DNA from: Lentibacter algarum
GTDB taxonomy: Bacteria > Pseudomonadota > Alphaproteobacteria > Rhodobacterales > Rhodobacteraceae
Assembly: GCF_018860975.1 (NCBI RefSeq)
Contig: NZ_JAHKQI010000002.1
Span: 310,001-374,000 of the forward strand
DNA length: 64,000 bases
Direction: 5' to 3'
Below are positions 1 to 64,000 of this stretch, one piece after another. The number at the start of each line of letters is the position of its first letter. The stretch's first letter is position 1. The translations under genes were made by a program, and so were the position numbers. The notes below the pieces were generated by a model. That model saw nothing but the letters and a program-made list of their open reading frames with translations, was not told the origin of the DNA and did no database searches.

Positions 1-1425
1 GATCACCCCTCCGTAGTCAAGGTGACCTGCGCGATATTCGGCAACAAACACTTCGCCGCGCAAGGGGGCAAACAGCGTACGACCAGCAGGTGCAAAGGCA
101 TCAACCGCCAAATGAACAGTGCGCCGGTCGCTGGCTTTCCATGGCCCTTTGCGAAAGGCAGGTTCTGCATATATCAGCCTTGGCTCATAGTAATAACCCA
201 GCCAAATACGCCCGCCGTCTTCAAACTCCTCTCCGACTTTTGCGGCTTCCTCAAGCGGCATGTGAAACGGGTTTTGCGGCCATGTCGAGTTCTCAACCGA
301 AAGTGACCCCATTGGCGCATCACTGATATCGCTGCCCATAAGAGGTGCAAAATGACCGCGCTGTTGCTCAAGCCAGGCCAGCACACGATCAGCGCCGTCG
401 ACCACGGGCAAGCCGCAGGCAGCACGCAGTCGGGCGCTCAGCAAATCGGCATGAATTGTGTTGTCGGTGAGAAAGCGCCAAGCCGGTGCTTGCGAGACAG
501 TAACGTATGGGTCGTCAGGGTTTTCGGCGGCCATCATGGTCGAGTTTACAACGCTGACTGCGAGCCGCATGCGCAGCAATGGCCAGAGCATGTCGAGCTC
601 GGTTGTGCTGAGAGGGTAGGTCGCGTGATACCCCGCAACCAGTGCTGCGAGGGCGGCCTCTGGTGCCGGATGGTCAAGCACGATGTAAGCGGCGGCGATT
701 GCCAGATCGCAAATCCTTGGCGCTTTGCACATGTCGCCAAGATCAATCAGCCCCGAAACATAGCGCGGTTCCGACAATGCACCCGCGACAAGAATATTGT
801 AATCGTTGGCATCATTGTGAACCGCCTGCGAGGGAAGCTTTGCAAGTGCCGCCTCAAGTTTGCTGAACTCGGCGGTGATATTCTCGATAATGTCACGGCG
901 GGCCGCGTCTGTGATGCAGGCAAGTTGCGCGCTGACCCAACCGGCCTGCATTAGGTTCCACTTGAACGCGCGGTCAAGCCCGTCATGTTGGAAGTCAGCC
1001 AATACCTTTGCAGCATTGCCAAGCACTTGGCCGAGATCATGGATCAGCGCATTGCTTTTAGGGGCGGCAAGGGCGTAGCACCGGCCGGGCAACTGCTCTA
1101 GCACCCAAACCAAGCGCGCGTTTGCTGCTTCATCGGGTATTGTCAGACAGGCTTGGTTGTTGCTCGTGCGGATCACTTTTGGGCACGGCAGGCCGGTCTG
1201 CTGCGTCGAGATGTGCTCAAATGCTTTAACTTGCATATCGACCAACCAAGCCTCGCAATCCGGGCGCATGGCCTTCAGGATAAACCCTTGTCCATCGCCC
1301 CCGATAGCGAGAAAATTAAGGTCATACTCGCCGTCAAGCCGGGTTAGCTCGGCCTCGATGCCCCAGTGCTCTTTGAGAGCAGCTTGCCAATGTCTAACTT
1401 GTTGCATGTTGCCATCGGCTTTCAT
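1..1425 (-). CDS. Phosphotransferase / M23-peptidase-like / (aminotransferase) fusion protein, 5' part only
   Basis: The frame is open from ATG at 1425 to the window edge (475 codons, no stop), so the gene is truncated by the window. Residues about 1-300 are an aminoglycoside/choline-kinase-like phosphotransferase: the catalytic loop HNDANDYN lies at residues 203-210 and a DLGD metal-binding motif about 20 residues later. Residues about 435-470 (VHLAVDAFAPAG, APLRGEV) look like the start of an M23/LytM-type peptidase fold. This order is known from large alphaproteobacterial proteins that end in a class III PLP aminotransferase and resemble hydroxylysine kinase/phospho-lyase pairs. The aminotransferase part would lie beyond the left edge and is inferred, not seen. 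The real substrate is unknown; an amino alcohol phosphorylated and then eliminated is a reasonable guess. Confidence 0.8.
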   Translation of the reverse strand, partial: MKADGNMQQVRHWQAALKEHWGIEAELTRLDGEYDLNFLAIGGDGQGFILKAMRPDCEAWLVDMQVKAFEHISTQQTGLPCPKVIRTSNNQACLTIPDEAANARLVWVLEQLPGRCYALAAPKSNALIHDLGQVLGNAAKVLADFQHDGLDRAFKWNLMQAGWVSAQLACITDAARRDIIENITAEFSKLEAALAKLPSQAVHNDANDYNILVAGALSEPRYVSGLIDLGDMCKAPRICDLAIAAAYIVLDHPAPEAALAALVAGYHATYPLSTTELDMLWPLLRMRLAVSVVNSTMMAAENPDDPYVTVSQAPAWRFLTDNTIHADLLSARLRAACGLPVVDGADRVLAWLEQQRGHFAPLMGSDISDAPMGSLSVENSTWPQNPFHMPLEEAAKVGEEFEDGGRIWLGYYYEPRLIYAEPAFRKGPWKASDRRTVHLAVDAFAPAGRTLFAPLRGEVFVAEYRAGHLDYGGVI

Positions 1426-1609
1426 TTTGATACGCCTCTACGGTTGCTTGGCCCTAGCTTTTGATGGTCGCGGCAGGTTTTGTTGTCAAGCAAAGTGACG
1501 TGTTGTCAGCGCTTGCCCGTGCAGACCCAGCAGATAGTTGACGATACGCGCGTGGGGTAGCCGTGCTGCACTGGTTCGGCTCTCTGAACTCAACCAACGC
1601 GCGGCAAAT

Positions 1610-2455
1610 TCAGACCAGATCACCAAGAATTTGACGAACCTGCAAAATATCTTCAGGGCGTGACAATGAAGGGGCATGGCCGCAATCCTCGATCAATGTG
1701 TGATCGGGCTTAGGGCCGGTTGCGATCATTTGGCCTAGGATATCCGGCGTCAGCAAGTCAGAGTTTGCACCGCCGATCACATGTGTCGGTGTAGTGATAC
1801 GCGCCCATTGATCCCAAGTTGCCAGTTCTTCGGCCTTGGCATTCAGTTGCTGCACAATGGCCGGATCGTAATGTAGTGTCAGCCGCCCGTCCGAGCGACG
1901 CCGCAATGACGTGCGGGTCATCCGTTGCCAAAACGTATCCGACGCCGGGCCAAAGGGAGCGTAAGCGCTGCGCAGCCAGAATTCGGCCTGACGGTAGCTG
2001 TCAAAATGCGGAGGGTTGCCAACGTAGGACATGATCCGCTCGACTGCGGATTGCGGCACTTCGGGCCCGACATCATTGATCAGCAGGCATCTAAGCCTGT
2101 CGCCCTGACTGCTCGAAGCCAATCGCATTCCGATCTGCCCGCCCATCGAGGTTCCCAACCACGCAGCACTTTCAATGCCGTAATGATCCAGCAAGTCAGT
2201 GGCGATGCCAGCGTAGTATTCTAACGTGTACTCCCCGTCGGGCGCAGATGCCCAGCTCGAGCGTCCGCGGCCAATCATGTCAGGGCATAGAACAAAGTAA
2301 TCATCCGACAGTGCTGAAGCGATCTCATCAAAATCGCGACCGGTGCGTGCCAAGCCGTGCATCATAACGATCACCGGAGCGCTCTTTGCGCCCCATTCAG
2401 TGACGTGGATTTCGTGGTCCATCACCGGCACTAAAGAAAAGCTTGGGCTGTTCAT
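1610..2455 (-). CDS. Alpha/beta hydrolase
   Basis: A 281-residue alpha/beta-hydrolase-fold protein. The N-terminal oxyanion-hole region reads MHGLARTG, the nucleophile elbow is GTSMGG (Ser nucleophile), and a C-terminal DCGHAPSL supplies the likely catalytic His. It has no signal peptide and should be cytoplasmic. Its start codon overlaps the stop of the upstream permease by 4 bases (ATGA), so it is the last gene of the ABC-importer operon and probably acts on the imported compound, as an ester or amide hydrolase. The substrate cannot be named from sequence. Confidence 0.85.
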   Translation of the reverse strand: MNSPSFSLVPVMDHEIHVTEWGAKSAPVIVMMHGLARTGRDFDEIASALSDDYFVLCPDMIGRGRSSWASAPDGEYTLEYYAGIATDLLDHYGIESAAWLGTSMGGQIGMRLASSSQGDRLRCLLINDVGPEVPQSAVERIMSYVGNPPHFDSYRQAEFWLRSAYAPFGPASDTFWQRMTRTSLRRRSDGRLTLHYDPAIVQQLNAKAEELATWDQWARITTPTHVIGGANSDLLTPDILGQMIATGPKPDHTLIEDCGHAPSLSRPEDILQVRQILGDLV

Positions 2456-3519
2456 GTGCGCGTGCCTCTCAGCATCAATGTGCCAACGATCCCTTTGGGA
2501 AAGAAGTAGACAAGCAGGATGAAGATTATGCCAAGCCAGAACAGCCAGCGATCAGGTGCGAGCAATTCGGGCAGCAGCGGAATGCCGTGAAGCGCTTCTG
2601 AAGCTGCGCCCATCAGGTCGCGCAGGTAGTATTGCGCCATGACCAGCAGCACCGCTCCGACAACCGCGCCCCACATTGTGCCCATGCCACCGATGACCAC
2701 CATCAGCAAAATGTCGATCATAATATGGAAAGCCAATGCGGTGTCCGGCCCGGTGTATTTCAGCCAGACAGCGTAGACCGATCCGGCCAGAGACGCGACA
2801 ACCGCCGCCAAACAGAACACAAACGTCCGGTAGGCCACCACACGATAGCCCATCGCCTCGGCCCGTGCTTCGTTCTCTCTGATCGCCATGAGCACCGTTC
2901 CGAGCGGCGAAACCGTGATGCGCAAGAGCACAAGAAACAGCGCCAGTGACGAGGCAAACACAAAGTAGTAGCCAGCGAGTTTGCCATTCAGTTTGACGCC
3001 AAACCAGCGCACGACTTTGCCGTCATCATCAACCATCAGCTTGGTCGCCGTCTTGAAGATATCAGGCGCGCGGTAGGTGATACCGTCTTCACCACCGGTG
3101 ATCTGGCTAAGCTGTGATGCAAGCACCAACACCACCGATGCCGCCGCAAGCGTGATCATCGCAAAGAAGATCGCTTTGACCCGCAGGCTGATGAGGCCGA
3201 TCACAGTTGCGACCACAAGTGACACCAGAACGCCTGCAAGAGCGCCAAGCGCGACAGCGTCCCAGCCCGGGCCCATCTGTTTGAGTGCGATCGCCGCGCC
3301 GTAAGCGCCAAAGCCAAAGAACATCGTATGGGCAAAGCTGACGATGCCTGTGTAACCGATCAGCAAGTCGTAGCTGGCCACCAACACGATAAAGATACAG
3401 ATACGCGCTGCCACTTCGAGCGCTCGAATGTCCTGAAACAGGAAGGGTGCGAACAACAGCAATGCTGCAATGATGAGCATAGTTGTTTTCACGGCGATGG
3501 TCCCGAATGATTGCTTCAT
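2452..3519 (-). CDS. Branched-chain-type ABC transporter permease (LivM-like)
   Basis: A 355-residue integral membrane protein with about ten hydrophobic segments and the LivM-family signature around GYTGIVSFAHTMFFGFGAYG and GGMGTMWGAVVGA. With the next gene it forms the membrane pore of a HAAT-family importer. It begins 7 bases after the LivH-like gene and overlaps the hydrolase gene by 4 bases, so co-transcription is very likely. A charged insertion (about residues 150-175) separates two membrane halves. The substrate is not necessarily a branched-chain amino acid; urea, amides and aromatic acids use the same family. Confidence 0.9.
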   Translation of the reverse strand: MKQSFGTIAVKTTMLIIAALLLFAPFLFQDIRALEVAARICIFIVLVASYDLLIGYTGIVSFAHTMFFGFGAYGAAIALKQMGPGWDAVALGALAGVLVSLVVATVIGLISLRVKAIFFAMITLAAASVVLVLASQLSQITGGEDGITYRAPDIFKTATKLMVDDDGKVVRWFGVKLNGKLAGYYFVFASSLALFLVLLRITVSPLGTVLMAIRENEARAEAMGYRVVAYRTFVFCLAAVVASLAGSVYAVWLKYTGPDTALAFHIMIDILLMVVIGGMGTMWGAVVGAVLLVMAQYYLRDLMGAASEALHGIPLLPELLAPDRWLFWLGIIFILLVYFFPKGIVGTLMLRGTRT

Positions 3520-3526
3520 CTCTGCC

Positions 3527-4531
3527 TCACTTAACCGCGGGTTTCAGGCCACTGGGCCGCCACATCAGAATTGCCATCATCAGGATCATGTTTGATGCCA
3601 GAGCGAGTTTGGGTGTCAAATAGCCGACATAGTTTGCTGTCAGCCCGACGATGATTGCGCCAAGTAAAGTGCCCTCGATCGAGCCCAGGCCGCCGATGAT
3701 CACGACGATGAACACCACGATCATCATCTCGCCGCCAAGCGCCGGTGTGATGAGCGTTTCATAGCCTGCCCACATCGCCCCGCCGAGCGCAGCCAAGGCG
3801 CTGCCCAACATGAACACGCCGATGAACAGCCGGTTGATCTTGAAGCCGAGCGCCTCAACCATCTCGCGGTTTTCGACACCCGCGCGGATGAGCAGCCCGA
3901 TACGGGTGCGGTTGAGCAGGATCATCAAGCCGGCAAACACGTAGGCTCCGAGAGCAAAGGCGAACAGGCGATAAACCTCGATGCTTACATCGCCGATGAT
4001 CCATGCGCCCTCCAAAAAGCCGGGCCGCAGAACGGTGATCGGAGTGCCGCCCCAGACCGCAAGGATGATCTGCTCTGACACGATCAACGCGCCCATGGTG
4101 ATCAGGATTTGCCGCAGGTGATCTTGATAAACAGGCCGGATGATCACTGTTTCAAAGAACAGCCCGACCGCAAGCCCGAAGGCTATGGCCGCGAGCAAAG
4201 CCAGCATCAGCGCGGCAGAGGCCAGAACCACCGAGTCGCTACCGAGCCAACTGCTCAAGCCCGCCAGCACCGAGGCTGCAACAAATGCGCCGAAGCTGAC
4301 AAAGGCCGAATGACCAAAGTTCATCACATCCATCAGGCCAAACACGAGCGAAAGCCCCGAAGCCATCAAAAACAGCATCATGCCCATCGCTAGGCCCGCA
4401 ACAGTCAGCGTAACCCATGAAGACGGCGCGCCGATCAGCACAAAGGCGACGGCCCCCAATGCAACGGGCAACAGGTATACGCCGCCGAAGCGGCCCAGAG
4501 TATCGGAAAGTTTGTCCATGAAACCCCTCAT
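3527..4531 (-). CDS. Branched-chain-type ABC transporter permease (LivH-like)
   Basis: A 334-residue membrane protein of the LivH type. Signatures are ASGLSLVFGLMDVMNFGHSA in the first third and GGLGSIEGTLLGAIIVGL near the C-terminus. It is the partner permease of the LivM-like protein encoded next. Its start overlaps the stop of the LivF-like ATPase gene by 4 bases, placing it inside the five-component importer operon. Confidence 0.9.
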   Translation of the reverse strand: MRGFMDKLSDTLGRFGGVYLLPVALGAVAFVLIGAPSSWVTLTVAGLAMGMMLFLMASGLSLVFGLMDVMNFGHSAFVSFGAFVAASVLAGLSSWLGSDSVVLASAALMLALLAAIAFGLAVGLFFETVIIRPVYQDHLRQILITMGALIVSEQIILAVWGGTPITVLRPGFLEGAWIIGDVSIEVYRLFAFALGAYVFAGLMILLNRTRIGLLIRAGVENREMVEALGFKINRLFIGVFMLGSALAALGGAMWAGYETLITPALGGEMMIVVFIVVIIGGLGSIEGTLLGAIIVGLTANYVGYLTPKLALASNMILMMAILMWRPSGLKPAVK

Positions 4532-5232
4532 GCTGAAAGACCCAACAGTTGGCCTTGTAGGTCAGTGTCAGCTGAAAAATCGGCCATCGTTCCGCTGTGC
4601 ACCACGCGGCCGTCTTCGATCACGGCCATGTCGCGGCCAAGGTTGCGCGCGAAGTTGAAGTTTTGCTCGACCAACAAGATCGTGGCGCTTTGTGCTATCT
4701 CGCGGAACGCCTCGCCCATCGCTGCGACGATAGAAGGCGCCAGCCCTTTGGTTGGCTCGTCGATCAGGATAAGGGCGCGCGGCTCGATGATGGCACGGGC
4801 AACCGAAAGCATTTGTTTTTGACCGCCCGACAGGCTCCAGGCCTGCTTGCTCCAGAATTGCTCAAGCGCGGGAAACAGCTCATAGATGCGGCGCAGGCGG
4901 GCTTGGTCGAACTTGCCTTTGGCGGTTGCCAGAACCAGATTTTCCTCAACAGTCAGCCCGCCGAAGATACCCATGTTTTCTGGCACAAAAGCGATGCCAA
5001 GGCGGGAAATATCAGCAGTCGCCATTCCGGCGATATCCTGCCCCTTAAACTGCACTGATCCGGGTGAGGGCTGCCACAGCCCCATGATCGAACGCAGCGT
5101 TGTTGTCTTGCCTGCGCCATTGCGGCCCAGCAAAACAAACACACCGCCCTCGGGCACATCAAAGCTAACATCGTGCAGCACGGCATATTGCCCGATATTG
5201 GTTTTCATTTTCCGAACGGAAAGAAGTGTCAT
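4528..5232 (-). CDS. ABC transporter ATP-binding protein (LivF-like)
   Basis: A 234-residue nucleotide-binding subunit. Walker A is GRNGAGKTT, the ABC signature is LSGGQKQM, Walker B is ALILIDEP, and the switch His is replaced by Gln in LVEQNF, as is usual for LivF. It pairs with the LivG-like ATPase, whose gene overlaps it by 4 bases, to energise uptake of the unknown substrate. Confidence 0.92.
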   Translation of the reverse strand: MTLLSVRKMKTNIGQYAVLHDVSFDVPEGGVFVLLGRNGAGKTTTLRSIMGLWQPSPGSVQFKGQDIAGMATADISRLGIAFVPENMGIFGGLTVEENLVLATAKGKFDQARLRRIYELFPALEQFWSKQAWSLSGGQKQMLSVARAIIEPRALILIDEPTKGLAPSIVAAMGEAFREIAQSATILLVEQNFNFARNLGRDMAVIEDGRVVHSGTMADFSADTDLQGQLLGLSA

Positions 5233-5996
5233 GCCGTCTCCTCCGTCGCGGTGCCCAAGTAAACATCGCGCACGATTTGGCTGGCCATGACCTCGTCAGG
5301 CGCGCCGTCGGCAAGCAACTCACCGTTGTGCAACACGATGATGCGGTCGGCCAAGGCGCGCACCACGTCCATTTTATGCTCGACAAGCAACACGGTTTTT
5401 GTCGGGTCGGATTTGATCTGGGCAATCAGCTCAAGAACGGCGGGGGCCTGATCGAGCGACATGCCAGCAGTTGGTTCGTCAAACATATAGATGTCAGGTT
5501 CCATCGCCATGAGCAGGGCAACTTCGAGCTTGCGTTGGTCACCATGCGGCAGCGCGGCTGCTGTCATTGCTGCTTTGTCAGTCAGATGTGCAGCTTCCAG
5601 ATACTTCTGCGCATCTGTCGTTAGCGCGGTCAGGCTTTCAGCAGGGCGAAAGAGGCGCCAGCCAGCGCCCGAGCGGGCCTGCACGGCGAGGCGGATGTTT
5701 TCCAACACAGTCAGTTGCGGAAACAGGTTTGTCAGCTGAAAGGCGCGGCCAATACCGTGTTTGGCACGCGTCGAAGGCGACATGCGGGTGATATCAAGAT
5801 TACCCTTATGAATGCTGCCTGCACTCGCGGGAAGCTGGCCTGAAATCAGGTTGAAATAAGTCGTTTTGCCTGCGCCATTCGGGCCCACGATCACCGTGGT
5901 TTCGCCGGGGTGAAAACTGCAGGAAACGTTGTTGACCGCGACATGGCCGCCAAAGCGGATCGTCAGATCTGCGGTCGTAAGAGAGGGCTGGGGCAT
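5229..5996 (-). CDS. ABC transporter ATP-binding protein (LivG-like)
   Basis: A 255-residue nucleotide-binding subunit. Walker A is GPNGAGKTT and Walker B is IYMFDEP. The canonical LSGGQ signature is altered: the region reads ALPHGDQRKLEVA, in the style of LivG/UrtD proteins that carry a shifted motif. The switch region is LLVEHKM with His retained. It is the first ATPase after the binding-protein gene, from which it is separated by a strong hairpin. Confidence 0.92.
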   Translation of the reverse strand: MPQPSLTTADLTIRFGGHVAVNNVSCSFHPGETTVIVGPNGAGKTTYFNLISGQLPASAGSIHKGNLDITRMSPSTRAKHGIGRAFQLTNLFPQLTVLENIRLAVQARSGAGWRLFRPAESLTALTTDAQKYLEAAHLTDKAAMTAAALPHGDQRKLEVALLMAMEPDIYMFDEPTAGMSLDQAPAVLELIAQIKSDPTKTVLLVEHKMDVVRALADRIIVLHNGELLADGAPDEVMASQIVRDVYLGTATEETA

Positions 5997-6023
5997 GAAA
6001 CTCGCCTGAAGCTAGAGGGGTGT

Positions 6024-6049
6024 CCGGCCCACCGCATTTGGCGGGCCGG
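6024..6049 (-). promoter_or_regulatory. Intercistronic hairpin between binding-protein and LivG-like genes
   Basis: Two 10-base arms (CCGGCCCACC and GGCGGGCCGG, one mismatch) surround a 6-base loop. There is no following T-run, so it is not a good intrinsic terminator. Placed right after the stop codon of the binding-protein gene, it probably protects or attenuates the transcript so that the binding protein is made in excess. Two similar hairpins occur at 19150 and 43716. Confidence 0.65.
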
Positions 6050-6057
6050 AGCGTCCG

Positions 6058-7260
6058 TCACTTGCTGTTGTCGCGACCGATGGGAATGTTCATCTCGTCG
6101 GCTTCGATGATGCGCACGAGATCAGGGATCGCCCAATCAACGTCATCATCAACACGGATTTTGAAGTGCACCATAGATTGCAATGCCTGATGGTCTTCAG
6201 GGCGGAATGTCATTTCACCCTTCGGGCTATCCCATGACATGCCTTCCATCGCGGCGATCAAGTCATCGGTTTCGTAGCTTTCGGCTGTTTCAAGCGCTTT
6301 GACGACAGCGAGAGCAGCGGCCATACCACCGGCGGTGAAGAAATCAGGTGGGCCATCAAAGCGTTCCTGATGGGTTTCGACCAACCACTTGTTCACAGGG
6401 TTGTCGTAGGCTTCGTAGTAGTAATACACAGCCCCTTCCATACCCGGGAAACGCTTGTATGTCGGCAGAACCGGCAGGATGTGACCACCCATCGAGATTT
6501 CGATGCCGTAGCGATCTGGGTCAAGCGCCTGAATTTTGCCAGGTGCATCACCGCCACCAGCAACATAGACCAGAATGACCTTGCGGCCTTCTTTGTCTTT
6601 CAATGCGTTGAACATACGCTCGGTTGCAGCTGTGAAGTCAGCGGTGCCTTGTGGCACATATTCCTCTGTCACGACAGTCGTGCCAGAGCCTTCAAGCGCG
6701 GCTTTGAACGCTGCGATGCCGTCGCGGCCAAAGGCGTAATCTTCGGCCAGTGTGGCAACAAACAGGTTTTCGTCAGGCTTGAGTGCCAAGGCCTGCGCCT
6801 GCATATCCATCGAGGAATTGCGCGATGTCTTGAAGATGTAACGGTTGCTGTCGGGGCCTGTCAGGCTGTCGGCAACGGCTGGCTCGACGATGAGGATTTT
6901 TTCGTATTCCTCGGCGATCGGCAGCATGCCTTTGGTCACACCAGACGAGGTAGCACCCACAGCCAGCAACACTTCGTCGTCGCCGTAAGCCTCGGCCAAT
7001 ACGGCGCGTGCCACGTCGGGTTTGAATTGCGTGTCCTTGATGATCACTTCAATCGGGCGACCTTTGACTTCGTTGGTGCCTTGGGTTGCATACTCCAAGC
7101 CCAACTCGAAGCCTGTCTGGGCCTGCTTTGAAAAAGCTTCAAAGCTTGAGCCAGAGAGACCGTGCACCAGTGCGATTTTGATAGGATCTTGTGCCCATGC
7201 GGCGCCTGCAAAGACGACGGATGCGACTAAGGTAGCGGCGAACCGCTTTACTGTATTCAT
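6058..7260 (-). CDS. ABC transporter periplasmic substrate-binding protein (Peripla_BP_6 type)
   Basis: A 400-residue protein with a clear signal peptide (MNTVKRFAATLVASVVFAGA, cut after AWA) followed by the Leu/Ile/Val-binding-protein fold (IKIALVHGLSGSSFEAFSKQ at the start of the mature protein). A strong ribosome site (GGGAGGAAATC) precedes the ATG. It is the first gene of the importer operon and is divergent from the PAS-LuxR regulator gene, only about 100 bases away. The ligand is unknown. Confidence 0.92.
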   Translation of the reverse strand: MNTVKRFAATLVASVVFAGAAWAQDPIKIALVHGLSGSSFEAFSKQAQTGFELGLEYATQGTNEVKGRPIEVIIKDTQFKPDVARAVLAEAYGDDEVLLAVGATSSGVTKGMLPIAEEYEKILIVEPAVADSLTGPDSNRYIFKTSRNSSMDMQAQALALKPDENLFVATLAEDYAFGRDGIAAFKAALEGSGTTVVTEEYVPQGTADFTAATERMFNALKDKEGRKVILVYVAGGGDAPGKIQALDPDRYGIEISMGGHILPVLPTYKRFPGMEGAVYYYYEAYDNPVNKWLVETHQERFDGPPDFFTAGGMAAALAVVKALETAESYETDDLIAAMEGMSWDSPKGEMTFRPEDHQALQSMVHFKIRVDDDVDWAIPDLVRIIEADEMNIPIGRDNSK

Positions 7261-7359
7261 GATTTCCTCCCTTGTCGGCGGCGCCTACGGTTGCGTGAGC
7301 CCTGCCGGTCGTTTACGTGTAACCCTAGCATCGGGAACTTAATCAAACGGGGCAAGAGC

Positions 7360-7965
7360 GTGGAAATACGTATCGACGACGCCTTTGAAAACGGCCAGTT
7401 TGCCGAACTTGCCTTTACCTATGCACCAGTTGGATTGGTGGTGACGGAAAACCGCGTGATCCGCGACTGCAACCCCGCTTTTGCTGACATGTTCGGCTAT
7501 CAGCCAGACGATCTTCGCGATCAGGTCTTCGCGATCCTCTATCCGTCGGATGAGGAGTTTGTGAACATCCGCGACAGGGGCGTCAAGCAGCTGCGCGAGA
7601 CCAACCGCTACTGGGACGAGCGCATCATGGCGCGTAAAGACGGCACACTGTTTTGGTGTCGGGTGCGCGGTCATTCCTTCACCCCTGAAGATCCGCTCGC
7701 ACGCGCTGTCTGGAGCTTTGCTGATCTTAGCGCTGAGCGGCCCTACTCTCCGCTGACCCGCCGTGAACGCGAAATCCTGAGTTATCTAAGCGATGGGCTG
7801 ACCAGTAAAGAAATCGCCTTGAAGCTGGATATATCTTACCGGACTGTCGAAGTTTACCGTGCCAAACTTTTGCGCAAGTTCGGAGTGAACAACACCAGCG
7901 GGCTTTTCCAATCCATGGGTGGGATCGACGGCGACCATGTCGTCTCGGCGTCAGACCAAACCTGA
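7360..7965 (+). CDS. PAS domain / LuxR-type HTH transcriptional regulator
   Basis: About 201 residues from GTG at 7360 (an in-frame TTG at 7291 would add 23 unlikely residues and run into the divergent promoter). Residues about 10-125 are a PAS domain (APVGLVVTENRVIRDCNPAF, MFGY, a PAC-like strand with RKDGTLFWCRVRG). The C-terminus is a GerE/LuxR helix-turn-helix (LTRREREILSYLSDG, SKEIALKLDISYRTVEVYRA). Divergent placement next to the importer operon suggests it senses the imported compound or a derivative through the PAS domain and controls that operon. No receiver domain is present. Confidence 0.88.
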   Translation: MEIRIDDAFENGQFAELAFTYAPVGLVVTENRVIRDCNPAFADMFGYQPDDLRDQVFAILYPSDEEFVNIRDRGVKQLRETNRYWDERIMARKDGTLFWCRVRGHSFTPEDPLARAVWSFADLSAERPYSPLTRREREILSYLSDGLTSKEIALKLDISYRTVEVYRAKLLRKFGVNNTSGLFQSMGGIDGDHVVSASDQT

Positions 7966-8218
7966 GGTATTCATATCGACCTCGTGCAGACGCGTTCGTC
8001 ACAGCTCGAAACCTTGGCTGAGCATGTCGCGGAAATGCATCCACTCCGACAGCATGCTGCCAGTAAATATCTACTGAATGCCAAAGCCTCAAACTCTTGC
8101 TATAGCGGCCGAGTGGCTCCGTATCACCAGTTTAAGCTGGCTTCGCAGAAAAGCGGAGCACAGCCGGTTCGCTGCGGTTGGACCGCCGTTCAGCGTCTAA
8201 CGCCGAACGAAGGCAACG

Positions 8219-9379
8219 TTAGGCAAACGCCCGCGCTAGGGCCTGTTCAAGATCATAGATTAGATCATCTGCATCCTCGATTCCGATGGACAAGCGCAGC
8301 AACTGTGGGTGAACAGGAAACCCTTCGCCGGACACGGTCTTGCGATGCTCGACAAGGCTTTCGACGCCGCCTAGTGACGTGGCGGGGTAAAAGAGTTGGC
8401 AAAAGCGGGTAACGTCAATGGCATTCTGTTCGGTACCTTTGATGATGATCGACATCATACCGCCAAACTGACCATCGGTTTGCCGTTTGGCAACCTCGTG
8501 ACCCGGATCAGAGGCAAGTCCGGGATACAACACTTTTTCGATATGGGGATGGCCATCAAAGTGTTTGGCGAGCGACATAGCATTCTGACACGCGCGTTCA
8601 ACCCGCAAGAACAGCGTTCGCATTCCTCGGATGAGCAACCAAGCGTCCTGCGAATGCAGCACCGTACCTTGCAGCTTGCGCACCCAAAAAATGTCGTCCC
8701 AATACTGACCAGTCTCTTTGACTGACAAAACGCCCGCCGTGACGTCGGAATGCCCGTTCAGATACTTCGTTGCCGAATGGAACGAAATATCCGCCCCGAG
8801 ATCGAGTGAACGTGTCATTGATGGTGGTGTACCGGTGCAATCGGCCATCAACTTTGCGCCGGCTGCGTGGGCAATTTCTGCAGCGGCTGCAATGTCGGTG
8901 ACTTCCCAATTCGGGTTGTTCGGTGTTTCTACCCAGACAAGCTGTGTTTCGCCTTTGCGCACAGCCTTGGCCATCTCTTCCAAATTGCCGGCCGCATAGT
9001 AACTGACGACGATACGCTTATTTTCTTCATATTTTTGGATTTGCTGCAAAACACCATGATACATCACCTTGGGAACGACGACATGTGCGCCCGTTGGTAG
9101 GTGTTCTATCACCGCGGTGCAGGCCGACATGCCTGACGAGAACAGCAGTGATTCCGCTGCATTCTCAAGTTCCGCAATAATCGCTTCCGCGTGGGCCGTC
9201 GTCTGGCTGCCATCGCGGCGATACCAATAAGGCTTGCGGATCTCATAGTTTTCGTCACGCGCATATGTGGCCGTTGGCTGGATCGACGGCACGACCGCTC
9301 CTGTTTCAGGCTCAACAAAGTGCAGCGCTTGTGCCACGCGCGTCATGATTGACTGCTTGCGATTGCTCTGTTCGGTCAT
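8219..9379 (-). CDS. Cys/Met-metabolism PLP-dependent enzyme (trans-sulfuration family)
   Basis: A 386-residue fold-type I PLP enzyme of the cystathionine gamma-synthase / gamma-lyase family. Typical marks are YWYRRDGSQTTAHAE near the N-terminus, FSSGMSA (cofactor phosphate), PNNPNWEVTD, and SATKYLNGHSDVTAGV with the Schiff-base Lys. A conventional YSR-type N-terminus is replaced by YRRDG. The gene stands alone on the minus strand, 250 bases from the PAS-LuxR gene. Candidate activities are a C-S lyase or a gamma-elimination/replacement enzyme; the exact reaction cannot be assigned. Confidence 0.85.
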   Translation of the reverse strand: MTEQSNRKQSIMTRVAQALHFVEPETGAVVPSIQPTATYARDENYEIRKPYWYRRDGSQTTAHAEAIIAELENAAESLLFSSGMSACTAVIEHLPTGAHVVVPKVMYHGVLQQIQKYEENKRIVVSYYAAGNLEEMAKAVRKGETQLVWVETPNNPNWEVTDIAAAAEIAHAAGAKLMADCTGTPPSMTRSLDLGADISFHSATKYLNGHSDVTAGVLSVKETGQYWDDIFWVRKLQGTVLHSQDAWLLIRGMRTLFLRVERACQNAMSLAKHFDGHPHIEKVLYPGLASDPGHEVAKRQTDGQFGGMMSIIIKGTEQNAIDVTRFCQLFYPATSLGGVESLVEHRKTVSGEGFPVHPQLLRLSIGIEDADDLIYDLEQALARAFA

Positions 9380-9480
9380 GGCTAATTTCCTTTTGTTCGA
9401 TGCGCTACAAATTTGGCGCAGTGTCTGTCTTTACGTTTAAGTGGCCTCGTCCCGTATCGCAAACTCGATATTGAGAGAAG

Positions 9481-9684
9481 TTAATCCTGCGCCTTTTTTG
9501 TGGAAGTCGCGAAGATAAAGAAGAGGCCAGTGGTGAAAAAACCGGCGACTGCTGTCAGATAGAGCAAATAGGCTTCCATGGGGCGCGGCTCAGCGTTGAG
9601 CCCGTCGAAGTTGAGCCCGTCGAAACTGTCAAACAGAACGAGCTTGTGGGTCTTGGTGAAAGTGCTACCCGATAAGGTGGTCAC
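9481..9684 (-). CDS. Small single-span membrane protein, unknown
   Basis: A 67-codon frame beginning with GTG 4 bases after the stop of the histidine-phosphatase gene. The C-terminal half (MEAYLLYLTAVAGFFTTGLF) is a convincing membrane helix followed by a Lys-rich tail (STKKAQD). The N-terminal half includes FDGLNFDGLN, created by a perfect 15-base tandem duplication. A shorter product starting at the internal Met (32 residues, nearly all membrane helix) is equally possible. I do not recognise a family. Confidence 0.45.
   Translation of the reverse strand: MTTLSGSTFTKTHKLVLFDSFDGLNFDGLNAEPRPMEAYLLYLTAVAGFFTTGLFFIFATSTKKAQD
9595..9624. repeat. Perfect 15-bp tandem duplication
   Basis: The 15-base unit GTTGAGCCCGTCGAA occurs twice back to back. 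It lies within the small membrane-protein frame and duplicates five residues without shifting the frame. Confidence 0.95.
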
Positions 9685-9688
9685 GCCA

Positions 9689-10243
9689 CTAAAGCGCGTT
9701 GCCTTTTTTTAAGCAGGTTTCCACCCAACCGTCAGGCGTTGGTGTGTAGAGATAGGGTGTCGTATTGGCGGGCGACGGGCCGTGGGCGTTGCCACCCGTC
9801 AACTCACGAACCGCACGGATAACGCCGGAATGGGCGACAAATACTGATAGCCCCTTGTTCACACGGCTTTGCGCACGGGTTATTTCGGTGCCGACTCGAG
9901 CAATCATGTCTGCCCATGCTTCGCCGTCTTCTGGCGTCTCGTCTCTCTTTGGAGCCTCGGAAACGGGGCGGCCTTCATACACCCCCCAGTCTCTCTCTCG
10001 CAACCCATCCAGCGTGATGATGGTCGCTTTGGGGAAGGCAAGACTTGCGGTGTCTTGCGCTCGCTGTTGGGGGCTTGCAAAAAGCATCATGTCCTTTGGC
10101 CATTGCCAGCCACTCAACTCGGCTGCGCTGCGGCGCCCTTCTTGCGTTAACTGTGCTTCAATGCGGCCTGCGATGAGAGCATCGCGGTTGGCGTTTGTCT
10201 GGCCGTGACGGATGACTACAAAGCGCTTCTGAGGTAAGTTCAT
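9689..10243 (-). CDS. Histidine phosphatase family protein
   Basis: A 184-residue phosphoglycerate-mutase-like phosphatase. The catalytic RHG motif is in VVIRHGQTNANRD near the N-terminus, a catalytic acid lies in ERDWGVYEGRP, and the second His is in FVAHSGVIRA. It overlaps the upstream metallohydrolase gene by 4 bases and sits in the Pho-box-controlled operon. A role in removing phosphate from an imported or processed phosphoester is therefore likely. The substrate is not known. Confidence 0.88.
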   Translation of the reverse strand: MNLPQKRFVVIRHGQTNANRDALIAGRIEAQLTQEGRRSAAELSGWQWPKDMMLFASPQQRAQDTASLAFPKATIITLDGLRERDWGVYEGRPVSEAPKRDETPEDGEAWADMIARVGTEITRAQSRVNKGLSVFVAHSGVIRAVRELTGGNAHGPSPANTTPYLYTPTPDGWVETCLKKGNAL

Positions 10244-11325
10244 AACGCCGATCTTTCGTGCAATATCAGATCCGCAGTTATGCGTGACTCAAGCAGATAG
10301 TCTTCGGGTTGAGAGCAAAACAGCGGAGCATACCGGCGTGCACCAAGCGCCTCGATCATGTTGATCTGGTCGGTCAGTGGCGGGTGCACGTTCCAACGCA
10401 CAAACAACCCGCCTTGAGCAGCAATCGCCCGCGCATGGGCCGTCATGTGTCCGGTAAACAAAACCAGCGCATCATCTCCCAAGCGTCCATTGTCACGCCA
10501 GCCCTGAACGATCTGCCAAGCCATACCGGCATCTGCATTAGGTGTGTCGCAGATCAGGAATTGGGCTGTCGGGTCAAACGCGCAACCCAACAGAGTGGCC
10601 AGTTGGGAAGAAGCCTCGCTTAATGTGCCCGTCTCCAAGGCGCGGGTAATCGCTTGTCGGCAAGTGTCGTCGATCGACACATCGCCTTTGCGCATCAGGT
10701 GTAAAGCCAACTCACCCGCACGGCCGGATGGTGGCACGGGGAATAGGATTTGGCCGTCTGGCCTTTGCGCGAGCATCTTGTCCAAGGCATCTTTGCGTTG
10801 CTCTTGGGGGATGTCATCAAGGTGATATGAAGCATCAATCAGTGCAGTATGCGCTGGCGGTGGCCTGTCAAAGGCAAACCACTCGCTTTCTTCTGACCAA
10901 TCCCCCGAGAAGAACAGTCCTTCGCCGAGGTCAAAGTGAAACCAAACCCCACCCAAAGCATGGCCATTGCGCCCCGTCGTGATGGTGACCCCGTCAATCA
11001 CTGTTTGTCCGGTGTTGGGCAGCAGATGAATCTCGGCACCGGGAGGTAAAGCGTAGGCTGTCTCGGCGGTGCAATGGATAGGCAGACCTTCAGCAACGAC
11101 ATGCGCCGCCCCGCCGATGTGGTCGATATGATCATGGGTGACAAACACGCGGCTCGCGCCCTCAAGCCATTGGGGGTTGAACGGGGATGTTGCCTCTGGC
11201 CCAACACCCACATCAAGCACCCAAAGCGCTTTACCCGTCCAAAGGCGGATGCAGGCTGGCCCTTTTTCACCCATCCCTGACAAGACCTCGACCCAAGCTG
11301 TATCGACGATGGTCTCATCACGCAT
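10240..11325 (-). CDS. Metallo-beta-lactamase-fold hydrolase
   Basis: A 361-residue protein with the metal-binding motif THDHIDHIGG at about residues 78-87, a downstream Asp in FFSGDWSEES and a His in FTGHMTAHARA. This is the layout of MBL-fold hydrolases and phosphodiesterases. No signal peptide is seen. It lies between the ATPase and phosphatase genes of a phosphonate/phosphoester-type importer, overlapping both by a few bases. A cytoplasmic phosphodiesterase acting on the imported compound is the best inference; it lacks the compact size of PhnP. Confidence 0.82.
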   Translation of the reverse strand: MRDETIVDTAWVEVLSGMGEKGPACIRLWTGKALWVLDVGVGPEATSPFNPQWLEGASRVFVTHDHIDHIGGAAHVVAEGLPIHCTAETAYALPPGAEIHLLPNTGQTVIDGVTITTGRNGHALGGVWFHFDLGEGLFFSGDWSEESEWFAFDRPPPAHTALIDASYHLDDIPQEQRKDALDKMLAQRPDGQILFPVPPSGRAGELALHLMRKGDVSIDDTCRQAITRALETGTLSEASSQLATLLGCAFDPTAQFLICDTPNADAGMAWQIVQGWRDNGRLGDDALVLFTGHMTAHARAIAAQGGLFVRWNVHPPLTDQINMIEALGARRYAPLFCSQPEDYLLESRITADLILHERSAL

Positions 11326-12394
11326 TGGTCAAACTCCGCATCGTTACAACATCTGCGTCAGGATCACGAAAAGCCCAAAGGTCATGCAGTTTGAGGCCTA
11401 CTGTTTCGCCGATAGCTGCTCGGTGCATCGAGAAGGCAACAAGCGTCTCGCCAGCAGTATCGAGTGTCAGGCGGAAGCGACCACCTAGATACGTGCAGCT
11501 GATTACGCGTGCGCGCAAAGGAGCATCGTTGCTTAGAGTAATGGCTTCGGGGCGAATGCTGACATGGCTCGGCTCGGTCGTGGCACTGCGCGACAGAACC
11601 TCCTGGCCGAGAACATTCAGAATCAAGCTGTTGTTCTCGGAGCGTCCTGTCACGCGCGCAGATACAACGGCACCGTCACCAACAAAACCAGCGACAAAGC
11701 AATCGACCGGCTCGCGGTAGAGCACTTCCGGCGCGGCGAACTGGCGGATTCTACCGGCTTCCATTACGGCCACACGGTCAGCCAGCGCCAAGGCTTCGCC
11801 TTGATCGTGCGTGACATAGAGCATTGTCGCCTTGGTGCGGCGATGGAACATCGAGAACACCTCATGCATAGAGGCACGCAAGGCGAGATCGAGGTTAGCC
11901 AGCGGTTCATCCAGCAGAACGGCACTGGGGTCAAACACCAGACAACGGGCAAGGGCAACGCGTTGCCGCTGACCACCTGACAGCTGCGCGGGCATGCGCT
12001 CGCCCAAAGCGTTGAGGCCTGTCAACGAAAGCGCTTCTTTCACCCGCGCTTCACGCTCGGCACGCGGCACGCGGCGGACTTCAAGCGGATATGCGACATT
12101 GCCAAACACGCTCTTGTGCGGCCAAAGTGCGTAGGACTGAAACACGATCCCGATTTCTCGATCTTCGGGGGGCACGAAGGTTTTGGGGCTGGCAACAGTA
12201 TTTCCGCCCAGCTTGATTTCGCCCTCTGTTGGATGTTCAAACCCTGCCGTCAGGCGCAGCAACGTCGTCTTGCCGCAGCCCGATGGCCCCAACAGCGCTA
12301 CAAATTCACCAGAAGAGATTTGCGCGTTGATATCCTGTAAAGCCGACACGCCGTCGAACTCTTTTGAGACATTGGAAAACTCTAGCTCTGCCAC
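11318..12394 (-). CDS. ABC transporter ATP-binding protein (phosphonate/Fe(III)-type, with TOBE domain)
   Basis: A 358-residue ATPase: Walker A GPSGCGKTT, signature [13 protein letters not shown], Walker B AVLLDEPLANLD, switch His in YVTHDQGEA, then a TOBE-like C-terminal domain from about residue 250. The length and architecture match the PhnT2/AfuC/FbpC group. It overlaps the fused permease gene by 13 bases and the metallohydrolase gene by 8. Confidence 0.9.
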   Translation of the reverse strand: MAELEFSNVSKEFDGVSALQDINAQISSGEFVALLGPSGCGKTTLLRLTAGFEHPTEGEIKLGGNTVASPKTFVPPEDREIGIVFQSYALWPHKSVFGNVAYPLEVRRVPRAEREARVKEALSLTGLNALGERMPAQLSGGQRQRVALARCLVFDPSAVLLDEPLANLDLALRASMHEVFSMFHRRTKATMLYVTHDQGEALALADRVAVMEAGRIRQFAAPEVLYREPVDCFVAGFVGDGAVVSARVTGRSENNSLILNVLGQEVLSRSATTEPSHVSIRPEAITLSNDAPLRARVISCTYLGGRFRLTLDTAGETLVAFSMHRAAIGETVGLKLHDLWAFRDPDADVVTMRSLTNA

Positions 12395-14088
12395 GGGATA
12401 ACTCCTTTTGGAAATTTGTCTGCGCCTGCCTGCACGAGCCCCATTAGCCCGACGATCAGCAGGACGATGGACATGGCGAGGGCTGAGGCCATCACCGTTT
12501 CGCCACTGTCTTCAAGGTTGTAGATGACGACGCCCAATGTCTCGGTGCCCGAAGACCAGAGCAGAGCGGAAACTGTCAGCTCGTTTACGGCTGTCAGGAA
12601 CACAAGGATCGCACCTGCAGCGGCTGAAGGCGCGGCAAGCGGCAAGATGATGTCACGCAACCGCCGCCCGAGATGTGCGCCAACGCTTGCTGCCGCTTCT
12701 TCCATCGCTGGGTCAAGCTGGGCGATACTGGCTTGTATCGGGCGTAACATCACAACAAAAAACCGTGCCAGATAAGCTAGCAAGATAATCCAGATTGTGC
12801 CGTATAGCGTCAGGTCGGTGAACGGCAGGTTGATGAACGCCAAAATGCAGGCGATCGACAAAACGACACCGGGCAGCGCGTAGGGCAGATCAATCAGGGC
12901 ATCCAGAAGGCGCGTCAAGTGACTAGACCGGCGCTCCATCAACCATGCAAGCGGCATGCTGACGACCAAGAGAACCGCCGCTGCGCCCGTGGCGAGCATG
13001 AGAGAGTTGGCGTAAGCGCGCCGTGTGACGGGCTGAGTAAGCAGCACTTCTTTCCACGCTTCAAGCGTGGCGTTCGAGAAGGTGAGCGTGACGCCGTATG
13101 CGGGGATAAGGGAGGTTGCACAAAGGGCCAGAAGCGGCAGGGCAAGGATCACAAAGATGAACGCCCACAACCCGATCTCGACAGGTCGCCGTGAAGCGCC
13201 GAGGTTGAGTGCCAGCGGTGTTCCGGACAGGCCCACAAGGCCAAAGCCGCGTTGCGAGAGCACATAACGGCTTAGCAGCACGCCGATGATAGCCACCGTG
13301 CCTATGACAAGTGAAAGGACTGCAACCTCGGGCAGCACGGAAGGCCCCATGCCGACAAGTCGCTGATAGATCAGAGTTGGCAATGTCGCATAGCCAGCAG
13401 GAATGCCGAGCATGGCGGGGATGCCGAAGTTTCCCAATGCCGTGACAAAAGCCATTGCGCTGCCTGCGATGAGTGAAGGCATGGACAGTGGCAGAACTGT
13501 CTGCGTCCAGACGCGGAGGGAACTCGCACCAGACATCCGCGCTGCCTCAACCAGATCGGCAGGGATCATGCGCAGGCCCGCACGAAGAGTCAAAAACACC
13601 AACGACGCATGCTGGATGCCTAGCAGCAGGATTATTCCACCGGGGGAGTGTAGCGGCTGAGGGCTGCCCAGCGGTGGCGCCAGCTCGAGCACTTTGAGGA
13701 TTGTCGATGAAGGGCCCGCCATCTGCATCCATGCGAGCGCCGTTATCTGTGGGGGGATCATCATCGGGATCATCAGGCAAAAGACCAATGCGCCCTTGCC
13801 GCGAATGTCGGTGAGCGCAACGAGATAGGCAAAAGTTGACCCGATCAGGACAGATAGCAACGTTCCGCCGCCTGCCGTGATTAACGAGTGTTTTAGGGCT
13901 GTTCCCGTTGAAGGGCGTGCCAGCACTGTGGTTAGGTGTTCAGTGGTGAAGCCGTCGCCAAAGCCGATCCCTTCCAGCAACAAACGTGCCACTGGCCCAA
14001 GCGCGATGAATGCGATGGGCAGTAGCATAACAGGCAACAGCCGGTCTAATGACCGGCTGCTTAAACTTGGCTTGGTTTGGGGGGTCAT
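12382..14088 (-). CDS. Fused two-domain ABC transporter permease (phosphonate/Fe(III) type)
   Basis: A 568-residue membrane protein consisting of two tandem BPD_transp_1 permease halves. Each carries an EAA loop: one reads EAARMSGASSLRVWTQTVLP and the other begins EEAAASVGAHLGRRLRD. About twelve membrane helices are expected. Fused permeases of this size are typical of FbpB and of the putative 2-aminoethylphosphonate system PhnU2. The gene starts 4 bases before the stop of the binding-protein gene. With a Pho box upstream, a phosphorus compound is a likelier cargo than iron. Confidence 0.9.
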   Translation of the reverse strand: MTPQTKPSLSSRSLDRLLPVMLLPIAFIALGPVARLLLEGIGFGDGFTTEHLTTVLARPSTGTALKHSLITAGGGTLLSVLIGSTFAYLVALTDIRGKGALVFCLMIPMMIPPQITALAWMQMAGPSSTILKVLELAPPLGSPQPLHSPGGIILLLGIQHASLVFLTLRAGLRMIPADLVEAARMSGASSLRVWTQTVLPLSMPSLIAGSAMAFVTALGNFGIPAMLGIPAGYATLPTLIYQRLVGMGPSVLPEVAVLSLVIGTVAIIGVLLSRYVLSQRGFGLVGLSGTPLALNLGASRRPVEIGLWAFIFVILALPLLALCATSLIPAYGVTLTFSNATLEAWKEVLLTQPVTRRAYANSLMLATGAAAVLLVVSMPLAWLMERRSSHLTRLLDALIDLPYALPGVVLSIACILAFINLPFTDLTLYGTIWIILLAYLARFFVVMLRPIQASIAQLDPAMEEAAASVGAHLGRRLRDIILPLAAPSAAAGAILVFLTAVNELTVSALLWSSGTETLGVVIYNLEDSGETVMASALAMSIVLLIVGLMGLVQAGADKFPKGVIPWQS

Positions 14089-15056
14089 TCGACGCCGAAG
14101 ACCTTTGCAAATCGGGCTTTGTTTGCGTTTGCGTCAGCCAGTGCTTTGGCAGGGTCAAACGCCATCAGGTTAATGTCTGCACGTGCAGGGAAACCTTCGG
14201 GGCTGTCGACGCCGTTACGGGCAGGAATGTAGCCCATGTCCACCACCAGATTTTGGCCAACTTCACTCAACAAAAAGTCAACGAATTTTGTCGCGGCATC
14301 CATGTGCTCGGTGCCGGCCATGATTGCGACAGGCTCGGTCACATAGGATACGCCTTCTTTCGGGATCACAAAATCGACGGGCGAACCGTCGGCCTTGGCG
14401 CGAATTGCAAGGAAATCAACCAATACGCCGTAGGGTTTTTCGCCCGCTGCGACGGCTTTGAAAGTACCGCCATTGCCGCCTTCGGCGCGTGTATTATTTG
14501 CCGCGAGCGCTTCATAATATTCCCAGCCCAGACCTTCGGTACCAGTCAGGGTAGCAAGGTGGATCAAAGCAGCACCAGAATAGAGCGGCGAAGGCATTGC
14601 AACGAGGTTCGCCATTTCCGACTTCGCCAGATCGGCCCAAGACGTTGGCACCATTTCAGCGCCCGTGTTGTAGACGATGCCAGTCGTGATCAGCTTGGTT
14701 GAGTGATAAAAGCCCTCGGAGCTGTAAAGAGATGCATCATAGGCTGCGGCTTCTGGTGACTTATGCGCCGCCAGTTTGCCTTCTTGCGCCAAGCCTTCCA
14801 AAGTGACGGTATCTGCGATCAGAAGAACGTCTGCTTGTGGTTGACCCGCCTCCATTTCGGCAGCAACACGCGCCATCAGCTTGGTGGTGCCATCACGCAC
14901 CCATTCGACGTCGATGTCAGGGTTTGCCGCTTCAAAGGCATCAACCGTTTTCTGCGCATCCGCGTTTGGTTGCGACGTATACAGGGTGAGTGTCTCTGCT
15001 GCTGCAAAGGTAGGAAGCGCCAGCGCAATAGTGGCAGCCAAAAGGGAACGTGACAT
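14085..15056 (-). CDS. ABC transporter substrate-binding protein (AfuA/PhnS2-like)
   Basis: 323 residues from ATG at 15056, chosen because GGAGA stands 6 bases upstream and a signal peptide follows at once (MSRSLLAATIALALPTFAAA). The mature part begins ETLTLYTSQPNADA, as in the extracellular solute-binding family 1/6. The adjacent Tyr pair that binds iron in FbpA/FutA proteins is not present where expected (the region reads VLVDFLAIRAKADG). Together with the Pho box at 15132 and two phosphatase-like neighbours, this points to a phosphonate, sugar-phosphate or similar organophosphorus ligand. Confidence 0.87.
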   Translation of the reverse strand: MSRSLLAATIALALPTFAAAETLTLYTSQPNADAQKTVDAFEAANPDIDVEWVRDGTTKLMARVAAEMEAGQPQADVLLIADTVTLEGLAQEGKLAAHKSPEAAAYDASLYSSEGFYHSTKLITTGIVYNTGAEMVPTSWADLAKSEMANLVAMPSPLYSGAALIHLATLTGTEGLGWEYYEALAANNTRAEGGNGGTFKAVAAGEKPYGVLVDFLAIRAKADGSPVDFVIPKEGVSYVTEPVAIMAGTEHMDAATKFVDFLLSEVGQNLVVDMGYIPARNGVDSPEGFPARADINLMAFDPAKALADANANKARFAKVFGVE

Positions 15057-15115
15057 CAATGTCTCCAGATAGGGATGTTTCAGAACGTTTAGGGAGATTC
15101 GCATCTCTCTCGCGC

Positions 15116-15149
15116 AAAGTAGCCAGCTTACGTGACAGCTTAGTGACAG
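15116..15149 (-). promoter_or_regulatory. Pho box with -10 element upstream of the organophosphorus importer operon
   Basis: Read on the minus strand, two perfect heptamers CTGTCAC are separated by TAAG (positions 15149 to 15132), the 7-4-7 layout of a PhoB-binding site. Ten bases further downstream TACTTT (15121-15116) makes a plausible -10 hexamer, and the start codon follows at 15056. A weaker third repeat (CTGGCTA) follows the second heptamer. Confidence 0.82.
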
Positions 15150-15272
15150 ATGCAAAACCCGAAGTTGCGAGCATTTTTGGCGGCGTGAAATAGGGGGTCG
15201 CGGTAGGCAAATTTCACGTGAACACGATAGAACGCTAAGCAAAGCCGTCCTGCGCAAATGTCTGCATTATGT

Positions 15273-16301
15273 TCAGCTGCTTTCAGCAGCACCAACTCGA
15301 ACGTTCTGAACATTGCACCACGCGCAATCATGATCAGAAAGAGGTTTTTCATCTACGGTCAGAGAGCTGAGAATTCCTTTGTCCAAACACGCCAGACCAC
15401 GGGCGGCAATCCAATCCAGCTTCATTACGCGGTCGGGGTGAGGCGTGATCAAACTAGGGCGGGTTGTCGGGCCATCTGCGGTAAAGTCCCAGCTATAGCC
15501 GCGCTCCTCGGCCAGCTTGAACAAGGTCTCGTCGCGCCAGTCAAATTTGGGCGGCAGGTGGTTTCCTGTGTTGAGGTCGCCTCCAATCAGCACGGGCATA
15601 TTGAGGGCGAAAGCGTCGATCGCATCCAGAAGAATGGCGAGCTGACCATGGCGGTGTGCCACGTCTGCGTTGCTTTCCAAATGGGTTGAAACAACGCAAA
15701 GTGGGCCAGCTTGGGTTTGCACAATAGCCAAGATGGCCATGCGTCCACCAACCCGAGGCTGTTGGGCGTCTACGTTTTCGTCTTCATTGGCAAACCAATG
15801 ACCGTGATCATCCAAGCGGATCATCGCGGTCTTCTCAAAAGGAACTGCCGATAGGATCGCATTGCCGTGCCAGCCCAATGCGTTGAAACTGTCGCTGCAA
15901 TAGGCGCGCTCGGTTTGACCGCCAAGATCCAGTTCGTGAAACTCGACACCATATGCATAGGTCATGCCGAGAGCATTTGCCATTACCTCTGTCGTGTGGC
16001 GTTGGGCTGTGCGGGCCATGCCGTGATCGACCTCCGACAGCAAAACGATCTGCGGTGCGATAGGGCCAAGGTGCGCGGCCGTTTCTTTGGGAAACAAGCA
16101 ACGCTCGACGTTCCATGCTGCAACACAAAACGATGCAGGCAAAACCTCTGCCTGTGCAGTGCCACCAACCTGAACCGCATTCATTGCAGGCAGCTCTGCG
16201 AGCAACTCACGGTGGGCTTCGGCGGTGCGCGGGGCTTGCTTGATCTGTGCGCGCTGGGCCTTTGTAACCTGCGGCAGCTCGGAGGTTTGGTACGTGATCA
16301 C
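15273..16301 (-). CDS. Endonuclease/exonuclease/phosphatase-fold protein, probable intracellular phosphodiesterase
   Basis: A 342-residue protein of the EEP (DNase I-like) fold. Marks are [47 protein letters not shown] and the C-terminal LSDHD that supplies the last metal-linked Asp-His pair. No signal peptide is present. It overlaps ugpC by 4 bases and ends the ugp operon. In marine bacteria EEP proteins next to ugp genes have been linked to cleavage of imported glycerophosphodiesters to glycerol-3-phosphate; that role fits here but is inferred. Confidence 0.83.
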
Positions 16302-17338
16302 AACGCGATTCCAGTTTTTGTATCAAACAAAACCACAGCTTCGGGGTTGATCGAGATACGGATCGGGCCAGCCACGGCTTCGGTATCTTTGCTGATGTGA
16401 ATCGTGAAGTCCTGACCATCCAACTTCCCATGTAGCAAACGGTGGGCGCCCAATTCCTCAACGATGTCGATGGTGAAAGGTATGTCGCATGTTGGGCCGA
16501 TCTCGACGTCTTCCGGGCGGATGCCCATGGTGACTGGGCCTTGGCCTGATGCGCTGGCGACAGGTGTCTCGCCGCCAATCACAACGCGCCCATCTTTGAT
16601 TTGCGCCTCAATCAGGTTCATCGGCGGCGCACCCATGAAGCTGGCCACGAAAGTCGAGGCTGGGCGATGGTAGATTTCAGCAGGTGTGCCGATTTGCTCA
16701 ATGCGGCCTGAGTTCAAAACGATAATGCGGTCGGCCATGGTCATCGCTTCTACTTGGTCGTGGGTCACATAAATCGAAGTGACGCCAAGGCGACGCTGCA
16801 AGGCTTTTATCTCGATCCGCATTTGGTGACGCAACTTGGCGTCGAGGTTTGATAGGGGTTCGTCAAATAGGAACAAGGCAGGGTCGCGAACCACGGCACG
16901 GCCCATGGCCACGCGCTGGCGCTGACCGCCTGACAACTGGCTTGGCTTGCGCTCTAGATATTGGCTCAGGTCCAGCATCTTTGCTGCTTCCTGCACCTTC
17001 TCCTCGATCTCGCTTGCGGGGATTTTGCGGTTTTTCAGCCCGTATCCGATGTTCTTGCGAACGGTCATATGCGGGTAAAGCGCGTAGTTCTGGAACACCA
17101 TAGCGATGTCGCGCTCGGCGGGGTCGACGTGATTTACATTGCGATCTCCGATCGACAGCGTCCCTTCGGAAATATCCTCGAGCCCAGCAACCATACGCAG
17201 GAGTGTCGACTTACCGCAGCCTGACGGCCCGACGAGCACGACAAACTCTCCATCTGCGATGCTGAAGCTCAAAGGTTCTACGGCTTCGTTCCCGTTCGGA
17301 TAGACTTTACGGATATTGTTAAGTGTTACTTGTGCCAT
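16298..17338 (-). CDS. ugpC: sn-Glycerol-3-phosphate-type ABC transporter ATP-binding protein
   Basis: A 346-residue MalK/UgpC-type ATPase: Walker [10 protein letters not shown], signature [14 protein letters not shown], Walker [28 protein letters not shown], and a C-terminal regulatory OB-fold part from about residue 235. It follows ugpE by 11 bases. The assignment rests on family and on the complete ugpBAE set beside it. Confidence 0.9.
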
Positions 17339-17349
17339 GTCTTGGGCCC

Positions 17350-18237
17350 TTACTTATCGGATTCTGTGAGGCCCTTGACGAACCAACTTTGGAAGAAAAT
17401 TACGATCAGCACAGGTGGCAGGATCGCGATGAGCGCCAGCATATTGGCGCGGCCATATTCGGGGATGCTTGTGCCCTCTAGGTCTTGGGTCAGTTGTTTG
17501 ATCCCGCGCACGAGGGTGTACATATCCTCATCTGTGGTCACCATTGTCGGCCAGAGGTACTGGTTCCAACCGTAGACAAACATGATGATAAACATCGCTG
17601 CGATCATGGTCTGAGACAGGGGCACCAGAATATCGATAAAGAATTTCACCGGCCCGGCACCATCAATCCGAGCTGCTTCCACCAGCTCTTCGGGGATCGA
17701 ACGAAAATACTGGCGGAAAAAGAATGTCGCTGTGGCCGAGGCGATCAGCGGCACGATCAGCCCCGTATAAGTGTTCAGCAAGCCCAACTTTTGCGCGATC
17801 TCATATGATGGCAGAATGCGCACCTCAAGCGGGAGAAGGAGCGTGGTGAAGATCAGCCAGAACGCGAAGGTTGCGAAGCGCAGGCGGAAGTAAACCAAAG
17901 CATATGCTGCCATCATTCCGAGCACGATCTTACCAATGGCAAAACCTATTCCGAGGATCATCGAGTTCATCAGCATTCGCATGCCGGTGTTTTCGCCGGA
18001 AAACCCGGAGGCCTTGAACATTGCGGCCATGAAGTTGTCATCCAACTGATCGCCGATGGCAAGCCCAGGGCCGTTCTTTATGGTTTCAAGATCCGGCGTG
18101 GACGTCGTTTGCAATACCATCAGCAACGGCACCAGCAAGAACAGAGAGCCCAGAATCAGGACCGTATGGTCCATCACCGTGCTCCATTTTAGCGAGCGTT
18201 TGGCGAGGGGTGGTTGGTTCGGTGTGATATCTGTCAT
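17350..18237 (-). CDS. ugpE: sn-Glycerol-3-phosphate-type ABC transporter permease
   Basis: A 295-residue permease with six hydrophobic segments and the MalG/UgpE EAA loop [20 protein letters not shown] near residue 200. The C-terminus ends in the usual [10 protein letters not shown]-like tail. It lies 9 bases after ugpA and 11 before ugpC, so the four transporter genes form one transcription unit. Confidence 0.9.
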
Positions 18238-18246
18238 GACAGGCCC

Positions 18247-19128
18247 CTAGGTGTAATGAATGCGGCGTTCGACCAACCGGAACTGGACAACGGTGAGAGC
18301 AAGAACAAGGACCATCAAAACCACAGATTGAGCAGAAGAACCGCCCATATCGTTGCCGCGAAAACCATCAACATAGACCTTGTAAACAAGGGTCAGAGGG
18401 TTGTTGCCCGGCTCGCCTTTGACCAGAACATCAACGATGCCAAATGTATCAAAGAGCGCGTAGGTGATGTTGATGATTAACAGGAAGAAGCCTGTAGGAG
18501 CCAGCAGCGGGAAAGTGACATCCCAAAAACGGCGCATGGCGGAGGAGCAGTCAATCAAGGCAGCTTCGCGCACGGATTTCGGAATGGATTGTAGCCCCGA
18601 CAGGAAAAAGATGAAGTTCACCGGCACTTGCTTCCAAACCGACACAAGCACCATCGCAGCGGCGGTATCGGTAGAGTTAACGCCAAGCGCGAAGTCCCAA
18701 CCAAATGATTTGGCGAGCTCGGTCAGCGGCCCCCAACTTTGGTTGAACATCAAAAGCCCGATAAAACCGGCAACGGGCGGCGCAACGGCATAGACCCACA
18801 TCAGAAGTGTGCGATAGCTTTTGGCGCCACGGATAACCTTGTCAGCTTTCACAGCAAGCAAGAGAGCCAGCCCAAGTGAAAAGAATGTCACAAGGATGGT
18901 GAACACCAGCGTGAAGCGCGCGATTTTGGCGTATTCGGCGCTTTGAGCCAAGTAGGTGTAATTGTCCAAACCCACAAAAGTAGAGCCGAAGCCAAACGGG
19001 TCTTCTAGGTAAAAGGATGACTGCACAGCCTGTGCTGCTGGCCAGTAAAAAAAGACGATGATGACTGCCAATTGCGGAAGGAGCAAAAGGATCGGTAGCC
19101 AGCGTGTGGTGAAGCCTGCGCGTTTCAT
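18247..19128 (-). CDS. ugpA: sn-Glycerol-3-phosphate-type ABC transporter permease
   Basis: A 293-residue permease with six membrane segments. The first reads LLLLPQLAVIIVFFYWPA, typical of MalF/UgpA, and a cytoplasmic EAA-type loop reads REAALIDCSSAMRRFWDVTF. It pairs with UgpE. The gene begins after a strong hairpin that follows ugpB. Confidence 0.9.
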   Translation of the reverse strand: MKRAGFTTRWLPILLLLPQLAVIIVFFYWPAAQAVQSSFYLEDPFGFGSTFVGLDNYTYLAQSAEYAKIARFTLVFTILVTFFSLGLALLLAVKADKVIRGAKSYRTLLMWVYAVAPPVAGFIGLLMFNQSWGPLTELAKSFGWDFALGVNSTDTAAAMVLVSVWKQVPVNFIFFLSGLQSIPKSVREAALIDCSSAMRRFWDVTFPLLAPTGFFLLIINITYALFDTFGIVDVLVKGEPGNNPLTLVYKVYVDGFRGNDMGGSSAQSVVLMVLVLALTVVQFRLVERRIHYT

Positions 19129-19149
19129 GTTTCCCCCAGAAAGCGATGA

Positions 19150-19174
19150 GACGGCCGCAGAAACTGCGACCGTC
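19150..19174 (-). promoter_or_regulatory. Intercistronic hairpin between ugpB and ugpA
   Basis: Arms of 11 bases (GACGGCCGCAG and CTGCGACCGTC, one wobble pair) enclose AAA. It is not followed by a T-run. As at 6024 and 43716, it stands between the binding-protein gene and the rest of its operon and probably gives the binding protein a more stable or more abundant message. Confidence 0.65.
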
Positions 19175-19196
19175 GTTGGTATGCTAAGTGGCGTAC

Positions 19197-20501
19197 TTAG
19201 TTTTGTGTTTTTGCGAAGCGAGCCAGCAGTTCGTTGGCTTCTTTTTCAATCGCGTTGAACGCGTCATCAACAGATGTTTCACCTGTAAAGATGCGGCCAA
19301 ACTCACGGTTCATCACGTCGCGGATTTGAACGTAGAAACCCATGCGGTAACCGCGTGTGTTTTCGCTCGCTTCCAGTGACAGCTGCTGAATGCCAACTTC
19401 GGCAGCAGGGAAACGGTCATAGTGGCCATCTGCTTTTGCCATGTCGTATGCGGCTGTTGTGATCGGCACATAGCCTGTTTCACGGTGCCACATGTACTGA
19501 ACCTCAGGAGACGTCAGGTACTTGAAGAATTCAGTTGTCGCTTTGTTTTCTTCGTCAGACTTGCCTGCCATCGCGAAGAGAGCCGCGCCGCCGATAAATG
19601 TCTGCTTTGGCTCTGTTGTGACAGATTCCCAATAAGGAAGGTATGTCGCAGAGAAATCAAACGGCAGGTCTTGCTTTGAGAGACCACCAAATGAACCCGA
19701 AGAACCAAACCAGATGCCAACTTTACCTTCTTCGAACGGCGTTTGGTTGTCGCCCCAGCCTGTGCCGAACCACTCAAAGTAGCCTTTTTCCTTCCAGTCA
19801 GCCATGGCTGTGAAATGGGCTTTCAGCTCTGGTGTATTGGTCAGGATTTTGGTGCCTTCTGCGCCATTGTAACCGTTGTCATTTGTTGCGAATGGCATGT
19901 CATTACGTGACATGAAGTTTTCAACAAATACCCAAGGCAGGTGCGACTGTGTCATTGCAACATAGCCTGCATCTTTCAGAGCAGGCGCAGTTACGGTCTG
20001 GAACTCTTCCCATGTTTTGGGAGGCGTCACGCCGGCCTTTTCCAAAGCTTGCACGTTGTAATACATAACAGGCGAAGACGAGTTGAACGGCATGCCGATC
20101 ATTTTGCCGTCTGCATCCGCATAGAAGTAGCGCACACCAGAGATGTAGTCTTCGATGTTGAATTCAACGCCGTTGCTTTCCAGCAGGTCTTGCACGGCCA
20201 TGGTTGCGCCTTTGGCGCCGATCACTGTGGCTGCGCCTGCGTCAAATACTTGCAAAACATTTGGCTGCTCGCCCGCGCGGAAGGCGGCGATGCCAGCTGT
20301 CAGTGTTTCTTCGTATGTGCCTTTGAAAGAAGGCGTGATTTTGTACTCATCCTGGCTTGCGTTGAAACCTTTTGCGATTTCATTGACAGTATCACCAAGG
20401 GCGCCGCCCATGCCGTGCCACCATGTGATTTCGGTTTCGGCAAAAGCAGTGTTTGCCATTAGGGTCAGCGCGGCAGCGGTGCCTAGCGTGAGTTTCTTCA
20501 T
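19197..20501 (-). CDS. ugpB: sn-Glycerol-3-phosphate-type ABC transporter substrate-binding protein
   Basis: 434 residues from ATG at 20501 (GGAG 7 bases upstream; signal peptide MKKLTLGTAAALTLMANTAFA). The mature protein begins ETEITWWHGMGGALGDTVNE, which is diagnostic of UgpB. It binds glycerol-3-phosphate and/or glycerophosphodiesters in the periplasm. A Pho box lies about 160 bases upstream. Confidence 0.92.
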   Translation of the reverse strand: MKKLTLGTAAALTLMANTAFAETEITWWHGMGGALGDTVNEIAKGFNASQDEYKITPSFKGTYEETLTAGIAAFRAGEQPNVLQVFDAGAATVIGAKGATMAVQDLLESNGVEFNIEDYISGVRYFYADADGKMIGMPFNSSSPVMYYNVQALEKAGVTPPKTWEEFQTVTAPALKDAGYVAMTQSHLPWVFVENFMSRNDMPFATNDNGYNGAEGTKILTNTPELKAHFTAMADWKEKGYFEWFGTGWGDNQTPFEEGKVGIWFGSSGSFGGLSKQDLPFDFSATYLPYWESVTTEPKQTFIGGAALFAMAGKSDEENKATTEFFKYLTSPEVQYMWHRETGYVPITTAAYDMAKADGHYDRFPAAEVGIQQLSLEASENTRGYRMGFYVQIRDVMNREFGRIFTGETSVDDAFNAIEKEANELLARFAKTQN

Positions 20502-20662
20502 TGTCGTACTCCAGTTATTGTTTGGCTTTCTGAAACTCAGCAAACCGAACAATCGAGGGTTCTAGGCCATTGGCCCCAAGCGAATTTGACTTCGTCAACA
20601 AGGCAATCTTGTTGCGAAGCGTGCGCAGATTGTCTGTGCAGTTGGGCACTTACGCCGAGTAT

Positions 20663-20680
20663 GTGACAGTTGCGTGAAGG
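20663..20680 (-). promoter_or_regulatory. Pho box upstream of ugpB
   Basis: On the minus strand CCTTCAC, four bases, then CTGTCAC (20680 to 20663) form a 7-4-7 direct repeat. The second heptamer is perfect and the first matches at five of seven positions. Its place upstream of ugpB and the matching site before the neighbouring importer support control by PhoB. Confidence 0.7.
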
Positions 20681-20773
20681 TTTTCAGTGGGCAGGTTGAG
20701 AAGCGGCCTCCCGGCGAAATCTTAACAATACTGTTACGTTTCGTTTGCGATTGGGGAGTAAAAGCGAGCTGGG

Positions 20774-20827
20774 TGTCTGACGTCCGCGCCTATGGGCCCA
20801 AGTAACGCTAAGTGGACCCATAGGCGC
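20774..20827. repeat. IS3-like terminal sequence and near-perfect inverted repeat
   Basis: GGGTGTCTGACGTC (20771-20784) is followed by arms of 15 bases, GCGCCTATGGGCCCA (20786-20800) and TGGACCCATAGGCGC (20813-20827), with one mismatch and a 12-base spacer. The same tip sequence, with a similar following ATGGGTCC block, occurs in inverse orientation at 47254-47283 beside an IS3-family orfA remnant. I read this as two ends of a deleted insertion sequence or a tiny non-autonomous element. Confidence 0.55.
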
Positions 20828-21029
20828 TGCTACAAAGTAATACTCAGGCAGACCAGTTTTGAACCTGACTATCAAAAGAAGTTAGTGCTTTGCGGCATGG
20901 GATGCTTCGCGCCTCCCAGAAAACCGAACGCGAATAGCGAGCTAAGGTAATTTCTGAACAGCTTACAAAAGGTTTTCAGTCGTTAAATTCCAAACTCAAA
21001 ACAGCGACCGGTTGTTCGAAAGATCACGC

Positions 21030-21644
21030 TCAAATGATCTGCCGGCGAACCGCTTCAGCCACGGCTTGCACCGATGTTTTCGCACCCAACGTGGTGCAAG
21101 CCCTGCTCAAACGTTTCTTTACGGTTGAAATGGCAATCTGCTGCAATACTGCAATCTCTTCTAGTGAATGCCCCTGCGACATGAGCCGTAGTATCTCGGC
21201 CTCATTGGGTTCGGGCTGTTCACGTATGTAGTGGTTGTTTAAAATTTCATTCAACAGTTCGACGCAGGATGAAATCTCTGCATCAGTGTAGGGGCTGTCA
21301 CTGCGGGCAACGGACAAGGCCGTATGGCGACCGTCGACTTGTTGTGAGACGACAACTCCATAGTTAAGGCCAAACGCTTTCGCCTTTGCAAGAACGCCAC
21401 GATAATCTTTGATGTCGATGTCTTCCCAGCGTTTAGCGCCGTTGTTGACCAGCCCCCATAAGAAGACAGGGTCCCCCATAATGTAGCCGCGCTGATTGTA
21501 AAGCGCGCTCCACGCGGGAGGCATCCCATCAATCATGTTCTTTTTGGTGTCAGTGAGCCTCACGCGTAAAATCAAACGGTACCCGGCGGGTCCAAGTTCT
21601 TTTAGCCGATCAAGGTGAATTTTGTCCGCGAGCATTTCAGGCAT
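21030..21644 (-). CDS. LuxR-family autoinducer-binding transcriptional regulator
   Basis: 204 residues from ATG at 21644, preferred because GGGAG lies 6 bases upstream; an in-frame ATG at 21674 has no such site. The N-terminal part has the acyl-homoserine-lactone-binding domain pattern PAWSALYNQRGYIMGDPVFLWG (Trp, Tyr, Asp spaced as in TraR/LuxR). The C-terminus is a GerE-type helix-turn-helix (EAEILRLMSQGHSLEEIA, ISTVKKRLSRACTTLGAK). No luxI-type synthase is found nearby, so this is a solo or unlinked receptor. Confidence 0.82.
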   Translation of the reverse strand: MPEMLADKIHLDRLKELGPAGYRLILRVRLTDTKKNMIDGMPPAWSALYNQRGYIMGDPVFLWGLVNNGAKRWEDIDIKDYRGVLAKAKAFGLNYGVVVSQQVDGRHTALSVARSDSPYTDAEISSCVELLNEILNNHYIREQPEPNEAEILRLMSQGHSLEEIAVLQQIAISTVKKRLSRACTTLGAKTSVQAVAEAVRRQII

Positions 21645-21765
21645 CGAGGGCTCCCAATATATACGATCATACACTCTGAAAGTATGCGCGTAGAGTAAAC
21701 CAAATAAACCGCTATGATCGTTTTTTTAACGCGCGCATTTAGCACGGGATTGGACCAGTAAGGTG

Positions 21766-22263
21766 ATGAAAAGAAAAACATTTGGATGGGTCGATCCAAA
21801 GAAAGTTCCGACCTATGTCACCCTGATTTTTCTAGTGACAGGTGTAACGTTGCTGTGCGTCGGGTTTGGTGTGAAATCCTATCAAGCGCGTGCATTGGCC
21901 GAGAGTGTCGAAGTTCCTGTTGTGGTCATTCGCAACGATTCCCGTTATGAACGTGGATCTGACAAACCTTTGGTCGACGGTCGTCGCAGGCTCCAATATC
22001 GCCCCGTTTTTCAAACAACGGCCCCCACCGGCGAGATCGTTACCTATGAAGCCCGCAGCTGGAAACTCTCTTCGCCTCTTTATAATGTGGGGGATCGTTT
22101 GACGGGATTTTACCGTGCCGAGACGGGTGTCATAACGACGGAGCAAATCCGCAAGGGCCAAGAATTTGTTCCCAAGATCATGTTCCTGATGGCGGCCATA
22201 TTTCTTGGCTTTGCACTGGCCCTCTGGTTGGTATTTAAAAAGCAGAACCCTGCGAGAGAATGA
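21766..22263 (+). CDS. DUF3592-family membrane protein
   Basis: About 165 residues. The start is ATG 21766 or the GTG directly before it (21763). There is a membrane helix at about residues 15-37 and a second at the C-terminus (FVPKIMFLMAAIFLGFALAL). Between them is a beta-rich periplasmic segment with YRPVFQTTAPTGEIVTYEA and YNVGDRLTGFYRAETG, the DUF3592 pattern. The gene is divergent from the luxR-type gene. Function unknown. Confidence 0.75.
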   Translation: MKRKTFGWVDPKKVPTYVTLIFLVTGVTLLCVGFGVKSYQARALAESVEVPVVVIRNDSRYERGSDKPLVDGRRRLQYRPVFQTTAPTGEIVTYEARSWKLSSPLYNVGDRLTGFYRAETGVITTEQIRKGQEFVPKIMFLMAAIFLGFALALWLVFKKQNPARE

Positions 22264-22281
22264 ACTTTCGCAGGGGGGCCG

Positions 22282-23253
22282 TTAGGACGCGGCCTTCGCG
22301 GCTCTGCCCGTCACCCAATCGCGCGCACCAGCCCCCAGCTTTGAGAACTTGTTTGATGCAGCCTCCAGTTTGGCCTCCCACTCAGGGTTTGGCACCTGTC
22401 CGTCTGTCACCTTAAAGAAGGCCTGCAACAGGCAAGCAATCGCAAACGGTTCAATCACGGCGACCTTCACGGCCCATGCAAACAACAAGGCAAAGACAAC
22501 GCCTCCCGCCGCCCAAGCGCCGGGCATGATGTAAACAACGGCCGCAGCTGGTGCCAACATCACCAAAAATACGACTATCGACAGGCCCCACGTGAACAGG
22601 GTTAACCACGCCGCGTTGATCATCATCGGTTTCGCATTCTGGCCATAGAGAACCAACGCTTCTTTCGCAGAGGCATAGGGGTTTTCAGCGCGCGTTCGCA
22701 AACCATGCGCAAGGATTACCTCGTCCACCAGCCCGACCGCCAGTTTCAGGTAGGCCCGCACCAACCCCATAATCTTGTCGAGCCCCGGTATTGGCAAAAT
22801 CGACAACAATCCCTGAACCAAACCCGTAATCGCACGCACGACACCCTTGATCATCTGATCTATACCGAACAAAACCGAAGCCTCGCCAAACCGTTCGGTT
22901 ACGATGTCGCGGGCATATGCAATCTGGCCTTTGCCATCTGGTAGGTCCCGCCCGTCCAGTGCTTCAACCATGACGGCGATATGGCCCGCCTTTACGATGT
23001 AAAGGATGTACTCCCGCATAAGGTAAAGAACCCCCGCTGTGGCGGCAAACCCGATACCGCCACCCCAAGCGGTAGATGAGGCGCGAAATTCAGCATCACC
23101 AAAGCCGCCGATCCCGTACCCAATTCCCGCACCGGTTCCCGTCACGAGGACATAAGCAACCGCGATACCGAAATACACGGCGATGCGAAAAACCAGAAAC
23201 GGCATTGTCTTGCGGATCAATCCCAATGCTGTCGCAATACTAAAATCCCACAT
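22282..23253 (-). CDS. Polytopic membrane protein, unknown
   Basis: 323 residues from ATG at 23253, chosen for the AAGGA six bases upstream. There are several hydrophobic spans (for example FLVFRIAVYFGIAVAYVLVTG near the N-terminus and FLVMLAPAAAVVYIMPGAW, GGVVFALLFAWAVKVAV in the C-terminal half). The soluble C-terminal tail is basic. It lies downstream of a secreted small protein and the von Willebrand A gene, all on the minus strand. I do not recognise the family. Confidence 0.75.
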   Translation of the reverse strand: MWDFSIATALGLIRKTMPFLVFRIAVYFGIAVAYVLVTGTGAGIGYGIGGFGDAEFRASSTAWGGGIGFAATAGVLYLMREYILYIVKAGHIAVMVEALDGRDLPDGKGQIAYARDIVTERFGEASVLFGIDQMIKGVVRAITGLVQGLLSILPIPGLDKIMGLVRAYLKLAVGLVDEVILAHGLRTRAENPYASAKEALVLYGQNAKPMMINAAWLTLFTWGLSIVVFLVMLAPAAAVVYIMPGAWAAGGVVFALLFAWAVKVAVIEPFAIACLLQAFFKVTDGQVPNPEWEAKLEAASNKFSKLGAGARDWVTGRAAKAAS

Positions 23254-23355
23254 GAAAAAGTCCTTGAATAAATTACGTCCAAAACTGAGGGGCATCCCCC
23301 CTTCAGTCAATCGTTACCCTAAACCATAAAAGCCATTTGAATTGAACAACTGCAA

Positions 23356-23787
23356 TCAATGGTTGTAGAGGGTGGGATCGATATTGGAATCTAGGTTGAA
23401 ACCGATAACCCGATCGGCTCCATCAATCGTGACCACGGTCATAGTCGCAAAGAAACCGATTCCGCCGTCTTCTCCGAACAGAACCCATTCGCGCACCAGC
23501 CGGTCACTGATCTGATTGCGCAAAAGCACCGTACATTGGGCAAACCCGTCCGGCCGCTGACGCTCTAACGACCGCAGGCTGTTTTCAATACTGCCGTTCG
23601 TTACCCCGGCCGATGACAACTCTTCCAGCAGGGCGTCAAAGCCGCCAGTCATGATGTTACTCCAGCTTTCTTCAATTAACGGGTTTGCCGGAATATCGGC
23701 GGAGCCGTCACATTGGGCATAGGCCCCTGTGGCCCCCAAAAGGCAAGCCACAGCAGTCACGCAAGCGCGTTTCATCATAGTTTTCAT
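23356..23787 (-). CDS. Small secreted protein, unknown
   Basis: 143 residues from ATG at 23787 (AAGGA about 8 bases upstream). It opens with a signal peptide (MKTMMKRACVTAVACLLGAT, cut after AYA) and continues QCDGSADIPANPLIEESW. The mature domain ends in strands such as FFATMTVVTIDGADRVIGFN, a layout like small periplasmic NTF2-like or DUF4864-type proteins. It is 43 bases downstream of the von Willebrand A gene and probably co-transcribed with it. Confidence 0.65.
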   Translation of the reverse strand: MKTMMKRACVTAVACLLGATGAYAQCDGSADIPANPLIEESWSNIMTGGFDALLEELSSAGVTNGSIENSLRSLERQRPDGFAQCTVLLRNQISDRLVREWVLFGEDGGIGFFATMTVVTIDGADRVIGFNLDSNIDPTLYNH

Positions 23788-23830
23788 GAGGTAATCCTTG
23801 AGTACATTGAGGTGGAAAGTCGTGATTTTT

Positions 23831-25336
23831 CTACTGTTCCGGCAGCACATCAAATTCCTGCTCGGCGTAAACGGTTCCGTCCGCGCTGATTAACTTGATT
23901 GTATAAGCGCCAGCTTCACGTGGTAGTGCAACTCGGATGGGGCTTTGGGCTGTTCCGAAAACGGGGCGTTGTGAAATGGACTGGGCGTTATCTCGGGGAA
24001 ATACGCGCAAACGGTCGCCCGCATTCATGGGCCCTGACCATTCAACCTGCAACGCTCCATCGCCCACATGAAACGGACCCTCCGGCAGGCGCACATGACC
24101 GGCAACCGTCGAGGTTTCAAACGACGCAGATGCACGAACGGCGCCGGTGCGGGCGGCAATCAAGTGCACCTCGAATACGCCAACAGCCTCTGGCGCCGTC
24201 ATCGTGGCTGTCCCAGCGACTTCACCATCTGAGCGAACGGGCTCCATCGAAAGACGCTCACCATTCGCAGGGTTAACCACAAACAACCGATCGCCCGCCA
24301 CACCTGGCCCTGTCCAACCAACGGTAAATGCGGCCCCAAATGGAACCTGCTGCGGCAACGACACACTCGGCGCGACCAAGACCACATTCAATACGGTTGA
24401 TGCTAAAGGCGCATCATGTCCGGGCACTTCGTAAAACACGTCATAGGTTCCGACCGTGGCCGGAGCTAGGATCAGCACAGGTGAAGTAAAATCATCTGCT
24501 GCCAACGGGCGCTCCCCAAGGCTAGTTCCAGTTGAATCGCGTATCACAAGGCGGTCGCCGGCATTTTGCGGCCCCGTCCACTCTGCAGAAACTGGGTGCC
24601 CAACGATGACAAACTCAGGAACGGACACAGTCGCAGGGCCAAGATCGAGCGCCACTTGGGACTCCGTGCTGCCTTCATCGATCACGACCGCTTCGCTGAC
24701 CTCTTGCAACGCCTTGGTAAGATCGTCCATGTCATCGGCTGGCAGATACAAACCACCCGTATTCTCGGCAAGACAAGCGAGAGCGTCAGTATCTTCTTGC
24801 GCCACATCAAACCCGATAACATGAGCGGTGAAATCTATACCGCGTTCCTCCAACATCGTAGCAACGGCACAGGGATCGCGCTCACAAGTTTCCAAGCCAT
24901 CGGTTAACAGAATGATCGTCGCCATTTCTTCCGAATAGGCAAGCGCCTCTGCCGCCATCACGACGGCATCCGTCAACGGCGTTTTGCCTTGTGGGTTCAC
25001 CCCATCCACCAAATCAGTGAAAGCACCAGCATCAAGCGGTTGCGCAGGAAGCAAAAGCTCGATGTCGCTACAATCACCTTCGCGATTATGCCCGTAAGCT
25101 ATGAGACCAAGTTCCCTACTTGCGTTCCATTCGGCCAACATATCCGCAACCGCCGCGCGCGCGATGGAAATTTTCGGCGTACCATCAATTTGCCCCCACA
25201 TCGATCCGGAAGCATCTAAAACCAGCATAGCTCGGTCTGTCGTATCTGTTTGTGCCCCAATTTCTGAAGGAAAACCGAAGACCGCGAGACTTAACAAAAC
25301 GCCGCACGATCGGACTATGAAACTGTTTTCTTTCAA
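23831..25336 (-). CDS. Secreted von Willebrand factor A domain protein with three C-terminal repeats
   Basis: 501 residues with an N-terminal signal peptide ending near EIGA. Residues about 35-215 are a VWA domain with an intact metal site (LDASGSMWG; Thr in GKTPLTDAV; Asp in LLTDGLET). Then come three repeats of about 80-100 residues, each with W(T/S)GPxxAGDRL (AEWTGPQNAGDRLVI, VGWTGPGVAGDRLFV, VEWSGPMNAGDRLRV). These are beta-sandwich-like and probably display or adhesion modules. It is likely periplasmic or surface-exposed; the ligand is unknown. Confidence 0.85.
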   Translation of the reverse strand: MKENSFIVRSCGVLLSLAVFGFPSEIGAQTDTTDRAMLVLDASGSMWGQIDGTPKISIARAAVADMLAEWNASRELGLIAYGHNREGDCSDIELLLPAQPLDAGAFTDLVDGVNPQGKTPLTDAVVMAAEALAYSEEMATIILLTDGLETCERDPCAVATMLEERGIDFTAHVIGFDVAQEDTDALACLAENTGGLYLPADDMDDLTKALQEVSEAVVIDEGSTESQVALDLGPATVSVPEFVIVGHPVSAEWTGPQNAGDRLVIRDSTGTSLGERPLAADDFTSPVLILAPATVGTYDVFYEVPGHDAPLASTVLNVVLVAPSVSLPQQVPFGAAFTVGWTGPGVAGDRLFVVNPANGERLSMEPVRSDGEVAGTATMTAPEAVGVFEVHLIAARTGAVRASASFETSTVAGHVRLPEGPFHVGDGALQVEWSGPMNAGDRLRVFPRDNAQSISQRPVFGTAQSPIRVALPREAGAYTIKLISADGTVYAEQEFDVLPEQ

Positions 25337-25579
25337 GGTGCTCTCTTCCCGATTACGACTTACTTATCCCTCTGTATATTAATAGTCGTATGCAAATGAA
25401 GGCACCTTCGCCAATCGTGTACGATCGTGCACTGCCTCGTTCACATTGTACAAGACGACTGGAAGTTATGCACATGTCGACGCAGATCCCGCCCCTCTGA
25501 GCTCATTAGGTATCGCGCGTTATTCATGGCAGCAGGACAACATCGGCTAATTGTTCGGTTGGTGTTGGCGTGACTTACG

Positions 25580-26140
25580 TCATCGGGCCAGAAGCAGCTT
25601 TGTCGCCTTGTCAAATGCGGCAAGGTCATGCTCGGCGTGCGCGGCGAGATGTGCGCCTTCGAGCGTGGCAAGTGTTGCGTGTGCTTCTGCTTCAGGGGTG
25701 CTTGTCGTTGAAATGGTGCCATCCTGCTTGCCCAACTCAAACAGGGCTGTGATCCATCTGGTCATCATGGATCGGAAGGCTACGATCTTGTCTTTGACTT
25801 CATCTACGAGGCTGTCACGGCTGATGGTAAAAGCCACGCAAAGGCATAATGTTTCGCCACCGCCCAAAGCATTGCGGTAAAATGTTGCCAATGCGGCCAA
25901 CCTGTCGGCGGCGCTTTGGTGCGTTGCCTCTATATCGGCGCAGACCTGTTCGACCGACGCATGATAGCGATCCATCAGCGCGGCAGAAAGCACCGCCTTG
26001 GTGGCAAAGTGGTAATGGATAGATGCTTTGCGAATGCCCGCGGCCTCGGCCAGATCGGCATAGCTGAATCCATCAAACCCGCGACTGCGGGCGGCTGTTT
26101 CAGCGATGTCCAAGAGGTTTGTTTTGGTGTCTTGTGCCAC
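25580..26140 (-). CDS. TetR-family transcriptional regulator
   Basis: 186 residues with a TetR N-terminal DNA-binding domain (LLDIAETAARSRGFDGFSYA, then AGIRKASIHYHFATK) and an all-helical ligand domain containing a CLC pair (GGETLCLCVAF) that might sense electrophiles. It is the last gene of the glutathione transferase / cupin / amine oxidase operon (7 bases after the oxidase gene). It probably represses that operon through the palindrome at 28563-28576. Confidence 0.88.
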   Translation of the reverse strand: MAQDTKTNLLDIAETAARSRGFDGFSYADLAEAAGIRKASIHYHFATKAVLSAALMDRYHASVEQVCADIEATHQSAADRLAALATFYRNALGGGETLCLCVAFTISRDSLVDEVKDKIVAFRSMMTRWITALFELGKQDGTISTTSTPEAEAHATLATLEGAHLAAHAEHDLAAFDKATKLLLAR

Positions 26141-26147
26141 GTCGGTT

Positions 26148-27209
26148 CTATCTTTCGGGTCTGGTCAGTAGCCTTAACGCATTTTCCGCAGCTTCCAAAG
26201 CCCCTTCCAGATAGCCGCCGAATTCCGGCGCGACTTCGGTGCCGCCAAGAATCAGCTTGCCGTCCCACAATCCGCTGAGCGGCGCGGGTAGGCCGTAGTC
26301 GGGGTGGGCATAAAGGGGCTGCTGGTCCTGTGCATTGGCTGTGAAGGGATCAAAGGCCCAGTCCTTTATGCTTAGGCTCACAGGGCTCGCAGCTTGCGCA
26401 CCGAAAAGACGGGTGAGTTGCGAAAGTATGTGCTGTCTGAGCGCATGTTCATTTGCGCGGGCTTGAGGTGGTACGCCGAGGAAGCCAAAGAGCGCATAGG
26501 GGCCACCCTGCGCGGGGGAGGCATCGTGAACCTCCGCCATAGGCCCAAAGAGGCTCATTGCATCACCGGACAATCCCGCCTCGCGCCAGAAGGGCCGGTC
26601 ATAGATGGCAACAGCCTTGGCATGGCCCGCCATCCATGTCGCGGTTTGATGCATGGCTTGCATCGACGTGCCCGGCAGGGTGGGGGCATAGGTGATCTGC
26701 GCGGCGAGGCGTGGCGGAAGCGCCAGCACGGCGCGGCCTGCGGTGATTGTGCGGCCATCCTGCAGCTTTGCGGTGATGATATCGCCTTGCTCCGTCAGGG
26801 CGGTGATTGCAGAGGATAGATGCAGGTTGCTGGCTGGAACGCCCTCGGACAAGCGTTCAATCAGCCGGATCAAGCCACCTTCAAGACGGTAGGACCCCTG
26901 CATGGATGAAAACCCCTGACCGCGTTGGGGCTGCCCCTGAGCGTCCTCGAACATCAGATCGCCTTGGGCGTATTGATCAAAGCGCCTTAACCCCAAGTCA
27001 CCGATCAGTTTTGCGATCCGAGGCTGACCGGGCCAGAACCACGCCGGCCCCATGTCATAGGTGGCCCCTTCGTGCCGGACTGCCGCGATCCGCCCGCCAA
27101 GCCGGTCGCGGGCCTCGGCCAAGATATAGCTGTGGCCGAGATCCGTCAGGCGGCTTGCAAGGGATAGCCCCGCAAGACCGCCCCCGATGATAAGGGTATC
27201 GGTGTGCAT
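26148..27209 (-). CDS. FAD-dependent amine-oxidase-like protein
   Basis: 353 residues, with the FAD-binding Rossmann start LIIGGGLAGLSLASRLTD, the second FAD motif ARDRLGGRIAA, and the C-terminal FAD-contact region GLWDGKLILGGTEVAPEFGGYLEG split over the last 50 residues. This is the flavin monoamine oxidase / NAD(P)-binding domain family. It is 3 bases from the cupin gene and 7 from tetR. The substrate is unknown; a detoxification role is suggested by the glutathione transferase and cupin neighbours. Confidence 0.85.
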   Translation of the reverse strand: MHTDTLIIGGGLAGLSLASRLTDLGHSYILAEARDRLGGRIAAVRHEGATYDMGPAWFWPGQPRIAKLIGDLGLRRFDQYAQGDLMFEDAQGQPQRGQGFSSMQGSYRLEGGLIRLIERLSEGVPASNLHLSSAITALTEQGDIITAKLQDGRTITAGRAVLALPPRLAAQITYAPTLPGTSMQAMHQTATWMAGHAKAVAIYDRPFWREAGLSGDAMSLFGPMAEVHDASPAQGGPYALFGFLGVPPQARANEHALRQHILSQLTRLFGAQAASPVSLSIKDWAFDPFTANAQDQQPLYAHPDYGLPAPLSGLWDGKLILGGTEVAPEFGGYLEGALEAAENALRLLTRPER

Positions 27210-27212
27210 CGT

Positions 27213-27881
27213 TTACGCCTGCGGAGCCTTCGCAAAGGGCAGGTGGCCCGTTTTGATCCACAATTTCGCACCCTCCGGCCCGCCGACCGCTGACAGGGTT
27301 TCCCCATCCGGCAGGCGCAGCCAGTCGTTCTTGTGCAGCACGTTGCCGCCGGATGTGACGCTGCCGTCAATTACCAGCACCTCAATGCCGCCCTGCGCAT
27401 GCGATGTCAGCGTCGCCTCGGCATCAATGTGACTGTAGCTGACGACCTCGCGGTCATCCTTGTGCAGGATCGCCGTCGACACGCCATTAACGGGTGCGGC
27501 CAATTCCTCGGCCATTGTTTTGCGGAACTGTGTGCGGTCCTCCATGTCGAACTGCCACAGTTTGACAAAGATCGTACAGCCCTCGGCCGAGCTTGGCGTG
27601 TGCGACGTGGTGGGGGGATTGCGCACATAGGTTCCGGCGGGGAAGTCGCCGTGCTCGTCCTGAAACACGCCTTCCAGCACGATGAACTCTTCACCGCCCG
27701 TGTGCGTGTGCGCCGAAAAGGCGCTGCCGGGGGCGTAGCGGACGATGGTTGTGGCGCGTGCCACCTCGCCGCCGATGCGGTCTAGCATGCGGCGGTCTAC
27801 CCCCTTCATGGGCGAGGCCTGCCACTCCAACTGGTCAGAGTGAACGATTACGGGGCTGTCGAAATCTGCATTCAAGTTCAT
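27213..27881 (-). CDS. Bicupin protein (ChrR-like cupin)
   Basis: 222 residues. The first cupin has the metal motif [15 protein letters not shown] and continues [18 protein letters not shown], which is the ChrR/anti-sigma cupin pattern. A second degenerate cupin follows ([19 protein letters not shown]). No sigma-binding N-terminal domain is present, so it is a stand-alone metal cupin, possibly an enzyme or sensor for oxidised compounds. It is the second gene of the operon led by the glutathione transferase. Confidence 0.8.
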
Positions 27882-27910
27882 TGATCAATTCCTTGTCCTA
27901 AAGGGCTGCG

Positions 27911-28531
27911 TTAACCCGCGATGGAAGGCCGCTCGGCAACTTTTGCGCGCCAAGCCTGCAGGTTTTGTAAAGATTGCGGAATCTCTACCTTGGCAAAATC
28001 CGCAAAGGCCAGCCCCGCAAACGCCGTGATATCCGCCGAGGAAAAGCTGTCGCCCGCAATATAGTTGTTTTCGGCCAGAACGCCATCGAGGTAGGCCATC
28101 GTCGTGGCTGCGACCTCTTTTTGCTTATTCCCCCATTCGGCGCATTGGTATGTCTCCAACTCGGCACCCAACCCCGTTGTCGCATGGTGGAAGTAAGCCC
28201 CGACGGCGTTCAACAAGCCAGCTTCGGCGCGGGCGTTCATCATTGAGATATGCGCGCGTTGCTTTGGTGTTGTGCCGGTCAGGGAGGGGCCATCAAAGGT
28301 GGCGTCGATATACTCGATGATCGCATTGCACTGTGCGATGTGGGATCCGTCGTCCAGTTCGAGGCAGGGGACCGTTGCATCTGGGTTCTTGGCTTTGAAC
28401 GCGTCGGTGCGGTGCTCGCCGCCCATAACATCCACAGCGAAGAATTCCGCTTCATCGGAAACGCCATTCTCGGCAAGGGCGATGCGCACGCGGGCGGGGT
28501 TTGGAAATCCTTCGATGTCGTAAATCTTCAT
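27911..28531 (-). CDS. Glutathione S-transferase family protein
   Basis: 206 residues from ATG at 28531 (GGGAGAA upstream). It has an N-terminal thioredoxin-like domain (MKIYDIEGFPNPARVRIALA; DATVPCLELDDGSHIAQCNA with the cis-Pro and Ser of the glutathione site) and a C-terminal helical domain. It is the first gene of a four-gene operon whose promoter carries a palindrome overlapping a TATAAT -10 element. Likely role: conjugation or reduction of an electrophile. Confidence 0.88.
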   Translation of the reverse strand: MKIYDIEGFPNPARVRIALAENGVSDEAEFFAVDVMGGEHRTDAFKAKNPDATVPCLELDDGSHIAQCNAIIEYIDATFDGPSLTGTTPKQRAHISMMNARAEAGLLNAVGAYFHHATTGLGAELETYQCAEWGNKQKEVAATTMAYLDGVLAENNYIAGDSFSSADITAFAGLAFADFAKVEIPQSLQNLQAWRAKVAERPSIAG

Positions 28532-28555
28532 GGGCGTGTTCTCCCGAGGCCTGCA

Positions 28556-28580
28556 ATTATACCTACCAATAGGTAGATAT
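28556..28580 (-). promoter_or_regulatory. Promoter with palindromic operator for the gst-cupin-oxidase-tetR operon
   Basis: On the minus strand TATAAT (28561-28556) is a perfect -10 element. Immediately upstream CTACC-4 bases-GGTAG (28563-28576) is a perfect 5-base inverted repeat, extended by flanking TA/TA. No good -35 is visible at the usual distance. A dyad abutting the -10 is where a TetR repressor would block polymerase, and a TetR gene closes the operon. Confidence 0.62.
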
Positions 28581-29440
28581 GAGGACAAGTCACGATAATG
28601 AGAGCGGATGGAGGAGCTGCGTGTTTTCGAAGTTTTGAAGCTGCGGAGGCGATGGCGCAGGGCGGGCACAACACAGTCCTTCGCGCAGGGAAGTGCTATG
28701 GTATGGGGTCGAGCCGCGATCCAGAGAATGGAGCCCAACGCCAGCTCAACGTTCATGATGCAAATGAACCAAAATGCGTTTCTGGCTCACCACTGCAAGT
28801 GTTTCATTCCGAATATGGCGAGCGCTGTCCTCATCTCTGCATGCCACGGAAAGACAATGCCGCGGTAAGAAGCGGACGTTCATGCGCGAGACAGTGAGAT
28901 TGTTTGGGATGGCGCCATCACTTGCGAGCTGCTTGAGCGCCTTTAGGCGACGGCCACCAGCACCGACTGCGGATTTTTCACCAGAGATAGCATGGACGGC
29001 TAAGTTTTGTTTGATGTCATTCTCGCGAATACTTGCGAGAATTTCTGCTTCATTGACGTCGCGTACGTGGCGACGTCAGCAGCTTTAGCGGCCACTGCGG
29101 CTTCGTAGTATTCGCTTTGGTTTGAGATTTTGCCATGGGTCCCGCCCTTTTTAGACGGGCCCGGATGAGACAATCTCTATCCTTTCATGCCCGGAAATCG
29201 AGCTTCGCTTTCTCCGGCTCCCATGGACCTATGTATGGGAGCTACATCCTTGAATTGTCCGAGGCCGTTACACAAACCAATAAAAAGCGTCCTTGGATAC
29301 AAGGTTCCGCGAGAATTAATGGGTGGGTGTTCGTTTCACAGCTATGGAGAAACACGGTGCTTCGAAAGAACTCGAGCCGATATTGAAGCTGTTCATTATC
29401 TTTGGTGTAATATATGAAAAAAAGCCGAACAGACATGTAA
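28581..29440. other. Gene-poor stretch between the gst operon and the gntR gene
   Basis: About 860 bases. Apart from the ParB remnant (28870-29136) no intact gene is credible. Positions 29140-29165 contain a GC-rich imperfect hairpin upstream of that remnant. The 3' part (29240-29440) is AT-richer and should hold the gntR promoter, but I cannot pick out a confident -35/-10 pair. Confidence 0.55.
28870..29136 (-). pseudogene. Remnant of a ParB N-terminal-domain gene (frameshifted)
   Basis: From ATG at 29136 the minus strand reads MAKSQTK, then in a second frame SEYYEAAVAAKAADVATYAT, then in a third frame ASIRENDIKQNLAVH, AISGEKSAVGAGGRRLKALK and QLASDGAIPNNL. The three pieces join into one plausible ParB/RepB-like N-terminal region (the AGGRRLxAL motif is typical), interrupted by at least two frameshifts and cut short near 28870. 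It indicates past plasmid or chromid partition DNA here. Confidence 0.5.
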
Positions 29441-30115
29441 ATGAAAGTTGACGCATTGGCCCTTCAAAGCATCCGCCCAGAACGTCGCCGTCTCGCCGAT
29501 GAGGTGTACGACCAGCTGATCAAAGCGATCCTAGCGAATGAAATTACGTCTGATGATGTGCTGGTTCAGGAAAAATTGGCCTCCGAGCTGCAGATCAGCA
29601 GAACACCCGTGCGCGAAGCGTTGATGCGAATGGAGCGTGAGGGCGTTCTGGAGGTCTCACATCGGGGCAGTTTCCGATTGTACCGGATGACGCAGAAAGA
29701 AGTGCATGAGCTTTATCAGGCGCGTGCCGCGATCGAGGGGCAGGCTGCACGGATTTTGGCCGCCAATCACACCGACGAGTTGATTGCCGATTTGCGTCTT
29801 TTCATTGAGCAAGAAGAAGATATGCAAAGCACGACAGTGCAGGACTATTTTCACGCAAACCGGAACATCCACAGACGGTTTGTGGAGTTGGCGAACAACC
29901 GCTTTCTGCTGGAAATGTTTGATATGATCTGGGGGAAGGCGATGGCGTTTCAGTTGTTTTCGACAATTGAAAGCGTCGATCTGAAAAAGTCGCTGGGCGA
30001 TCACATAGCGCTCGTAGATGTCATCGCGACAGGTGACAGAACGGCCACGCTTGAGGCGTTTACCCAGCATATTCAGGACGGCTTCGACCTCCAGATTGAG
30101 AGTCTAGGAGCTTAG
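29441..30115 (+). CDS. GntR-family (FCD subgroup) transcriptional regulator
   Basis: 224 residues. The winged helix-turn-helix spans about residues 10-75 (LADEVYDQLIKAIL; LASELQISRTPVREALMRME). An all-helical FCD ligand domain follows, with metal-binding-type residues (Asp/His in DYFHANRNIHRRFVELANN, and a later His in GDHIALVDVI). FCD regulators usually recognise short palindromes centred on GTATAC-like sequence. Four such sites occur in the next 13 kb (30202, 34025, 35579, 42379), so this is the likely regulator of the whole microcompartment locus, with an amine or its product as effector. Confidence 0.88.
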   Translation: MKVDALALQSIRPERRRLADEVYDQLIKAILANEITSDDVLVQEKLASELQISRTPVREALMRMEREGVLEVSHRGSFRLYRMTQKEVHELYQARAAIEGQAARILAANHTDELIADLRLFIEQEEDMQSTTVQDYFHANRNIHRRFVELANNRFLLEMFDMIWGKAMAFQLFSTIESVDLKKSLGDHIALVDVIATGDRTATLEAFTQHIQDGFDLQIESLGA

Positions 30116-30201
30116 CCTCCTTAAAGGCTCCGCACCTTATCTTCTATCCTCGTTTCAAATATCCGCGCGGGCGGCGGTGTTTTTTCTTGCGTCGCTCTGT
30201 T

Positions 30202-30215
30202 TACTGTATACAGTA
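30202..30215. promoter_or_regulatory. GntR operator candidate 1 (before glxB-like gene)
   Basis: TACTGTATACAGTA is a perfect 14-base palindrome, followed by a further GTATAC (30213-30218). It lies 22 bases before the start codon and just before the AGGAGGA ribosome site, a repressor-type position. Confidence 0.75.
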
Positions 30216-30236
30216 TACGAAACAGGAGGACATCTT

Positions 30237-31181
30237 ATGTGCGGAATCGCTGGCCGAATAATGCAGGCCCCCGGAAAGGTCGGGAGAGACCTTGTAAGCC
30301 TTATGGAGGCACAAGAGCATCGCGGGGCGGATAGCACCGGATTTGCCATCTACACGGACCCGTTGGATACTGGTTACAAGCTGCGTGGCATGGGGTTTGA
30401 CCAAACCAAACTGGACGCGGATCTGGCTGACTTCACGCATGTTTTGCGCGATCATGGTGCTGATTTGCTGGGCGATCCCCAGATCGTGCGCGGGGCCGAG
30501 GGGCACTATTGCTTCCGTATGGAGATGTCTGACCCCAAGGACCTGACCGCATGGACCAAAGACGCCGATACGCTGGCCAAACGTATTGAGGTTCAGTCGT
30601 GCGGACGCTCTCTTGAGATCATCAAAGATACTGGCTCTGCCGCTGAGGTGGCCGACAAACACGGTGTGCGCGATATCATCGGTACACACGGTCTGGGCCA
30701 TGCGCGCCTTGCAACCGAGAGTGCGGTTTTCCCCAACGCCAGCCACCCATTCTGGGCGCGCCCCTTCTCGGACGTGGCGATTGTGCACAACGGCCAGATC
30801 ACCGACTACTACACCCAGCGCGAGCGGCTTCAGCGTCAGGGCTACCAGTTCCTGACCGAAAACGATTCCGAGCTGATTGCGGTTTGGGTCTCTGACCAAA
30901 TCAAGCAGGGGTTGAGTATGCAGCAAGCCCTGACCAAGTCGATCAAGTCGATCGATGGCGTGTTCACCTTTATGATTGCTCGCCCCGACGGGATTGGCTT
31001 CGCTAAGGACCGCTTTGCGATGAAGCCGCTGGTCGTCATTGACCAGAACGGCGATCTGGCCGCGGCGACCGAAGAGCAAGCCGTGCGGCGCGTCTTCTCG
31101 GATGAATGCGACGTGATTAACCACGATGGCCCGTCGCTGACTGGCATTTGGGGCATCGGCAACCGGAGCATGGCAGCATGA
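30237..31181 (+). CDS. glxB: Class II glutamine amidotransferase domain protein (GlxB / MgsA-like)
   Basis: 314 residues from ATG at 30237 (AGGAGGA 6-7 bases upstream). Cys2 of MCGIAGRI becomes the catalytic N-terminal nucleophile after Met removal. Other class II marks are QEHRGADSTGFAIY, GHARLATES, VHNGQITDYY and NDSELIAVW. It corresponds to the glutaminase part of glutamate synthase split off as a separate protein, as in rhizobial glxB and N-methylglutamate synthase subunit A. It is the first of four overlapping genes under operator 1. Expected role: release of ammonia, or glutamyl handling, for the GlxD-like subunit. Confidence 0.88.
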   Translation: MCGIAGRIMQAPGKVGRDLVSLMEAQEHRGADSTGFAIYTDPLDTGYKLRGMGFDQTKLDADLADFTHVLRDHGADLLGDPQIVRGAEGHYCFRMEMSDPKDLTAWTKDADTLAKRIEVQSCGRSLEIIKDTGSAAEVADKHGVRDIIGTHGLGHARLATESAVFPNASHPFWARPFSDVAIVHNGQITDYYTQRERLQRQGYQFLTENDSELIAVWVSDQIKQGLSMQQALTKSIKSIDGVFTFMIARPDGIGFAKDRFAMKPLVVIDQNGDLAAATEEQAVRRVFSDECDVINHDGPSLTGIWGIGNRSMAA

Positions 31182-31870
31182 GCGAGATCATCATTGACGC
31201 AGGCGAGCGTCACATTCGTGCGATCAACCAGGACATTCAGGCTGCTTGCCTGAAGGGTGGCCCGATTCGAGTGACCAACACATTATCGCGGCATAATCTC
31301 GGGGTCGGTCTGCCTGATGGTGCTGACATCACGTTTGAAGGCAGCGTTGGTTACTATTGCGGCGGGTTGAATACTGGCGCGCGCGTTCAGATTGAGCGCA
31401 ACGCAGGCTGGGCTGTGGGCGAGGGCATGGACGGCGGGCATATTACGGTCAATGGCTACGCTGGCATGTCCGTGGGGGCCGCCATGATTGATGGCACCAT
31501 CCACGTTAAAGGCGATACCGGTCCGCGCTGCGGCGTGGCCATGAAGGGCGGTAACATCGTGGTCGAGGGCAAGATCGGCTACCAATCCGGCTTTATGGCC
31601 CATTCTGGCAAGATCATCGCCCTAGGCGGCGGAGGCGAAAGCTGTGCCGATGCGCTTTGGCAAGGTGAAGTCTGGGTCGCAGGCGATGTCGACAGTTACG
31701 GCGTCGATGTCAAAGTTGTGGAACCCACCGCAGAAGAGGTCGCCGAAGTGGACGCGATCCTTGATCCATTGGGGCTGGTCGACAGCTCTCGTAATTGGCG
31801 CAAATTGGTCTCTGGCCAGCGTCTTTGGTATTTTGAAAGCAGGGATGCAAGCGCATGGCTGATGATATGA
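31178..31870 (+). CDS. glxC: GXGXG-motif domain protein (GlxC / MgsB-like)
   Basis: 230 residues from ATG at 31178, overlapping the glxB stop by 4 bases. It has the right-handed beta-helix of the glutamate synthase C-terminal domain, with repeated Gly-rich turns (GGHITVNGYAGMSVGAAM, GPRCGVAMKGGNIVVEGKIG, YQSGFMAHSGKIIALGGG). In glutamate synthase this domain links the glutaminase and FMN domains; here it is a separate subunit, as in rhizobial GlxC and N-methylglutamate synthase. Confidence 0.88.
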   Translation: MSEIIIDAGERHIRAINQDIQAACLKGGPIRVTNTLSRHNLGVGLPDGADITFEGSVGYYCGGLNTGARVQIERNAGWAVGEGMDGGHITVNGYAGMSVGAAMIDGTIHVKGDTGPRCGVAMKGGNIVVEGKIGYQSGFMAHSGKIIALGGGGESCADALWQGEVWVAGDVDSYGVDVKVVEPTAEEVAEVDAILDPLGLVDSSRNWRKLVSGQRLWYFESRDASAWLMI

Positions 31871-33294
31871 CAAACAAAAACGCGCCCGCCGCACCGTATG
31901 AGTATCCGTTTGAGATGGCTGACGAGGCCGAGATCAAATACGGCGATGGTGCGATCGAGGGCCGCCCCGCAGGTGTGCCTGGCTCCTACGATCAAGGTGG
32001 ATCGACACGCTGGACGCCAGAAGCGATTTCTGAGGTTCACGCTCTGTCGCAACTGGGGCGCTATCAGGTGCGCGGCTATAACTCGTTCAACAAGCAGTTG
32101 CCGACGTTTGATGACTTGACGTTCGTGCCTGCCACGATGACGCGCCTGCCGCTGGAAGGCTACCGCGAAAGCTGTGACACGACGACTATTCTGGGCGGCG
32201 GTCGCGGGCTTGTGGAAAAGCCGCTTGAGCTGAAAATCCCGATCTACATCGCTTCCATGTCTTTTGGTGCGCTGTCGGCGTCTGCCAAAGCGTCGTTGGG
32301 CCATGGAGCCTCGAAGGTCGGCACGATGACCTGTACGGGCGAAGGTGGCATGTTGGAAGAGGAGCGTGAGGCCTCGCAGACCTTGCTCTATCAGATGTCG
32401 CCTGCGCGCTACGGCGTTGATCTGGACCATTTGCGCCGCGCCGATGCGCTGGAGATTGTTGTGGGGCAGGGCGCCAAGCCCGGCACAGGCGGTCTGCTCT
32501 TGGGCATGAAAGTATCCGAGCGTGTGTCCAAGATGCGGACCTTGCCACAAGGCGTGGATCAGCGCTCGACCATCCGCCACCCTGATTTCCTTGGGGCCGA
32601 TGATTTGTCGGTGAAAATCGAGGAACTGCGGATCGCAACGAACTACCAAGTGCCGATCTTTATCAAGATGGGGGCGACGCGACCGCGCTTTGATGTGGCG
32701 GTGGCGGCCAAAGCGGGCGCAGATGTGATCGTGGTGGACGGCGCCGAAGGCGGCACGGGTGCATCGCCAGAGCTCCTGCTGAATCACACAGGCATCCCCA
32801 CCATGAGCGCCATTCGCGCGGCCCGCGAAAGCCTTGATGAATGCGGCATGACAGGCAAAGTGTCTCTTGTCGCGGCGGGCGGTATCCGCACTGGTGTTGA
32901 TGCTGCGAAATGTATCGCCCTTGGTGCAGATGCGGTGATGATCGGCAATGCGGCGATGATGTCGCTGGGTTGTAATTCGCCTCGCTACCTTGAGGATTAC
33001 GCCGCTTTGGGCACCTCGCCTGGGGCCTGTCACCACTGTCACACTGGCCGCTGCCCTGTCGGTGTGGCTACCCAAGATCCTGAGCTTGAGGCGCGGATGA
33101 ACCCGGCGGCGGGTGCCGAACGTGTCGCGCGGTATCTGACCGCGATGACGATGGAGATCACAGCATTGGCCAAGGCCTGTGGCAAATCGTCGGTCCACAA
33201 TCTTGAGACCGAGGATCTGCGCGCTCTATCCTTCCAAGCCTCTGCGTTCACCGGCGTAAAAATGGCCGGCATTGATCGCGCGTTTGACTGGTGA
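31855..33294 (+). CDS. glxD: FMN-binding glutamate-synthase-like protein (GlxD / MgsC-like)
   Basis: 479 residues; the gene overlaps glxC by 16 bases. It holds the FMN TIM-barrel of glutamate synthase (IASMSFGALSASAKASLGHG; VDGAEGGTGASPELL; SLVAAGGIRTGVDAAK) and the Fe-S cluster motif CHHCHTGRCPVG at about residues 391-402. With GlxB and GlxC it forms a complete N-methylglutamate-synthase-like complex. Such complexes make an N-alkylglutamate from glutamate and an amine, or act as alternative glutamate synthases. Which one applies here is not decided by sequence. Confidence 0.9.
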   Translation: MADDMTNKNAPAAPYEYPFEMADEAEIKYGDGAIEGRPAGVPGSYDQGGSTRWTPEAISEVHALSQLGRYQVRGYNSFNKQLPTFDDLTFVPATMTRLPLEGYRESCDTTTILGGGRGLVEKPLELKIPIYIASMSFGALSASAKASLGHGASKVGTMTCTGEGGMLEEEREASQTLLYQMSPARYGVDLDHLRRADALEIVVGQGAKPGTGGLLLGMKVSERVSKMRTLPQGVDQRSTIRHPDFLGADDLSVKIEELRIATNYQVPIFIKMGATRPRFDVAVAAKAGADVIVVDGAEGGTGASPELLLNHTGIPTMSAIRAARESLDECGMTGKVSLVAAGGIRTGVDAAKCIALGADAVMIGNAAMMSLGCNSPRYLEDYAALGTSPGACHHCHTGRCPVGVATQDPELEARMNPAAGAERVARYLTAMTMEITALAKACGKSSVHNLETEDLRALSFQASAFTGVKMAGIDRAFDW

Positions 33295-33974
33295 GGATTG
33301 CTATCCTCGACTGTGCCGACCTCAAATCGGCAGGGCTTGAGAGGCACGGTTCTGTGGGGCGGTTGGTACAAAACTGGATCGCCCCACATTTGCCTGCTGA
33401 CACCGCTTTCGAGCGAATAGACATAGCGCAGGGTGCAGAGTTTCCGCAAGTTGCGGACTACGACGGCTTCATACTGCCTGGCTCGGAATATGGCGTGTAC
33501 GACAATCCGCCCTGGATGGCCGAACTGATAGATATGCTTTTACGGATCAGATCGGCGAGGGTGCCATTGCTTGGCATTTGTTTCGGGCATCAAATGATGG
33601 CCCATACGTTTGGCGGAGAAGCGGCCAAGGCCGATCTGGGCATGTGCGTCGGGCCGCGTTGTTGGACGGTTGAAGGCACGACGTTTTACGCGCAGGTCCT
33701 GCATCAGGATCAGGTGAGCAAAGTGCCCCCCGAGGCACGATTGATTGGTGGCGCAGAATACTGCAAAAATGGGGTGATAGAATACGATTTCCCAGCGCTT
33801 TCCATGCAATTCCATCCTGAATATACATCGCAGTTTATGATAGATGCGGTCGAAGTTCTGGAGGGAACGGCCCTTGACACACAGACAGCCGCCACCGCGC
33901 GGCAGACCCTTCAGCGAACGTTGCACACGGATGTCTTCGTCAAGAAGGCAGCACGGCTCTTCCTGCGCGGATAG
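33291..33974 (+). CDS. Class I glutamine amidotransferase-like protein
   Basis: 227 residues from GTG at 33291, overlapping glxD by 4 bases (GTGA). The catalytic triad is intact: Cys97 in LLGICFGHQ, His175 and Glu177 in SMQFHPEYT. The family (GATase_1, peptidase C26-like) includes gamma-glutamyl hydrolases such as PuuD. Beside a PuuA-like ligase and an FAD oxidase, a gamma-glutamyl-amide hydrolase is a sensible reading, though a GMP-synthase-like stand-alone glutaminase cannot be excluded. Last gene of the first block. Confidence 0.85.
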   Translation: MRIAILDCADLKSAGLERHGSVGRLVQNWIAPHLPADTAFERIDIAQGAEFPQVADYDGFILPGSEYGVYDNPPWMAELIDMLLRIRSARVPLLGICFGHQMMAHTFGGEAAKADLGMCVGPRCWTVEGTTFYAQVLHQDQVSKVPPEARLIGGAEYCKNGVIEYDFPALSMQFHPEYTSQFMIDAVEVLEGTALDTQTAATARQTLQRTLHTDVFVKKAARLFLRG

Positions 33975-34024
33975 GTTGCCCGCTCTTTGATTCATGTCAA
34001 AGCAGCGAAGCCCCTCACGCGGTA

Positions 34025-34036
34025 TACTGAATACAG
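34025..34036. promoter_or_regulatory. GntR operator candidate 2 (before the DUF6455 gene)
   Basis: TACTGAATACAG differs from the core of the other sites by one base. GTATAC also occurs just upstream (34022-34027). It stands 22 bases before the start codon at 34059, the same spacing as site 1. Confidence 0.55.
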
Positions 34037-34058
34037 AAAGTTCAGTGGAGGAATTGTG

Positions 34059-34403
34059 ATGTCGATTTTATCAAGCTTGAAGACCTATCTCGCACGATAT
34101 GGAGCAGCGGCACAGCCCGACGGATTTGTCCCGATGGACCTTGGCCTGACGCGGGCTGAATTCAATACACTGAAACACAGCCGCGCAAACATGGTTGATC
34201 AAATCGAAGCCATGAGCGGGCGTTTTGGCGCTTCAATGGATGATATTAACGCGAATCGCTGGACGCAGGTCGATGTGTCACTGGTCTGCGCTGACTGTAA
34301 AAAGGCGCGAGCATGCCAACGGTATCTCGACGGCAAAGGGCATTTCGAAATCAGTGAATGCCCTAACGCAGAGACATTCACCGAGATCGCCCAAAGCGCA
34401 TGA
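34059..34403 (+). CDS. DUF6455-family small Cys-rich protein
   Basis: 114 residues from ATG at 34059 (GGAGGA 7 bases upstream). Four cysteines, C77, C80, C86 and C101, form a C-x2-C-x5-C-x14-C pattern suited to binding a metal or Fe-S cluster. The N-terminus is not a signal peptide. Its own operator-like site and its place between the amidotransferase and oxidase genes tie it to the locus, perhaps as an electron carrier or maturation factor. That role is a guess. Confidence 0.75.
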   Translation: MSILSSLKTYLARYGAAAQPDGFVPMDLGLTRAEFNTLKHSRANMVDQIEAMSGRFGASMDDINANRWTQVDVSLVCADCKKARACQRYLDGKGHFEISECPNAETFTEIAQSA

Positions 34404-35543
34404 TCAACGCCCCGATGGGCTTTCGCGCGGGCTGAGCTTGCGGCGGGGGCCGATCTTGAAACGGTCGGCCGTGCCGTATTCACGCAGCGCAACACCAGCG
34501 GCAAAATCGCCAAAGACGGGTGCGTGTTTGAACAAATGGCCTGAACAGCCACCTGCAAACAGAACGTTATTATGCTCCGGATGCCAGTCCAGCACAAAAT
34601 GAGTGTCGGGCGTCAAGATGATCTGGTTGAATTTGGAATCGACAACTTTTTGCCCGGCCAGACCTGGCAGGCGGCGACGAACATAGGCCTCTGTCCGGTT
34701 GATCATTTCCTTTTTGACCAACCGCGCCTCGTTGTCCAAGTCAATCTTGTCGGGAATCACCACGGCGGCCTTGACGCCTGACCCTTCGGAGGAGGGGATG
34801 CCGAACGACCCTTGACCGTGATCGATCCAGCAGGGCATTTTTGCCATGTCATAGGTGTCCGACCCTTCGGGCGTCGAGGTGTAGAGCACGTTGATGCCGA
34901 CAATCTGGCTGATCGGTTTGATGGTGCGGGGGAACTGATCGGCCATCCACGCGCCTGTCGCCATGATGATCACATCCGCCTCAAGCGGTTTGCCGTCCAG
35001 CATCGGACGCTCGGACGTATCGGTGGTCACTGCCCCGCGCGTCACCACGCCACCCGCCTGTTTGAACAGTTTAATTCCCGCCAACACACAGCGATGCGCC
35101 ATGAGCAATCCTGCCTCAGGCTCAAAAAGCGCATAGGCGATGTCGTCGGTTTTAAACTGCTGGAAGCGGCTTTGAACGTCTGCAGGCGTGAACCTATAGT
35201 AGGGCACGCCGACTTCATCGAAGGTTTGTGATGTGGCGTCTTCCCAATCGCAATGGCCTGCGGTGGCAAGGATAAGCGCGCCACATTCATACATCAGGTT
35301 TTCTCCCGCTTGGGCCTGAAGCTCGAGCCAGCGTTGGCGCGATTCGCGTGCCCAGCGCGTGTAGAATGCATCCCGCCCCGAAATCGCGCGGATCACACGA
35401 TTATAGTCGCTCGAGGCAGCACGCGCATGGCCAGGCTCCCATTTATCAATCAAGGTGACCTGACAGCCCCGCCGTTGGAGCGACAATGCGGTCATAGTGC
35501 CTGTTATGCCGGCCCCTACGATTGTGATGCGTGTTTTTGTCAT
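34404..35543 (-). CDS. FAD-dependent amine oxidoreductase (DAO family; PuuB / sarcosine-oxidase-like)
   Basis: 379 residues with the FAD-binding motif IVGAGITGTMTALSLQRRG at residues 8-26 and the DAO C-terminal part (TPDTHFVLDWHPEHNNVLFA, then GGCSGHLFKHAPVFGD), in which the CSGH tract resembles the flavin region of monomeric sarcosine oxidase-type enzymes. AAGGA precedes the ATG. It is divergent from the glutamine-synthetase-like operon, with operator 3 in the 88-base gap. Expected reaction: oxidation of a secondary amine such as an N-alkylglutamate or gamma-glutamylamine, giving an aldehyde that the compartment would handle. Confidence 0.87.
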   Translation of the reverse strand: MTKTRITIVGAGITGTMTALSLQRRGCQVTLIDKWEPGHARAASSDYNRVIRAISGRDAFYTRWARESRQRWLELQAQAGENLMYECGALILATAGHCDWEDATSQTFDEVGVPYYRFTPADVQSRFQQFKTDDIAYALFEPEAGLLMAHRCVLAGIKLFKQAGGVVTRGAVTTDTSERPMLDGKPLEADVIIMATGAWMADQFPRTIKPISQIVGINVLYTSTPEGSDTYDMAKMPCWIDHGQGSFGIPSSEGSGVKAAVVIPDKIDLDNEARLVKKEMINRTEAYVRRRLPGLAGQKVVDSKFNQIILTPDTHFVLDWHPEHNNVLFAGGCSGHLFKHAPVFGDFAAGVALREYGTADRFKIGPRRKLSPRESPSGR

Positions 35544-35578
35544 AAAATTTCCTTGCCAGCGATGTGTTCTTGTGCATA

Positions 35579-35588
35579 CTGTATACAG
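35579..35588. promoter_or_regulatory. GntR operator candidate 3 (shared divergent promoter)
   Basis: CTGTATACAG, a perfect 10-base palindrome within ATACTGTATACAGAATACA. It sits in the 88-base gap between the FAD oxidoreductase gene and the glutamine-synthetase-like gene, so one site could control both transcription units. Confidence 0.72.
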
Positions 35589-35631
35589 AATACATTAAGC
35601 TGACAAGGCAGACGATACCGGGGAGGGTACA

Positions 35632-36927
35632 GTGTCGAAACAGGATTTCTCACTTCCAGAGGGCACGCACACGGTCGTTCTTGGCCTTGGCGATCTGAAC
35701 GGAATCATGCGTGGAAAGCGCATTCCAGCAAGCCATTGGGATACGATTTGCAAAGAGGGTAACGCGCTTTCGATTGCTCTGCTAGCGCTCGATATGACTT
35801 GCGATGTCTGGGACACGCCTTATGTCAATTTCGACAACGGCTACCCCGATATGCACATGATGCCCTACACCAAGCCCGTGGCCCTGCCGTGGGAGCCGGG
35901 GGTGGCTATGTGTTTCGCCCGCGCCGTTGGGGGTGATCATAAACCTGTACCGCTTGACCCGCGTCTGGCGCTTGAGCGTCAGGTAAAGCGTGCCGCTGAC
36001 ATGGGCATCACCGTTCAGGTTGGCACCGAGCTGGAATTCTATCTTCTTGACCCCGAAACGAACCTGCCGCGCGACAAAGGAATCAATGTCTACGGCCTCG
36101 ACCGCGCTGCCGCGATGGAGCATGTGATCGGGCCCATCCGCACTATGATCAACGAAGCGGGCATCCCGATTGAGCAATCCAACCCCGAATATGCCGCAGG
36201 GCAGGTTGAGGTAAACGTGCGCTACGACGAAGCGCTGCTCTCGGCAGATCGCCTTGTGATGTTCCGCACGATGGTCAAGCAACTGGCCCAGACGCAGGGC
36301 TACAAAGCCACCTTTATGGCCAAGCCGTTCATTGCGGAATCGGGTAGCGGTTTTCATTGTCACTATTCGCTTTGGAAGGATGGTAAGAACATCTTTGCCA
36401 CCGACGGTAAGCTGAACGAGACAGGCAAGCATTTTGTGGCTGGTCTTCAGGGCCGCATCGCGGAGACCGCGATTTGTGGTAGCATGACTGTGAACGGCTA
36501 TCGCCGTCGTCAGCCCTATACGTTCTGCCCGACGAATGCGTCGTGGGGGTATGACAACCGCACGGTTGCCTTGCGTGTGATCGAAGGGTCGGACAGTGCC
36601 GTACGTGTTGAGAAACGCGATGCAGGCGCCGATTGTAATCCCTATCTGTTGCTGGCCGCTGATATTGCGGCGGGCCTTGACGGGATCGAGGGCAAAATGC
36701 AGCCCTCTGAACCCACCATGGGCAACGCCTATGAAGAGGCCGACATTCCGCCGATCCCCACTGATCTGGGCACTGCTGTCGCCTTGGCGCGCGAGTCTGC
36801 GTGGCTCAAGGACCTGCTGGGCGACCATCTGCACGAGATCGTTTGCCAGCAATCCGAGCGTGAGCTTGAGTTCTTTGCGAACCAGGTGACCGAAGTGGAA
36901 ATACAACGTTATCTGGATGCGTTCTGA
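35632..36927 (+). CDS. Glutamine-synthetase-family ligase (PuuA / gamma-glutamyl-amine synthetase-like)
   Basis: 431 residues from GTG at 35632 (GGGAGG 5 bases upstream). Glutamine synthetase catalytic-domain motifs are present: GTELEFYLLDPE, QVEVNVRYDEALLSADR, GSGFHCHYSLW and VEKRDAGADCNPYLLLAADI. The early DLNGIMRGKRIP segment and the replacement of the normal RxPxxSCNPY by a GADCNPY form are shared with gamma-glutamylputrescine synthetase-type ligases rather than nitrogen-assimilating GlnA. It heads the operon that encodes the shell proteins (its stop overlaps the BMC-P start), so ligation of glutamate to an amine is probably the entry step of this pathway. Confidence 0.88.
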   Translation: MSKQDFSLPEGTHTVVLGLGDLNGIMRGKRIPASHWDTICKEGNALSIALLALDMTCDVWDTPYVNFDNGYPDMHMMPYTKPVALPWEPGVAMCFARAVGGDHKPVPLDPRLALERQVKRAADMGITVQVGTELEFYLLDPETNLPRDKGINVYGLDRAAAMEHVIGPIRTMINEAGIPIEQSNPEYAAGQVEVNVRYDEALLSADRLVMFRTMVKQLAQTQGYKATFMAKPFIAESGSGFHCHYSLWKDGKNIFATDGKLNETGKHFVAGLQGRIAETAICGSMTVNGYRRRQPYTFCPTNASWGYDNRTVALRVIEGSDSAVRVEKRDAGADCNPYLLLAADIAAGLDGIEGKMQPSEPTMGNAYEEADIPPIPTDLGTAVALARESAWLKDLLGDHLHEIVCQQSERELEFFANQVTEVEIQRYLDAF

Positions 36928-37199
36928 TGCGGTTGGGTAAAGTCATTGGCACAGTGACCGCAACCGTGAAGGACCCGCAAATTGCGGCCAAACCTTTGTT
37001 GGTCGTCGATGTGATCACCGCAGCGGGCAAAGTGTCCGAGCCGTCTGTCGTGGCGGTGGATACTGTCGGCGCGGGGGTGGGCGACCGCGTGATAATCACG
37101 CAAGGCAGTGCTGCTCGCATCCCGCAAGGCACGGCAACATCACCGATTGATGCAACAATTATCGCCGTTGTGGACACAGTCCAGACGGCCAAAACCTGA
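36927..37199 (+). CDS. Microcompartment shell vertex protein (BMC-P, EutN/CcmL family)
   Basis: 90 residues: [60 protein letters not shown], then [14 protein letters not shown]. This is the complete EutN/CcmL fold at its usual length. Five copies cap each vertex of the icosahedral shell. The start codon overlaps the stop of the ligase gene by one base. Only one BMC-P gene is present, where many metabolosome loci carry several. Confidence 0.95.
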
Positions 37200-37219
37200 A
37201 AATCCTGAAGGAGAAGACA

Positions 37220-37528
37220 ATGGCGAAACCAGCAGCAGGCCAAGCGGCCCTTGGTATGATTGAAACACGCGGGCTTGTGGCCTCGATTGAGGGTGCGGAT
37301 GCGATGGCAAAAGCGGCCAACGTCCAGATTGTTGGCCAAACCAAAGCAGGCGGGGGTCTGATCACCACTCTCGTGCGCGGTGAAGTCGGCGCGGTGAAAG
37401 CAGCCACCGATGCGGGTGCCACAGCGGCGCATAAAGTAGGCGAGGTTGTCTCGGTCCACGTGATCGCTCGCCCCCATGACGAGCTTGAAGCCATTCTTGA
37501 CGCCCTTGGTGCAGGCAGCGCTGACTGA
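37220..37528 (+). CDS. Microcompartment shell hexamer protein (BMC-H)
   Basis: 102 residues of a canonical single BMC domain: [79 protein letters not shown]. The pore loop reads KAGGGL where many homologues have K(I/V)GSGL. GGAGAAG precedes the ATG, predicting strong translation as expected for the main facet tile. It is the only BMC-H in the window. Confidence 0.96.
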
Positions 37529-37552
37529 TCCATAGCACCGAAAGGATAACCC

Positions 37553-38719
37553 ATGAGCGGGTTTGAAGAATTCACCGAGGCGGTCGCGACAGTGTCCGTC
37601 AACGAGAGAGCCGCGTCCGGCCCCGACTTGAGCAAAGTCGCGGTGCTGGGCGGTGGGGCTGATGCATGTCTTTTGGCGGCACTTGCGCTGTCCGAAGGGG
37701 CGGAGGTCACTTTGTTCTCGGCCTACGGGACGGAATTGGAGGCCATTCGCGCATCGAGCGGCATCTCATTGCGTGGGGCGGGTCCGGTTGGAACCTATCA
37801 GGTGGATCGCGAACGCGGCCCGTCCATCCAAACCACCGCCGAGCTTGACCGTGCGGTTGGCCGGGCCGATGTGATCTTCCTCACGGGGCCCGTTCACAAA
37901 TATCGAACCTATGCGATGGTTCTGGCCGATCACCTCGCGGATGGCCAAATTATCGTCTTGCCCGAAGGCCGCTCACTCGGCGCGCTGGAAACAGCCTGGC
38001 TGTTGCGTACGGGCGGCTGCACCGCAGATGTTACGATTGTCGAGGCGCAGGGGCTGCCTTTCTGGGTCGACGCCAAAGGCACTGTGCTGACGCTGACCGA
38101 ACGCTCCCAGATTCCTGCGGCGACGCTTCCTGCGGGTCGCAATGAGGTTATCGCCGCTTTGGGCCAGTTGATGCCTCGCCTGAGCGCAACAGATTCCGTG
38201 TTGGCCTCTGGCTTTGCCGATGGGTCTGCCTTGGTCGAACTGCCAGCACTTTTGATGGCGGGCGAGGGATCGAAGCTGCCGATGGGTGCTGTAGCACTGC
38301 CCGAGAACGATACCTTCGCCGCCAGCCTTGGCGTGCAGCAGCGGAGCGTGATTGATCAGCTTGCTGGAGAGCGGCGCGCCGTGGCCAAAGCCTTTGGTGT
38401 GCGCAATCTGCCTGATACAGACACGTGGATCACACAATATGCGGGTGCGTTCAAGGGGGCTGCCGCGCGGCCTCTGCCTACGCAAATTGAACAAACGCTG
38501 CGCGACGGCGTCATCGGGTCGCTCATCCCGCTTATCTCGGCCGCGGCACTCACGTCAACGCCTGTGCCTGTGACGCAGGCCATCGTGACGTTGGCGGCGG
38601 CTGTACTGCCAGCGGATGTGGCCTCGGCGGGGCGGCGTCTTGAGACGATCGGCATTACCGCCACCGATATCGACACAGCGCGCAAAGCGATGGACACCAT
38701 CGCAAAGGGAGGTCGCTAA
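37553..38719 (+). CDS. Opine/octopine-dehydrogenase-like NAD(P)-binding protein
   Basis: 388 residues. After an N-terminal stretch of about 30 residues (MSGFEEFTEAVATVSVNERA), which could be an amphipathic cargo helix, a Rossmann domain begins with VAVLGGGADACLLAALALS. A C-terminal helical domain typical of the octopine/nopaline dehydrogenase and 6-phosphogluconate-dehydrogenase-like superfamily follows (TLREGVI-like LRDGVIGSLIPLISAA, LETIGI). Opine dehydrogenases join or split an amino acid and a keto acid through a secondary amine, which would suit N-alkylglutamate chemistry. The exact activity is unknown. AAAGGA precedes the start. Confidence 0.7.
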   Translation: MSGFEEFTEAVATVSVNERAASGPDLSKVAVLGGGADACLLAALALSEGAEVTLFSAYGTELEAIRASSGISLRGAGPVGTYQVDRERGPSIQTTAELDRAVGRADVIFLTGPVHKYRTYAMVLADHLADGQIIVLPEGRSLGALETAWLLRTGGCTADVTIVEAQGLPFWVDAKGTVLTLTERSQIPAATLPAGRNEVIAALGQLMPRLSATDSVLASGFADGSALVELPALLMAGEGSKLPMGAVALPENDTFAASLGVQQRSVIDQLAGERRAVAKAFGVRNLPDTDTWITQYAGAFKGAAARPLPTQIEQTLRDGVIGSLIPLISAAALTSTPVPVTQAIVTLAAAVLPADVASAGRRLETIGITATDIDTARKAMDTIAKGGR

Positions 38720-40098
38720 TGGATGCTGATCTGAAATCTATCGCCGCCGCTCGCCGAACTGCTGAAAAGGCGTTTGACGCCTACAAAGCATTCCTTGGCA
38801 CCGATCCTGCTCATGTGGACGCGATTGTCGATGCGATGGCATTGGCGATTGAACCTGAGGCGACACGCCTTGGCGAACTGGCCGTCGAGGAAACAGGCTA
38901 CGGCAATGTGCCTGACAAGCGGGTGAAGAACCTCTTTAACGCCTTGTCAGTCGCGGATTATCTGCGCGACATCACCACGCTGGGCATGCTCTGGAAAGAC
39001 GATCGCACCAAGATCGCGGCCTTTGGTGAGCCAATGGGCGTCGTGGCGGCGCTGATCCCCGTGACTAACCCCACCTCGACGATTATTTACAAGGTGTTGT
39101 CGGCGGTCAAAGCGGGCAATGCGATCATCTGTGCGCCGCACCCGCGCGGCTTGCGCTCGGGTCAGGAAACGGTCCGCATCATGGCGCAAGTAGCCGAGCA
39201 AATGGGCGCGCCTAAGGGGCTGATCCAGTGTCTTGACGAGGTTACGATTGCGGGCACCGCCGAGTTGATGAAGCACAAACGCACCTCGATTGTGATGGCC
39301 ACAGGCGGGCCGGCAATGGTCAAGGCGGCCTATTCCTCGGGCAAGCCCACGCTGGCTGTCGGGGCGGGTAACGTGCCCTGCTACGTGCATAAATCCATGG
39401 CGAAGGAACTGGACGAAGTGGCCGAAATGGTCGTGATGTCCAAGAGCTTTGATTACGGCACCGCCTGTGTGTCCGAGCAAGCCGTTGTGGCAGATCCGCA
39501 GATCGCTTCCGAATTGCGCGTGCAGCTCAAACTGAATGGCGCATATTTCTTGACACCCGCTGAGGCCGCGGCTCTCGCCAAGGTTATATTTGTGCGCAAG
39601 CAGGCGATGAACCCCGAATTTGTCGGGCGCTCTCCCCAAGACCTCGCGGACGCGGCGGGCTTCTCGATCCCGCCGAAGACGCGCATTCTGGTGTCTGAGG
39701 AAACCGAAGTCGGGTGGCAAGCGCCGCTGTCTGCCGAAAAGCTGAACCCTGTTCTGGCGTTCTATGTGGCCAAAGACAGTGATCACGGCATTGAGCTGGC
39801 GCAATCCATCGCCAAATTTGAGGGCTGGGGGCACTCGTCTGTGGTGCATTCCAACGACCCGTCTATCGTGGCGCGTTTTGCCACTGTGCCCACGGGCCGC
39901 GTATTGGTGAATACGCCCGGCATTCTTGGCGGCATGGGTTACTCGACTGATCTTGAGCCGTCTTTCATGCTGGGCACCGGTACGTGGTCGGGTTCGATCA
40001 CATCAGACAACGTCACGGCCTTGCACCTGATCAATATCAAGCGCGTGGCCTATCAAAGCCGACCCTGGCGCGACATCTACGAACAATACGGAGAATAA
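38719..40098 (+). CDS. CoA-acylating aldehyde dehydrogenase (PduP/EutE/SauS-like), probable BMC core enzyme
   Basis: 459 residues. The active-site Cys250 lies in SKSFDYGTACVSEQ; the cofactor region is GAGNVPCYV, and the C-terminal block LGTGTWSGSITSDNVTALHL, INIKRVAYQ is typical of acylating enzymes that form acyl-CoA from an aldehyde with NAD+ and CoA. The cysteine context is closest to sulfoacetaldehyde- or acetaldehyde-type acylating enzymes. It is encoded between the opine-dehydrogenase-like and BMC-T genes, overlapping the former by one base (TAATG), and is the aldehyde-consuming step expected inside the shell. Confidence 0.92.
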   Translation: MDADLKSIAAARRTAEKAFDAYKAFLGTDPAHVDAIVDAMALAIEPEATRLGELAVEETGYGNVPDKRVKNLFNALSVADYLRDITTLGMLWKDDRTKIAAFGEPMGVVAALIPVTNPTSTIIYKVLSAVKAGNAIICAPHPRGLRSGQETVRIMAQVAEQMGAPKGLIQCLDEVTIAGTAELMKHKRTSIVMATGGPAMVKAAYSSGKPTLAVGAGNVPCYVHKSMAKELDEVAEMVVMSKSFDYGTACVSEQAVVADPQIASELRVQLKLNGAYFLTPAEAAALAKVIFVRKQAMNPEFVGRSPQDLADAAGFSIPPKTRILVSEETEVGWQAPLSAEKLNPVLAFYVAKDSDHGIELAQSIAKFEGWGHSSVVHSNDPSIVARFATVPTGRVLVNTPGILGGMGYSTDLEPSFMLGTGTWSGSITSDNVTALHLINIKRVAYQSRPWRDIYEQYGE

Positions 40099-40101
40099 CC
40101 C

Positions 40102-40725
40102 ATGAGCGGTATTACCATTCGCGCGTTGATGCAGATCGACAACCTGCAACCCAAATTCGCAGCCTACAACGGCGCAACTGTGCAAGGCTCTGTCCCCTTG
40201 TCGGGCGACACAGTGTTGATCGGGGAGTTCGCTCCCGGCAACGGCGTGTTCACCCTGATTGACCGCGCTTTGAAAGCGTCTTCGGTTGAGGCAACGACGC
40301 AGTTGGTGGAGCGCGAGTTCGGCTTTTTCATCCTGCGCTCGCCGTCCAACGCAGAGGTGTCCGCCGCGCGAGACGCAATCTTGTCAGAGCTGGGACAAAC
40401 AATGGCAGACCGTCAAAAACCGGTCGTGACCACAACGCAAACCATCACAAGCGTGGAGCCCTATCAGGCGCAGCTTTTGAACAAATGGCGAAAGGGATCA
40501 TTGTTGGTGCCGGGCCAAACACTGGGCATCATTGAATGCGCGCCCGCCGCTTATATCTCGATTGCCGCCAACGAGGCCGAGAAAGCCGCCGAGATCGACA
40601 TTATCGAGGTGCGCGCGGTAGGCCGCTTTGGTCGTCTCTTTATATCTGGCTCCGAGAACTCTGTCGCGCAGGGTATGGAAGCCGCCGTTCAGGCAATTGA
40701 ATCCATCGACGGTGTGAGCGCCTGA
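40102..40725 (+). CDS. Microcompartment shell tandem-domain protein (BMC-T)
   Basis: 207 residues made of two BMC domains. Half 1 reads TIRALMQIDNLQPKFAAYNG, LVEREFGFFILRSPSNAEV; half 2 reads TITSVEPYQAQLLNKWRKGS, LGIIECAPAAYISIAANEAE, ISGSENSVAQGMEAAVQ. From memory of the family it resembles the tandem shell protein of the mycobacterial aminopropanol (RMM) compartments more than EutL/PduB. BMC-T trimers may act as gated pores for cofactors. The start follows the aldehyde dehydrogenase gene by 3 bases. Confidence 0.9.
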   Translation: MSGITIRALMQIDNLQPKFAAYNGATVQGSVPLSGDTVLIGEFAPGNGVFTLIDRALKASSVEATTQLVEREFGFFILRSPSNAEVSAARDAILSELGQTMADRQKPVVTTTQTITSVEPYQAQLLNKWRKGSLLVPGQTLGIIECAPAAYISIAANEAEKAAEIDIIEVRAVGRFGRLFISGSENSVAQGMEAAVQAIESIDGVSA

Positions 40726-41909
40726 TGAGCACCAAGCGCGTCATAGGGGCCGAAGCGCTGGAGGATGCGCGCCAAAGGGGCCGCAACCAGTTCGAGGTTC
40801 TGCCCGGTGATATCGTCACCGCCATGGCGCGTGAGACGGCAGCCCGCATTGGCATCCAGCTTGTGGACGGGCCGATTGAAAAACCAAGCGCCCCTGTCAC
40901 GGATGGCGCGACTGCTTTGCGGCGTGGCTTATACCGGCGTTCTCCCCGCTGGGTCACGCCGCAGGCGTCAAAATCTACGCGACCTCGCCGGTTGCGCAAA
41001 CTGGCGCTTGTGGGGGCAGGGGGCGTGGGCGCCAATATCGCGCATCTGGCCGCGAACCGCGATATGGCTGATGACATCACGCTGATTGATATCGCACCGG
41101 GTGTGGCCGAAGCTATGGCGCTTGATCTGAACCATGCCAGCGGCATCACCGGCTCGCGGGCGCGCTGTGTTGGCAGCACGGATTTGGCGATGGTCGCAGG
41201 TGCGGAAGTGATTGTCGTCACCGCAGGGCGCGCGCGCGGTCCGGGTATGACGCGCGCTGATCTGATCGACGTTAATGCGCGCGTGATGCGCAGCACTGCC
41301 GAAGTGATCAAGACCCAAGCGCCCGACGCTATTGTGATCGTCGTCACCAACCCGCTGGATGAAATGACGGTCGAGATGCTGCGCGCCACAGGCTTTCCGC
41401 GCGAACGGGTTTTGGGCATGGCGGGTACCTTGGACAGTTCACGCTTTCGCAACGCTTTGGCGATGGCGGCGGGGGTGACCCCCGCGGATGTGACCGCGTT
41501 CACTTTGGGCAGCCACGGCGACGAGATGGCGCCCATCCCCAGCCACGCCCGCATCAAGGGCCGCGCACTTTCGGCGTTCCTGAGCGAAGAACAGATTGCG
41601 GCCTGCGTCAAAGACGCGATTACAGGCGGCGGACAGGTTGTTGCATTGAAAAAAACAGGGTCAGCGACGGTTGCTCCTGCACATTCATCCATCGAATTGA
41701 TTGACCACATTCGCGGGGCGGCATTGGGGTCTGTGCCTGTGTCCGTCATGCTCGAGGGGGAGTTCGGGATCGACGGTGTCGTTCTGGGCGTTCCAGCGCA
41801 TCTTGGCGCAAAAGGTCTGGTTGCGATTGACGAAATCCGCCTGACCCAGACGGAGCAGGCGGCCCTGAATACTGCCGCTGAGGCGATCCGCACCCGGCTT
41901 GGGCTATGA
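40725..41909 (+). CDS. Malate/lactate dehydrogenase homologue with BMC cargo-like N-terminal extension
   Basis: 394 residues. Residues about 92-394 are an LDH/MDH domain with intact chemistry: Rossmann GAGGVGANIA (98-107), Arg171 in TAGRARGPGMTR at the malate-specificity position, VTNPLDE, Asp237 and Arg240 in GTLDSSR, His264 in LGSHGDE. Residues 1-50 (VIGAEALEDARQRGRNQFEV, LPGDIVTAMARETAARIGI) are foreign to MDH but resemble the short conserved segment found on several microcompartment-associated proteins (EutQ-like, PGxIVTxxAR pattern). A proline/arginine-rich linker (about 51-91) joins them. It could recycle NADH to NAD+ inside the shell using oxaloacetate. Confidence 0.88.
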   Translation: MSTKRVIGAEALEDARQRGRNQFEVLPGDIVTAMARETAARIGIQLVDGPIEKPSAPVTDGATALRRGLYRRSPRWVTPQASKSTRPRRLRKLALVGAGGVGANIAHLAANRDMADDITLIDIAPGVAEAMALDLNHASGITGSRARCVGSTDLAMVAGAEVIVVTAGRARGPGMTRADLIDVNARVMRSTAEVIKTQAPDAIVIVVTNPLDEMTVEMLRATGFPRERVLGMAGTLDSSRFRNALAMAAGVTPADVTAFTLGSHGDEMAPIPSHARIKGRALSAFLSEEQIAACVKDAITGGGQVVALKKTGSATVAPAHSSIELIDHIRGAALGSVPVSVMLEGEFGIDGVVLGVPAHLGAKGLVAIDEIRLTQTEQAALNTAAEAIRTRLGL

Positions 41910-42313
41910 GCGTGCGTGTCTACCAATCGGGTGGGCGGTTTGAAGAAGCTGCCAGCTATGCCCGCGCAAAACGCGTAGGCCCGTTCGTCTATATCGCAGG
42001 CACCACCGCCATCGAGCCTACGGGCAAAATCCACGCGCCCTATGACGTCTATGCGCAGTCAACCTATATTCTTGGCCGTATTGAAGAGTTCCTAAAGGAA
42101 GTCGGTGCCGAGCGCCGCCATGTCATGCGCAGCCGGTGCTACCTGCCAGACCTGTCGCAGGCGGCGGGCCTCGTCAAAGCGCATGGTGCGTTCTTTGCGG
42201 GAATCATGCCAGCTATGACAGCGGTAGAGGCCAAGCTGACCCAAGACGGTTTGATGGTAGAGATTGATGTGGATGCGATTGTGCATGACCCAACAGGTCA
42301 AATTTCGTTCTAG
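41906..42313 (+). CDS. RidA-family protein lacking the catalytic arginine
   Basis: 135 residues of the YjgF/YER057c/UK114 fold (VGPFVYIAGTTAIEPTGKIH; TYILGRIEEFLKEVGAERRH; MRSRCYLPDLSQ). In canonical RidA the C-terminal motif is PARS/T, with Arg holding the carboxylate of the enamine/imine. Here it reads PAMT with Met104, as in the Arg-lacking Rid subfamilies. It overlaps the malate-dehydrogenase-like gene by 4 bases and closes the shell operon. Possibly it acts on a non-amino-acid imine, or binds a ligand. Confidence 0.85.
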   Translation: MSVRVYQSGGRFEEAASYARAKRVGPFVYIAGTTAIEPTGKIHAPYDVYAQSTYILGRIEEFLKEVGAERRHVMRSRCYLPDLSQAAGLVKAHGAFFAGIMPAMTAVEAKLTQDGLMVEIDVDAIVHDPTGQISF

Positions 42314-42378
42314 CCGCTTCAAAAATCGGCTTTGCCTCAACAAAAACGTTGAAACGCGGGTCATTCAGTGTACGGTGT

Positions 42379-42390
42379 ACTGTATACAGT
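42379..42390. promoter_or_regulatory. GntR operator candidate 4 (before the importer genes)
   Basis: ACTGTATACAGT, a perfect 12-base palindrome, 40 bases before the start of the binding-protein gene and after the end of the shell operon. It links the importer to the same regulator. Confidence 0.75.
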
Positions 42391-42429
42391 CGACAAAAGA
42401 TGCGACGATCAACCACAGGGAGACGCTAA

Positions 42430-43704
42430 ATGATAAAAGTAACGGCAACATCCGCCTTGGCGATTATATGCGCCACGATGGCGGCGGCAGAGGTGAAGGT
42501 GGGCTTTATCGGCTCGCTGTCCTCGGACACAGGGCTGAGCACATTGCGCGGCGCGGAAATCGCGATCGAAGAGCTGAACGCGGCGGGCGGCATGAACGGC
42601 GAACAGATCGTAATGGTTACCGCCGATACGTCAGAGGATCCGACCGAAGGCGTCAAAGCCTATGAATATCTGGCGGAGACCGAGGAAGTTGATTTCATCA
42701 TCTCAGGCTCGATCGACGATGTGTCGCTGGCGTGGATGCCGCGTATGCAGGAATTCCAGATCCCGACGCTAGACACTTGGACCAGCTATATCGGCATCAT
42801 CGACATGGTTGTCGAAGACCCTGAAACGATGGCGCCCTACTTTATGAACATCGCCTCGGACGAGGCTTTGGCGACGCTCTATATCAACTTTGGCGCGGAT
42901 GTGCTGAAGGGGCAGATGGGCTGGGAAAGCACAGTCATTCTGGCCGAGGACACCGCCTTCGGTGAGGCGATCACCGGTCTGATCACCGACGCACTTGGCC
43001 CTGTTGCGGGGATCAAGACGACCGAGATCATAAAATATGACGTAAACACGGTCGATTTTGCGCCGCTGTTCAGTCGCGCGCAGGAAACGGGCGCCGACTT
43101 TATCTATCAGGTTAGTACGGTAAATTCTCAGGTTGTCTCGTCGCAATATGTGAAGCTGCAAGTGCCGATGCCCATGACCGGCGTGAACGTTGGCGCGTTG
43201 GGGCTTGAGTATTGGGAAGACACGGGCGGTGCCGGTGGCGGTATCTCGACCCTGTCGCCTGTGCCGTCGGTTGGGTTCGAGCTTGACCCCGTCAGCCAAT
43301 CCTTCGTCGACACCTATCAGGCGAAATACACCAGCCGTCCGGTTATGCCGCACTTTAACGGGTTCAACGCCTATCACGGCCTCAAGCAAGCGATGGCTGC
43401 GGCCGAAACTGCTGGTGGCTTTGGCGATGTAAAGGCCTGGTCTGCCGAAATGAAAAAGCAGGACCTTGTGCTTGAAAAAGACGGCAAGCTTTGGCTGCGC
43501 TACGGCTTTTGGGGCGATGATGAAGTCGAGGAAGTTACAGGGCGAACATATCCGCACAATGCCCGGTTTGACCTGACGTCACCTTACGAGGATGCGCAGC
43601 CGTCGATGGTTGTGGTCCAGTGGAAAGAAGACGGGTCCGTCGGTGTGGTCTATCCGTTCGAATACGCAACGACCGAGTTCACTATCCCTAGCTGGGTCAA
43701 GTAA
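42430..43704 (+). CDS. ABC transporter substrate-binding protein of the microcompartment locus
   Basis: 424 residues. A short signal peptide (MIKVTATSALAIICATMAAA) is followed by a Peripla_BP_6 fold (VKVGFIGSLSSDTGLSTLRG; AEIAIEELNAAGG). A run of acidic residues and aromatic side chains (MPRMQEFQIPTLDTWTSYIG; YWEDTGG) line the expected cleft, which would suit a cationic amine; this is suggestive only. First gene of a complete five-gene importer under operator 4. Confidence 0.88.
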   Translation: MIKVTATSALAIICATMAAAEVKVGFIGSLSSDTGLSTLRGAEIAIEELNAAGGMNGEQIVMVTADTSEDPTEGVKAYEYLAETEEVDFIISGSIDDVSLAWMPRMQEFQIPTLDTWTSYIGIIDMVVEDPETMAPYFMNIASDEALATLYINFGADVLKGQMGWESTVILAEDTAFGEAITGLITDALGPVAGIKTTEIIKYDVNTVDFAPLFSRAQETGADFIYQVSTVNSQVVSSQYVKLQVPMPMTGVNVGALGLEYWEDTGGAGGGISTLSPVPSVGFELDPVSQSFVDTYQAKYTSRPVMPHFNGFNAYHGLKQAMAAAETAGGFGDVKAWSAEMKKQDLVLEKDGKLWLRYGFWGDDEVEEVTGRTYPHNARFDLTSPYEDAQPSMVVVQWKEDGSVGVVYPFEYATTEFTIPSWVK

Positions 43705-43715
43705 CCCACTCCTTC

Positions 43716-43742
43716 GTCGCAGCGCACATCCTGCGCTGCGAC
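43716..43742 (+). promoter_or_regulatory. Intercistronic hairpin between binding-protein and permease genes
   Basis: A perfect 11-base stem (GTCGCAGCGCA and TGCGCTGCGAC) encloses the loop CATCC, with no T-run after it. It is the third hairpin in the window in the same position relative to a binding-protein gene. Confidence 0.68.
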
Positions 43743-43765
43743 ACCCCAATCAAGGCAAATTCCCC

Positions 43766-44620
43766 ATGCTCCAGATCATTATCCAAGGCCTTCTGCTGAG
43801 CGGGCTCTACGCCCTTATCGCGGTCGGCTTCACCCTTATCTTCAGCGTTGGGCGTGTGCTGAACCTTGCCTATGGTGCCTATCTGATGATCGGCGGCTAC
43901 GCGTTTTTCTTCTTTTCCCAACAGCTTGGGCTGCCTATTCTCCTGGGGGTTATTCTGGCTGGTGTGTTGGGCTGTCTGGCGGGGCTTTTGAAATACCGTC
44001 TTTTGGTGATCCCGCTCAAGGGCGACCATGTCGCAATCGAGATTTCGACGCTTATTCTGGCGGTTGTTATACAAGCGGGCATCGTGCTGCTGTTTGGCGA
44101 CAGCCCCAAAGTTCTGCTGCCCATCGTTCCGGGTGTGACGCAGATCGCGGGCGCTTCGGTGACCTTTAACATCCTGACGGCCACGCTGGTCAGTTGGGCC
44201 ATCCTGATCAGCCTCTATCTATTCATCAAGAAAACCCATCTGGGCCGCGCCATGCAGGCGGTATCGATGGATAAAAAGGGGGCCGCCATTTCGGGTGTGA
44301 ACCCGGATCACATTAATATGTTGACATGGGGGATCAGCGGTACGCTGGGCGCTGTCGCGGGTGTGTTCTTTGCCAGCTATACACAGCTGTCGCCGTCGAT
44401 GTGGGTTGCTCCGCTGATCATTGCCGTTGCTGTCGTCATCGTAGGTGGCATCGGGTCCATCATCGGCACATTGATCGTGGCACATATCATCGGTTTTATG
44501 GAGGTCATCGCCGTGGCTGAAATCGCACCCGAGCTGCGCGGCGTCTTTACAATGCTGTTGATCATCGCAGTGCTGATCATCCGCCCGCAGGGCCTGTTTG
44601 GGCGGGAGGAAATTCAATGA
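43766..44620 (+). CDS. Branched-chain-type ABC transporter permease (LivH-like)
   Basis: 284 residues from ATG at 43766, where the protein begins at once with the first LivH helix (MLQIIIQGLLLSGLYALIAV) and the family signature FSVGRVLNLAYGAYLMIGG. The C-terminal GGIGSIIGTLIVAHIIG matches LivH. It overlaps the LivM-like gene by 4 bases. Confidence 0.9.
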   Translation: MLQIIIQGLLLSGLYALIAVGFTLIFSVGRVLNLAYGAYLMIGGYAFFFFSQQLGLPILLGVILAGVLGCLAGLLKYRLLVIPLKGDHVAIEISTLILAVVIQAGIVLLFGDSPKVLLPIVPGVTQIAGASVTFNILTATLVSWAILISLYLFIKKTHLGRAMQAVSMDKKGAAISGVNPDHINMLTWGISGTLGAVAGVFFASYTQLSPSMWVAPLIIAVAVVIVGGIGSIIGTLIVAHIIGFMEVIAVAEIAPELRGVFTMLLIIAVLIIRPQGLFGREEIQ

Positions 44621-45564
44621 ACATTCGGTGGTATCACTTTGCCCTTTGGGCCGCGTTCATGGCCGTTATGTTTGCCTTGCCAGAGTTCGTCTCGCGCGGC
44701 ACACTGCGCACCGTCATCTTTGCCAACTTCCTCGCGATCTTTGCCATCTCTTGGGACGTTCTTTCAGGTCGCACCGGCTACATCAGCTTTGGCCATCCGT
44801 TCCTCATCGGCATTGGCGCCTATACCACCGCCATCCTGACCAAGCGGTTTGACGTCGCCATCGAGGCGTCCATCCCCATTGCCGTTATCGTGACGATGAT
44901 CGCGGGCTTTATCGTCTTTCTGCCCGCCTTGCGCATCAAAGGCAGCTATTTTGCACTGGTCACGCTCGCGTTCATGGAGCTGATGTACCAGTTGGTACAA
45001 GTCATCCGGCCCGACCTGACGGGTGGCACGCGCGGCATTTCCGGCATCCAAGGGATCACACGGGGCGCGGTGAACGGATACTATTTGTCCCTGACGCTGT
45101 TGCTGGTGGTGGCCGTCACAGTTTGGCTGGTGATGCGCACACGGGTGGGAACCGCGCTGAGTGCGATTGGCATGAACGAAGAATCCGTGCGCGGATCAGG
45201 CCTTGATACTACGAAGCTGAAATTGTTCGCCTTCCTGTTCAGCGCACTTATCGCGGGTCTGGGTGGGGCGTTCTACGCCCATTATGTTGGTGCCATCGCA
45301 CCGCGTGCACTGTTTGATATCAACTTTTTGTTTACCATTATTGTTGCGGCCTTGATCGGTGGGGCAGCCACGACGGCGGGGCCGATCATCGGTGCGTTCT
45401 TCCTGACCTTCCTGCTGGAATACCTGCGCCCCTATTTGCCCGGTGCAGAGCGGTACTTTATCTATGGCGGGGTCGCGCTGCTTTTGTACATGTACCAACC
45501 CAAGGGGATCATCGCCTTGCTTGAGACGATGAAAGACCGGATCATCAGGAGGTCTTCGACATGA
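44617..45564 (+). CDS. Branched-chain-type ABC transporter permease (LivM-like)
   Basis: 315 residues with LivM marks: SGRTGYISFGHPFLIGIGAY, RIKGSYFALVTLAFMELMYQ, and GGAATTAGPIIGAFFLT near the C-terminus. It overlaps its neighbours on both sides by 4 bases, so the importer genes are translationally coupled. Confidence 0.9.
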   Translation: MNIRWYHFALWAAFMAVMFALPEFVSRGTLRTVIFANFLAIFAISWDVLSGRTGYISFGHPFLIGIGAYTTAILTKRFDVAIEASIPIAVIVTMIAGFIVFLPALRIKGSYFALVTLAFMELMYQLVQVIRPDLTGGTRGISGIQGITRGAVNGYYLSLTLLLVVAVTVWLVMRTRVGTALSAIGMNEESVRGSGLDTTKLKLFAFLFSALIAGLGGAFYAHYVGAIAPRALFDINFLFTIIVAALIGGAATTAGPIIGAFFLTFLLEYLRPYLPGAERYFIYGGVALLLYMYQPKGIIALLETMKDRIIRRSST

Positions 45565-46292
45565 GCAGTCCACTAGTTATATCGAACCTGCGCAAGACCT
45601 TTGGCGGTCTGGTGGCTACAAATGATGTGTCGTTCAGTGTGGCGCAGGGGGAATCCCTTGCGTTGATCGGGCCGAACGGGGCAGGCAAAACCACAATCTT
45701 CAGTCAGATCATGGGAGAGCTGCGCCAGACCGCTGGCACGATCACCCTGTTTGGCAATGAAATCTCGAAGCTCTCGACACCTGCGCGCATCCGCGAAGGT
45801 GTAAGCCGGACCTATCAGGTGCCGCGCCCCTTTGGCGAAATGACTGTCGCAGAAAACATTCGTGTGGGGCTTATGCCTGATAACATCTGGCACATGATCA
45901 CGCGCAGCGGTAACGCTGACCGCGAGTTGGAACTGGCGCTGAGCGTCGGGTTTTCGGAAGATGACCTCAAGCGCACCCCCTCGGAGCTGTCGATGGGTGA
46001 TCTGCGCAAGCTGGAAATGGCGCGCACCATGGCCACCGGCCCGCGCGTGATGTTACTGGACGAGGTCTTTGCGGGTCTGACCGTGGGCGAGATCGCACAA
46101 ATCGCTGCGCTGATCCAGCAGATGCGCAAGGACGGCATGACCTTTCTGATCGTCAGCCACGACCTTAAGGCGCTCGAACCACTTGTGGACCGCGCCATCG
46201 CAATTGAGCAGGGCACGCATATCGCCGAGGGCCCCTTTGCCCAAGTTATGGCTGATGACGCAGTCCGCGCTTCTTATCTGGGAGCGGCATGA
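45561..46292 (+). CDS. ABC transporter ATP-binding protein (LivG-like)
   Basis: 243 residues: Walker A GPNGAGKTT, Walker B VMLLDEVF, switch His in IVSHDLKALE. The signature region reads SMGDLRKLEMAR instead of LSGGQ, as in many LivG proteins. Start and stop overlap the neighbouring genes by 4 bases each. Confidence 0.91.
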   Translation: MSSPLVISNLRKTFGGLVATNDVSFSVAQGESLALIGPNGAGKTTIFSQIMGELRQTAGTITLFGNEISKLSTPARIREGVSRTYQVPRPFGEMTVAENIRVGLMPDNIWHMITRSGNADRELELALSVGFSEDDLKRTPSELSMGDLRKLEMARTMATGPRVMLLDEVFAGLTVGEIAQIAALIQQMRKDGMTFLIVSHDLKALEPLVDRAIAIEQGTHIAEGPFAQVMADDAVRASYLGAA

Positions 46293-46993
46293 TGGCGTTT
46301 TTATCAATCGAAAACCTCAACGCATTTTACGGCAAGGCGCAGGCCCTGCATGATGTGTCCCTGTCCTGCGAAAAAGGCGAGATCATCGCTGTTATCGGCG
46401 CCAATGGCGCGGGCAAATCAACGCTGCTCGATAGCATCATGGGGCTGACCAAAACGACGGGCACCATTTCGTTTGACGGAACCCCCCTGAATGGCGGCCC
46501 TGCTGCCGCTGTTGAACGGGGCATTGGCTATGGCCCTGAGCGGTTCAATCTGTTCCCCTACATGTCGGTCTATGACAACCTGATGGTTGGCGCGTTTACG
46601 GCGCGGAACGATATTGAGAAAAACCTTGCTGCCGTGTTCCGTCTGTTCCCGCGCCTTGAGGAACGCCAGGCGCAGGAAACCAGCACCCAGTCAGGCGGCG
46701 AGCGGCAGATGGTGTCGCTGGGCCGCGCGCTGATGACCTCACCACGTCTGCTCATCGTGGACGAGCCCACGATAGGTCTGGCCCCGAAAGTCTGCACCGA
46801 GATCGCAGCAGCCTTGCGCCGACTGCGCGATGACATGGGCCTGACGATCCTCATCACAGAGCAGAACGCAAACTTCGCCATGACGCTGGCAGAGCGGCTG
46901 TACGTTCTGGAAGCAGGTGCCGTGCGGGCAACCGGCACAGTGGACGAGTTGCGCGATGATCCGCGGCTGCTTGAGGCATATTTCGGGCACTGA
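46289..46993 (+). CDS. ABC transporter ATP-binding protein (LivF-like)
   Basis: 234 residues (or 233 from the second ATG at 46292): Walker A GANGAGKST, signature QSGGERQMVSLGRA, Walker B LLIVDEPTIG, and Gln in place of the switch His (ITEQNANF), as usual for LivF. It is the last gene of the importer and of the recognisable microcompartment locus. No clear intrinsic terminator follows. Confidence 0.91.
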   Translation: MMAFLSIENLNAFYGKAQALHDVSLSCEKGEIIAVIGANGAGKSTLLDSIMGLTKTTGTISFDGTPLNGGPAAAVERGIGYGPERFNLFPYMSVYDNLMVGAFTARNDIEKNLAAVFRLFPRLEERQAQETSTQSGGERQMVSLGRALMTSPRLLIVDEPTIGLAPKVCTEIAAALRRLRDDMGLTILITEQNANFAMTLAERLYVLEAGAVRATGTVDELRDDPRLLEAYFGH

Positions 46994-47090
46994 CTTTCGA
47001 GCGGTTTCTGAGCGAAGTATCTACCAGAACTTGCGGGCAATTGAGAGTGTAGGCCACCGCTCTCGCTAATTGCGTCACCCTTAGCCTCGA

Positions 47091-47194
47091 TCATGCCACA
47101 AGCTCAAGCGTCTGCTCCGCAACCACTTCCTTCAGATTGCGCGCTTGATATCTTTGACGATCTTCTCGCCAGGACTCTTTGTAGTCTTTCTCAT
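47091..47194 (-). pseudogene. IS3-family orfA transposase remnant with internal deletion
   Basis: From ATG at 47194 the minus strand encodes MRKTTKSPGEKIVKDIKRAI and then stops at 47132. In another frame, 47138-47091 reads NLKEVVAEQTLELVA and stops. Both are characteristic pieces of an IS3-family orfA: the start of the helix-turn-helix region and the leucine-zipper end. The middle of the gene is deleted and orfB is absent. A terminal repeat lies just upstream (47254-47283). Together they account for most of the otherwise empty 46994-47336 interval. Confidence 0.7.
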
Positions 47195-47253
47195 CGTCCA
47201 CTCCTAGGTGGTTACGATGAGCCTAGAGCACTCTCTTAGAAAATTGCCCTATT

Positions 47254-47283
47254 TGGACCCATAAGCGCTGACGTCAGACACCC
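47254..47283 (-). repeat. Left terminal sequence of the IS3-family remnant
   Basis: On the minus strand the element starts GGGTGTCTGACGTC followed by AGCGCTTATGGGTCCA, about 60 bases before the orfA start. A closely similar tip occurs at 20771-20800. No matching right end is visible on the other side of the remnant. Confidence 0.6.
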
Positions 47284-47336
47284 TAGCATAGGTCCACGCT
47301 CTCTCCCGCAAAAGCCCCCTCAACGTCCGCACGATA

Positions 47337-47825
47337 TCAGTCGAGCCTGCATTTGTATTGACGCACTTGGGGGGTGTCGCAGGCACGTGCGGCGAGATTT
47401 CTGCGGGCAACAGTGCATGCATCCTGCTGGTTTTGCAGTATGAAGCGATGTGGCTCGCATCTTTGTTTCAAATCCGTTGACGCGGTCGGGCATGCTTCAG
47501 GCATACCTATCGAGAAAGGACCACCGCCTCGTACGCAAGATCCTTCCTGTGCGTCCCACGAGGCCACACATGCTTTACGGTAGATCGTCGGCGTGTTTTT
47601 TAAAACGCAATCGCTGTAATCACCGCAACCCTTCGAAGTCTCAGTCTTAAGTGGGCAGGCCGCCGTGATGTTCTCGCAGATCTTAACCTTGTCGCAGGTA
47701 TGGCGAAGGTCGCTGCAAACCGATTTGGCCTTGGCATACAGCGTCTCGCAGGTGTTCGCATAAAGTGGCATGGACAAGGTTGACAGTAGGCCGGTCAGGG
47801 CCAGTCGAAGAAAAAAACGATTCAC
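47337..47825 (-). CDS. Secreted Cys-rich protein, unknown
   Basis: 162 residues from GTG at 47825 (AAGGAA 6 bases upstream), with a signal peptide (MNRFFLRLALTGLLSTLSMP, cut after YANT or ANT). The mature part of about 138 residues has 14 cysteines (for example TCETLYAKAKSVCSDLRHTC, KGCGDYSDCVLK, RQYKCRLD), which would form up to seven disulfide bonds. No family recognised. It sits alone next to the IS remnant in a region of accessory character. Confidence 0.65.
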   Translation of the reverse strand: MNRFFLRLALTGLLSTLSMPLYANTCETLYAKAKSVCSDLRHTCDKVKICENITAACPLKTETSKGCGDYSDCVLKNTPTIYRKACVASWDAQEGSCVRGGGPFSIGMPEACPTASTDLKQRCEPHRFILQNQQDACTVARRNLAARACDTPQVRQYKCRLD

Positions 47826-48769
47826 GTTGCGTTCCTTTTCAAGTCATGTGGTTCGGACCGGAGTCTCGGCGAATTTCAGGTTGTGCACCGAGCAGGCCCA
47901 TATCAGTTATCAATGTGTTAGCGTAGTGTATGATCGGCCTTCAGTCTAGCAATCAGGGGTGATTGGGGGGACAGGCTCGCCCTCAAGGATCTGACTGAGC
48001 AGTTTGGACAACACGGTCATTACGACCATTGGTTTCTACAATTGACCAGATAGCGTCCGATCTGATGCTTAAAGGTCTTCGCATCGCGACTTAACAGTTT
48101 TCGCACAAAGTGTAAAAAAACGAGCGAAATGATCGGCAATGTCAGCGCCCGAAAACGCCTTTGCTTGTGCGCCAGCGGCGAACGGCTGCTTCGGTGGGCC
48201 GCGCCGCAGCATCTTGACCGACGATTCTCAAATTGGCCCGCCAAGGTGTCCTCGAAACTCGCGCTGGCTTTCGGGATGTGTATGTTCCTACCAACCGCTG
48301 CGACTACGCTTGCCGCAACCTGCGGCGCGTATAGCTGATTTTGCACCTCACAGCGCCAACTTGGCCAGCTGGGCACCCAACCCCCATCAAGGGTTATCTG
48401 GATGCTCTCCACCTAACAAAAACGAAAAGACTGAGGCGCTTGAAAGTTTTCGCCCCCTCAACGTTACAATCGATTGCAAGAAACTGGCTGAACGGTGCAG
48501 GGGGCGGCAACCGGACCTTAGCTGCATCTGCGAAGGGTCTGTGCCAGAATTGCAAAAGCGGCCATTCAAGCCGTAGCAGACTGAAGCGCCCACGCTGCGC
48601 TGCACGCCAAGGTCGGCTGTGGACAGAAGCGGACTTTGCAAAGTGTGGGCTGTTTTCCGGCGGCGGCCTTTCATGTGGAGTGCGGCTAACAACCGGTTCG
48701 AGATCTATGCAGACTGCCAAACAGGCTGCAATACTCTAAGGCATATGCACGGCTGAAAGCCGCTAAGGG
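47826..48769. other. Gene-poor stretch
   Basis: About 940 bases in which I find no convincing gene, RNA or repeat. Several open frames exist on both strands, but they lack ribosome sites and recognisable motifs and overlap each other. It lies within the accessory stretch between the IS remnant and tRNA-Lys. Confidence 0.5.
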
Positions 48770-49381
48770 TTATCCTTGGGAGCGGAAAGCTGGAATTTTT
48801 ACGAGGAAGGACATTTGCTCGACCACCGAATCCTTCGTCCGCGTCGGAGGATGAGTAGGGGTGTCAGACAGCGTGAGGTTTTCTTGGCTGCTCCGCCATA
48901 ACAAGATTAGCACCAGCATCTGCGCGATAATCACATAATGTCTCGCAGGATGTTCGCTACCGCCTATTTCCCCGTATGGCAAATTTAACGCGAGACACCT
49001 ATCCCTTAACGGAGCCTCATGAAAGCGAATTGCTCGGACGTGGGCGCAGTCATTACGAATTTTCCGAAGCTTGTGAAGCAAGCTGCGCTCTTGTTGGGAA
49101 ATCACTCCCACCGAAAAGCTGAGGTTTATCCGCGCACTGAACGTAGCCAGTGGGGCGGTTCCATCGAAAAGTTCATCTGTGCTTTTCGCTTGGACAAGAC
49201 GAATCCGCAGAAGATCTTTGAGCGCGTCATCCAACGCTGCGGCAGTCAAAAGAACTGCACCTCGTTCTGATTCATGTTCGAGATCAGAAAACAGTTCCAC
49301 ATATGATTGCGTCTTGGGCCATCGGTCCACGAGTTCTGCGAGATCAATCTCGATCACTTTAACCGAACTCTCAGAATTCAT
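48770..49381 (-). CDS. MltR-like (mannitol-repressor family) / DUF4145-like protein
   Basis: 203 residues. The core (ERGAVLLTAAALDDALKDLL, DGTAPLATFSARINLSFSVG, LLHKLRKIRNDCAHV) matches the helical MltR family, in which the RKIRNxxAH tract is conserved. No mannitol genes are nearby, so a stand-alone MltR-like role, perhaps in stress or defence, is more likely than mannitol control. AAAGGTG precedes the ATG. Confidence 0.65.
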   Translation of the reverse strand: MNSESSVKVIEIDLAELVDRWPKTQSYVELFSDLEHESERGAVLLTAAALDDALKDLLRIRLVQAKSTDELFDGTAPLATFSARINLSFSVGVISQQERSLLHKLRKIRNDCAHVRAIRFHEAPLRDRCLALNLPYGEIGGSEHPARHYVIIAQMLVLILLWRSSQENLTLSDTPTHPPTRTKDSVVEQMSFLVKIPAFRSQG

Positions 49382-49662
49382 ACGTCACCTTTCGATCTTA
49401 CGGCTGCAACATCTCGCATTTCGGCCTTTCCACCAGTGTAGCGCGTGCGTCCGCTTTTGCCTACCTCGTCGTCCCACACTAGGTCCGCTTCGGGCTGGGA
49501 CCAGTCATCCGGTTGGTCGCGCCGAAGCCTGCAAGGTCAAGATTTGCGTGCCGCACCGCCGCAAGTCCGGTTTGAACCCACTTCGATTTGATGTTTCTCG
49601 TTAGAAATGCGGAACTCTAATGTACTATTGGAGCACTGAAGACGATTCTTGCGGGAAGAAAA

Positions 49663-50049
49663 ATGTCTAAAAAGTTCAAATCCAGAGAGACGCTGGATCA
49701 ACTCCTTTCTTCATGTTCCGACACCATGTTTCCTGCCGAAATGGGTGAAGCTCCCGTTAGCATCGATAGCAGAGACAGTGATGGTGATACCCCATTGCAT
49801 GTAATGCTTTGGCGAAAAAATACGTATGGAGCACTGTTACTTATCGAGGCAGGTGCCGACTTAAACGCCGTTGGAGACATGTCAGAAACGCCGCTTCATG
49901 TCGCCGTAAGCCAAGGAAACATTAAAGTTGTGGAAGCGCTTTTGAAATCTGGTGCGAATCCGGCAGCTAAATCTGAGTTTGGGAAATCACCCAAAGAAAT
50001 TGCCGTCGAACTGGGTGGCGAGATGCAACGGTGTTTTGGCAGTCAGTGA
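49663..50049 (+). CDS. Ankyrin-repeat protein
   Basis: 128 residues with two to three ankyrin repeats: DSDGDTPLHVMLWRKNTYGA, then AGADLNAVGDMSETPLHVAV, then QGNIKVVEALLKSGANPAAK with a closing KSEFGKSPKEIA. It has no signal peptide. The gene is AT-richer than its neighbours and isolated, which suggests acquisition by transfer. Ankyrin repeats mediate protein binding; the partner is unknown. Confidence 0.8.
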   Translation: MSKKFKSRETLDQLLSSCSDTMFPAEMGEAPVSIDSRDSDGDTPLHVMLWRKNTYGALLLIEAGADLNAVGDMSETPLHVAVSQGNIKVVEALLKSGANPAAKSEFGKSPKEIAVELGGEMQRCFGSQ

Positions 50050-50407
50050 CTTTATCGTCGTAGTGTTGCGAATGGCAACTAATGTCCGCGATGCAGTCAT
50101 CTGGCCAACTCAAAATGCTGCAGGCTGCACCAATGACCGCTTTCGGGACGGGGGGCCTTTCGAAGTGGCTACCAGTTGAATGTCTGGTAAGGGCCGAAAA
50201 CGCCAATATCTATTTCGCGACGACGTCATATGCTAGCGTTAGCTTTCTCCGTGTATCTAAGAAAGTTTAGTTTAGGGCGTTAGCATCAACGCGTTTCATA
50301 AGTGCGCCTAATTACAAGCTGAATACCAGTTGCCATTGCAATCCATCATGTACCAACTCCGGCCGACAGCTGCCGTGCATCTCTGCCCGATGTGTGCCCT
50401 AGAAACG
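50050..50407. other. Intergenic stretch between the ankyrin gene and the tRNA-Lys terminator
   Basis: About 360 bases with no gene I can support. Short frames lack ribosome sites and family resemblance. Confidence 0.5.
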
Positions 50408-50440
50408 AAAAAAGGCTCAGCCAGAAGTGGCCAAGCCTTT
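50408..50440 (-). terminator. Rho-independent terminator of tRNA-Lys
   Basis: On the minus strand AAAGGCT, an inner TGGCCA/TGGCTG stem with the loop CTTC, then AGCCTTT merges into a run of six T. It begins 9 bases after the encoded CCA of the tRNA. Confidence 0.8.
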
Positions 50441-50448
50441 GTTTTTAA

Positions 50449-50524
50449 TGGTGAGCCGTGATGGGTTCGAACCATCGACCTACTGATTAAAAGTCAGTTG
50501 CTCTACCAACTGAGCTAACGGCCC
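50449..50524 (-). tRNA. tRNA-Lys (anticodon TTT), CCA encoded
   Basis: The minus strand begins GGGCCGTTAGCTCAGTTGG, has the anticodon stem-loop CTGACTTTTAATCAG with anticodon TTT, and the T-arm GGTTCGAACC. The acceptor GGGCCGT pairs with ACGGCTC (one G-T pair), followed by discriminator A and CCA. All four arms close. An intrinsic terminator follows. Confidence 0.96.
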
Positions 50525-50591
50525 ACTAAGCGGTGTATCTAGGAAGAGCGAGCGTGGCGGTCAACCCCGAAAATGGAGGAAATTAGCCCTG

Positions 50592-51443
50592 ATGCTGGAT
50601 TCCTTTAAGGCGCAGGCGTATATGCGCATTATGGATACACAGATACATCATATCAGCTTCATGAAAATGCACGGTTTGGGCAATGATTTTGTGGTTATTG
50701 ACAGTCGCGGGCGCGAATCTGTGATGACTGCCGAGTTGGCTCGGGCGATGGGCGACAGGCACCGAGGTGTTGGTTATGATCAGTTGGCCGAGATTACCGA
50801 TGCGGACAAGGCCGATTTTCACCTGACGTTCTGGAACTCGGACGGCAGCCAAGCCGGAGCTTGTGGCAATGCGACACGCTGTATCGCGCGGCATGTGATG
50901 GTTGAGAGCGGCAAGACCAAGTTGCATATGATAACGGCGCGCGGAGATCTCTACGCACTCGATGCTGGCGAAGGCAACACAGCCGTCAACATGGGGCATC
51001 CGCTGACAGACTGGAGCGATGTGCCGCTCGCCAGTGAGATGGACACCCTGAGCCTGCCGATTGAAGGTGCGCCGGTCGCGACGGGTATGGGCAACCCGCA
51101 TTGCACGTTTTTTGTGGATGATGCGGAGGTCATCAACCTAGCAGAATTTGGCGCCGAGCACGAACACCACCCGCTGTTTCCCGAGCGCACCAATGTGCAA
51201 GTGGCGAGCCTGCTCGGGCCTGACCACCTTCGCATGCGCGTGTGGGAGCGCGGCGTCGGTATCACACTTGCTTCAGGGTCGTCGTCATGTGCTACGGCAG
51301 TTGCAGCGGCGCGGCGCGGGCTAACAGGGCGCACTGTGCAGATTGATCTGGACGGGGGCACACTGCTTGTTGACTGGCGCGAAGATGGCGTCTGGATGAC
51401 TGGCGCAACGGCGCATGTGTTTGACGGCATGTGGCGGTTATGA
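50592..51443 (+). CDS. dapF: Diaminopimelate epimerase
   Basis: 283 residues if started at ATG 50592 (GGAGGA 11 bases upstream); ATG 50622 or 50631 would give a start nearer the conserved [15 protein letters not shown]. Both catalytic cysteines are present, in GACGNATRC and in [11 protein letters not shown] (usually GSGTCA; here Ser replaces Gly and Thr). It converts LL- to meso-diaminopimelate for lysine and peptidoglycan synthesis. Overlaps mtaB by 4 bases. Confidence 0.93.
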
Positions 51444-52705
51444 ACGCGCCAACATTCACCACGCTTGGCTGCCGCCTGAACGCCTATGAGAGCGAGGCGA
51501 TGCGCGAATTGGCCGAGAATGCCGGCTTGCAAGATGTGCAGGTCGTGAACACCTGCGCCGTAACAGCCGAGGCCGTGCGCAAAGCCAAAAAAGAGATCCG
51601 AAAGCTACGTCGTGAACACCCCGATGCGCCGATCATCGTGACTGGATGTGCCGCGCAAACCGAGCCTGAGACTTTTGCTGAAATGGTTGAAGTCACCCGC
51701 GTAGTCGGCAACCACGAGAAAATGCAGCCGGACACATGGCAGAACCTCGCGCCTGACCTGATCGGCGACACCGAGAAGGTGATCGTCAACGATATCATGT
51801 CTGTCACCGAAACAGCCGGACATATGATCGACGGGTTCGGCACGCGCAGCCGCGCCTATGTGCAGGTGCAAAACGGCTGCGATCATCGCTGCACATTTTG
51901 CATCATCCCCTATGGTCGCGGCAACTCGCGCTCGGTGCCTGCTGGTGTTGTTGTCGAGCAGATCAAGCGGCTGGTTGACCGTGGTTTTAACGAAGTCGTG
52001 TTGACGGGTGTTGACCTCACCAGTTGGGGCGCTGATTTACCCGCCGCACCGCGCTTTGGCGACTTGGTGATGCGCATCCTCAAGCTGGTGCCAGACTTGC
52101 CGCGCTTGCGTATCAGCTCGATTGACAGCATCGAAGCCGACGAAAATCTGATGCAGGCCATCGCAACCGAACCGCGCTTGATGCCGCATTTGCACTTGAG
52201 TTTGCAGCACGGTGATGACCTGATTTTGAAGCGCATGAAGCGGCGGCATCTGCGCGATGATGCGATAGCCTTCACCGAGGAAGCCCTAAAGCTAAGACCC
52301 GAAATGACCTTCGGCGCCGACATCATTGCGGGCTTCCCGACCGAGACAGAAGCGCATTTTGATAACTCGCTAAAGCTGGTGAGCGACTGCCAACTCACAT
52401 GGCTGCATGTGTTTCCCTACTCGCCACGCCACGGCACACCGGCTGCTCGGATGCCGCAAGTGCATGGTGCTGATATCAAGGCCCGTGCAGCGGCACTTCG
52501 CCATGCCGGGGAGCAGCGCGTCGAGCAGCACTTGCAGGCGCAAGTAGGCCGTTGCCATAGTGTTCTGATGGAAAACCCGAACATGGGCCGCACCGAGCAA
52601 TTCACCGAGGTATCGTTTGATCAGCCGCAACCTGAAGGGGCGATCGTGCAGGCGCGTATCGAGCAAATTGAAGGCAACCGCTTGCAGGCGACTGCGTTGC
52701 TCTAA
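51440..52705 (+). CDS. mtaB: tRNA (N6-threonylcarbamoyladenosine(37)-C2)-methylthiotransferase
   Basis: 421 residues from ATG at 51440, overlapping the dapF stop (ATGA). The UPF0004 domain brings three cluster cysteines (TLGCRLN, NTCAVT, TGCAAQ). The radical-SAM cluster motif is CDHRCTFC at about residues 147-154, and a shortened TRAM-like C-terminus follows. It converts t6A to ms2t6A at position 37 of ANN-decoding tRNAs. The dapF-mtaB pairing is common in Rhodobacterales. Confidence 0.9.
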
Positions 52706-52837
52706 AGCGCTTCGGCATATTGTTGAGGCAGAGCGAGAAGGCAAAGCGGGTGCCCTGCCGCGCTTGTGTCAGGCGCGGTTCTACCCTAGGCTCAGGCTTA
52801 CTCCGAGTGTTCCCATGTCGCTTTTAAGGCCGCCCTT

Positions 52838-55030
52838 TTGAAACCCCCCTTCTTTAAACTTTCAGCAGCTCCGGTTTCAAAAAAAGCGCGGGAAACGGCG
52901 CGCGCTCTGACGCCGCCCCATACTGTCATGCCAAGAGAGCTTTGGCGCCGTATCGAGGCTGCAAAGCGCTGCGCGAAACCGGCGCTCTACCCCCGCGAGT
53001 ATGGCCGGATCAAACCGTATTTTGATGTAGAGTATTATCTAACGCGTTACCCGGATATCGCGTTGGCTTGGATAGACCCGATCGCACATTACATTCGCGC
53101 CGGTGCCGCCGAAGGCCGCTGCCCGCATCCGTCGTTTACCGCGCAGGCCGACCAAGCGCAGCCGCAAGACGCGCGGGTAACTGCGTTCGGGAAATGGGTT
53201 CAGCAAGGGTGCCCTGATCTGCCTCTGGTGGCTACGCAAGAGCAATGCCCCCTCACGCCCATTGAGGGCACAGCCTGGGCGCGCGCAGAACGCTTGTTTG
53301 ATGCCACAGACGTGCCGCACTACGGCGCAAGGCTGCACAAGCATGTTCTGGCCGCTTGGATGAACGAAAGCCCTCCGGGATTTGAAGAGGAATACTACCT
53401 CATCAAACCACATTTTGACATTGCCTACTACCTGTCACGCAGCCCGGATCTGATCGAAAAGAACCTTGACCCCGTGGCGCATTTCCTGCGCGCTGGCGCT
53501 GATGAAGCCCGTGATCCGCAGGCGGGGTTTTCTGAGCGGGGCTTTGCAAGGCGCTACCCTGATCTTGTCCAACAAGGGCAAAGCGCTTTCGCGGCATGGA
53601 TTCGCGCAGGGCAGGGCGAAGACCTGATCACGAGCGCCTATGATGACATTGCCGAACTCGCCGCAGCAATGAAGCTCGTGCCTATCACAGCGCAAAAGCT
53701 GCACCGTGAAACGCAAGCTGACGTCGGCCAGCGGCTCGCTTTCGGGGAGCTTGGCAAGCAAGTGAAAGCCGCCGCCGAGCTAGACCCGCTGATCGCTCAA
53801 AGCTGGCCCGAGGCGCTGGATTTGCGTGTTGCCCCGTTCAACTCGGCGCTGACGGTCAGCCGCACCATCGACATGATGCGCCTGCAAGAGCGGGCCCACC
53901 GCAAGCGCGCGAAAGCGGTTGTCTTGGTCAACCGTCCTCGCTGGGGCAGTGGCCGTCGCATGGAAGGTTACATCGCGCATGCTCTGGCCGAGATCTACGG
54001 CGCCCACGAGGTGGTTGTGATGACAACGGAAGTGGGCGGCGATACGCCAAAAGGCCGGATGCCCGAGGGTATCAGACTTGTTGATATGTCTGACATCCGC
54101 AGCGCCGCACCAGAAAAGCAACGGCTTTTGTTTGAGTTCCTGCGCAGCCTGCGGCCCGAGGTTGTGTTCAATATCAACAGTCGCACGTGCTGGGATATGC
54201 TGAAACCTTATGGAAAAGCCCTTTGCCGCGAAACCCGTGTTGTTGGCGGCTTGTTTTGTGCTGAACAATCAGTGACAGGCTTTTGGACAGGCTACCCCGT
54301 GCACCGCTTTTACCGTCACCTTGGTAAGCTGCACGCTGTTTGCACTGACAGTCATGCGCTGGTCAGCGAGCTCTCCGAGCGATATCAGCTGCCGCCGGAA
54401 AGTGCGGCCAAGCTGCATGTGCTCTCGGCTCCGGTTGACGCCAGCATCCCCATTGCTGAGGCGCCCGCCGCTGCCAACCCGCGCAAAAAAGTGTTTTGGT
54501 CGGGCCGGTTTGATCCGCAGAAACGTGTTGATATCGCCTACAAAATCGCCGAGGCGATGCCCGATGTCGACTTTCACATGTGGGGAGAGAAGTTTCTCAA
54601 GGCGGGGCATCAGGGCCTAGCACCAGCGCCGGACAATGTGACCTTTGAAGGCAAATACGCCAGCTTTGATGCGCTCCCGATCGAAACAGCAGACCTTTGG
54701 CTTTACACCTCCGAATGGGACGGTGTGCCCTCTATTCTGCTGGAAGTGGCGATGACGGGGCTGCCGATCGTCGGCGCTCATGTTGGAGGCACTGGTGAGG
54801 TGCTGAAGGCGGGCCTGTCGCAGCCCATAGCGCCCTTCGATGATGTAGCGGCATTTGTCGCCGCGATACGCCAGACGCTTGCGGAGCCTCAAGCGGCGCG
54901 CAATCAGGCGGCAAAGCTGCGGGACGCCCTTATTGCCGAGCGCACCGAGGCGGCATACTTGCAGGCGGTCAAGGTTATCGTTAGTGCGCCTAACGGCTCT
55001 GACGATGCCGAAAGCGAGCGTGAAGCATGA
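52838..55030 (+). CDS. GT4-family glycosyltransferase with repeated N-terminal domain
   Basis: 730 residues if started at TTG 52838 (AAGG upstream); ATG 52928 is an alternative giving about 700. Residues about 60-110 and 180-235 are two copies of one motif (IKPYFDVEYYLTRYPDIALA, DPIAHYIRAGAAEGRCPHP; IKPHFDIAYYLSRSPDLIEK, DPVAHFLRAGADEARDP), a helical module seen before glycosyltransferases. From about residue 360 comes a GT-B fold, with the GT4 signature EWDGVPSILLEVAMTGLPIV and VGGTGEVL. It probably adds a sugar to a surface polysaccharide. First of three overlapping genes. Confidence 0.85.
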   Translation: MKPPFFKLSAAPVSKKARETARALTPPHTVMPRELWRRIEAAKRCAKPALYPREYGRIKPYFDVEYYLTRYPDIALAWIDPIAHYIRAGAAEGRCPHPSFTAQADQAQPQDARVTAFGKWVQQGCPDLPLVATQEQCPLTPIEGTAWARAERLFDATDVPHYGARLHKHVLAAWMNESPPGFEEEYYLIKPHFDIAYYLSRSPDLIEKNLDPVAHFLRAGADEARDPQAGFSERGFARRYPDLVQQGQSAFAAWIRAGQGEDLITSAYDDIAELAAAMKLVPITAQKLHRETQADVGQRLAFGELGKQVKAAAELDPLIAQSWPEALDLRVAPFNSALTVSRTIDMMRLQERAHRKRAKAVVLVNRPRWGSGRRMEGYIAHALAEIYGAHEVVVMTTEVGGDTPKGRMPEGIRLVDMSDIRSAAPEKQRLLFEFLRSLRPEVVFNINSRTCWDMLKPYGKALCRETRVVGGLFCAEQSVTGFWTGYPVHRFYRHLGKLHAVCTDSHALVSELSERYQLPPESAAKLHVLSAPVDASIPIAEAPAAANPRKKVFWSGRFDPQKRVDIAYKIAEAMPDVDFHMWGEKFLKAGHQGLAPAPDNVTFEGKYASFDALPIETADLWLYTSEWDGVPSILLEVAMTGLPIVGAHVGGTGEVLKAGLSQPIAPFDDVAAFVAAIRQTLAEPQAARNQAAKLRDALIAERTEAAYLQAVKVIVSAPNGSDDAESEREA

Positions 55031-55773
55031 GCCAGTTTGACTTGACCCTCGCCATCACAGCACATGCCGAAACCCTCGAGGCCGGCCCTGCAATGCGAAG
55101 CGCCGAACTGGCGATAGCAGCTGTCGAAGAGGCTGGCTTTGCTGTGCAGCGTCTGCTGGGCTTTGACACGCCGACACCACAAACAACGCGCTACTTTGGC
55201 CAACCGCGGTTTGACGCCTGGGAGCGCCACAGCTTCGCTTTTGCTGATCAGGGCGAAACGCGCAGCGCCCTCGCGGACATTGCATCAGGGCGCTATCTTG
55301 CCTTCCTTGATGCTGACGATTTGCTGTCGTCAAACTGGCTGCTTGCGGCCATGACATTGCTTGAAGCCCAGAGCAATGACCGGATGATCGCACACCCCGA
55401 ACTTATCTGGCAGTTCGACGGGTCAAACACGGTTTACACGCAGCCCTCACAGAGCTCGCCACTGTTCACACCGCATCACTTTGCCATGCAAAACTACTAC
55501 GATGCCCTATGCCTCGCTCCGCGTCAGGCTTGGCAAGAGGTGCGCTACGCCCCGCGCGATGTGCAAGCCGGCTACGCCTACGAAGACTGGCAATGGGCGC
55601 TTGAAACCATCGAAGCCGGATGGGAGCACGTCAGCGTGCCCGACACTCTGATTTTCAAGCGCCGGCGAGATGTGTCACAGTCTCAGGCTGCGCGCGCGCG
55701 GCGGGTCAGCATCCGCAGCGTTGCACCGCTGGCGATCGACACTATCGCCGGATTTGGCAGGCAAGAGCGCTAA
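55027..55773 (+). CDS. Glycosyltransferase family 2 protein
   Basis: 248 residues with a GT-A fold. The start ITAHAETLEAGPAMRSAELA replaces the usual nucleotide-binding strand, and FLDADDLLSSNWL supplies the metal-binding DxD. The later part, EDWQWALETIEAGWEHVSVP, matches GT2 acceptor-side motifs. It overlaps the GT4 gene by 4 bases and the sulfotransferase gene by one. Confidence 0.85.
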   Translation: MSQFDLTLAITAHAETLEAGPAMRSAELAIAAVEEAGFAVQRLLGFDTPTPQTTRYFGQPRFDAWERHSFAFADQGETRSALADIASGRYLAFLDADDLLSSNWLLAAMTLLEAQSNDRMIAHPELIWQFDGSNTVYTQPSQSSPLFTPHHFAMQNYYDALCLAPRQAWQEVRYAPRDVQAGYAYEDWQWALETIEAGWEHVSVPDTLIFKRRRDVSQSQAARARRVSIRSVAPLAIDTIAGFGRQER

Positions 55774-56507
55774 TGAATGCGTCTGAAAGCCTCCAGCCAA
55801 AAATAAGGTTCATCATCTTTTCGATGGCCCGCTCTGGAACGTCCTGGCTGACAACAGCTCTGCGCAGCCATCCAGATATCCTGTGTCACGGCGAGGCTCT
55901 GCTGCCTCGTCATTTTGACAGGCACATTTTCGGCAGTGCCAAGGCGGTCTTGTCAGCAGAGATGTGTGAGCGCGATCCCGTGGCATTCCTTCAGGCGCTA
56001 TACAGCCACAATGACGGTCACGCTGCTGTGGGTTGCAAGGTGTTTCCCGGACACAGCAAAACGGCACAAGCTGCCTTACTTGCAGATCAGAGTATCGCCA
56101 AGATAGTGCTTAAACGCGAGAACGCGCTGGCAGCGTGGTCGTCTTTGTTGACAGCCCGCAAAACCGGACGCTGGAACGCGAACGTGAAAGAGAAGGGGGC
56201 TGACATAAGCAGCCCGGTCATGTTCGAACCTGCCAAGTTCGAGGCCTACCTTAAGCGCCGTGCCCGCTTTTTCAGAAAGATCGACAGGCGCCTACAAGGC
56301 CCACGGCTTAACCTGACCTACGCAACCGACATTATGCAACAGCGTGCCCGTCCTGTGCTCGAGTTTCTCGGGGTGCCAGCCGAGGTAACGCTATCGTCTG
56401 ACAAGCGCAAAATGCTCGGGCGTTCGATCACTGAACGGTTTGAGAACACTGAGGAGCTAGCCGCCTACCTCAAAGAAACAGGGCGTGCCGGTTGGGCCTA
56501 CGAATAG
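55773..56507 (+). CDS. Sulfotransferase family protein
   Basis: 244 residues from ATG at 55773 (TAATG junction). The 5'-phosphosulfate-binding loop is IFSMARSGTSWLTTAL. A 3'-phosphate region follows (KIVLKRENALAAWSSLLTAR), where LKRxN matches the family's RxP/S-type contact. It would transfer sulfate from PAPS to a glycan; with two glycosyltransferases upstream, sulfation of a surface polysaccharide is likely. Its stop lies 3 bases from the convergent manC stop. Confidence 0.82.
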   Translation: MNASESLQPKIRFIIFSMARSGTSWLTTALRSHPDILCHGEALLPRHFDRHIFGSAKAVLSAEMCERDPVAFLQALYSHNDGHAAVGCKVFPGHSKTAQAALLADQSIAKIVLKRENALAAWSSLLTARKTGRWNANVKEKGADISSPVMFEPAKFEAYLKRRARFFRKIDRRLQGPRLNLTYATDIMQQRARPVLEFLGVPAEVTLSSDKRKMLGRSITERFENTEELAAYLKETGRAGWAYE

Positions 56508-56510
56508 CTC

Positions 56511-57947
56511 TTAACCCTTGCTACCTTGCCCGCGCGAATAGACATCCTCATAGCGAATGATGTCATCTTCTCCAAGATAAGAGCCTGTCTGAACTTCAAT
56601 CAAAACCATCGGCACTTTGCCGGGGTTTTCCATCCGGTGAACTGCACCAAGGGGGATGTAGACGCTCTCGTTTTCAGACAGAAGCTTGACCTCGTCATCA
56701 ACCGTCACCTTGGCCGTGCCATGCACAACGATCCAGTGTTCCGAGCGGTGATGGTGACTTTGTAGACTCAGCGCCGCACCGGGTTTGACAACAATGCGCT
56801 TCACTTGAAAGCGGTCAGACAAGGCGAGCGTTTCAAAGTTGCCCCACGGGCGATGATCACGCAGGAACAACTCCGCCTGTTTTGCGTCACGCTTCTTCAA
56901 CGCTGTTACGGCAAGCTTCACGTCCTGCGCGCGAGTTTGATCTGCAACAAGCACAGCGTCCTTCATCGCCACAACGATGATGTCTTTTACACCGATAGCA
57001 ACAAGCTCTTGGTCGTCGGCCTCGGCACGCAGCAGGGTGTTGTCACAGTCGATCGCGGTGGTGTTGCCCGAAGTCGAAACCCCGCGCGCGTCTTGTTCCA
57101 TCTCCGAGAGCACAGCACTCCAACTTCCCAGATCAGACCAACCAGCGCCGAACGGCACCACCGAGAGATTCTCGCTCTTTTCCATCACCGCAAAGTCGAT
57201 AGAAACGTTCTCGGCTTGCGCCCAAGGCGTCGGTGCAAGGCGCAAGAATCCGAGGTCGGCTTCCGCTTCATCTACGGCCTTTGAAACAGGCTCGACAAGT
57301 GCAGCAGCATGGGTCTCAAATGCGGCTTTCATGTCTTTCGCGGCAAACAGAAAGATCCCTGCATTCCACAGGAAATTGCCAGCTTTCAGCATCTCTTCGG
57401 CGCGCTTGGTGTCGGGCTTTTCAACAAAACGCGACAAGGCGACAGTCTCGCCGTTTGGTGTCGGGCCAGCGAGCTCAAGATAACCATAGCCGGTTTCGGG
57501 CCGGTCAGGCGTTATGCCAAATGTCACCATCTGCCCCTTTGAGACAGCACTTAGGCCTTGCGCAGCAGCTTTCGAGAAAGCGTCAGCATCAGGAATAACA
57601 TGATCAGAGGGCGCGACAAGCAAGGTGCTGTCGGCATCTTGCGAAAGCGCATAAAGCGTCGCCGCCAATACCGCAGGCGCGGTGTTACGCCCTTCCGGCT
57701 CGATCAGAACTGCGCCCGGATCAATGCCGATTTCGTGCAGCTGTTCGGTCACAATAAAGCGAAAGTCGGAACCGGTGATGATCACAGGCGCATTATACTG
57801 CTCACCTGACAACCGTTTGACGGCGGCCTGAAACAGCGTCTCTTCGCCCAACAACTTGGTAAACTGCTTCGGGTAGCTTTTACGCGACAATGGCCAAAGC
57901 CGTGTGCCCGACCCGCCGGCAAGGATAACAGGTGTAATTTTGGTCAT
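56511..57947 (-). CDS. manC: Mannose-1-phosphate guanylyltransferase / mannose-6-phosphate isomerase
   Basis: 478 residues from ATG at 57947, with GGAGAG 6 bases upstream. The N-terminal nucleotidyltransferase has VILAGGSGTRLWPLSRKSYP, with GGSGTRLWP as GTP-binding loop, and FVEKPD. The C-terminal cupin-type isomerase domain has LQSHHHRSEHWIVVHGTAKV. It makes GDP-mannose, the precursor used by Gmd and Fcl encoded in this region. Confidence 0.93.
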   Translation of the reverse strand: MTKITPVILAGGSGTRLWPLSRKSYPKQFTKLLGEETLFQAAVKRLSGEQYNAPVIITGSDFRFIVTEQLHEIGIDPGAVLIEPEGRNTAPAVLAATLYALSQDADSTLLVAPSDHVIPDADAFSKAAAQGLSAVSKGQMVTFGITPDRPETGYGYLELAGPTPNGETVALSRFVEKPDTKRAEEMLKAGNFLWNAGIFLFAAKDMKAAFETHAAALVEPVSKAVDEAEADLGFLRLAPTPWAQAENVSIDFAVMEKSENLSVVPFGAGWSDLGSWSAVLSEMEQDARGVSTSGNTTAIDCDNTLLRAEADDQELVAIGVKDIIVVAMKDAVLVADQTRAQDVKLAVTALKKRDAKQAELFLRDHRPWGNFETLALSDRFQVKRIVVKPGAALSLQSHHHRSEHWIVVHGTAKVTVDDEVKLLSENESVYIPLGAVHRMENPGKVPMVLIEVQTGSYLGEDDIIRYEDVYSRGQGSKG

Positions 57948-58036
57948 AGTTACTCTCCAACAAACGCTCGCAGCCCGTGATCCTGTTCTATGGGTCAGTG
58001 GTGTTTTCTGCAACTGCTGCTTTCGCGTAGCCCCAC

Positions 58037-58642
58037 TTAACGCTGGGCTACCGCGATGAAATTGCAGGTCATATAGCTTTCAAGATGTTCGCGATACCCC
58101 GCAAGCCTGATCGGGCCGAGCGGCGAGATGCGGTAGAGCTGAAAACCTCGCGCCGCGAAGAACTGAAAAAAATCGCGAAAAAAAGTGCGCGTGTCGATGT
58201 TACATCTGCCAAACTCGAACTGCACCGCGCTACAGCGTTCAAGCACCGAGTTAGCACCTTGCAAAACCTCAAGTTCATGCCCTTCGACATCAAGTTTCAA
58301 AACATCAACAGGCAGTGCCGCGAAATGTTGCAAAGCCACCTCGTCACAGGTGCGCACCTGCACGTCAGGATAGCTTTCAAAGCGCTCCGACAAAATCGGT
58401 TGGTTCAAGCTACTCGGTTCGACCATAACAATACGCGCCTCAGGAAACAGCGCCAGCTAGGCCGCAGTGTAGTCTCCCTGTGCGGCCCCAACATCCATAA
58501 TGGTTACAGGGTCACGACCCAGCAATTGACGCACCTGCTTTACCTAGGTGTCGGTCGTAAATGCCCCGCCCCGCTTGCCAATCATTTCTTGCGCCTTGGC
58601 TTCCAGCTTCAACCAATATTGTGGGGAGGGTTCGTCTGACAT
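58037..58642 (-). pseudogene. FkbM-family methyltransferase gene with two in-frame TAG codons
   Basis: A continuous frame of 202 codons from ATG 58642 to TAA 58037, interrupted by TAG at codon 33 (58546-58544) and codon 62 (58459-58457), with no frameshift. The parts read MSDEPSPQYWLKLEAKAQEM; VTIMDVGAAQGDYTAA, then LALFPEARIVMVEPSS; VDVLKLDVEGHELEVLQGAN, all typical of FkbM methyltransferases (VGAxxG, VEP, KLDVEG). Both stops could derive from CAG by one C-to-T change. Likely a recent pseudogene; base-calling error or readthrough are alternatives. Confidence 0.8.
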
Positions 58643-58699
58643 GGGCGTCTCCAATGCTTGCGTTGCAGCCTAGTTCACCGCCAATGCCAGACAGTCTCT

Positions 58700-59752
58700 T
58701 TAGGCGAATGCGTAAAACTGGCTGATCGACATAGAGTGCCGTCCTTGCGCTTGAAGGCGAATAAACCGCGTCTTCGCATTGATATCAATGCGCTTGATAA
58801 GCGAAGTCGAAGTGCGCTTTTCTTCGGTTTCAAGTGTGCAAATCGTGGTCCACGTCTCACCATCATCACTGATTTTCACGTCGATGGGGTGAGGCGGTCT
58901 GCGCCGCAGCCTTCTATCCAACCAGAAAGCGTGCGACACGTTTTGGACAGTCCCTAGGTCAATTTGCCACCAGGGTTGATCTTCGACACCTGTTCGAGCG
59001 CCATTTCCCTGCCTAAAACTATTCGTCAATGCCTGATTAGCGGAGTTGATTTCTTTGTTTTGCAATGTGCTGCTTTGTGTGGCTTCGCATCCCGCCTGAA
59101 TGCACTGGTTTGTTTCGCTCTCGAACAGAAACGTATTCCGCGCGTATAGGGCGTTGCCCCAGTCCATTATGTTGATGTCGAGGTTCTTTAGGCCAAAACC
59201 GAGGCTCTTCATGTAAGCGTCAATCTGTTCAAGCGTTGCGCCGCCTTTATAGATGGGCTCGATTGCTGCCTCCACGTAGACAAAATCTACATGTTTTTCG
59301 AGAAAGTTTTTCGCTCCATGCAAGACTTTCAAATCGGCGCCCTGAGTATCAACCGCAAGGCAGTTATACTTCTGCGCGTTGCTATCCGTGCCCACCAAGG
59401 CATCTACCGTAGTTGTCTTGAGACGGATGGTTTTATCGAACGCGATATCAGGGTAGTATTTCAAAAGGTCTCCAAGAGGTAAGAGACTGGAATTGTCTCC
59501 CGTTCCGTTAGAGACATTAAAGTCAACAATCTCGCCAACGGTATCGCTGCAGCACTCCTGAAGACAGGTAAATGGCGCTCCAACCTCTTCGATCTTTTTA
59601 CGCACTTCCGCAACCAGCTCTGGGATAGGTTCTACAAACATTACGTTGTCGGTTTCTCGAAAGTACTCGTCAATTTCTTGTCCACGATTTGCTCCAACGT
59701 GAACGATCCCCTTAATAGGAACTCCGTATCGGTTAATCAAAGTTGTCGACAT
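58700..59752 (-). CDS. FkbM-family methyltransferase fused to a discoidin-like (F5/8 type C) domain
   Basis: 350 residues. Residues about 1-225 are an FkbM methyltransferase (GIVHVGANRGQEIDEYFRET, NVMFVEPIPELV, CLAVDTQGADLKVLHGAKN). Residues about 228-350 form a discoidin/galactose-binding-like beta-sandwich (DQPWWQIDLGTVQNVSHAFW, PHPIDVKISDDGETWTTIC, FIRLQAQGRHSMSISQFY). The carbohydrate-binding module may target O-methylation of a glycan. It neighbours a second, broken FkbM gene and the fucosyltransferase-like gene on the same strand. Confidence 0.85.
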   Translation of the reverse strand: MSTTLINRYGVPIKGIVHVGANRGQEIDEYFRETDNVMFVEPIPELVAEVRKKIEEVGAPFTCLQECCSDTVGEIVDFNVSNGTGDNSSLLPLGDLLKYYPDIAFDKTIRLKTTTVDALVGTDSNAQKYNCLAVDTQGADLKVLHGAKNFLEKHVDFVYVEAAIEPIYKGGATLEQIDAYMKSLGFGLKNLDINIMDWGNALYARNTFLFESETNQCIQAGCEATQSSTLQNKEINSANQALTNSFRQGNGARTGVEDQPWWQIDLGTVQNVSHAFWLDRRLRRRPPHPIDVKISDDGETWTTICTLETEEKRTSTSLIKRIDINAKTRFIRLQAQGRHSMSISQFYAFA

Positions 59753-59767
59753 TTCTATACCCTACTC

Positions 59768-61099
59768 TCAGAATTTGTATTTTTGATCCAAGCCTTTTGT
59801 GTCTTTAAATGGGTCTTCTTGACCCAAAGCACAAAGCGCTGTCTTCAAGCAAAAGCGAGCCGCTTGGCTCTCGCCATCAGCCCCTTTTCTCAACGTTTCC
59901 AAAAAGACTGAAACTGACAAATCACGCCTATTTGGATGAACCTTAGTCAAAATCCGCTGCAAATTCGCGCGCGTTTCAGTGTCATCAGTGAGAAGCTCAT
60001 GCAGTATTTTGTCACCTTGCGAAACCTTGCCTTGCTCAAAATAGCTACATGCCAAAGATAGACTGTAGAAAGGGTTGCCCGGATCGTTTTGCAATGCGAT
60101 GTCAAGCATTTCGAATTGTTCTTGCGTGAAGGCAATAGCTGTTTTTTGAAGGAAAAAGAGATAGCGGCAAGCAAAAGCACGGACGAGCGGGTGCAGTTCG
60201 TCAGTATTCTTGTCTCGCCGTATCGAACTTACCAACACCTCAGCGGCAAGATGCTTATTCATTGCGTGGAACGGTTGCTCATACTCGACTGCCCCCGCCA
60301 TCGATGCAAGCAGGGCCAACCCGCTATTTCCACAGATTATTTTTTGTGCGCGGCTCATCAGCGCTACATCATGAAGTGCCTGCGCTTCTGCGCTGTCACC
60401 TAGGCAGCCACCCAAAGATTCTGATACAATTGCGCCATTATCTTTGGTCAGCCAAGTTCTCAAGGGCAAATCTTGTCCGAAAAGAACAGTATCGTGTCCG
60501 CGTTCAAGTTCGGTCACAATACTGTGCTCAATAATCGGATAGGGAATAACTTTTACGCGGAAATCATCGCCATATCGATATCGGCCATACACCATATCGC
60601 CCGACCTGACGTGTATCGCTGTGAAGTTCTCTGGAACAGGCAGGGCCATTGCATGCTCCCAAGCGTTGTGGCAGTTTTGAGAAAACTCAATCCGCTTGAA
60701 TGCTTTAGCATAGAGTTCGGGAAGCTCTTCTTTAGCGAATACACCACCAGTTTGCCTTTCCAGCGGATTCTGGTTGACCTGCACAACAAGAGCACCACCA
60801 GTTTCGCCATTCTCAAGTTCCGCCAGAGCGTCTTTCAGTGAGGTAAAGCGGTAGGCGTCACACTCTTGCCTGTTAATCAGATGTGACGCTACAAAAGCCG
60901 AGCTGAACGTGTTTTTAGCGTCCGCAATTGCATGGAACTTCTCCACTTCCTTGCCAAGCATGTGCCACGTAAAACGCACCGTTCCTTGATAGCGCTCAGC
61001 CAGCACAAAAGCGTTACAGAGCGCTCTCAAACGTTCACCAAAGCCGTCTTTTTTATCTACAACAAATATAGGGCCAACTTTGGCCTTCGTTTCCGTCAT
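59768..61099 (-). CDS. Fucosyltransferase-like protein with TPR-like C-terminus
   Basis: 443 residues. The N-terminal FGERLRALCNAFVLAERYQG corresponds to the NRLxALxxAxxLAxxxG start of bacterial fucosyltransferases. HVRSGDMVYGRYRYGDD resembles the HxRxGD donor-binding motif of O-/alpha-1,6-fucosyltransferases, and ALMSRAQKIICGNSGLALLA matches the later nucleotide site. Residues about 330-440 are helical, TPR-like (NPFYSLSLACSYFEQGKVSQ). GDP-fucose synthesis genes lie just upstream in the same direction. It overlaps the methyltransferase gene by 4 bases. Confidence 0.6.
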   Translation of the reverse strand: MTETKAKVGPIFVVDKKDGFGERLRALCNAFVLAERYQGTVRFTWHMLGKEVEKFHAIADAKNTFSSAFVASHLINRQECDAYRFTSLKDALAELENGETGGALVVQVNQNPLERQTGGVFAKEELPELYAKAFKRIEFSQNCHNAWEHAMALPVPENFTAIHVRSGDMVYGRYRYGDDFRVKVIPYPIIEHSIVTELERGHDTVLFGQDLPLRTWLTKDNGAIVSESLGGCLGDSAEAQALHDVALMSRAQKIICGNSGLALLASMAGAVEYEQPFHAMNKHLAAEVLVSSIRRDKNTDELHPLVRAFACRYLFFLQKTAIAFTQEQFEMLDIALQNDPGNPFYSLSLACSYFEQGKVSQGDKILHELLTDDTETRANLQRILTKVHPNRRDLSVSVFLETLRKGADGESQAARFCLKTALCALGQEDPFKDTKGLDQKYKF

Positions 61100-61653
61100 G
61101 CTTTCACAGCTTCGATGTTCAATGACACAAGGCGCCCGTTTTCTTTGTCCATGTGCGGCAAATAAGCCTGTGAATAATCGTCGATGTGGGAGTGTTCGGT
61201 TTTCGTCCAGTCCCAGAGGCGCGTTTCTGCAAAACCGACTTCCTTGAGTGCCTTGCTCAGGTCGGCCTCGTCAAAGATCATGCCGTGGAAGTCATACTGA
61301 TCACGTTGTCCGCCAGTCACCAGACCGCGCACATCTTCGATGCCACGGGGCAGATTGCCCGACATGTAAAGCTCTGCCGCAGCGCCGAAATCAGGAACGG
61401 CCAGACGCAGAACGCCTCCTGGCGCGAGAACGCGGAACCATTCCGCCAGCGCCTCTTTGTAGGTGTGGCGCCCGAAGTGCTCGAGTAGGTGGCAGGCGTA
61501 AACCAGCTTGGCGCTGTTATCAGGGATGAACGAAAGGTCTTCGACGCGGCCAACGTGGTCGATATGAGGGAACTCCAGCGCATCGACGTGAAACCATCCT
61601 TCAATATGCTTCTGGCCACAACCGAGGTGGATCTTCTCAAACTTATTATTCAT
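61096..61653 (-). CDS. Class I SAM-dependent methyltransferase
   Basis: 185 residues with motif I KIHLGCGQKHIEGWFHVDAL, the acidic and post-I region DLSFIPDNSAKLVYACHLLE, HF, and motif III LAPGGVLRLAVPDFG. This is the small methyltransferase type common in polysaccharide clusters. It probably methylates a sugar or sugar nucleotide. The gene lies between fcl and the fucosyltransferase-like gene. Confidence 0.85.
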   Translation of the reverse strand: MNNKFEKIHLGCGQKHIEGWFHVDALEFPHIDHVGRVEDLSFIPDNSAKLVYACHLLEHFGRHTYKEALAEWFRVLAPGGVLRLAVPDFGAAAELYMSGNLPRGIEDVRGLVTGGQRDQYDFHGMIFDEADLSKALKEVGFAETRLWDWTKTEHSHIDDYSQAYLPHMDKENGRLVSLNIEAVKA

Positions 61654-61727
61654 TTCTCATCCTTTTTAAGGCTCAAGTACTATTTAACAATTGTCTTGCA
61701 GCCTTAGCACCACAAAACCGGTTTAGC

Positions 61728-62669
61728 CTAGCGGCTCTCTTCATATTCTTTTATCGTGCGGCGCAGGCCTTCTGCCATGCCGATCTTAGCTCGCCAGCCA
61801 AGGGCGTGCAATTTTGAACTGTCCATAAGCTTACGTGGCGTGCCGTCGGGCTTGGTCGCATCGAAAACCAGCGCACCCTCAAACCCTGCTTCTTTCACAA
61901 TCGTAGCAGCAAGGTCGCCAATGCTGATCTCTTCGCCAGAGCCAACATTCACGTGGTCGTAATCTGAATAATTCTGCATCAAAAAGACAAGCGCGTCGGC
62001 AAGATCGTCGGCGTGCAAAAACTCACGCAGAGGTGTGCCTGACCCCCACACTTCAAGCTGCTTTTGGCCGCTGTCGCGCGCTTCAAGCGTCTTGCGCAAT
62101 AGCGCTGGCAAAACATGGCTGGTGCGCAAATCATAGTTGTCGCCAGTGCCATAAAGGTTGGTTGGCATGGCCGAGATAAAATCAGCGCCGTGCTGCTTGC
62201 GATAGGCCTGACAAAGCTTGATCCCTGCAATCTTAGCAATCGCATACCACTCGTTTGTCGGCTCGAGCGGCCCGGTCAAGAGCGCGTCTTCACGCATCGG
62301 TTGTTCGGCGAGCTTGGGGTAAATACAGCTCGAGCCTAGAAACATGAGTTTCTCGACACCGGTATCAAAAGACGCCTTGATGACGTTGGCTTCGATCATC
62401 AGGTTGTCATAGAGAAAGTCGGCAGGTGCGGTGTCATTCGCCAGAATTCCTCCGACTTTAGCCGCAGCCAGAAAAACCGCATCAGGCTTTTCCCGCCCGA
62501 ACCAGTCAGTCACCGAGGCTTGGTTGCGCAGGTCCATAACGTCCCTGCCGGCGGTTAACACCTCACAACCCTCACCCGCGAGCCGGCGGCATACGGCACT
62601 GCCGACCATCCCGCGATGACCAGCAACAAAAACGCGCTTACCCTTGAGCGAGTAACCCGTATCAGCCAT
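61728..62669 (-). CDS. fcl: GDP-L-fucose synthase
   Basis: 313 residues from ATG at 62669, which overlaps the gmd stop by 8 bases. NADP-binding [20 protein letters not shown], a Ser/Tyr/Lys catalytic set ([27 protein letters not shown]) and [14 protein letters not shown] identify WcaG/Fcl. It epimerises and reduces GDP-4-keto-6-deoxymannose to GDP-L-fucose. Confidence 0.93.
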
Positions 62670-63702
62670 GTTTTTTGGCCTCGGCCAAATCGGATGTAAC
62701 CATCTCTTCAACAAGTGTCTGGAAGGATGTCTCGGGAACCCACCCCAGCTTCTCGCGTGCTTTGGTGGCGTCGCCCAGAAGGGTTTCCACTTCAGCAGGC
62801 CGGAAGTAGTGCGGATCAACTTTTACAACGACATTTCCGTTTTCATCGCGGGCAACTTCGTCAAGGCCTTCACCTTCAAAAGTGAGCTTCATGTCGAGCA
62901 CTTCGGCGGCGCGCATTACAAAGTCGCGGACCGAATATTGCTCGCCTGTGGCAATCACAAAGTCTTCCGGCGTATCCTGTTGCAGCATCAGCCACATCAT
63001 TTGCACATAGTCGCGCGCATGGCCCCAATCGCGCAGGGCGTCCATGTTGCCAAGTGCCAGGTCTTTTTGCGTGCCAAGCTTGATGCGTGCCAGTGCACGG
63101 GTGATTTTGCGGGTCACAAATGTTTCGCCACGAATCGGACTTTCGTGGTTAAACAGGATGCCGTTGCAAGCATACATCTCATAGGCTTCGCGGTAATTCA
63201 CCGTGATCCAGTAGGCATAAAGTTTGGCGACTGCGTAAGGCGAGCGCGGGTAAAACGGCGTTGTTTCGCGCTGCGGTGTTTCCTGCACGAGGCCGTAAAG
63301 CTCGGAGGTAGACGCCTGATAAAAACGGGTCTTCTCTCCGAGGCCCAGAAAGCGGATCGCCTCCAGCAAACGCAGGGCACCCATTGCATCGGAGTTCGCC
63401 GTATATTCCGGTTCTTCGAATGACACCGCGACATGGCTTTGCGCAGCGAGGTTATACACTTCGTCAGGTCTGGTTTTTTGCAAAATGTTGGTCAGCGACG
63501 AGCTGTCGGTCATATCGCCGTGGTGCAGCTGAAATTTGCCGCTTTTGCCGGGTTCACCTTCCACAAGGTGGTCGATACGGGCGGTGTTAAACAGTGAAGT
63601 GCGCCGTTTGATACCGTGAACTTCATAGCCCTTGGCCAGCAGAAACTCCGAAAGATACGCACCGTCTTGCCCGGTTACGCCAGTGATGAGTGCTGTCTTC
63701 AC
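62662..63702 (-). CDS. gmd: GDP-mannose 4,6-dehydratase
   Basis: 346 residues from GTG at 63702, where the protein opens with the standard [20 protein letters not shown]; an in-frame ATG at 63726 would add 8 residues. [20 protein letters not shown], the substrate-contact block [20 protein letters not shown] and the catalytic [10 protein letters not shown] are all present. It produces GDP-4-keto-6-deoxymannose, which Fcl turns into GDP-fucose. Confidence 0.94.
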
Positions 63703-63973
63703 GATACTATCCAATTCAAAACACATTACATTTTAAAGCTTGTTCAAAAAAACATCGCGCTGCGACGTGAGTCTCGCAGCAAGCAGCGAACAAGCCATTT
63801 GGGCCTCTAATTATTGCGATGAAGGCCTAACTGCAATCAGATATCACACCTTGATGGTGAAACAGCGCCTAGGCAACCTGTTGCAAACGCGGTATGAGCG
63901 GCGCAAGGCCGGTTTTCGTCAGTTTTGTTAAGAGAATCCTCGGTTATCGAATGTTTGGTAAAAGGACGTGCTC

Positions 63974-64000
63974 GTGAGTGCAGAATCAAAAGAAGCGCCT
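63974..64000 (+). CDS. Probable gene start cut by the window edge
   Basis: AAAGGA (63961-63966) stands 7 bases before a GTG at 63974, from which MSAESKEAP can be read to the edge. Spacing and absence of stops make this a plausible translation start, divergent from gmd. Nothing can be said of its function. Confidence 0.45.

Follow-up and report, generated by a model that had tools for sequence, protein, structure and literature searches.

A conserved MIC1-like microcompartment locus in Lentibacter algarum with a predicted amine-glutamylation entry

Many bacterial microcompartment (BMC) loci that encode an aldehyde dehydrogenase, including MIC2-7, are without an obvious aldehyde-making enzyme according to the accessible part of Sutter et al. 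(PMC8217296). A locus at positions 29441..46993 of the DNA analysed here, a stretch of 64,000 nucleotides from Lentibacter algarum (the window), raises the question of which reactions would feed such an organelle. For this one widespread aldehyde dehydrogenase-bearing locus we propose a concrete aldehyde source as well as a candidate regulator with its operator. In our judgement it is fairly probable that the locus represents a regulon for the catabolism of a small primary amine via an N-alkylglutamate pathway leading into a bacterial microcompartment. The gene set, its conservation, the shared operator, the state of active-site residues and a peptide-like helix are established from the sequence.

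A Pfam scan of the open reading frames together with homology confirmed the complete gene list of the sequence-only reading, that is shell, glutamine-synthetase-like protein (GS), aldehyde dehydrogenase (AldDH), opine-dehydrogenase-fold protein (ODH), malate dehydrogenase homologue, RidA-like protein, glxBCD, amidotransferase, oxidase and importer. On the plus strand, a gene for a GntR-family (FCD) regulator (29441..30115; Pfam FCD 5e-22, GntR 1e-14) is followed by genes for a GlxB-like class II amidotransferase subunit (30237..31181; GATase_6 1e-16), a GlxC-like GXGXG subunit (31148..31870; PF01493 7e-16), a GlxD-like FMN glutamate-synthase-domain subunit (31855..33294; PF01645 1e-97), a class I glutamine amidotransferase (33291..33974; PF00117 3e-16) and a DUF6455 protein (33987..34403; PF20056 4e-4, below the family cut-off). 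An FAD oxidase, assigned by homology to the monomeric sarcosine oxidase/N-methyltryptophan oxidase family, is encoded on the minus strand (34404..35543) and thus divergently from the GS-BMC operon. The latter lies on the plus strand and encodes a GS-like protein, predicted to be an amine:glutamate ligase (35632..36927; PF00120 2e-90), a BMC-P shell pentamer (36927..37199; PF03319 4e-26), a BMC-H shell hexamer (37220..37528; PF00936 3e-25), an opine-dehydrogenase-fold protein with an N-terminal encapsulation-peptide-like helix (37553..38719), a CoA-acylating, TIGR02518-like AldDH of the MIC1/EUT2 branch (38719..40098), a CcmP-like BMC-T shell protein (40102..40725), a malate dehydrogenase homologue with an N-terminal extension of about 88 residues (40725..41909) and a RidA-like protein (41906..42313; PF01042 2e-19). 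A LIV-type ABC importer completes the locus, again on the plus strand, with a substrate-binding protein (SBP; 42430..43704; PF13458 1e-34), permease 1 (PF02653; listed as 43592..44620, the real start probably lying further inside this frame), permease 2 (44617..45564; PF02653), ATPase 1 (45561..46292; PF00005) and ATPase 2 (46289..46993; PF00005). The locus contains an aldehyde dehydrogenase of pfam00171, one criterion for a metabolosome. Since Pfam detected neither a phosphotransacylase nor an alcohol dehydrogenase family among the 20 locus ORFs, it would be a metabolosome with an incomplete core, i.e. MIC-like.

Gene content and order are conserved in 80 related loci, 63 of which contain all nine core genes; the locus thus represents a conserved type. 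The class I amidotransferase (27/80 loci) and the DUF6455 protein (16/80) are accessory. Carriers include Ruegeria profundi, Falsiruegeria mediterranea, Aliishimia ponticola and Hoeflea alexandrii, and such named strains make the proposal testable; carriers are alpha- and gammaproteobacteria, many of them probably marine judging from the genus names. In the order sample ODH orthologues occur in 4 of 292 genomes, and none were found in plasmids. Among ORFs of at least 100 aa outside the matched genes of the 80 loci, we found no recurrent extra gene that would name the substrate, the one cluster of short ORFs being present in 5/80.

The palindrome ACTGTATACAG is found before glxB (letters TACTGTATACAGTA, 30202..30215), between the oxidase and GS genes (35577..35590) and before the importer (42378..42391), each a candidate operator to which no strand is assigned. 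The exact 11-mer occurs at three places in the 3.65-Mb genome, all of them within the locus. In relatives it is present with at most one mismatch upstream of GS (57/69), SBP (37/56) and glxB (12/21), whereas five internal genes that served as control each gave 0 or 1 such matches. It also precedes remote glxB genes in 20 of 28 cases. Where this could be tested, the fetched stretch with the remote glxBCD also encodes a relative of the GntR regulator (22 of 28 cases). The SBP gene of locus L203 has the exact operator, and in loci L202 and L208 it is situated before glxB. Importer, GlxBCD, oxidase and the GS-BMC operon appear to be joined by one common, putative operator, for which the GntR protein is the candidate regulator. 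Whether ligase, oxidase and shell genes are induced together had been a worry of the sequence-only reading, and this sharing answers it in part. No operator with fewer than three mismatches was detected directly upstream of nine non-BMC GS genes, and it is absent before BMC-P of the two MIC1 loci compared below. The related loci are kin, and conservation of the operator partly reflects shared descent.

In the GS-like protein, the metal, ATP and most glutamate positions are retained, while Glu327 of the ammonium site is replaced by Phe in 69/69 rows and the alignment has a gap at the Asp50 loop, just as in PuuA. The accessible parts of two studies report loss of the same ammonium-site residues in GmaS, GlnA4 and PauA7 (PMC7948447, PMC6529630). 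With its ammonium site lost, the protein should be an amine ligase, and we reject the name glutamine synthetase for it. Seven family genomes contain GS orthologues without this BMC. Two such non-BMC genes have P450 plus hydrolase or amidase genes nearby and others have phosphate-transport and PhoU genes, HipA or histidinol dehydrogenase as neighbors, a set that offers no shared hint at the substrate. BMC and non-BMC members are intermixed in the GS tree, and the direction of transfer was not read from it because forks are weak and outgroup branches long.

GlxB retains its nucleophile Cys2, and the residue is Cys in 31 of 33 rows with the remaining two gapped. GlxD orthologues share 73-94% identity as opposed to at most 57% for full-length paralogues. 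A Glx gene lies within the fetched stretch in 42/80 loci (GlxD in 41). For the 38 loci without one, GlxD was found elsewhere in the genome in 25/25 and 7/12 cases; of 37 genomes tested, in assemblies of unstated completeness, 4 were without a remote GlxD and 1 had a fragment only. Altogether, Glx genes accompany 74/80 loci, in the stretch or elsewhere. Within the family, a GlxD orthologue is present in 6/6 genomes with the locus as opposed to 3/143 without it, plus one fragment (Fisher p 6e-9 without correction for kinship). In the family sample of 149 genomes, orthologues of the oxidase (E < 1e-60) occur in exactly those 6 that carry this BMC. The window oxidase resembles sarcosine oxidase and retains the positions Arg49, Arg52 and two Lys (Arg49, Arg52, Lys258 and Lys339 in 67/67 rows), which we take to bind the carboxylate in an amino-acid oxidase. 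At 379 aa, compared with 389 for sarcosine oxidase, it bears no targeting peptide that we could see, and the aldehyde would therefore have to reach the shell interior from outside.

By its match to TIGR02518 (500 bits, below the cut-off of 620), the AldDH comes closest to acetylating acetaldehyde dehydrogenases. Its Cys250 is found in 77/77 rows, and the C-terminal peptide typical of EUT2 enzymes is absent from it. The malate dehydrogenase homologue has its active-site residues in 75/75 rows; a 55-residue piece of the window's N-terminal extension gave no Pfam match, and the structure model shows the extension as a small, ordered alpha/beta unit rather than a simple peptide helix. The N-terminus of ODH is predicted to be a conserved helix (residues 2-12) followed by a linker with pLDDT <50. 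This is the clearest encapsulation-peptide-like helix, so that ODH is the likeliest luminal protein on the basis of the model. Opine dehydrogenases employ the catalytic His of a His-Asp pair. In ODH this residue was not found, as the His of 1bg6 aligns to a gap; the following column holds Glu/Asp in 71/72 rows, any His occurs nearby in 8/72, and His 115 and 127 are conserved (86% and 93%). The name opine dehydrogenase was consequently rejected as a function and kept for the fold. The RidA-like protein has Met at what is presumably the position of the catalytic Arg, with Thr or Leu in 64/72 rows.

What follows is inferred throughout, from the individual reactions to the substrate and to where each step takes place. 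The substrate would be R-CH2-NH2, most likely C2-C3, with ethylamine as a first guess. It, or an amine donor, would be brought in by the ABC importer and converted by the GS-like ligase and ATP to gamma-glutamyl-NH-CH2R, the amide bond of which would be hydrolysed by GlxBCD with transfer of the amine onto 2-oxoglutarate, resulting in N-alkylglutamate. GmaS and MgsABC act likewise on methylamine in the N-methylglutamate pathway. The sarcosine-oxidase-like flavoenzyme would then oxidise the N-alkyl carbon, releasing glutamate and the aldehyde R-CHO, possibly with the RidA-like protein aiding imine hydrolysis. In the shell, the acylating dehydrogenase would form R-CO-CoA with NAD+ and CoA, and the malate dehydrogenase homologue would regenerate NAD+ from NADH with oxaloacetate as the acceptor, so that a malate shuttle would stand in for the usual alcohol dehydrogenase. 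ODH would probably reside in the lumen. The order of import, glutamylation, flavin oxidation and acyl-CoA formation had already been suggested in the sequence-only reading and gains support at the sequence level from the GS residues, the co-occurrence of oxidase and GlxBCD, and the operator. LIV-type importers mostly carry amino acids or amides, and the class of the importer counts against free-amine import in the N-alkylglutamate reading. Further points against this reading are the oxidase without a visible targeting peptide, the AldDH without a C-terminal peptide, the GS orthologues outside this BMC, the Met of the RidA-like protein, the few genomes without a remote GlxD and the locus genes without a phosphotransacylase.

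Two alternatives assign other roles to GS and GlxBCD. The amine could be oxidised directly to NH3 and aldehyde by the oxidase or another enzyme, with GS and GlxBCD serving as a GS/GOGAT pair. In favor of this, GS is a member of the glutamine synthetase superfamily and GlxBCD of the glutamate synthase superfamily, and a paralogous cluster that combines a type III GS with GlxBCD exists (L220), but the altered ammonium site in all rows of the GS alignment and the carboxylate-binding positions presumably kept in the oxidase make this very unlikely. Alternatively, in a Puu-type route, GS would glutamylate a diamine or amino-alcohol, the flavoenzyme would oxidise the free end with the gamma-glutamyl group still attached, the aldehyde would be acylated and the amidotransferase would remove glutamate. 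In support, the locus encodes both the GS-like protein and a class I amidotransferase, and the BMC-less locus L202, with the order GntR-GlxBCD-GS-RidA-acyl-CoA ligase-ALDH-acyl-CoA ligase-DAO-permeases, in which ALDH and acyl-CoA ligases replace the shell and the acylating enzyme, has a PuuB-like oxidase (32% over 401 aa). Apart from this oxidase, the gene set of L202 supports the N-alkylglutamate reading. The window oxidase is sarcosine-oxidase-like, and the best piece it shares with PuuB has 22% identity over 86 columns (E 0.04), which speaks against a Puu-type route and makes the L202 parallel inexact. Moreover, most loci do without the amidotransferase, the widely co-occurring Glx proteins would be left without a role and the AldDH is nearest to the acetaldehyde type. 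We thus regard a Puu-type route as decidedly unlikely; of the two entry options in the sequence-only reading, N-alkylglutamate is favored and the gamma-amide weakened. A further relative, L210, combines GlxBCD with DAO, RidA and a frame at the position of ALDH; its genome is without a GS orthologue, which speaks against the N-alkylglutamate reading.

Two further explanations were considered. In one, the importer would take up not a free amine but an opine, an amide or an amino acid substituted at its nitrogen, which would be split by the oxidase or ODH, with the shell taking the aldehyde and GS/GlxBCD recycling the amine. A LIV-type importer under the common operator, an oxidase of the amino-acid oxidase family and the opine-dehydrogenase fold agree with such a substrate, but the missing catalytic His of ODH and the fact that the shell operon starts with the gene for an ATP-using ligase, which better fits capture of a free amine, render it quite unlikely. 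In a variant of the N-alkylglutamate pathway, the role of signature enzyme would pass from the flavoenzyme to ODH, which would act on N-alkylglutamate as an NAD-dependent dehydrogenase and release the aldehyde within the shell. Proteins of this fold family act on secondary amines, N-alkylglutamate being of that kind, and the helix would place ODH in the lumen. Nevertheless, no catalytic His is at the usual place and the exclusively co-occurring flavoenzyme would need another role, so that we consider this variant unlikely.

Should the N-alkylglutamate pathway with the flavoenzyme hold true, amine glutamylation would join the chemistries that feed bacterial organelles, a malate shuttle would be suggested for cofactor recycling in metabolosomes, and a sink for small amines would exist in alpha- and gammaproteobacteria.

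The sequence-only reading had known of no characterised metabolosome with this entry. Comparison with published BMC types indicates that the core is MIC1-like and in this respect known, while no description of an amine-glutamylation entry was found. MIC1 loci are metabolosome loci of unknown function in the accessible part of Axen et al. (2014; PMC4207490), and the loci of Methylibium petroleiphilum RPME01 and the Rhodococcus oxybenzonivorans plasmid pRB98 fit the description given there. With these, the window shares BMC-P, BMC-H, AldDH, BMC-T and malate dehydrogenase in common order, at 52% and 49% identity for AldDH, 52% and 55% for BMC-T and 40% and 42% for malate dehydrogenase, respectively, and the three AldDHs cluster at 98/96. 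Instead of the genes annotated there as EutJ, HAD hydrolase, alcohol dehydrogenase and pyruvate phosphate dikinase, the window has GS, oxidase, GlxBCD, ODH and RidA, and Pfam revealed no MreB-like, phosphatase or zinc alcohol dehydrogenase genes of the MIC1 kind among the locus genes. The predicted shell and AldDH core hence resembles catalogued MIC1, and the front end appears to be undescribed in the texts compared, in which MIC2-MIC7 and MUF2-3 (Sutter et al., 2021) are named without gene content. Our literature search retrieved no paper on this locus or on an organelle fed by amine glutamylation. The AldDH is also of the acetylating type of EUT2 ethanolamine microcompartments (42-44% identity), but the locus genes include no ethanolamine ammonia-lyase, adenosyltransferase, EutL or EutD, and the C-terminal peptide is missing. 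The E. coli Puu pathway uses a GS-like ligase with identical losses, whereas oxidase and amidotransferase of the window are not PuuB- or PuuD-like. In the Roseobacter-group bacterium Phaeobacter, a GS-like amine ligase feeds dehydrogenases in ethanolamine gamma-glutamylation; the accessible part of that study differs in naming a TRAP transporter, two dehydrogenases and an amidohydrolase, and neither shell nor GlxBCD (PMC10132767). By homology, a GS-fold amine ligase without ammonium site plus three-subunit GlxBCD/MgsABC is shared with the N-methylglutamate pathway, to which the paralogous GS-Glx cluster L222, located near a TMAO demethylase, is taken to belong (window versus L222 and L223: GS 27-28%, GlxD 50-52%). 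That pathway employs GmaS, MgsABC and MgdABCD; the window differs by a single-chain sarcosine-oxidase-like enzyme in place of four-subunit MgdABCD and by its link to a shell. We would tentatively, and with slightly less than even confidence, place the system as a third GS-Glx branch beside GmaS-MgsABC and GlnT-GlxBCD, in which N-alkylglutamate would arise from a non-methyl amine, the aldehyde would become acyl-CoA in a MIC1-like shell core, a malate/oxaloacetate shuttle would regain NAD+ across the shell and a luminal ODH-fold enzyme would have an altered active site. Its parts are of known kinds; their combination appears to be new as far as we found.

The gene set that the sequence-only reading described at window positions 29441-46993 is borne out by ORF listing together with Pfam and NCBIfam scans. 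The front genes encode a GntR/FCD protein, GlxB, GlxC, GlxD, a class I amidotransferase and a DUF6455 protein whose match scores under its cut-off. An FAD oxidase of the sarcosine oxidase family is encoded on the minus strand, and the shell side comprises a glutamine synthetase (GS)-like ligase, BMC-P, BMC-H, an opine-dehydrogenase (ODH)-fold protein, a CoA-acylating aldehyde dehydrogenase (AldDH), BMC-T, a malate dehydrogenase (MDH) homologue and a RidA-like protein; the importer is a five-gene LIV-type system. No further PF00936 match is present elsewhere in the whole genome (3.65 Mb, 11 contigs). Just 5' of the locus, minus-strand genes for a flavin amine oxidoreductase, a ChrR-type cupin and a GST (26148-28756) give no sign of membership in the conserved locus. 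The AldDH is absent from six other genomes of the genus, a tRNA-Lys gene lies 3.4 kb past the locus (50449-50524), and the locus may be a genomic island.

The locus is a conserved type rather than a chance neighbourhood. A contig scan with patterns from a BMC-T alignment yielded 84 relatives, the best 80 of which were compared; their carriers are, by name, mostly alpha- and gammaproteobacteria, with two bins named Acidimicrobiia. In these best 80 of 84 loci, ORFs were found for BMC-P in 70, BMC-H in 71, BMC-T in 80, the oxidase in 68, GS in 70, ODH in 74, AldDH and MDH in 79 each and RidA in 73, followed by the substrate-binding protein (SBP) of the importer (56/80), GlxD (41/80), the class I amidotransferase (27/80), GntR (18/80) and DUF6455 (16/80). 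The nine-gene core is complete in 62/80 loci by ORFs and in 63/80 by a tblastn recount. For 15 of the 17 loci that are incomplete, the absent genes would fall past the limit of the fetched sequence; the other two (L106, L111) are without RidA. From GS to RidA the genes follow the same order and orientation in 61/63 loci, the exceptions being L105 (RidA elsewhere) and L109 (overlong ORFs), and the oxidase and GS genes lie side by side and point away from each other in 67/68 (exception L079). L105, a Candidatus Thioglobus sp. MED-G25 bin of the SUP05 clade, holds the locus with GlxBCD. Among 149 genomes of the family, ten contain a BMC match: this locus type is found in six, that of the window included, and four loci of a different type are found in G010, G029, G114 and again in G014; G112 has a single BMC match under the cut-off. 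A second locus type in the family (L028, about 7957-11712; L029, about 8128-11919; L030, about 8014-12060; L031, about 8086-12081) holds genes for BMC-P and BMC-H, two for BMC-T, and one for an AldDH that shares 33-38% identity with that of the window.

The flavin oxidase and GlxBCD are part of the system. With up to 13 candidates scored per genome, the oxidase is detected at E <=1e-60 in 6/149 family genomes, exactly the six with this locus. GlxD orthologues share 73-94% identity, as against <=57% for full-length paralogues. A Glx gene of any sort lies within the fetched stretch of 42/80 loci (GlxD in 41/80). For the other 38, a search covering all except L032 located GlxD elsewhere in the genome in 25/25 and 7/12 cases, so that Glx genes accompany 74/80 loci; the remaining five of those 12 genomes comprise one with a 120-residue GlxD fragment at 73% and four with none, one of which has a 36-residue match at 64%. 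Within the family, GlxD of at least 74% identity occurs in 6/6 genomes with the locus versus 3/143 without (G019, G064, G087; Fisher p 6e-9, with family genomes treated as independent despite kinship); G069, also without the locus, has a GlxD fragment and was counted apart.

A palindrome, ACTGTATACAG, precedes both glxB and the importer and also lies in the gap that separates the oxidase gene from GS. It was discovered by searching for letters common to these three intergenic stretches, and counts within the window are therefore descriptive only: the 12-mer TACTGTATACAG with <=2 mismatches has 10 strand matches versus 1.0 expected, seven at the three operator sites, two at 34025-34038 and one at 7249. 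The copy at 34025-34038, TACTGAATACAG, is weaker and lies within the DUF6455 ORF as listed. Genome-wide, the exact 11-mer occurs at just the three operator places, and a reversed control gave 0 matches. In the relatives, CTGTATACAG (<=1 mismatch, within 220 bases upstream) precedes GS in 57/69, SBP in 37/56 and glxB in 12/21 cases; the values are 1/73 for RidA, 0/79 for MDH, 0/75 for AldDH and 0/70 each for BMC-H and ODH, all internal genes, and 0.2-1.3% for base-shuffled upstream stretches. Where glxBCD lies outside the fetched BMC stretch, its surroundings were retrieved for 31/32 genomes; 20 of the 28 with a readable glxB promoter have the operator (<=1 mismatch), and the retrieved DNA of 22/28 includes a GntR relative. 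The BMC-less variants L202, L208, L210 and L211 all have it (4/4), and it was not found in the paralogous clusters L220, L222 and L223 (0/3). Since the operator is common to these promoters, the genes for import, glutamylation, N-transfer, oxidation and the shell look like one regulon, with the GntR protein as candidate binder.

The structure nearest to the GS-like ligase is 5dm3, which we take to be the C. salexigens ligase from an ethanolamine cluster. All 69 rows (the window plus 68 of 70 GS loci, aligned over >=85%) retain the metal and ATP residues of E. coli GlnA and most of its glutamate residues; Arg359 is present in 68/69 (one gap), Asn264 is replaced by Ser in 68/69 and Glu327 by Phe in 69/69, and the rows share with PuuA a gap at the Asp50 loop. 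For the oxidase the best alignment is with monomeric sarcosine oxidase, and the positions matching Arg52 and Lys348, presumably carboxylate-binding, and Lys265, presumably oxygen-activating, are invariant in 67/67 rows; at the covalent-flavin Cys position, 51 rows have Asn and 14 have Cys. The N-terminal Cys of GlxB is present in 31/33 rows (the other two gapped), AldDH Cys250 in 77/77, and the MDH active-site His, Asp, Asn and three Arg, one of which we assume to favour oxaloacetate, in 75/75. In place of the expected catalytic Arg, 64/72 rows of the RidA-like protein carry Thr or Leu, and the copy in the window carries Met. For the ligase, comparable residue losses are reported for GmaS (Ala48, Trp300) in PMC7948447 and for GlnA4 and PauA7 in PMC6529630. 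The MDH carries an N-terminal extension (40725-40990) with no Pfam match, modelled as a small ordered alpha/beta piece.

At the N-terminus of ODH, Phe4 (71/72 rows) and Phe7 (67/72) are conserved ahead of a variable linker. The AlphaFold model (mean pLDDT 89.3, 47 sequences) places a helix at residues 2-12 before the Rossmann domain, with pLDDT under 50 for residues 12-21 in between; this predicted helix and linker look like a typical encapsulation peptide. By the targeting-tail rule in PMC8217296, AldDH has no counterpart to the C-terminal tail of the two compared enzymes of the ethanolamine type EUT2.

We consider it probable that an N-alkylglutamate route feeds a shell converting aldehyde to acyl-CoA. 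The AldDH is of the acetaldehyde type and thus suggests a short aldehyde, which points to ethylamine or a neighbour as candidate substrate. That the ODH-fold protein itself releases the aldehyde is unlikely, and this idea overlaps with the N-alkylglutamate route; import of an N-substituted amino acid or amide is somewhat less likely still, a Puu-type route appears improbable, and plain ammonia assimilation very improbable.

Some relatives lack a shell. L202 (G064) combines GntR, GlxBCD, GS (71%), RidA, two acyl-CoA ligases, a non-acylating ALDH, a DAO-family oxidase and two permeases 65-70% identical to those of the window; L211 (G069) has GlxBCD, cut by the contig end, GntR, acyl-CoA ligase, ALDH and DAO, and L210 (G087) GntR, GlxBCD, a frame at the ALDH position, DAO and RidA, with no GS orthologue in its genome. 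These versions could proceed from aldehyde to acid to acyl-CoA in place of the shell step; the L202 oxidase is PuuB-like, so the parallel is inexact. L207 and L216 (Mesorhizobium loti pML2037) contain GS orthologues (62-64%) with a cytochrome P450 nearby and no shell in the fetched stretch; L216 also has a gamma-glutamyl-GABA hydrolase-family gene, and L207 one amidase gene and another that resembles class I amidotransferases.

The sequence-only reading knew of no characterised metabolosome with this entry chemistry. Among published BMC classes the shell and AldDH core is of a known kind, and the front end appears undescribed. Full-text searches of open-licence papers brought up neither this locus nor any metabolosome fed by such chemistry; the type may well be present already in the catalogue of Sutter et al. 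(PMC8217296) under a MIC label with no function attached. In Methylibium petroleiphilum and Rhodococcus oxybenzonivorans, loci on plasmids share the order BMC-P, BMC-H, AldDH, EutJ, BMC-T, malate dehydrogenase and also include genes for a HAD hydrolase, an alcohol dehydrogenase and pyruvate phosphate dikinase; they match MIC1 as described in PMC4207490, the main text of which does not name Methylibium. The Methylibium MDH likewise has about 120 residues ahead of its Ldh domain. Window-type AldDHs cluster with those of Methylibium and Rhodococcus (98/96 support), apart from EUT2, in a tree rooted for drawing only. From the AldDH grouping and core gene order, the locus seems to be a MIC1-like core with another front end.
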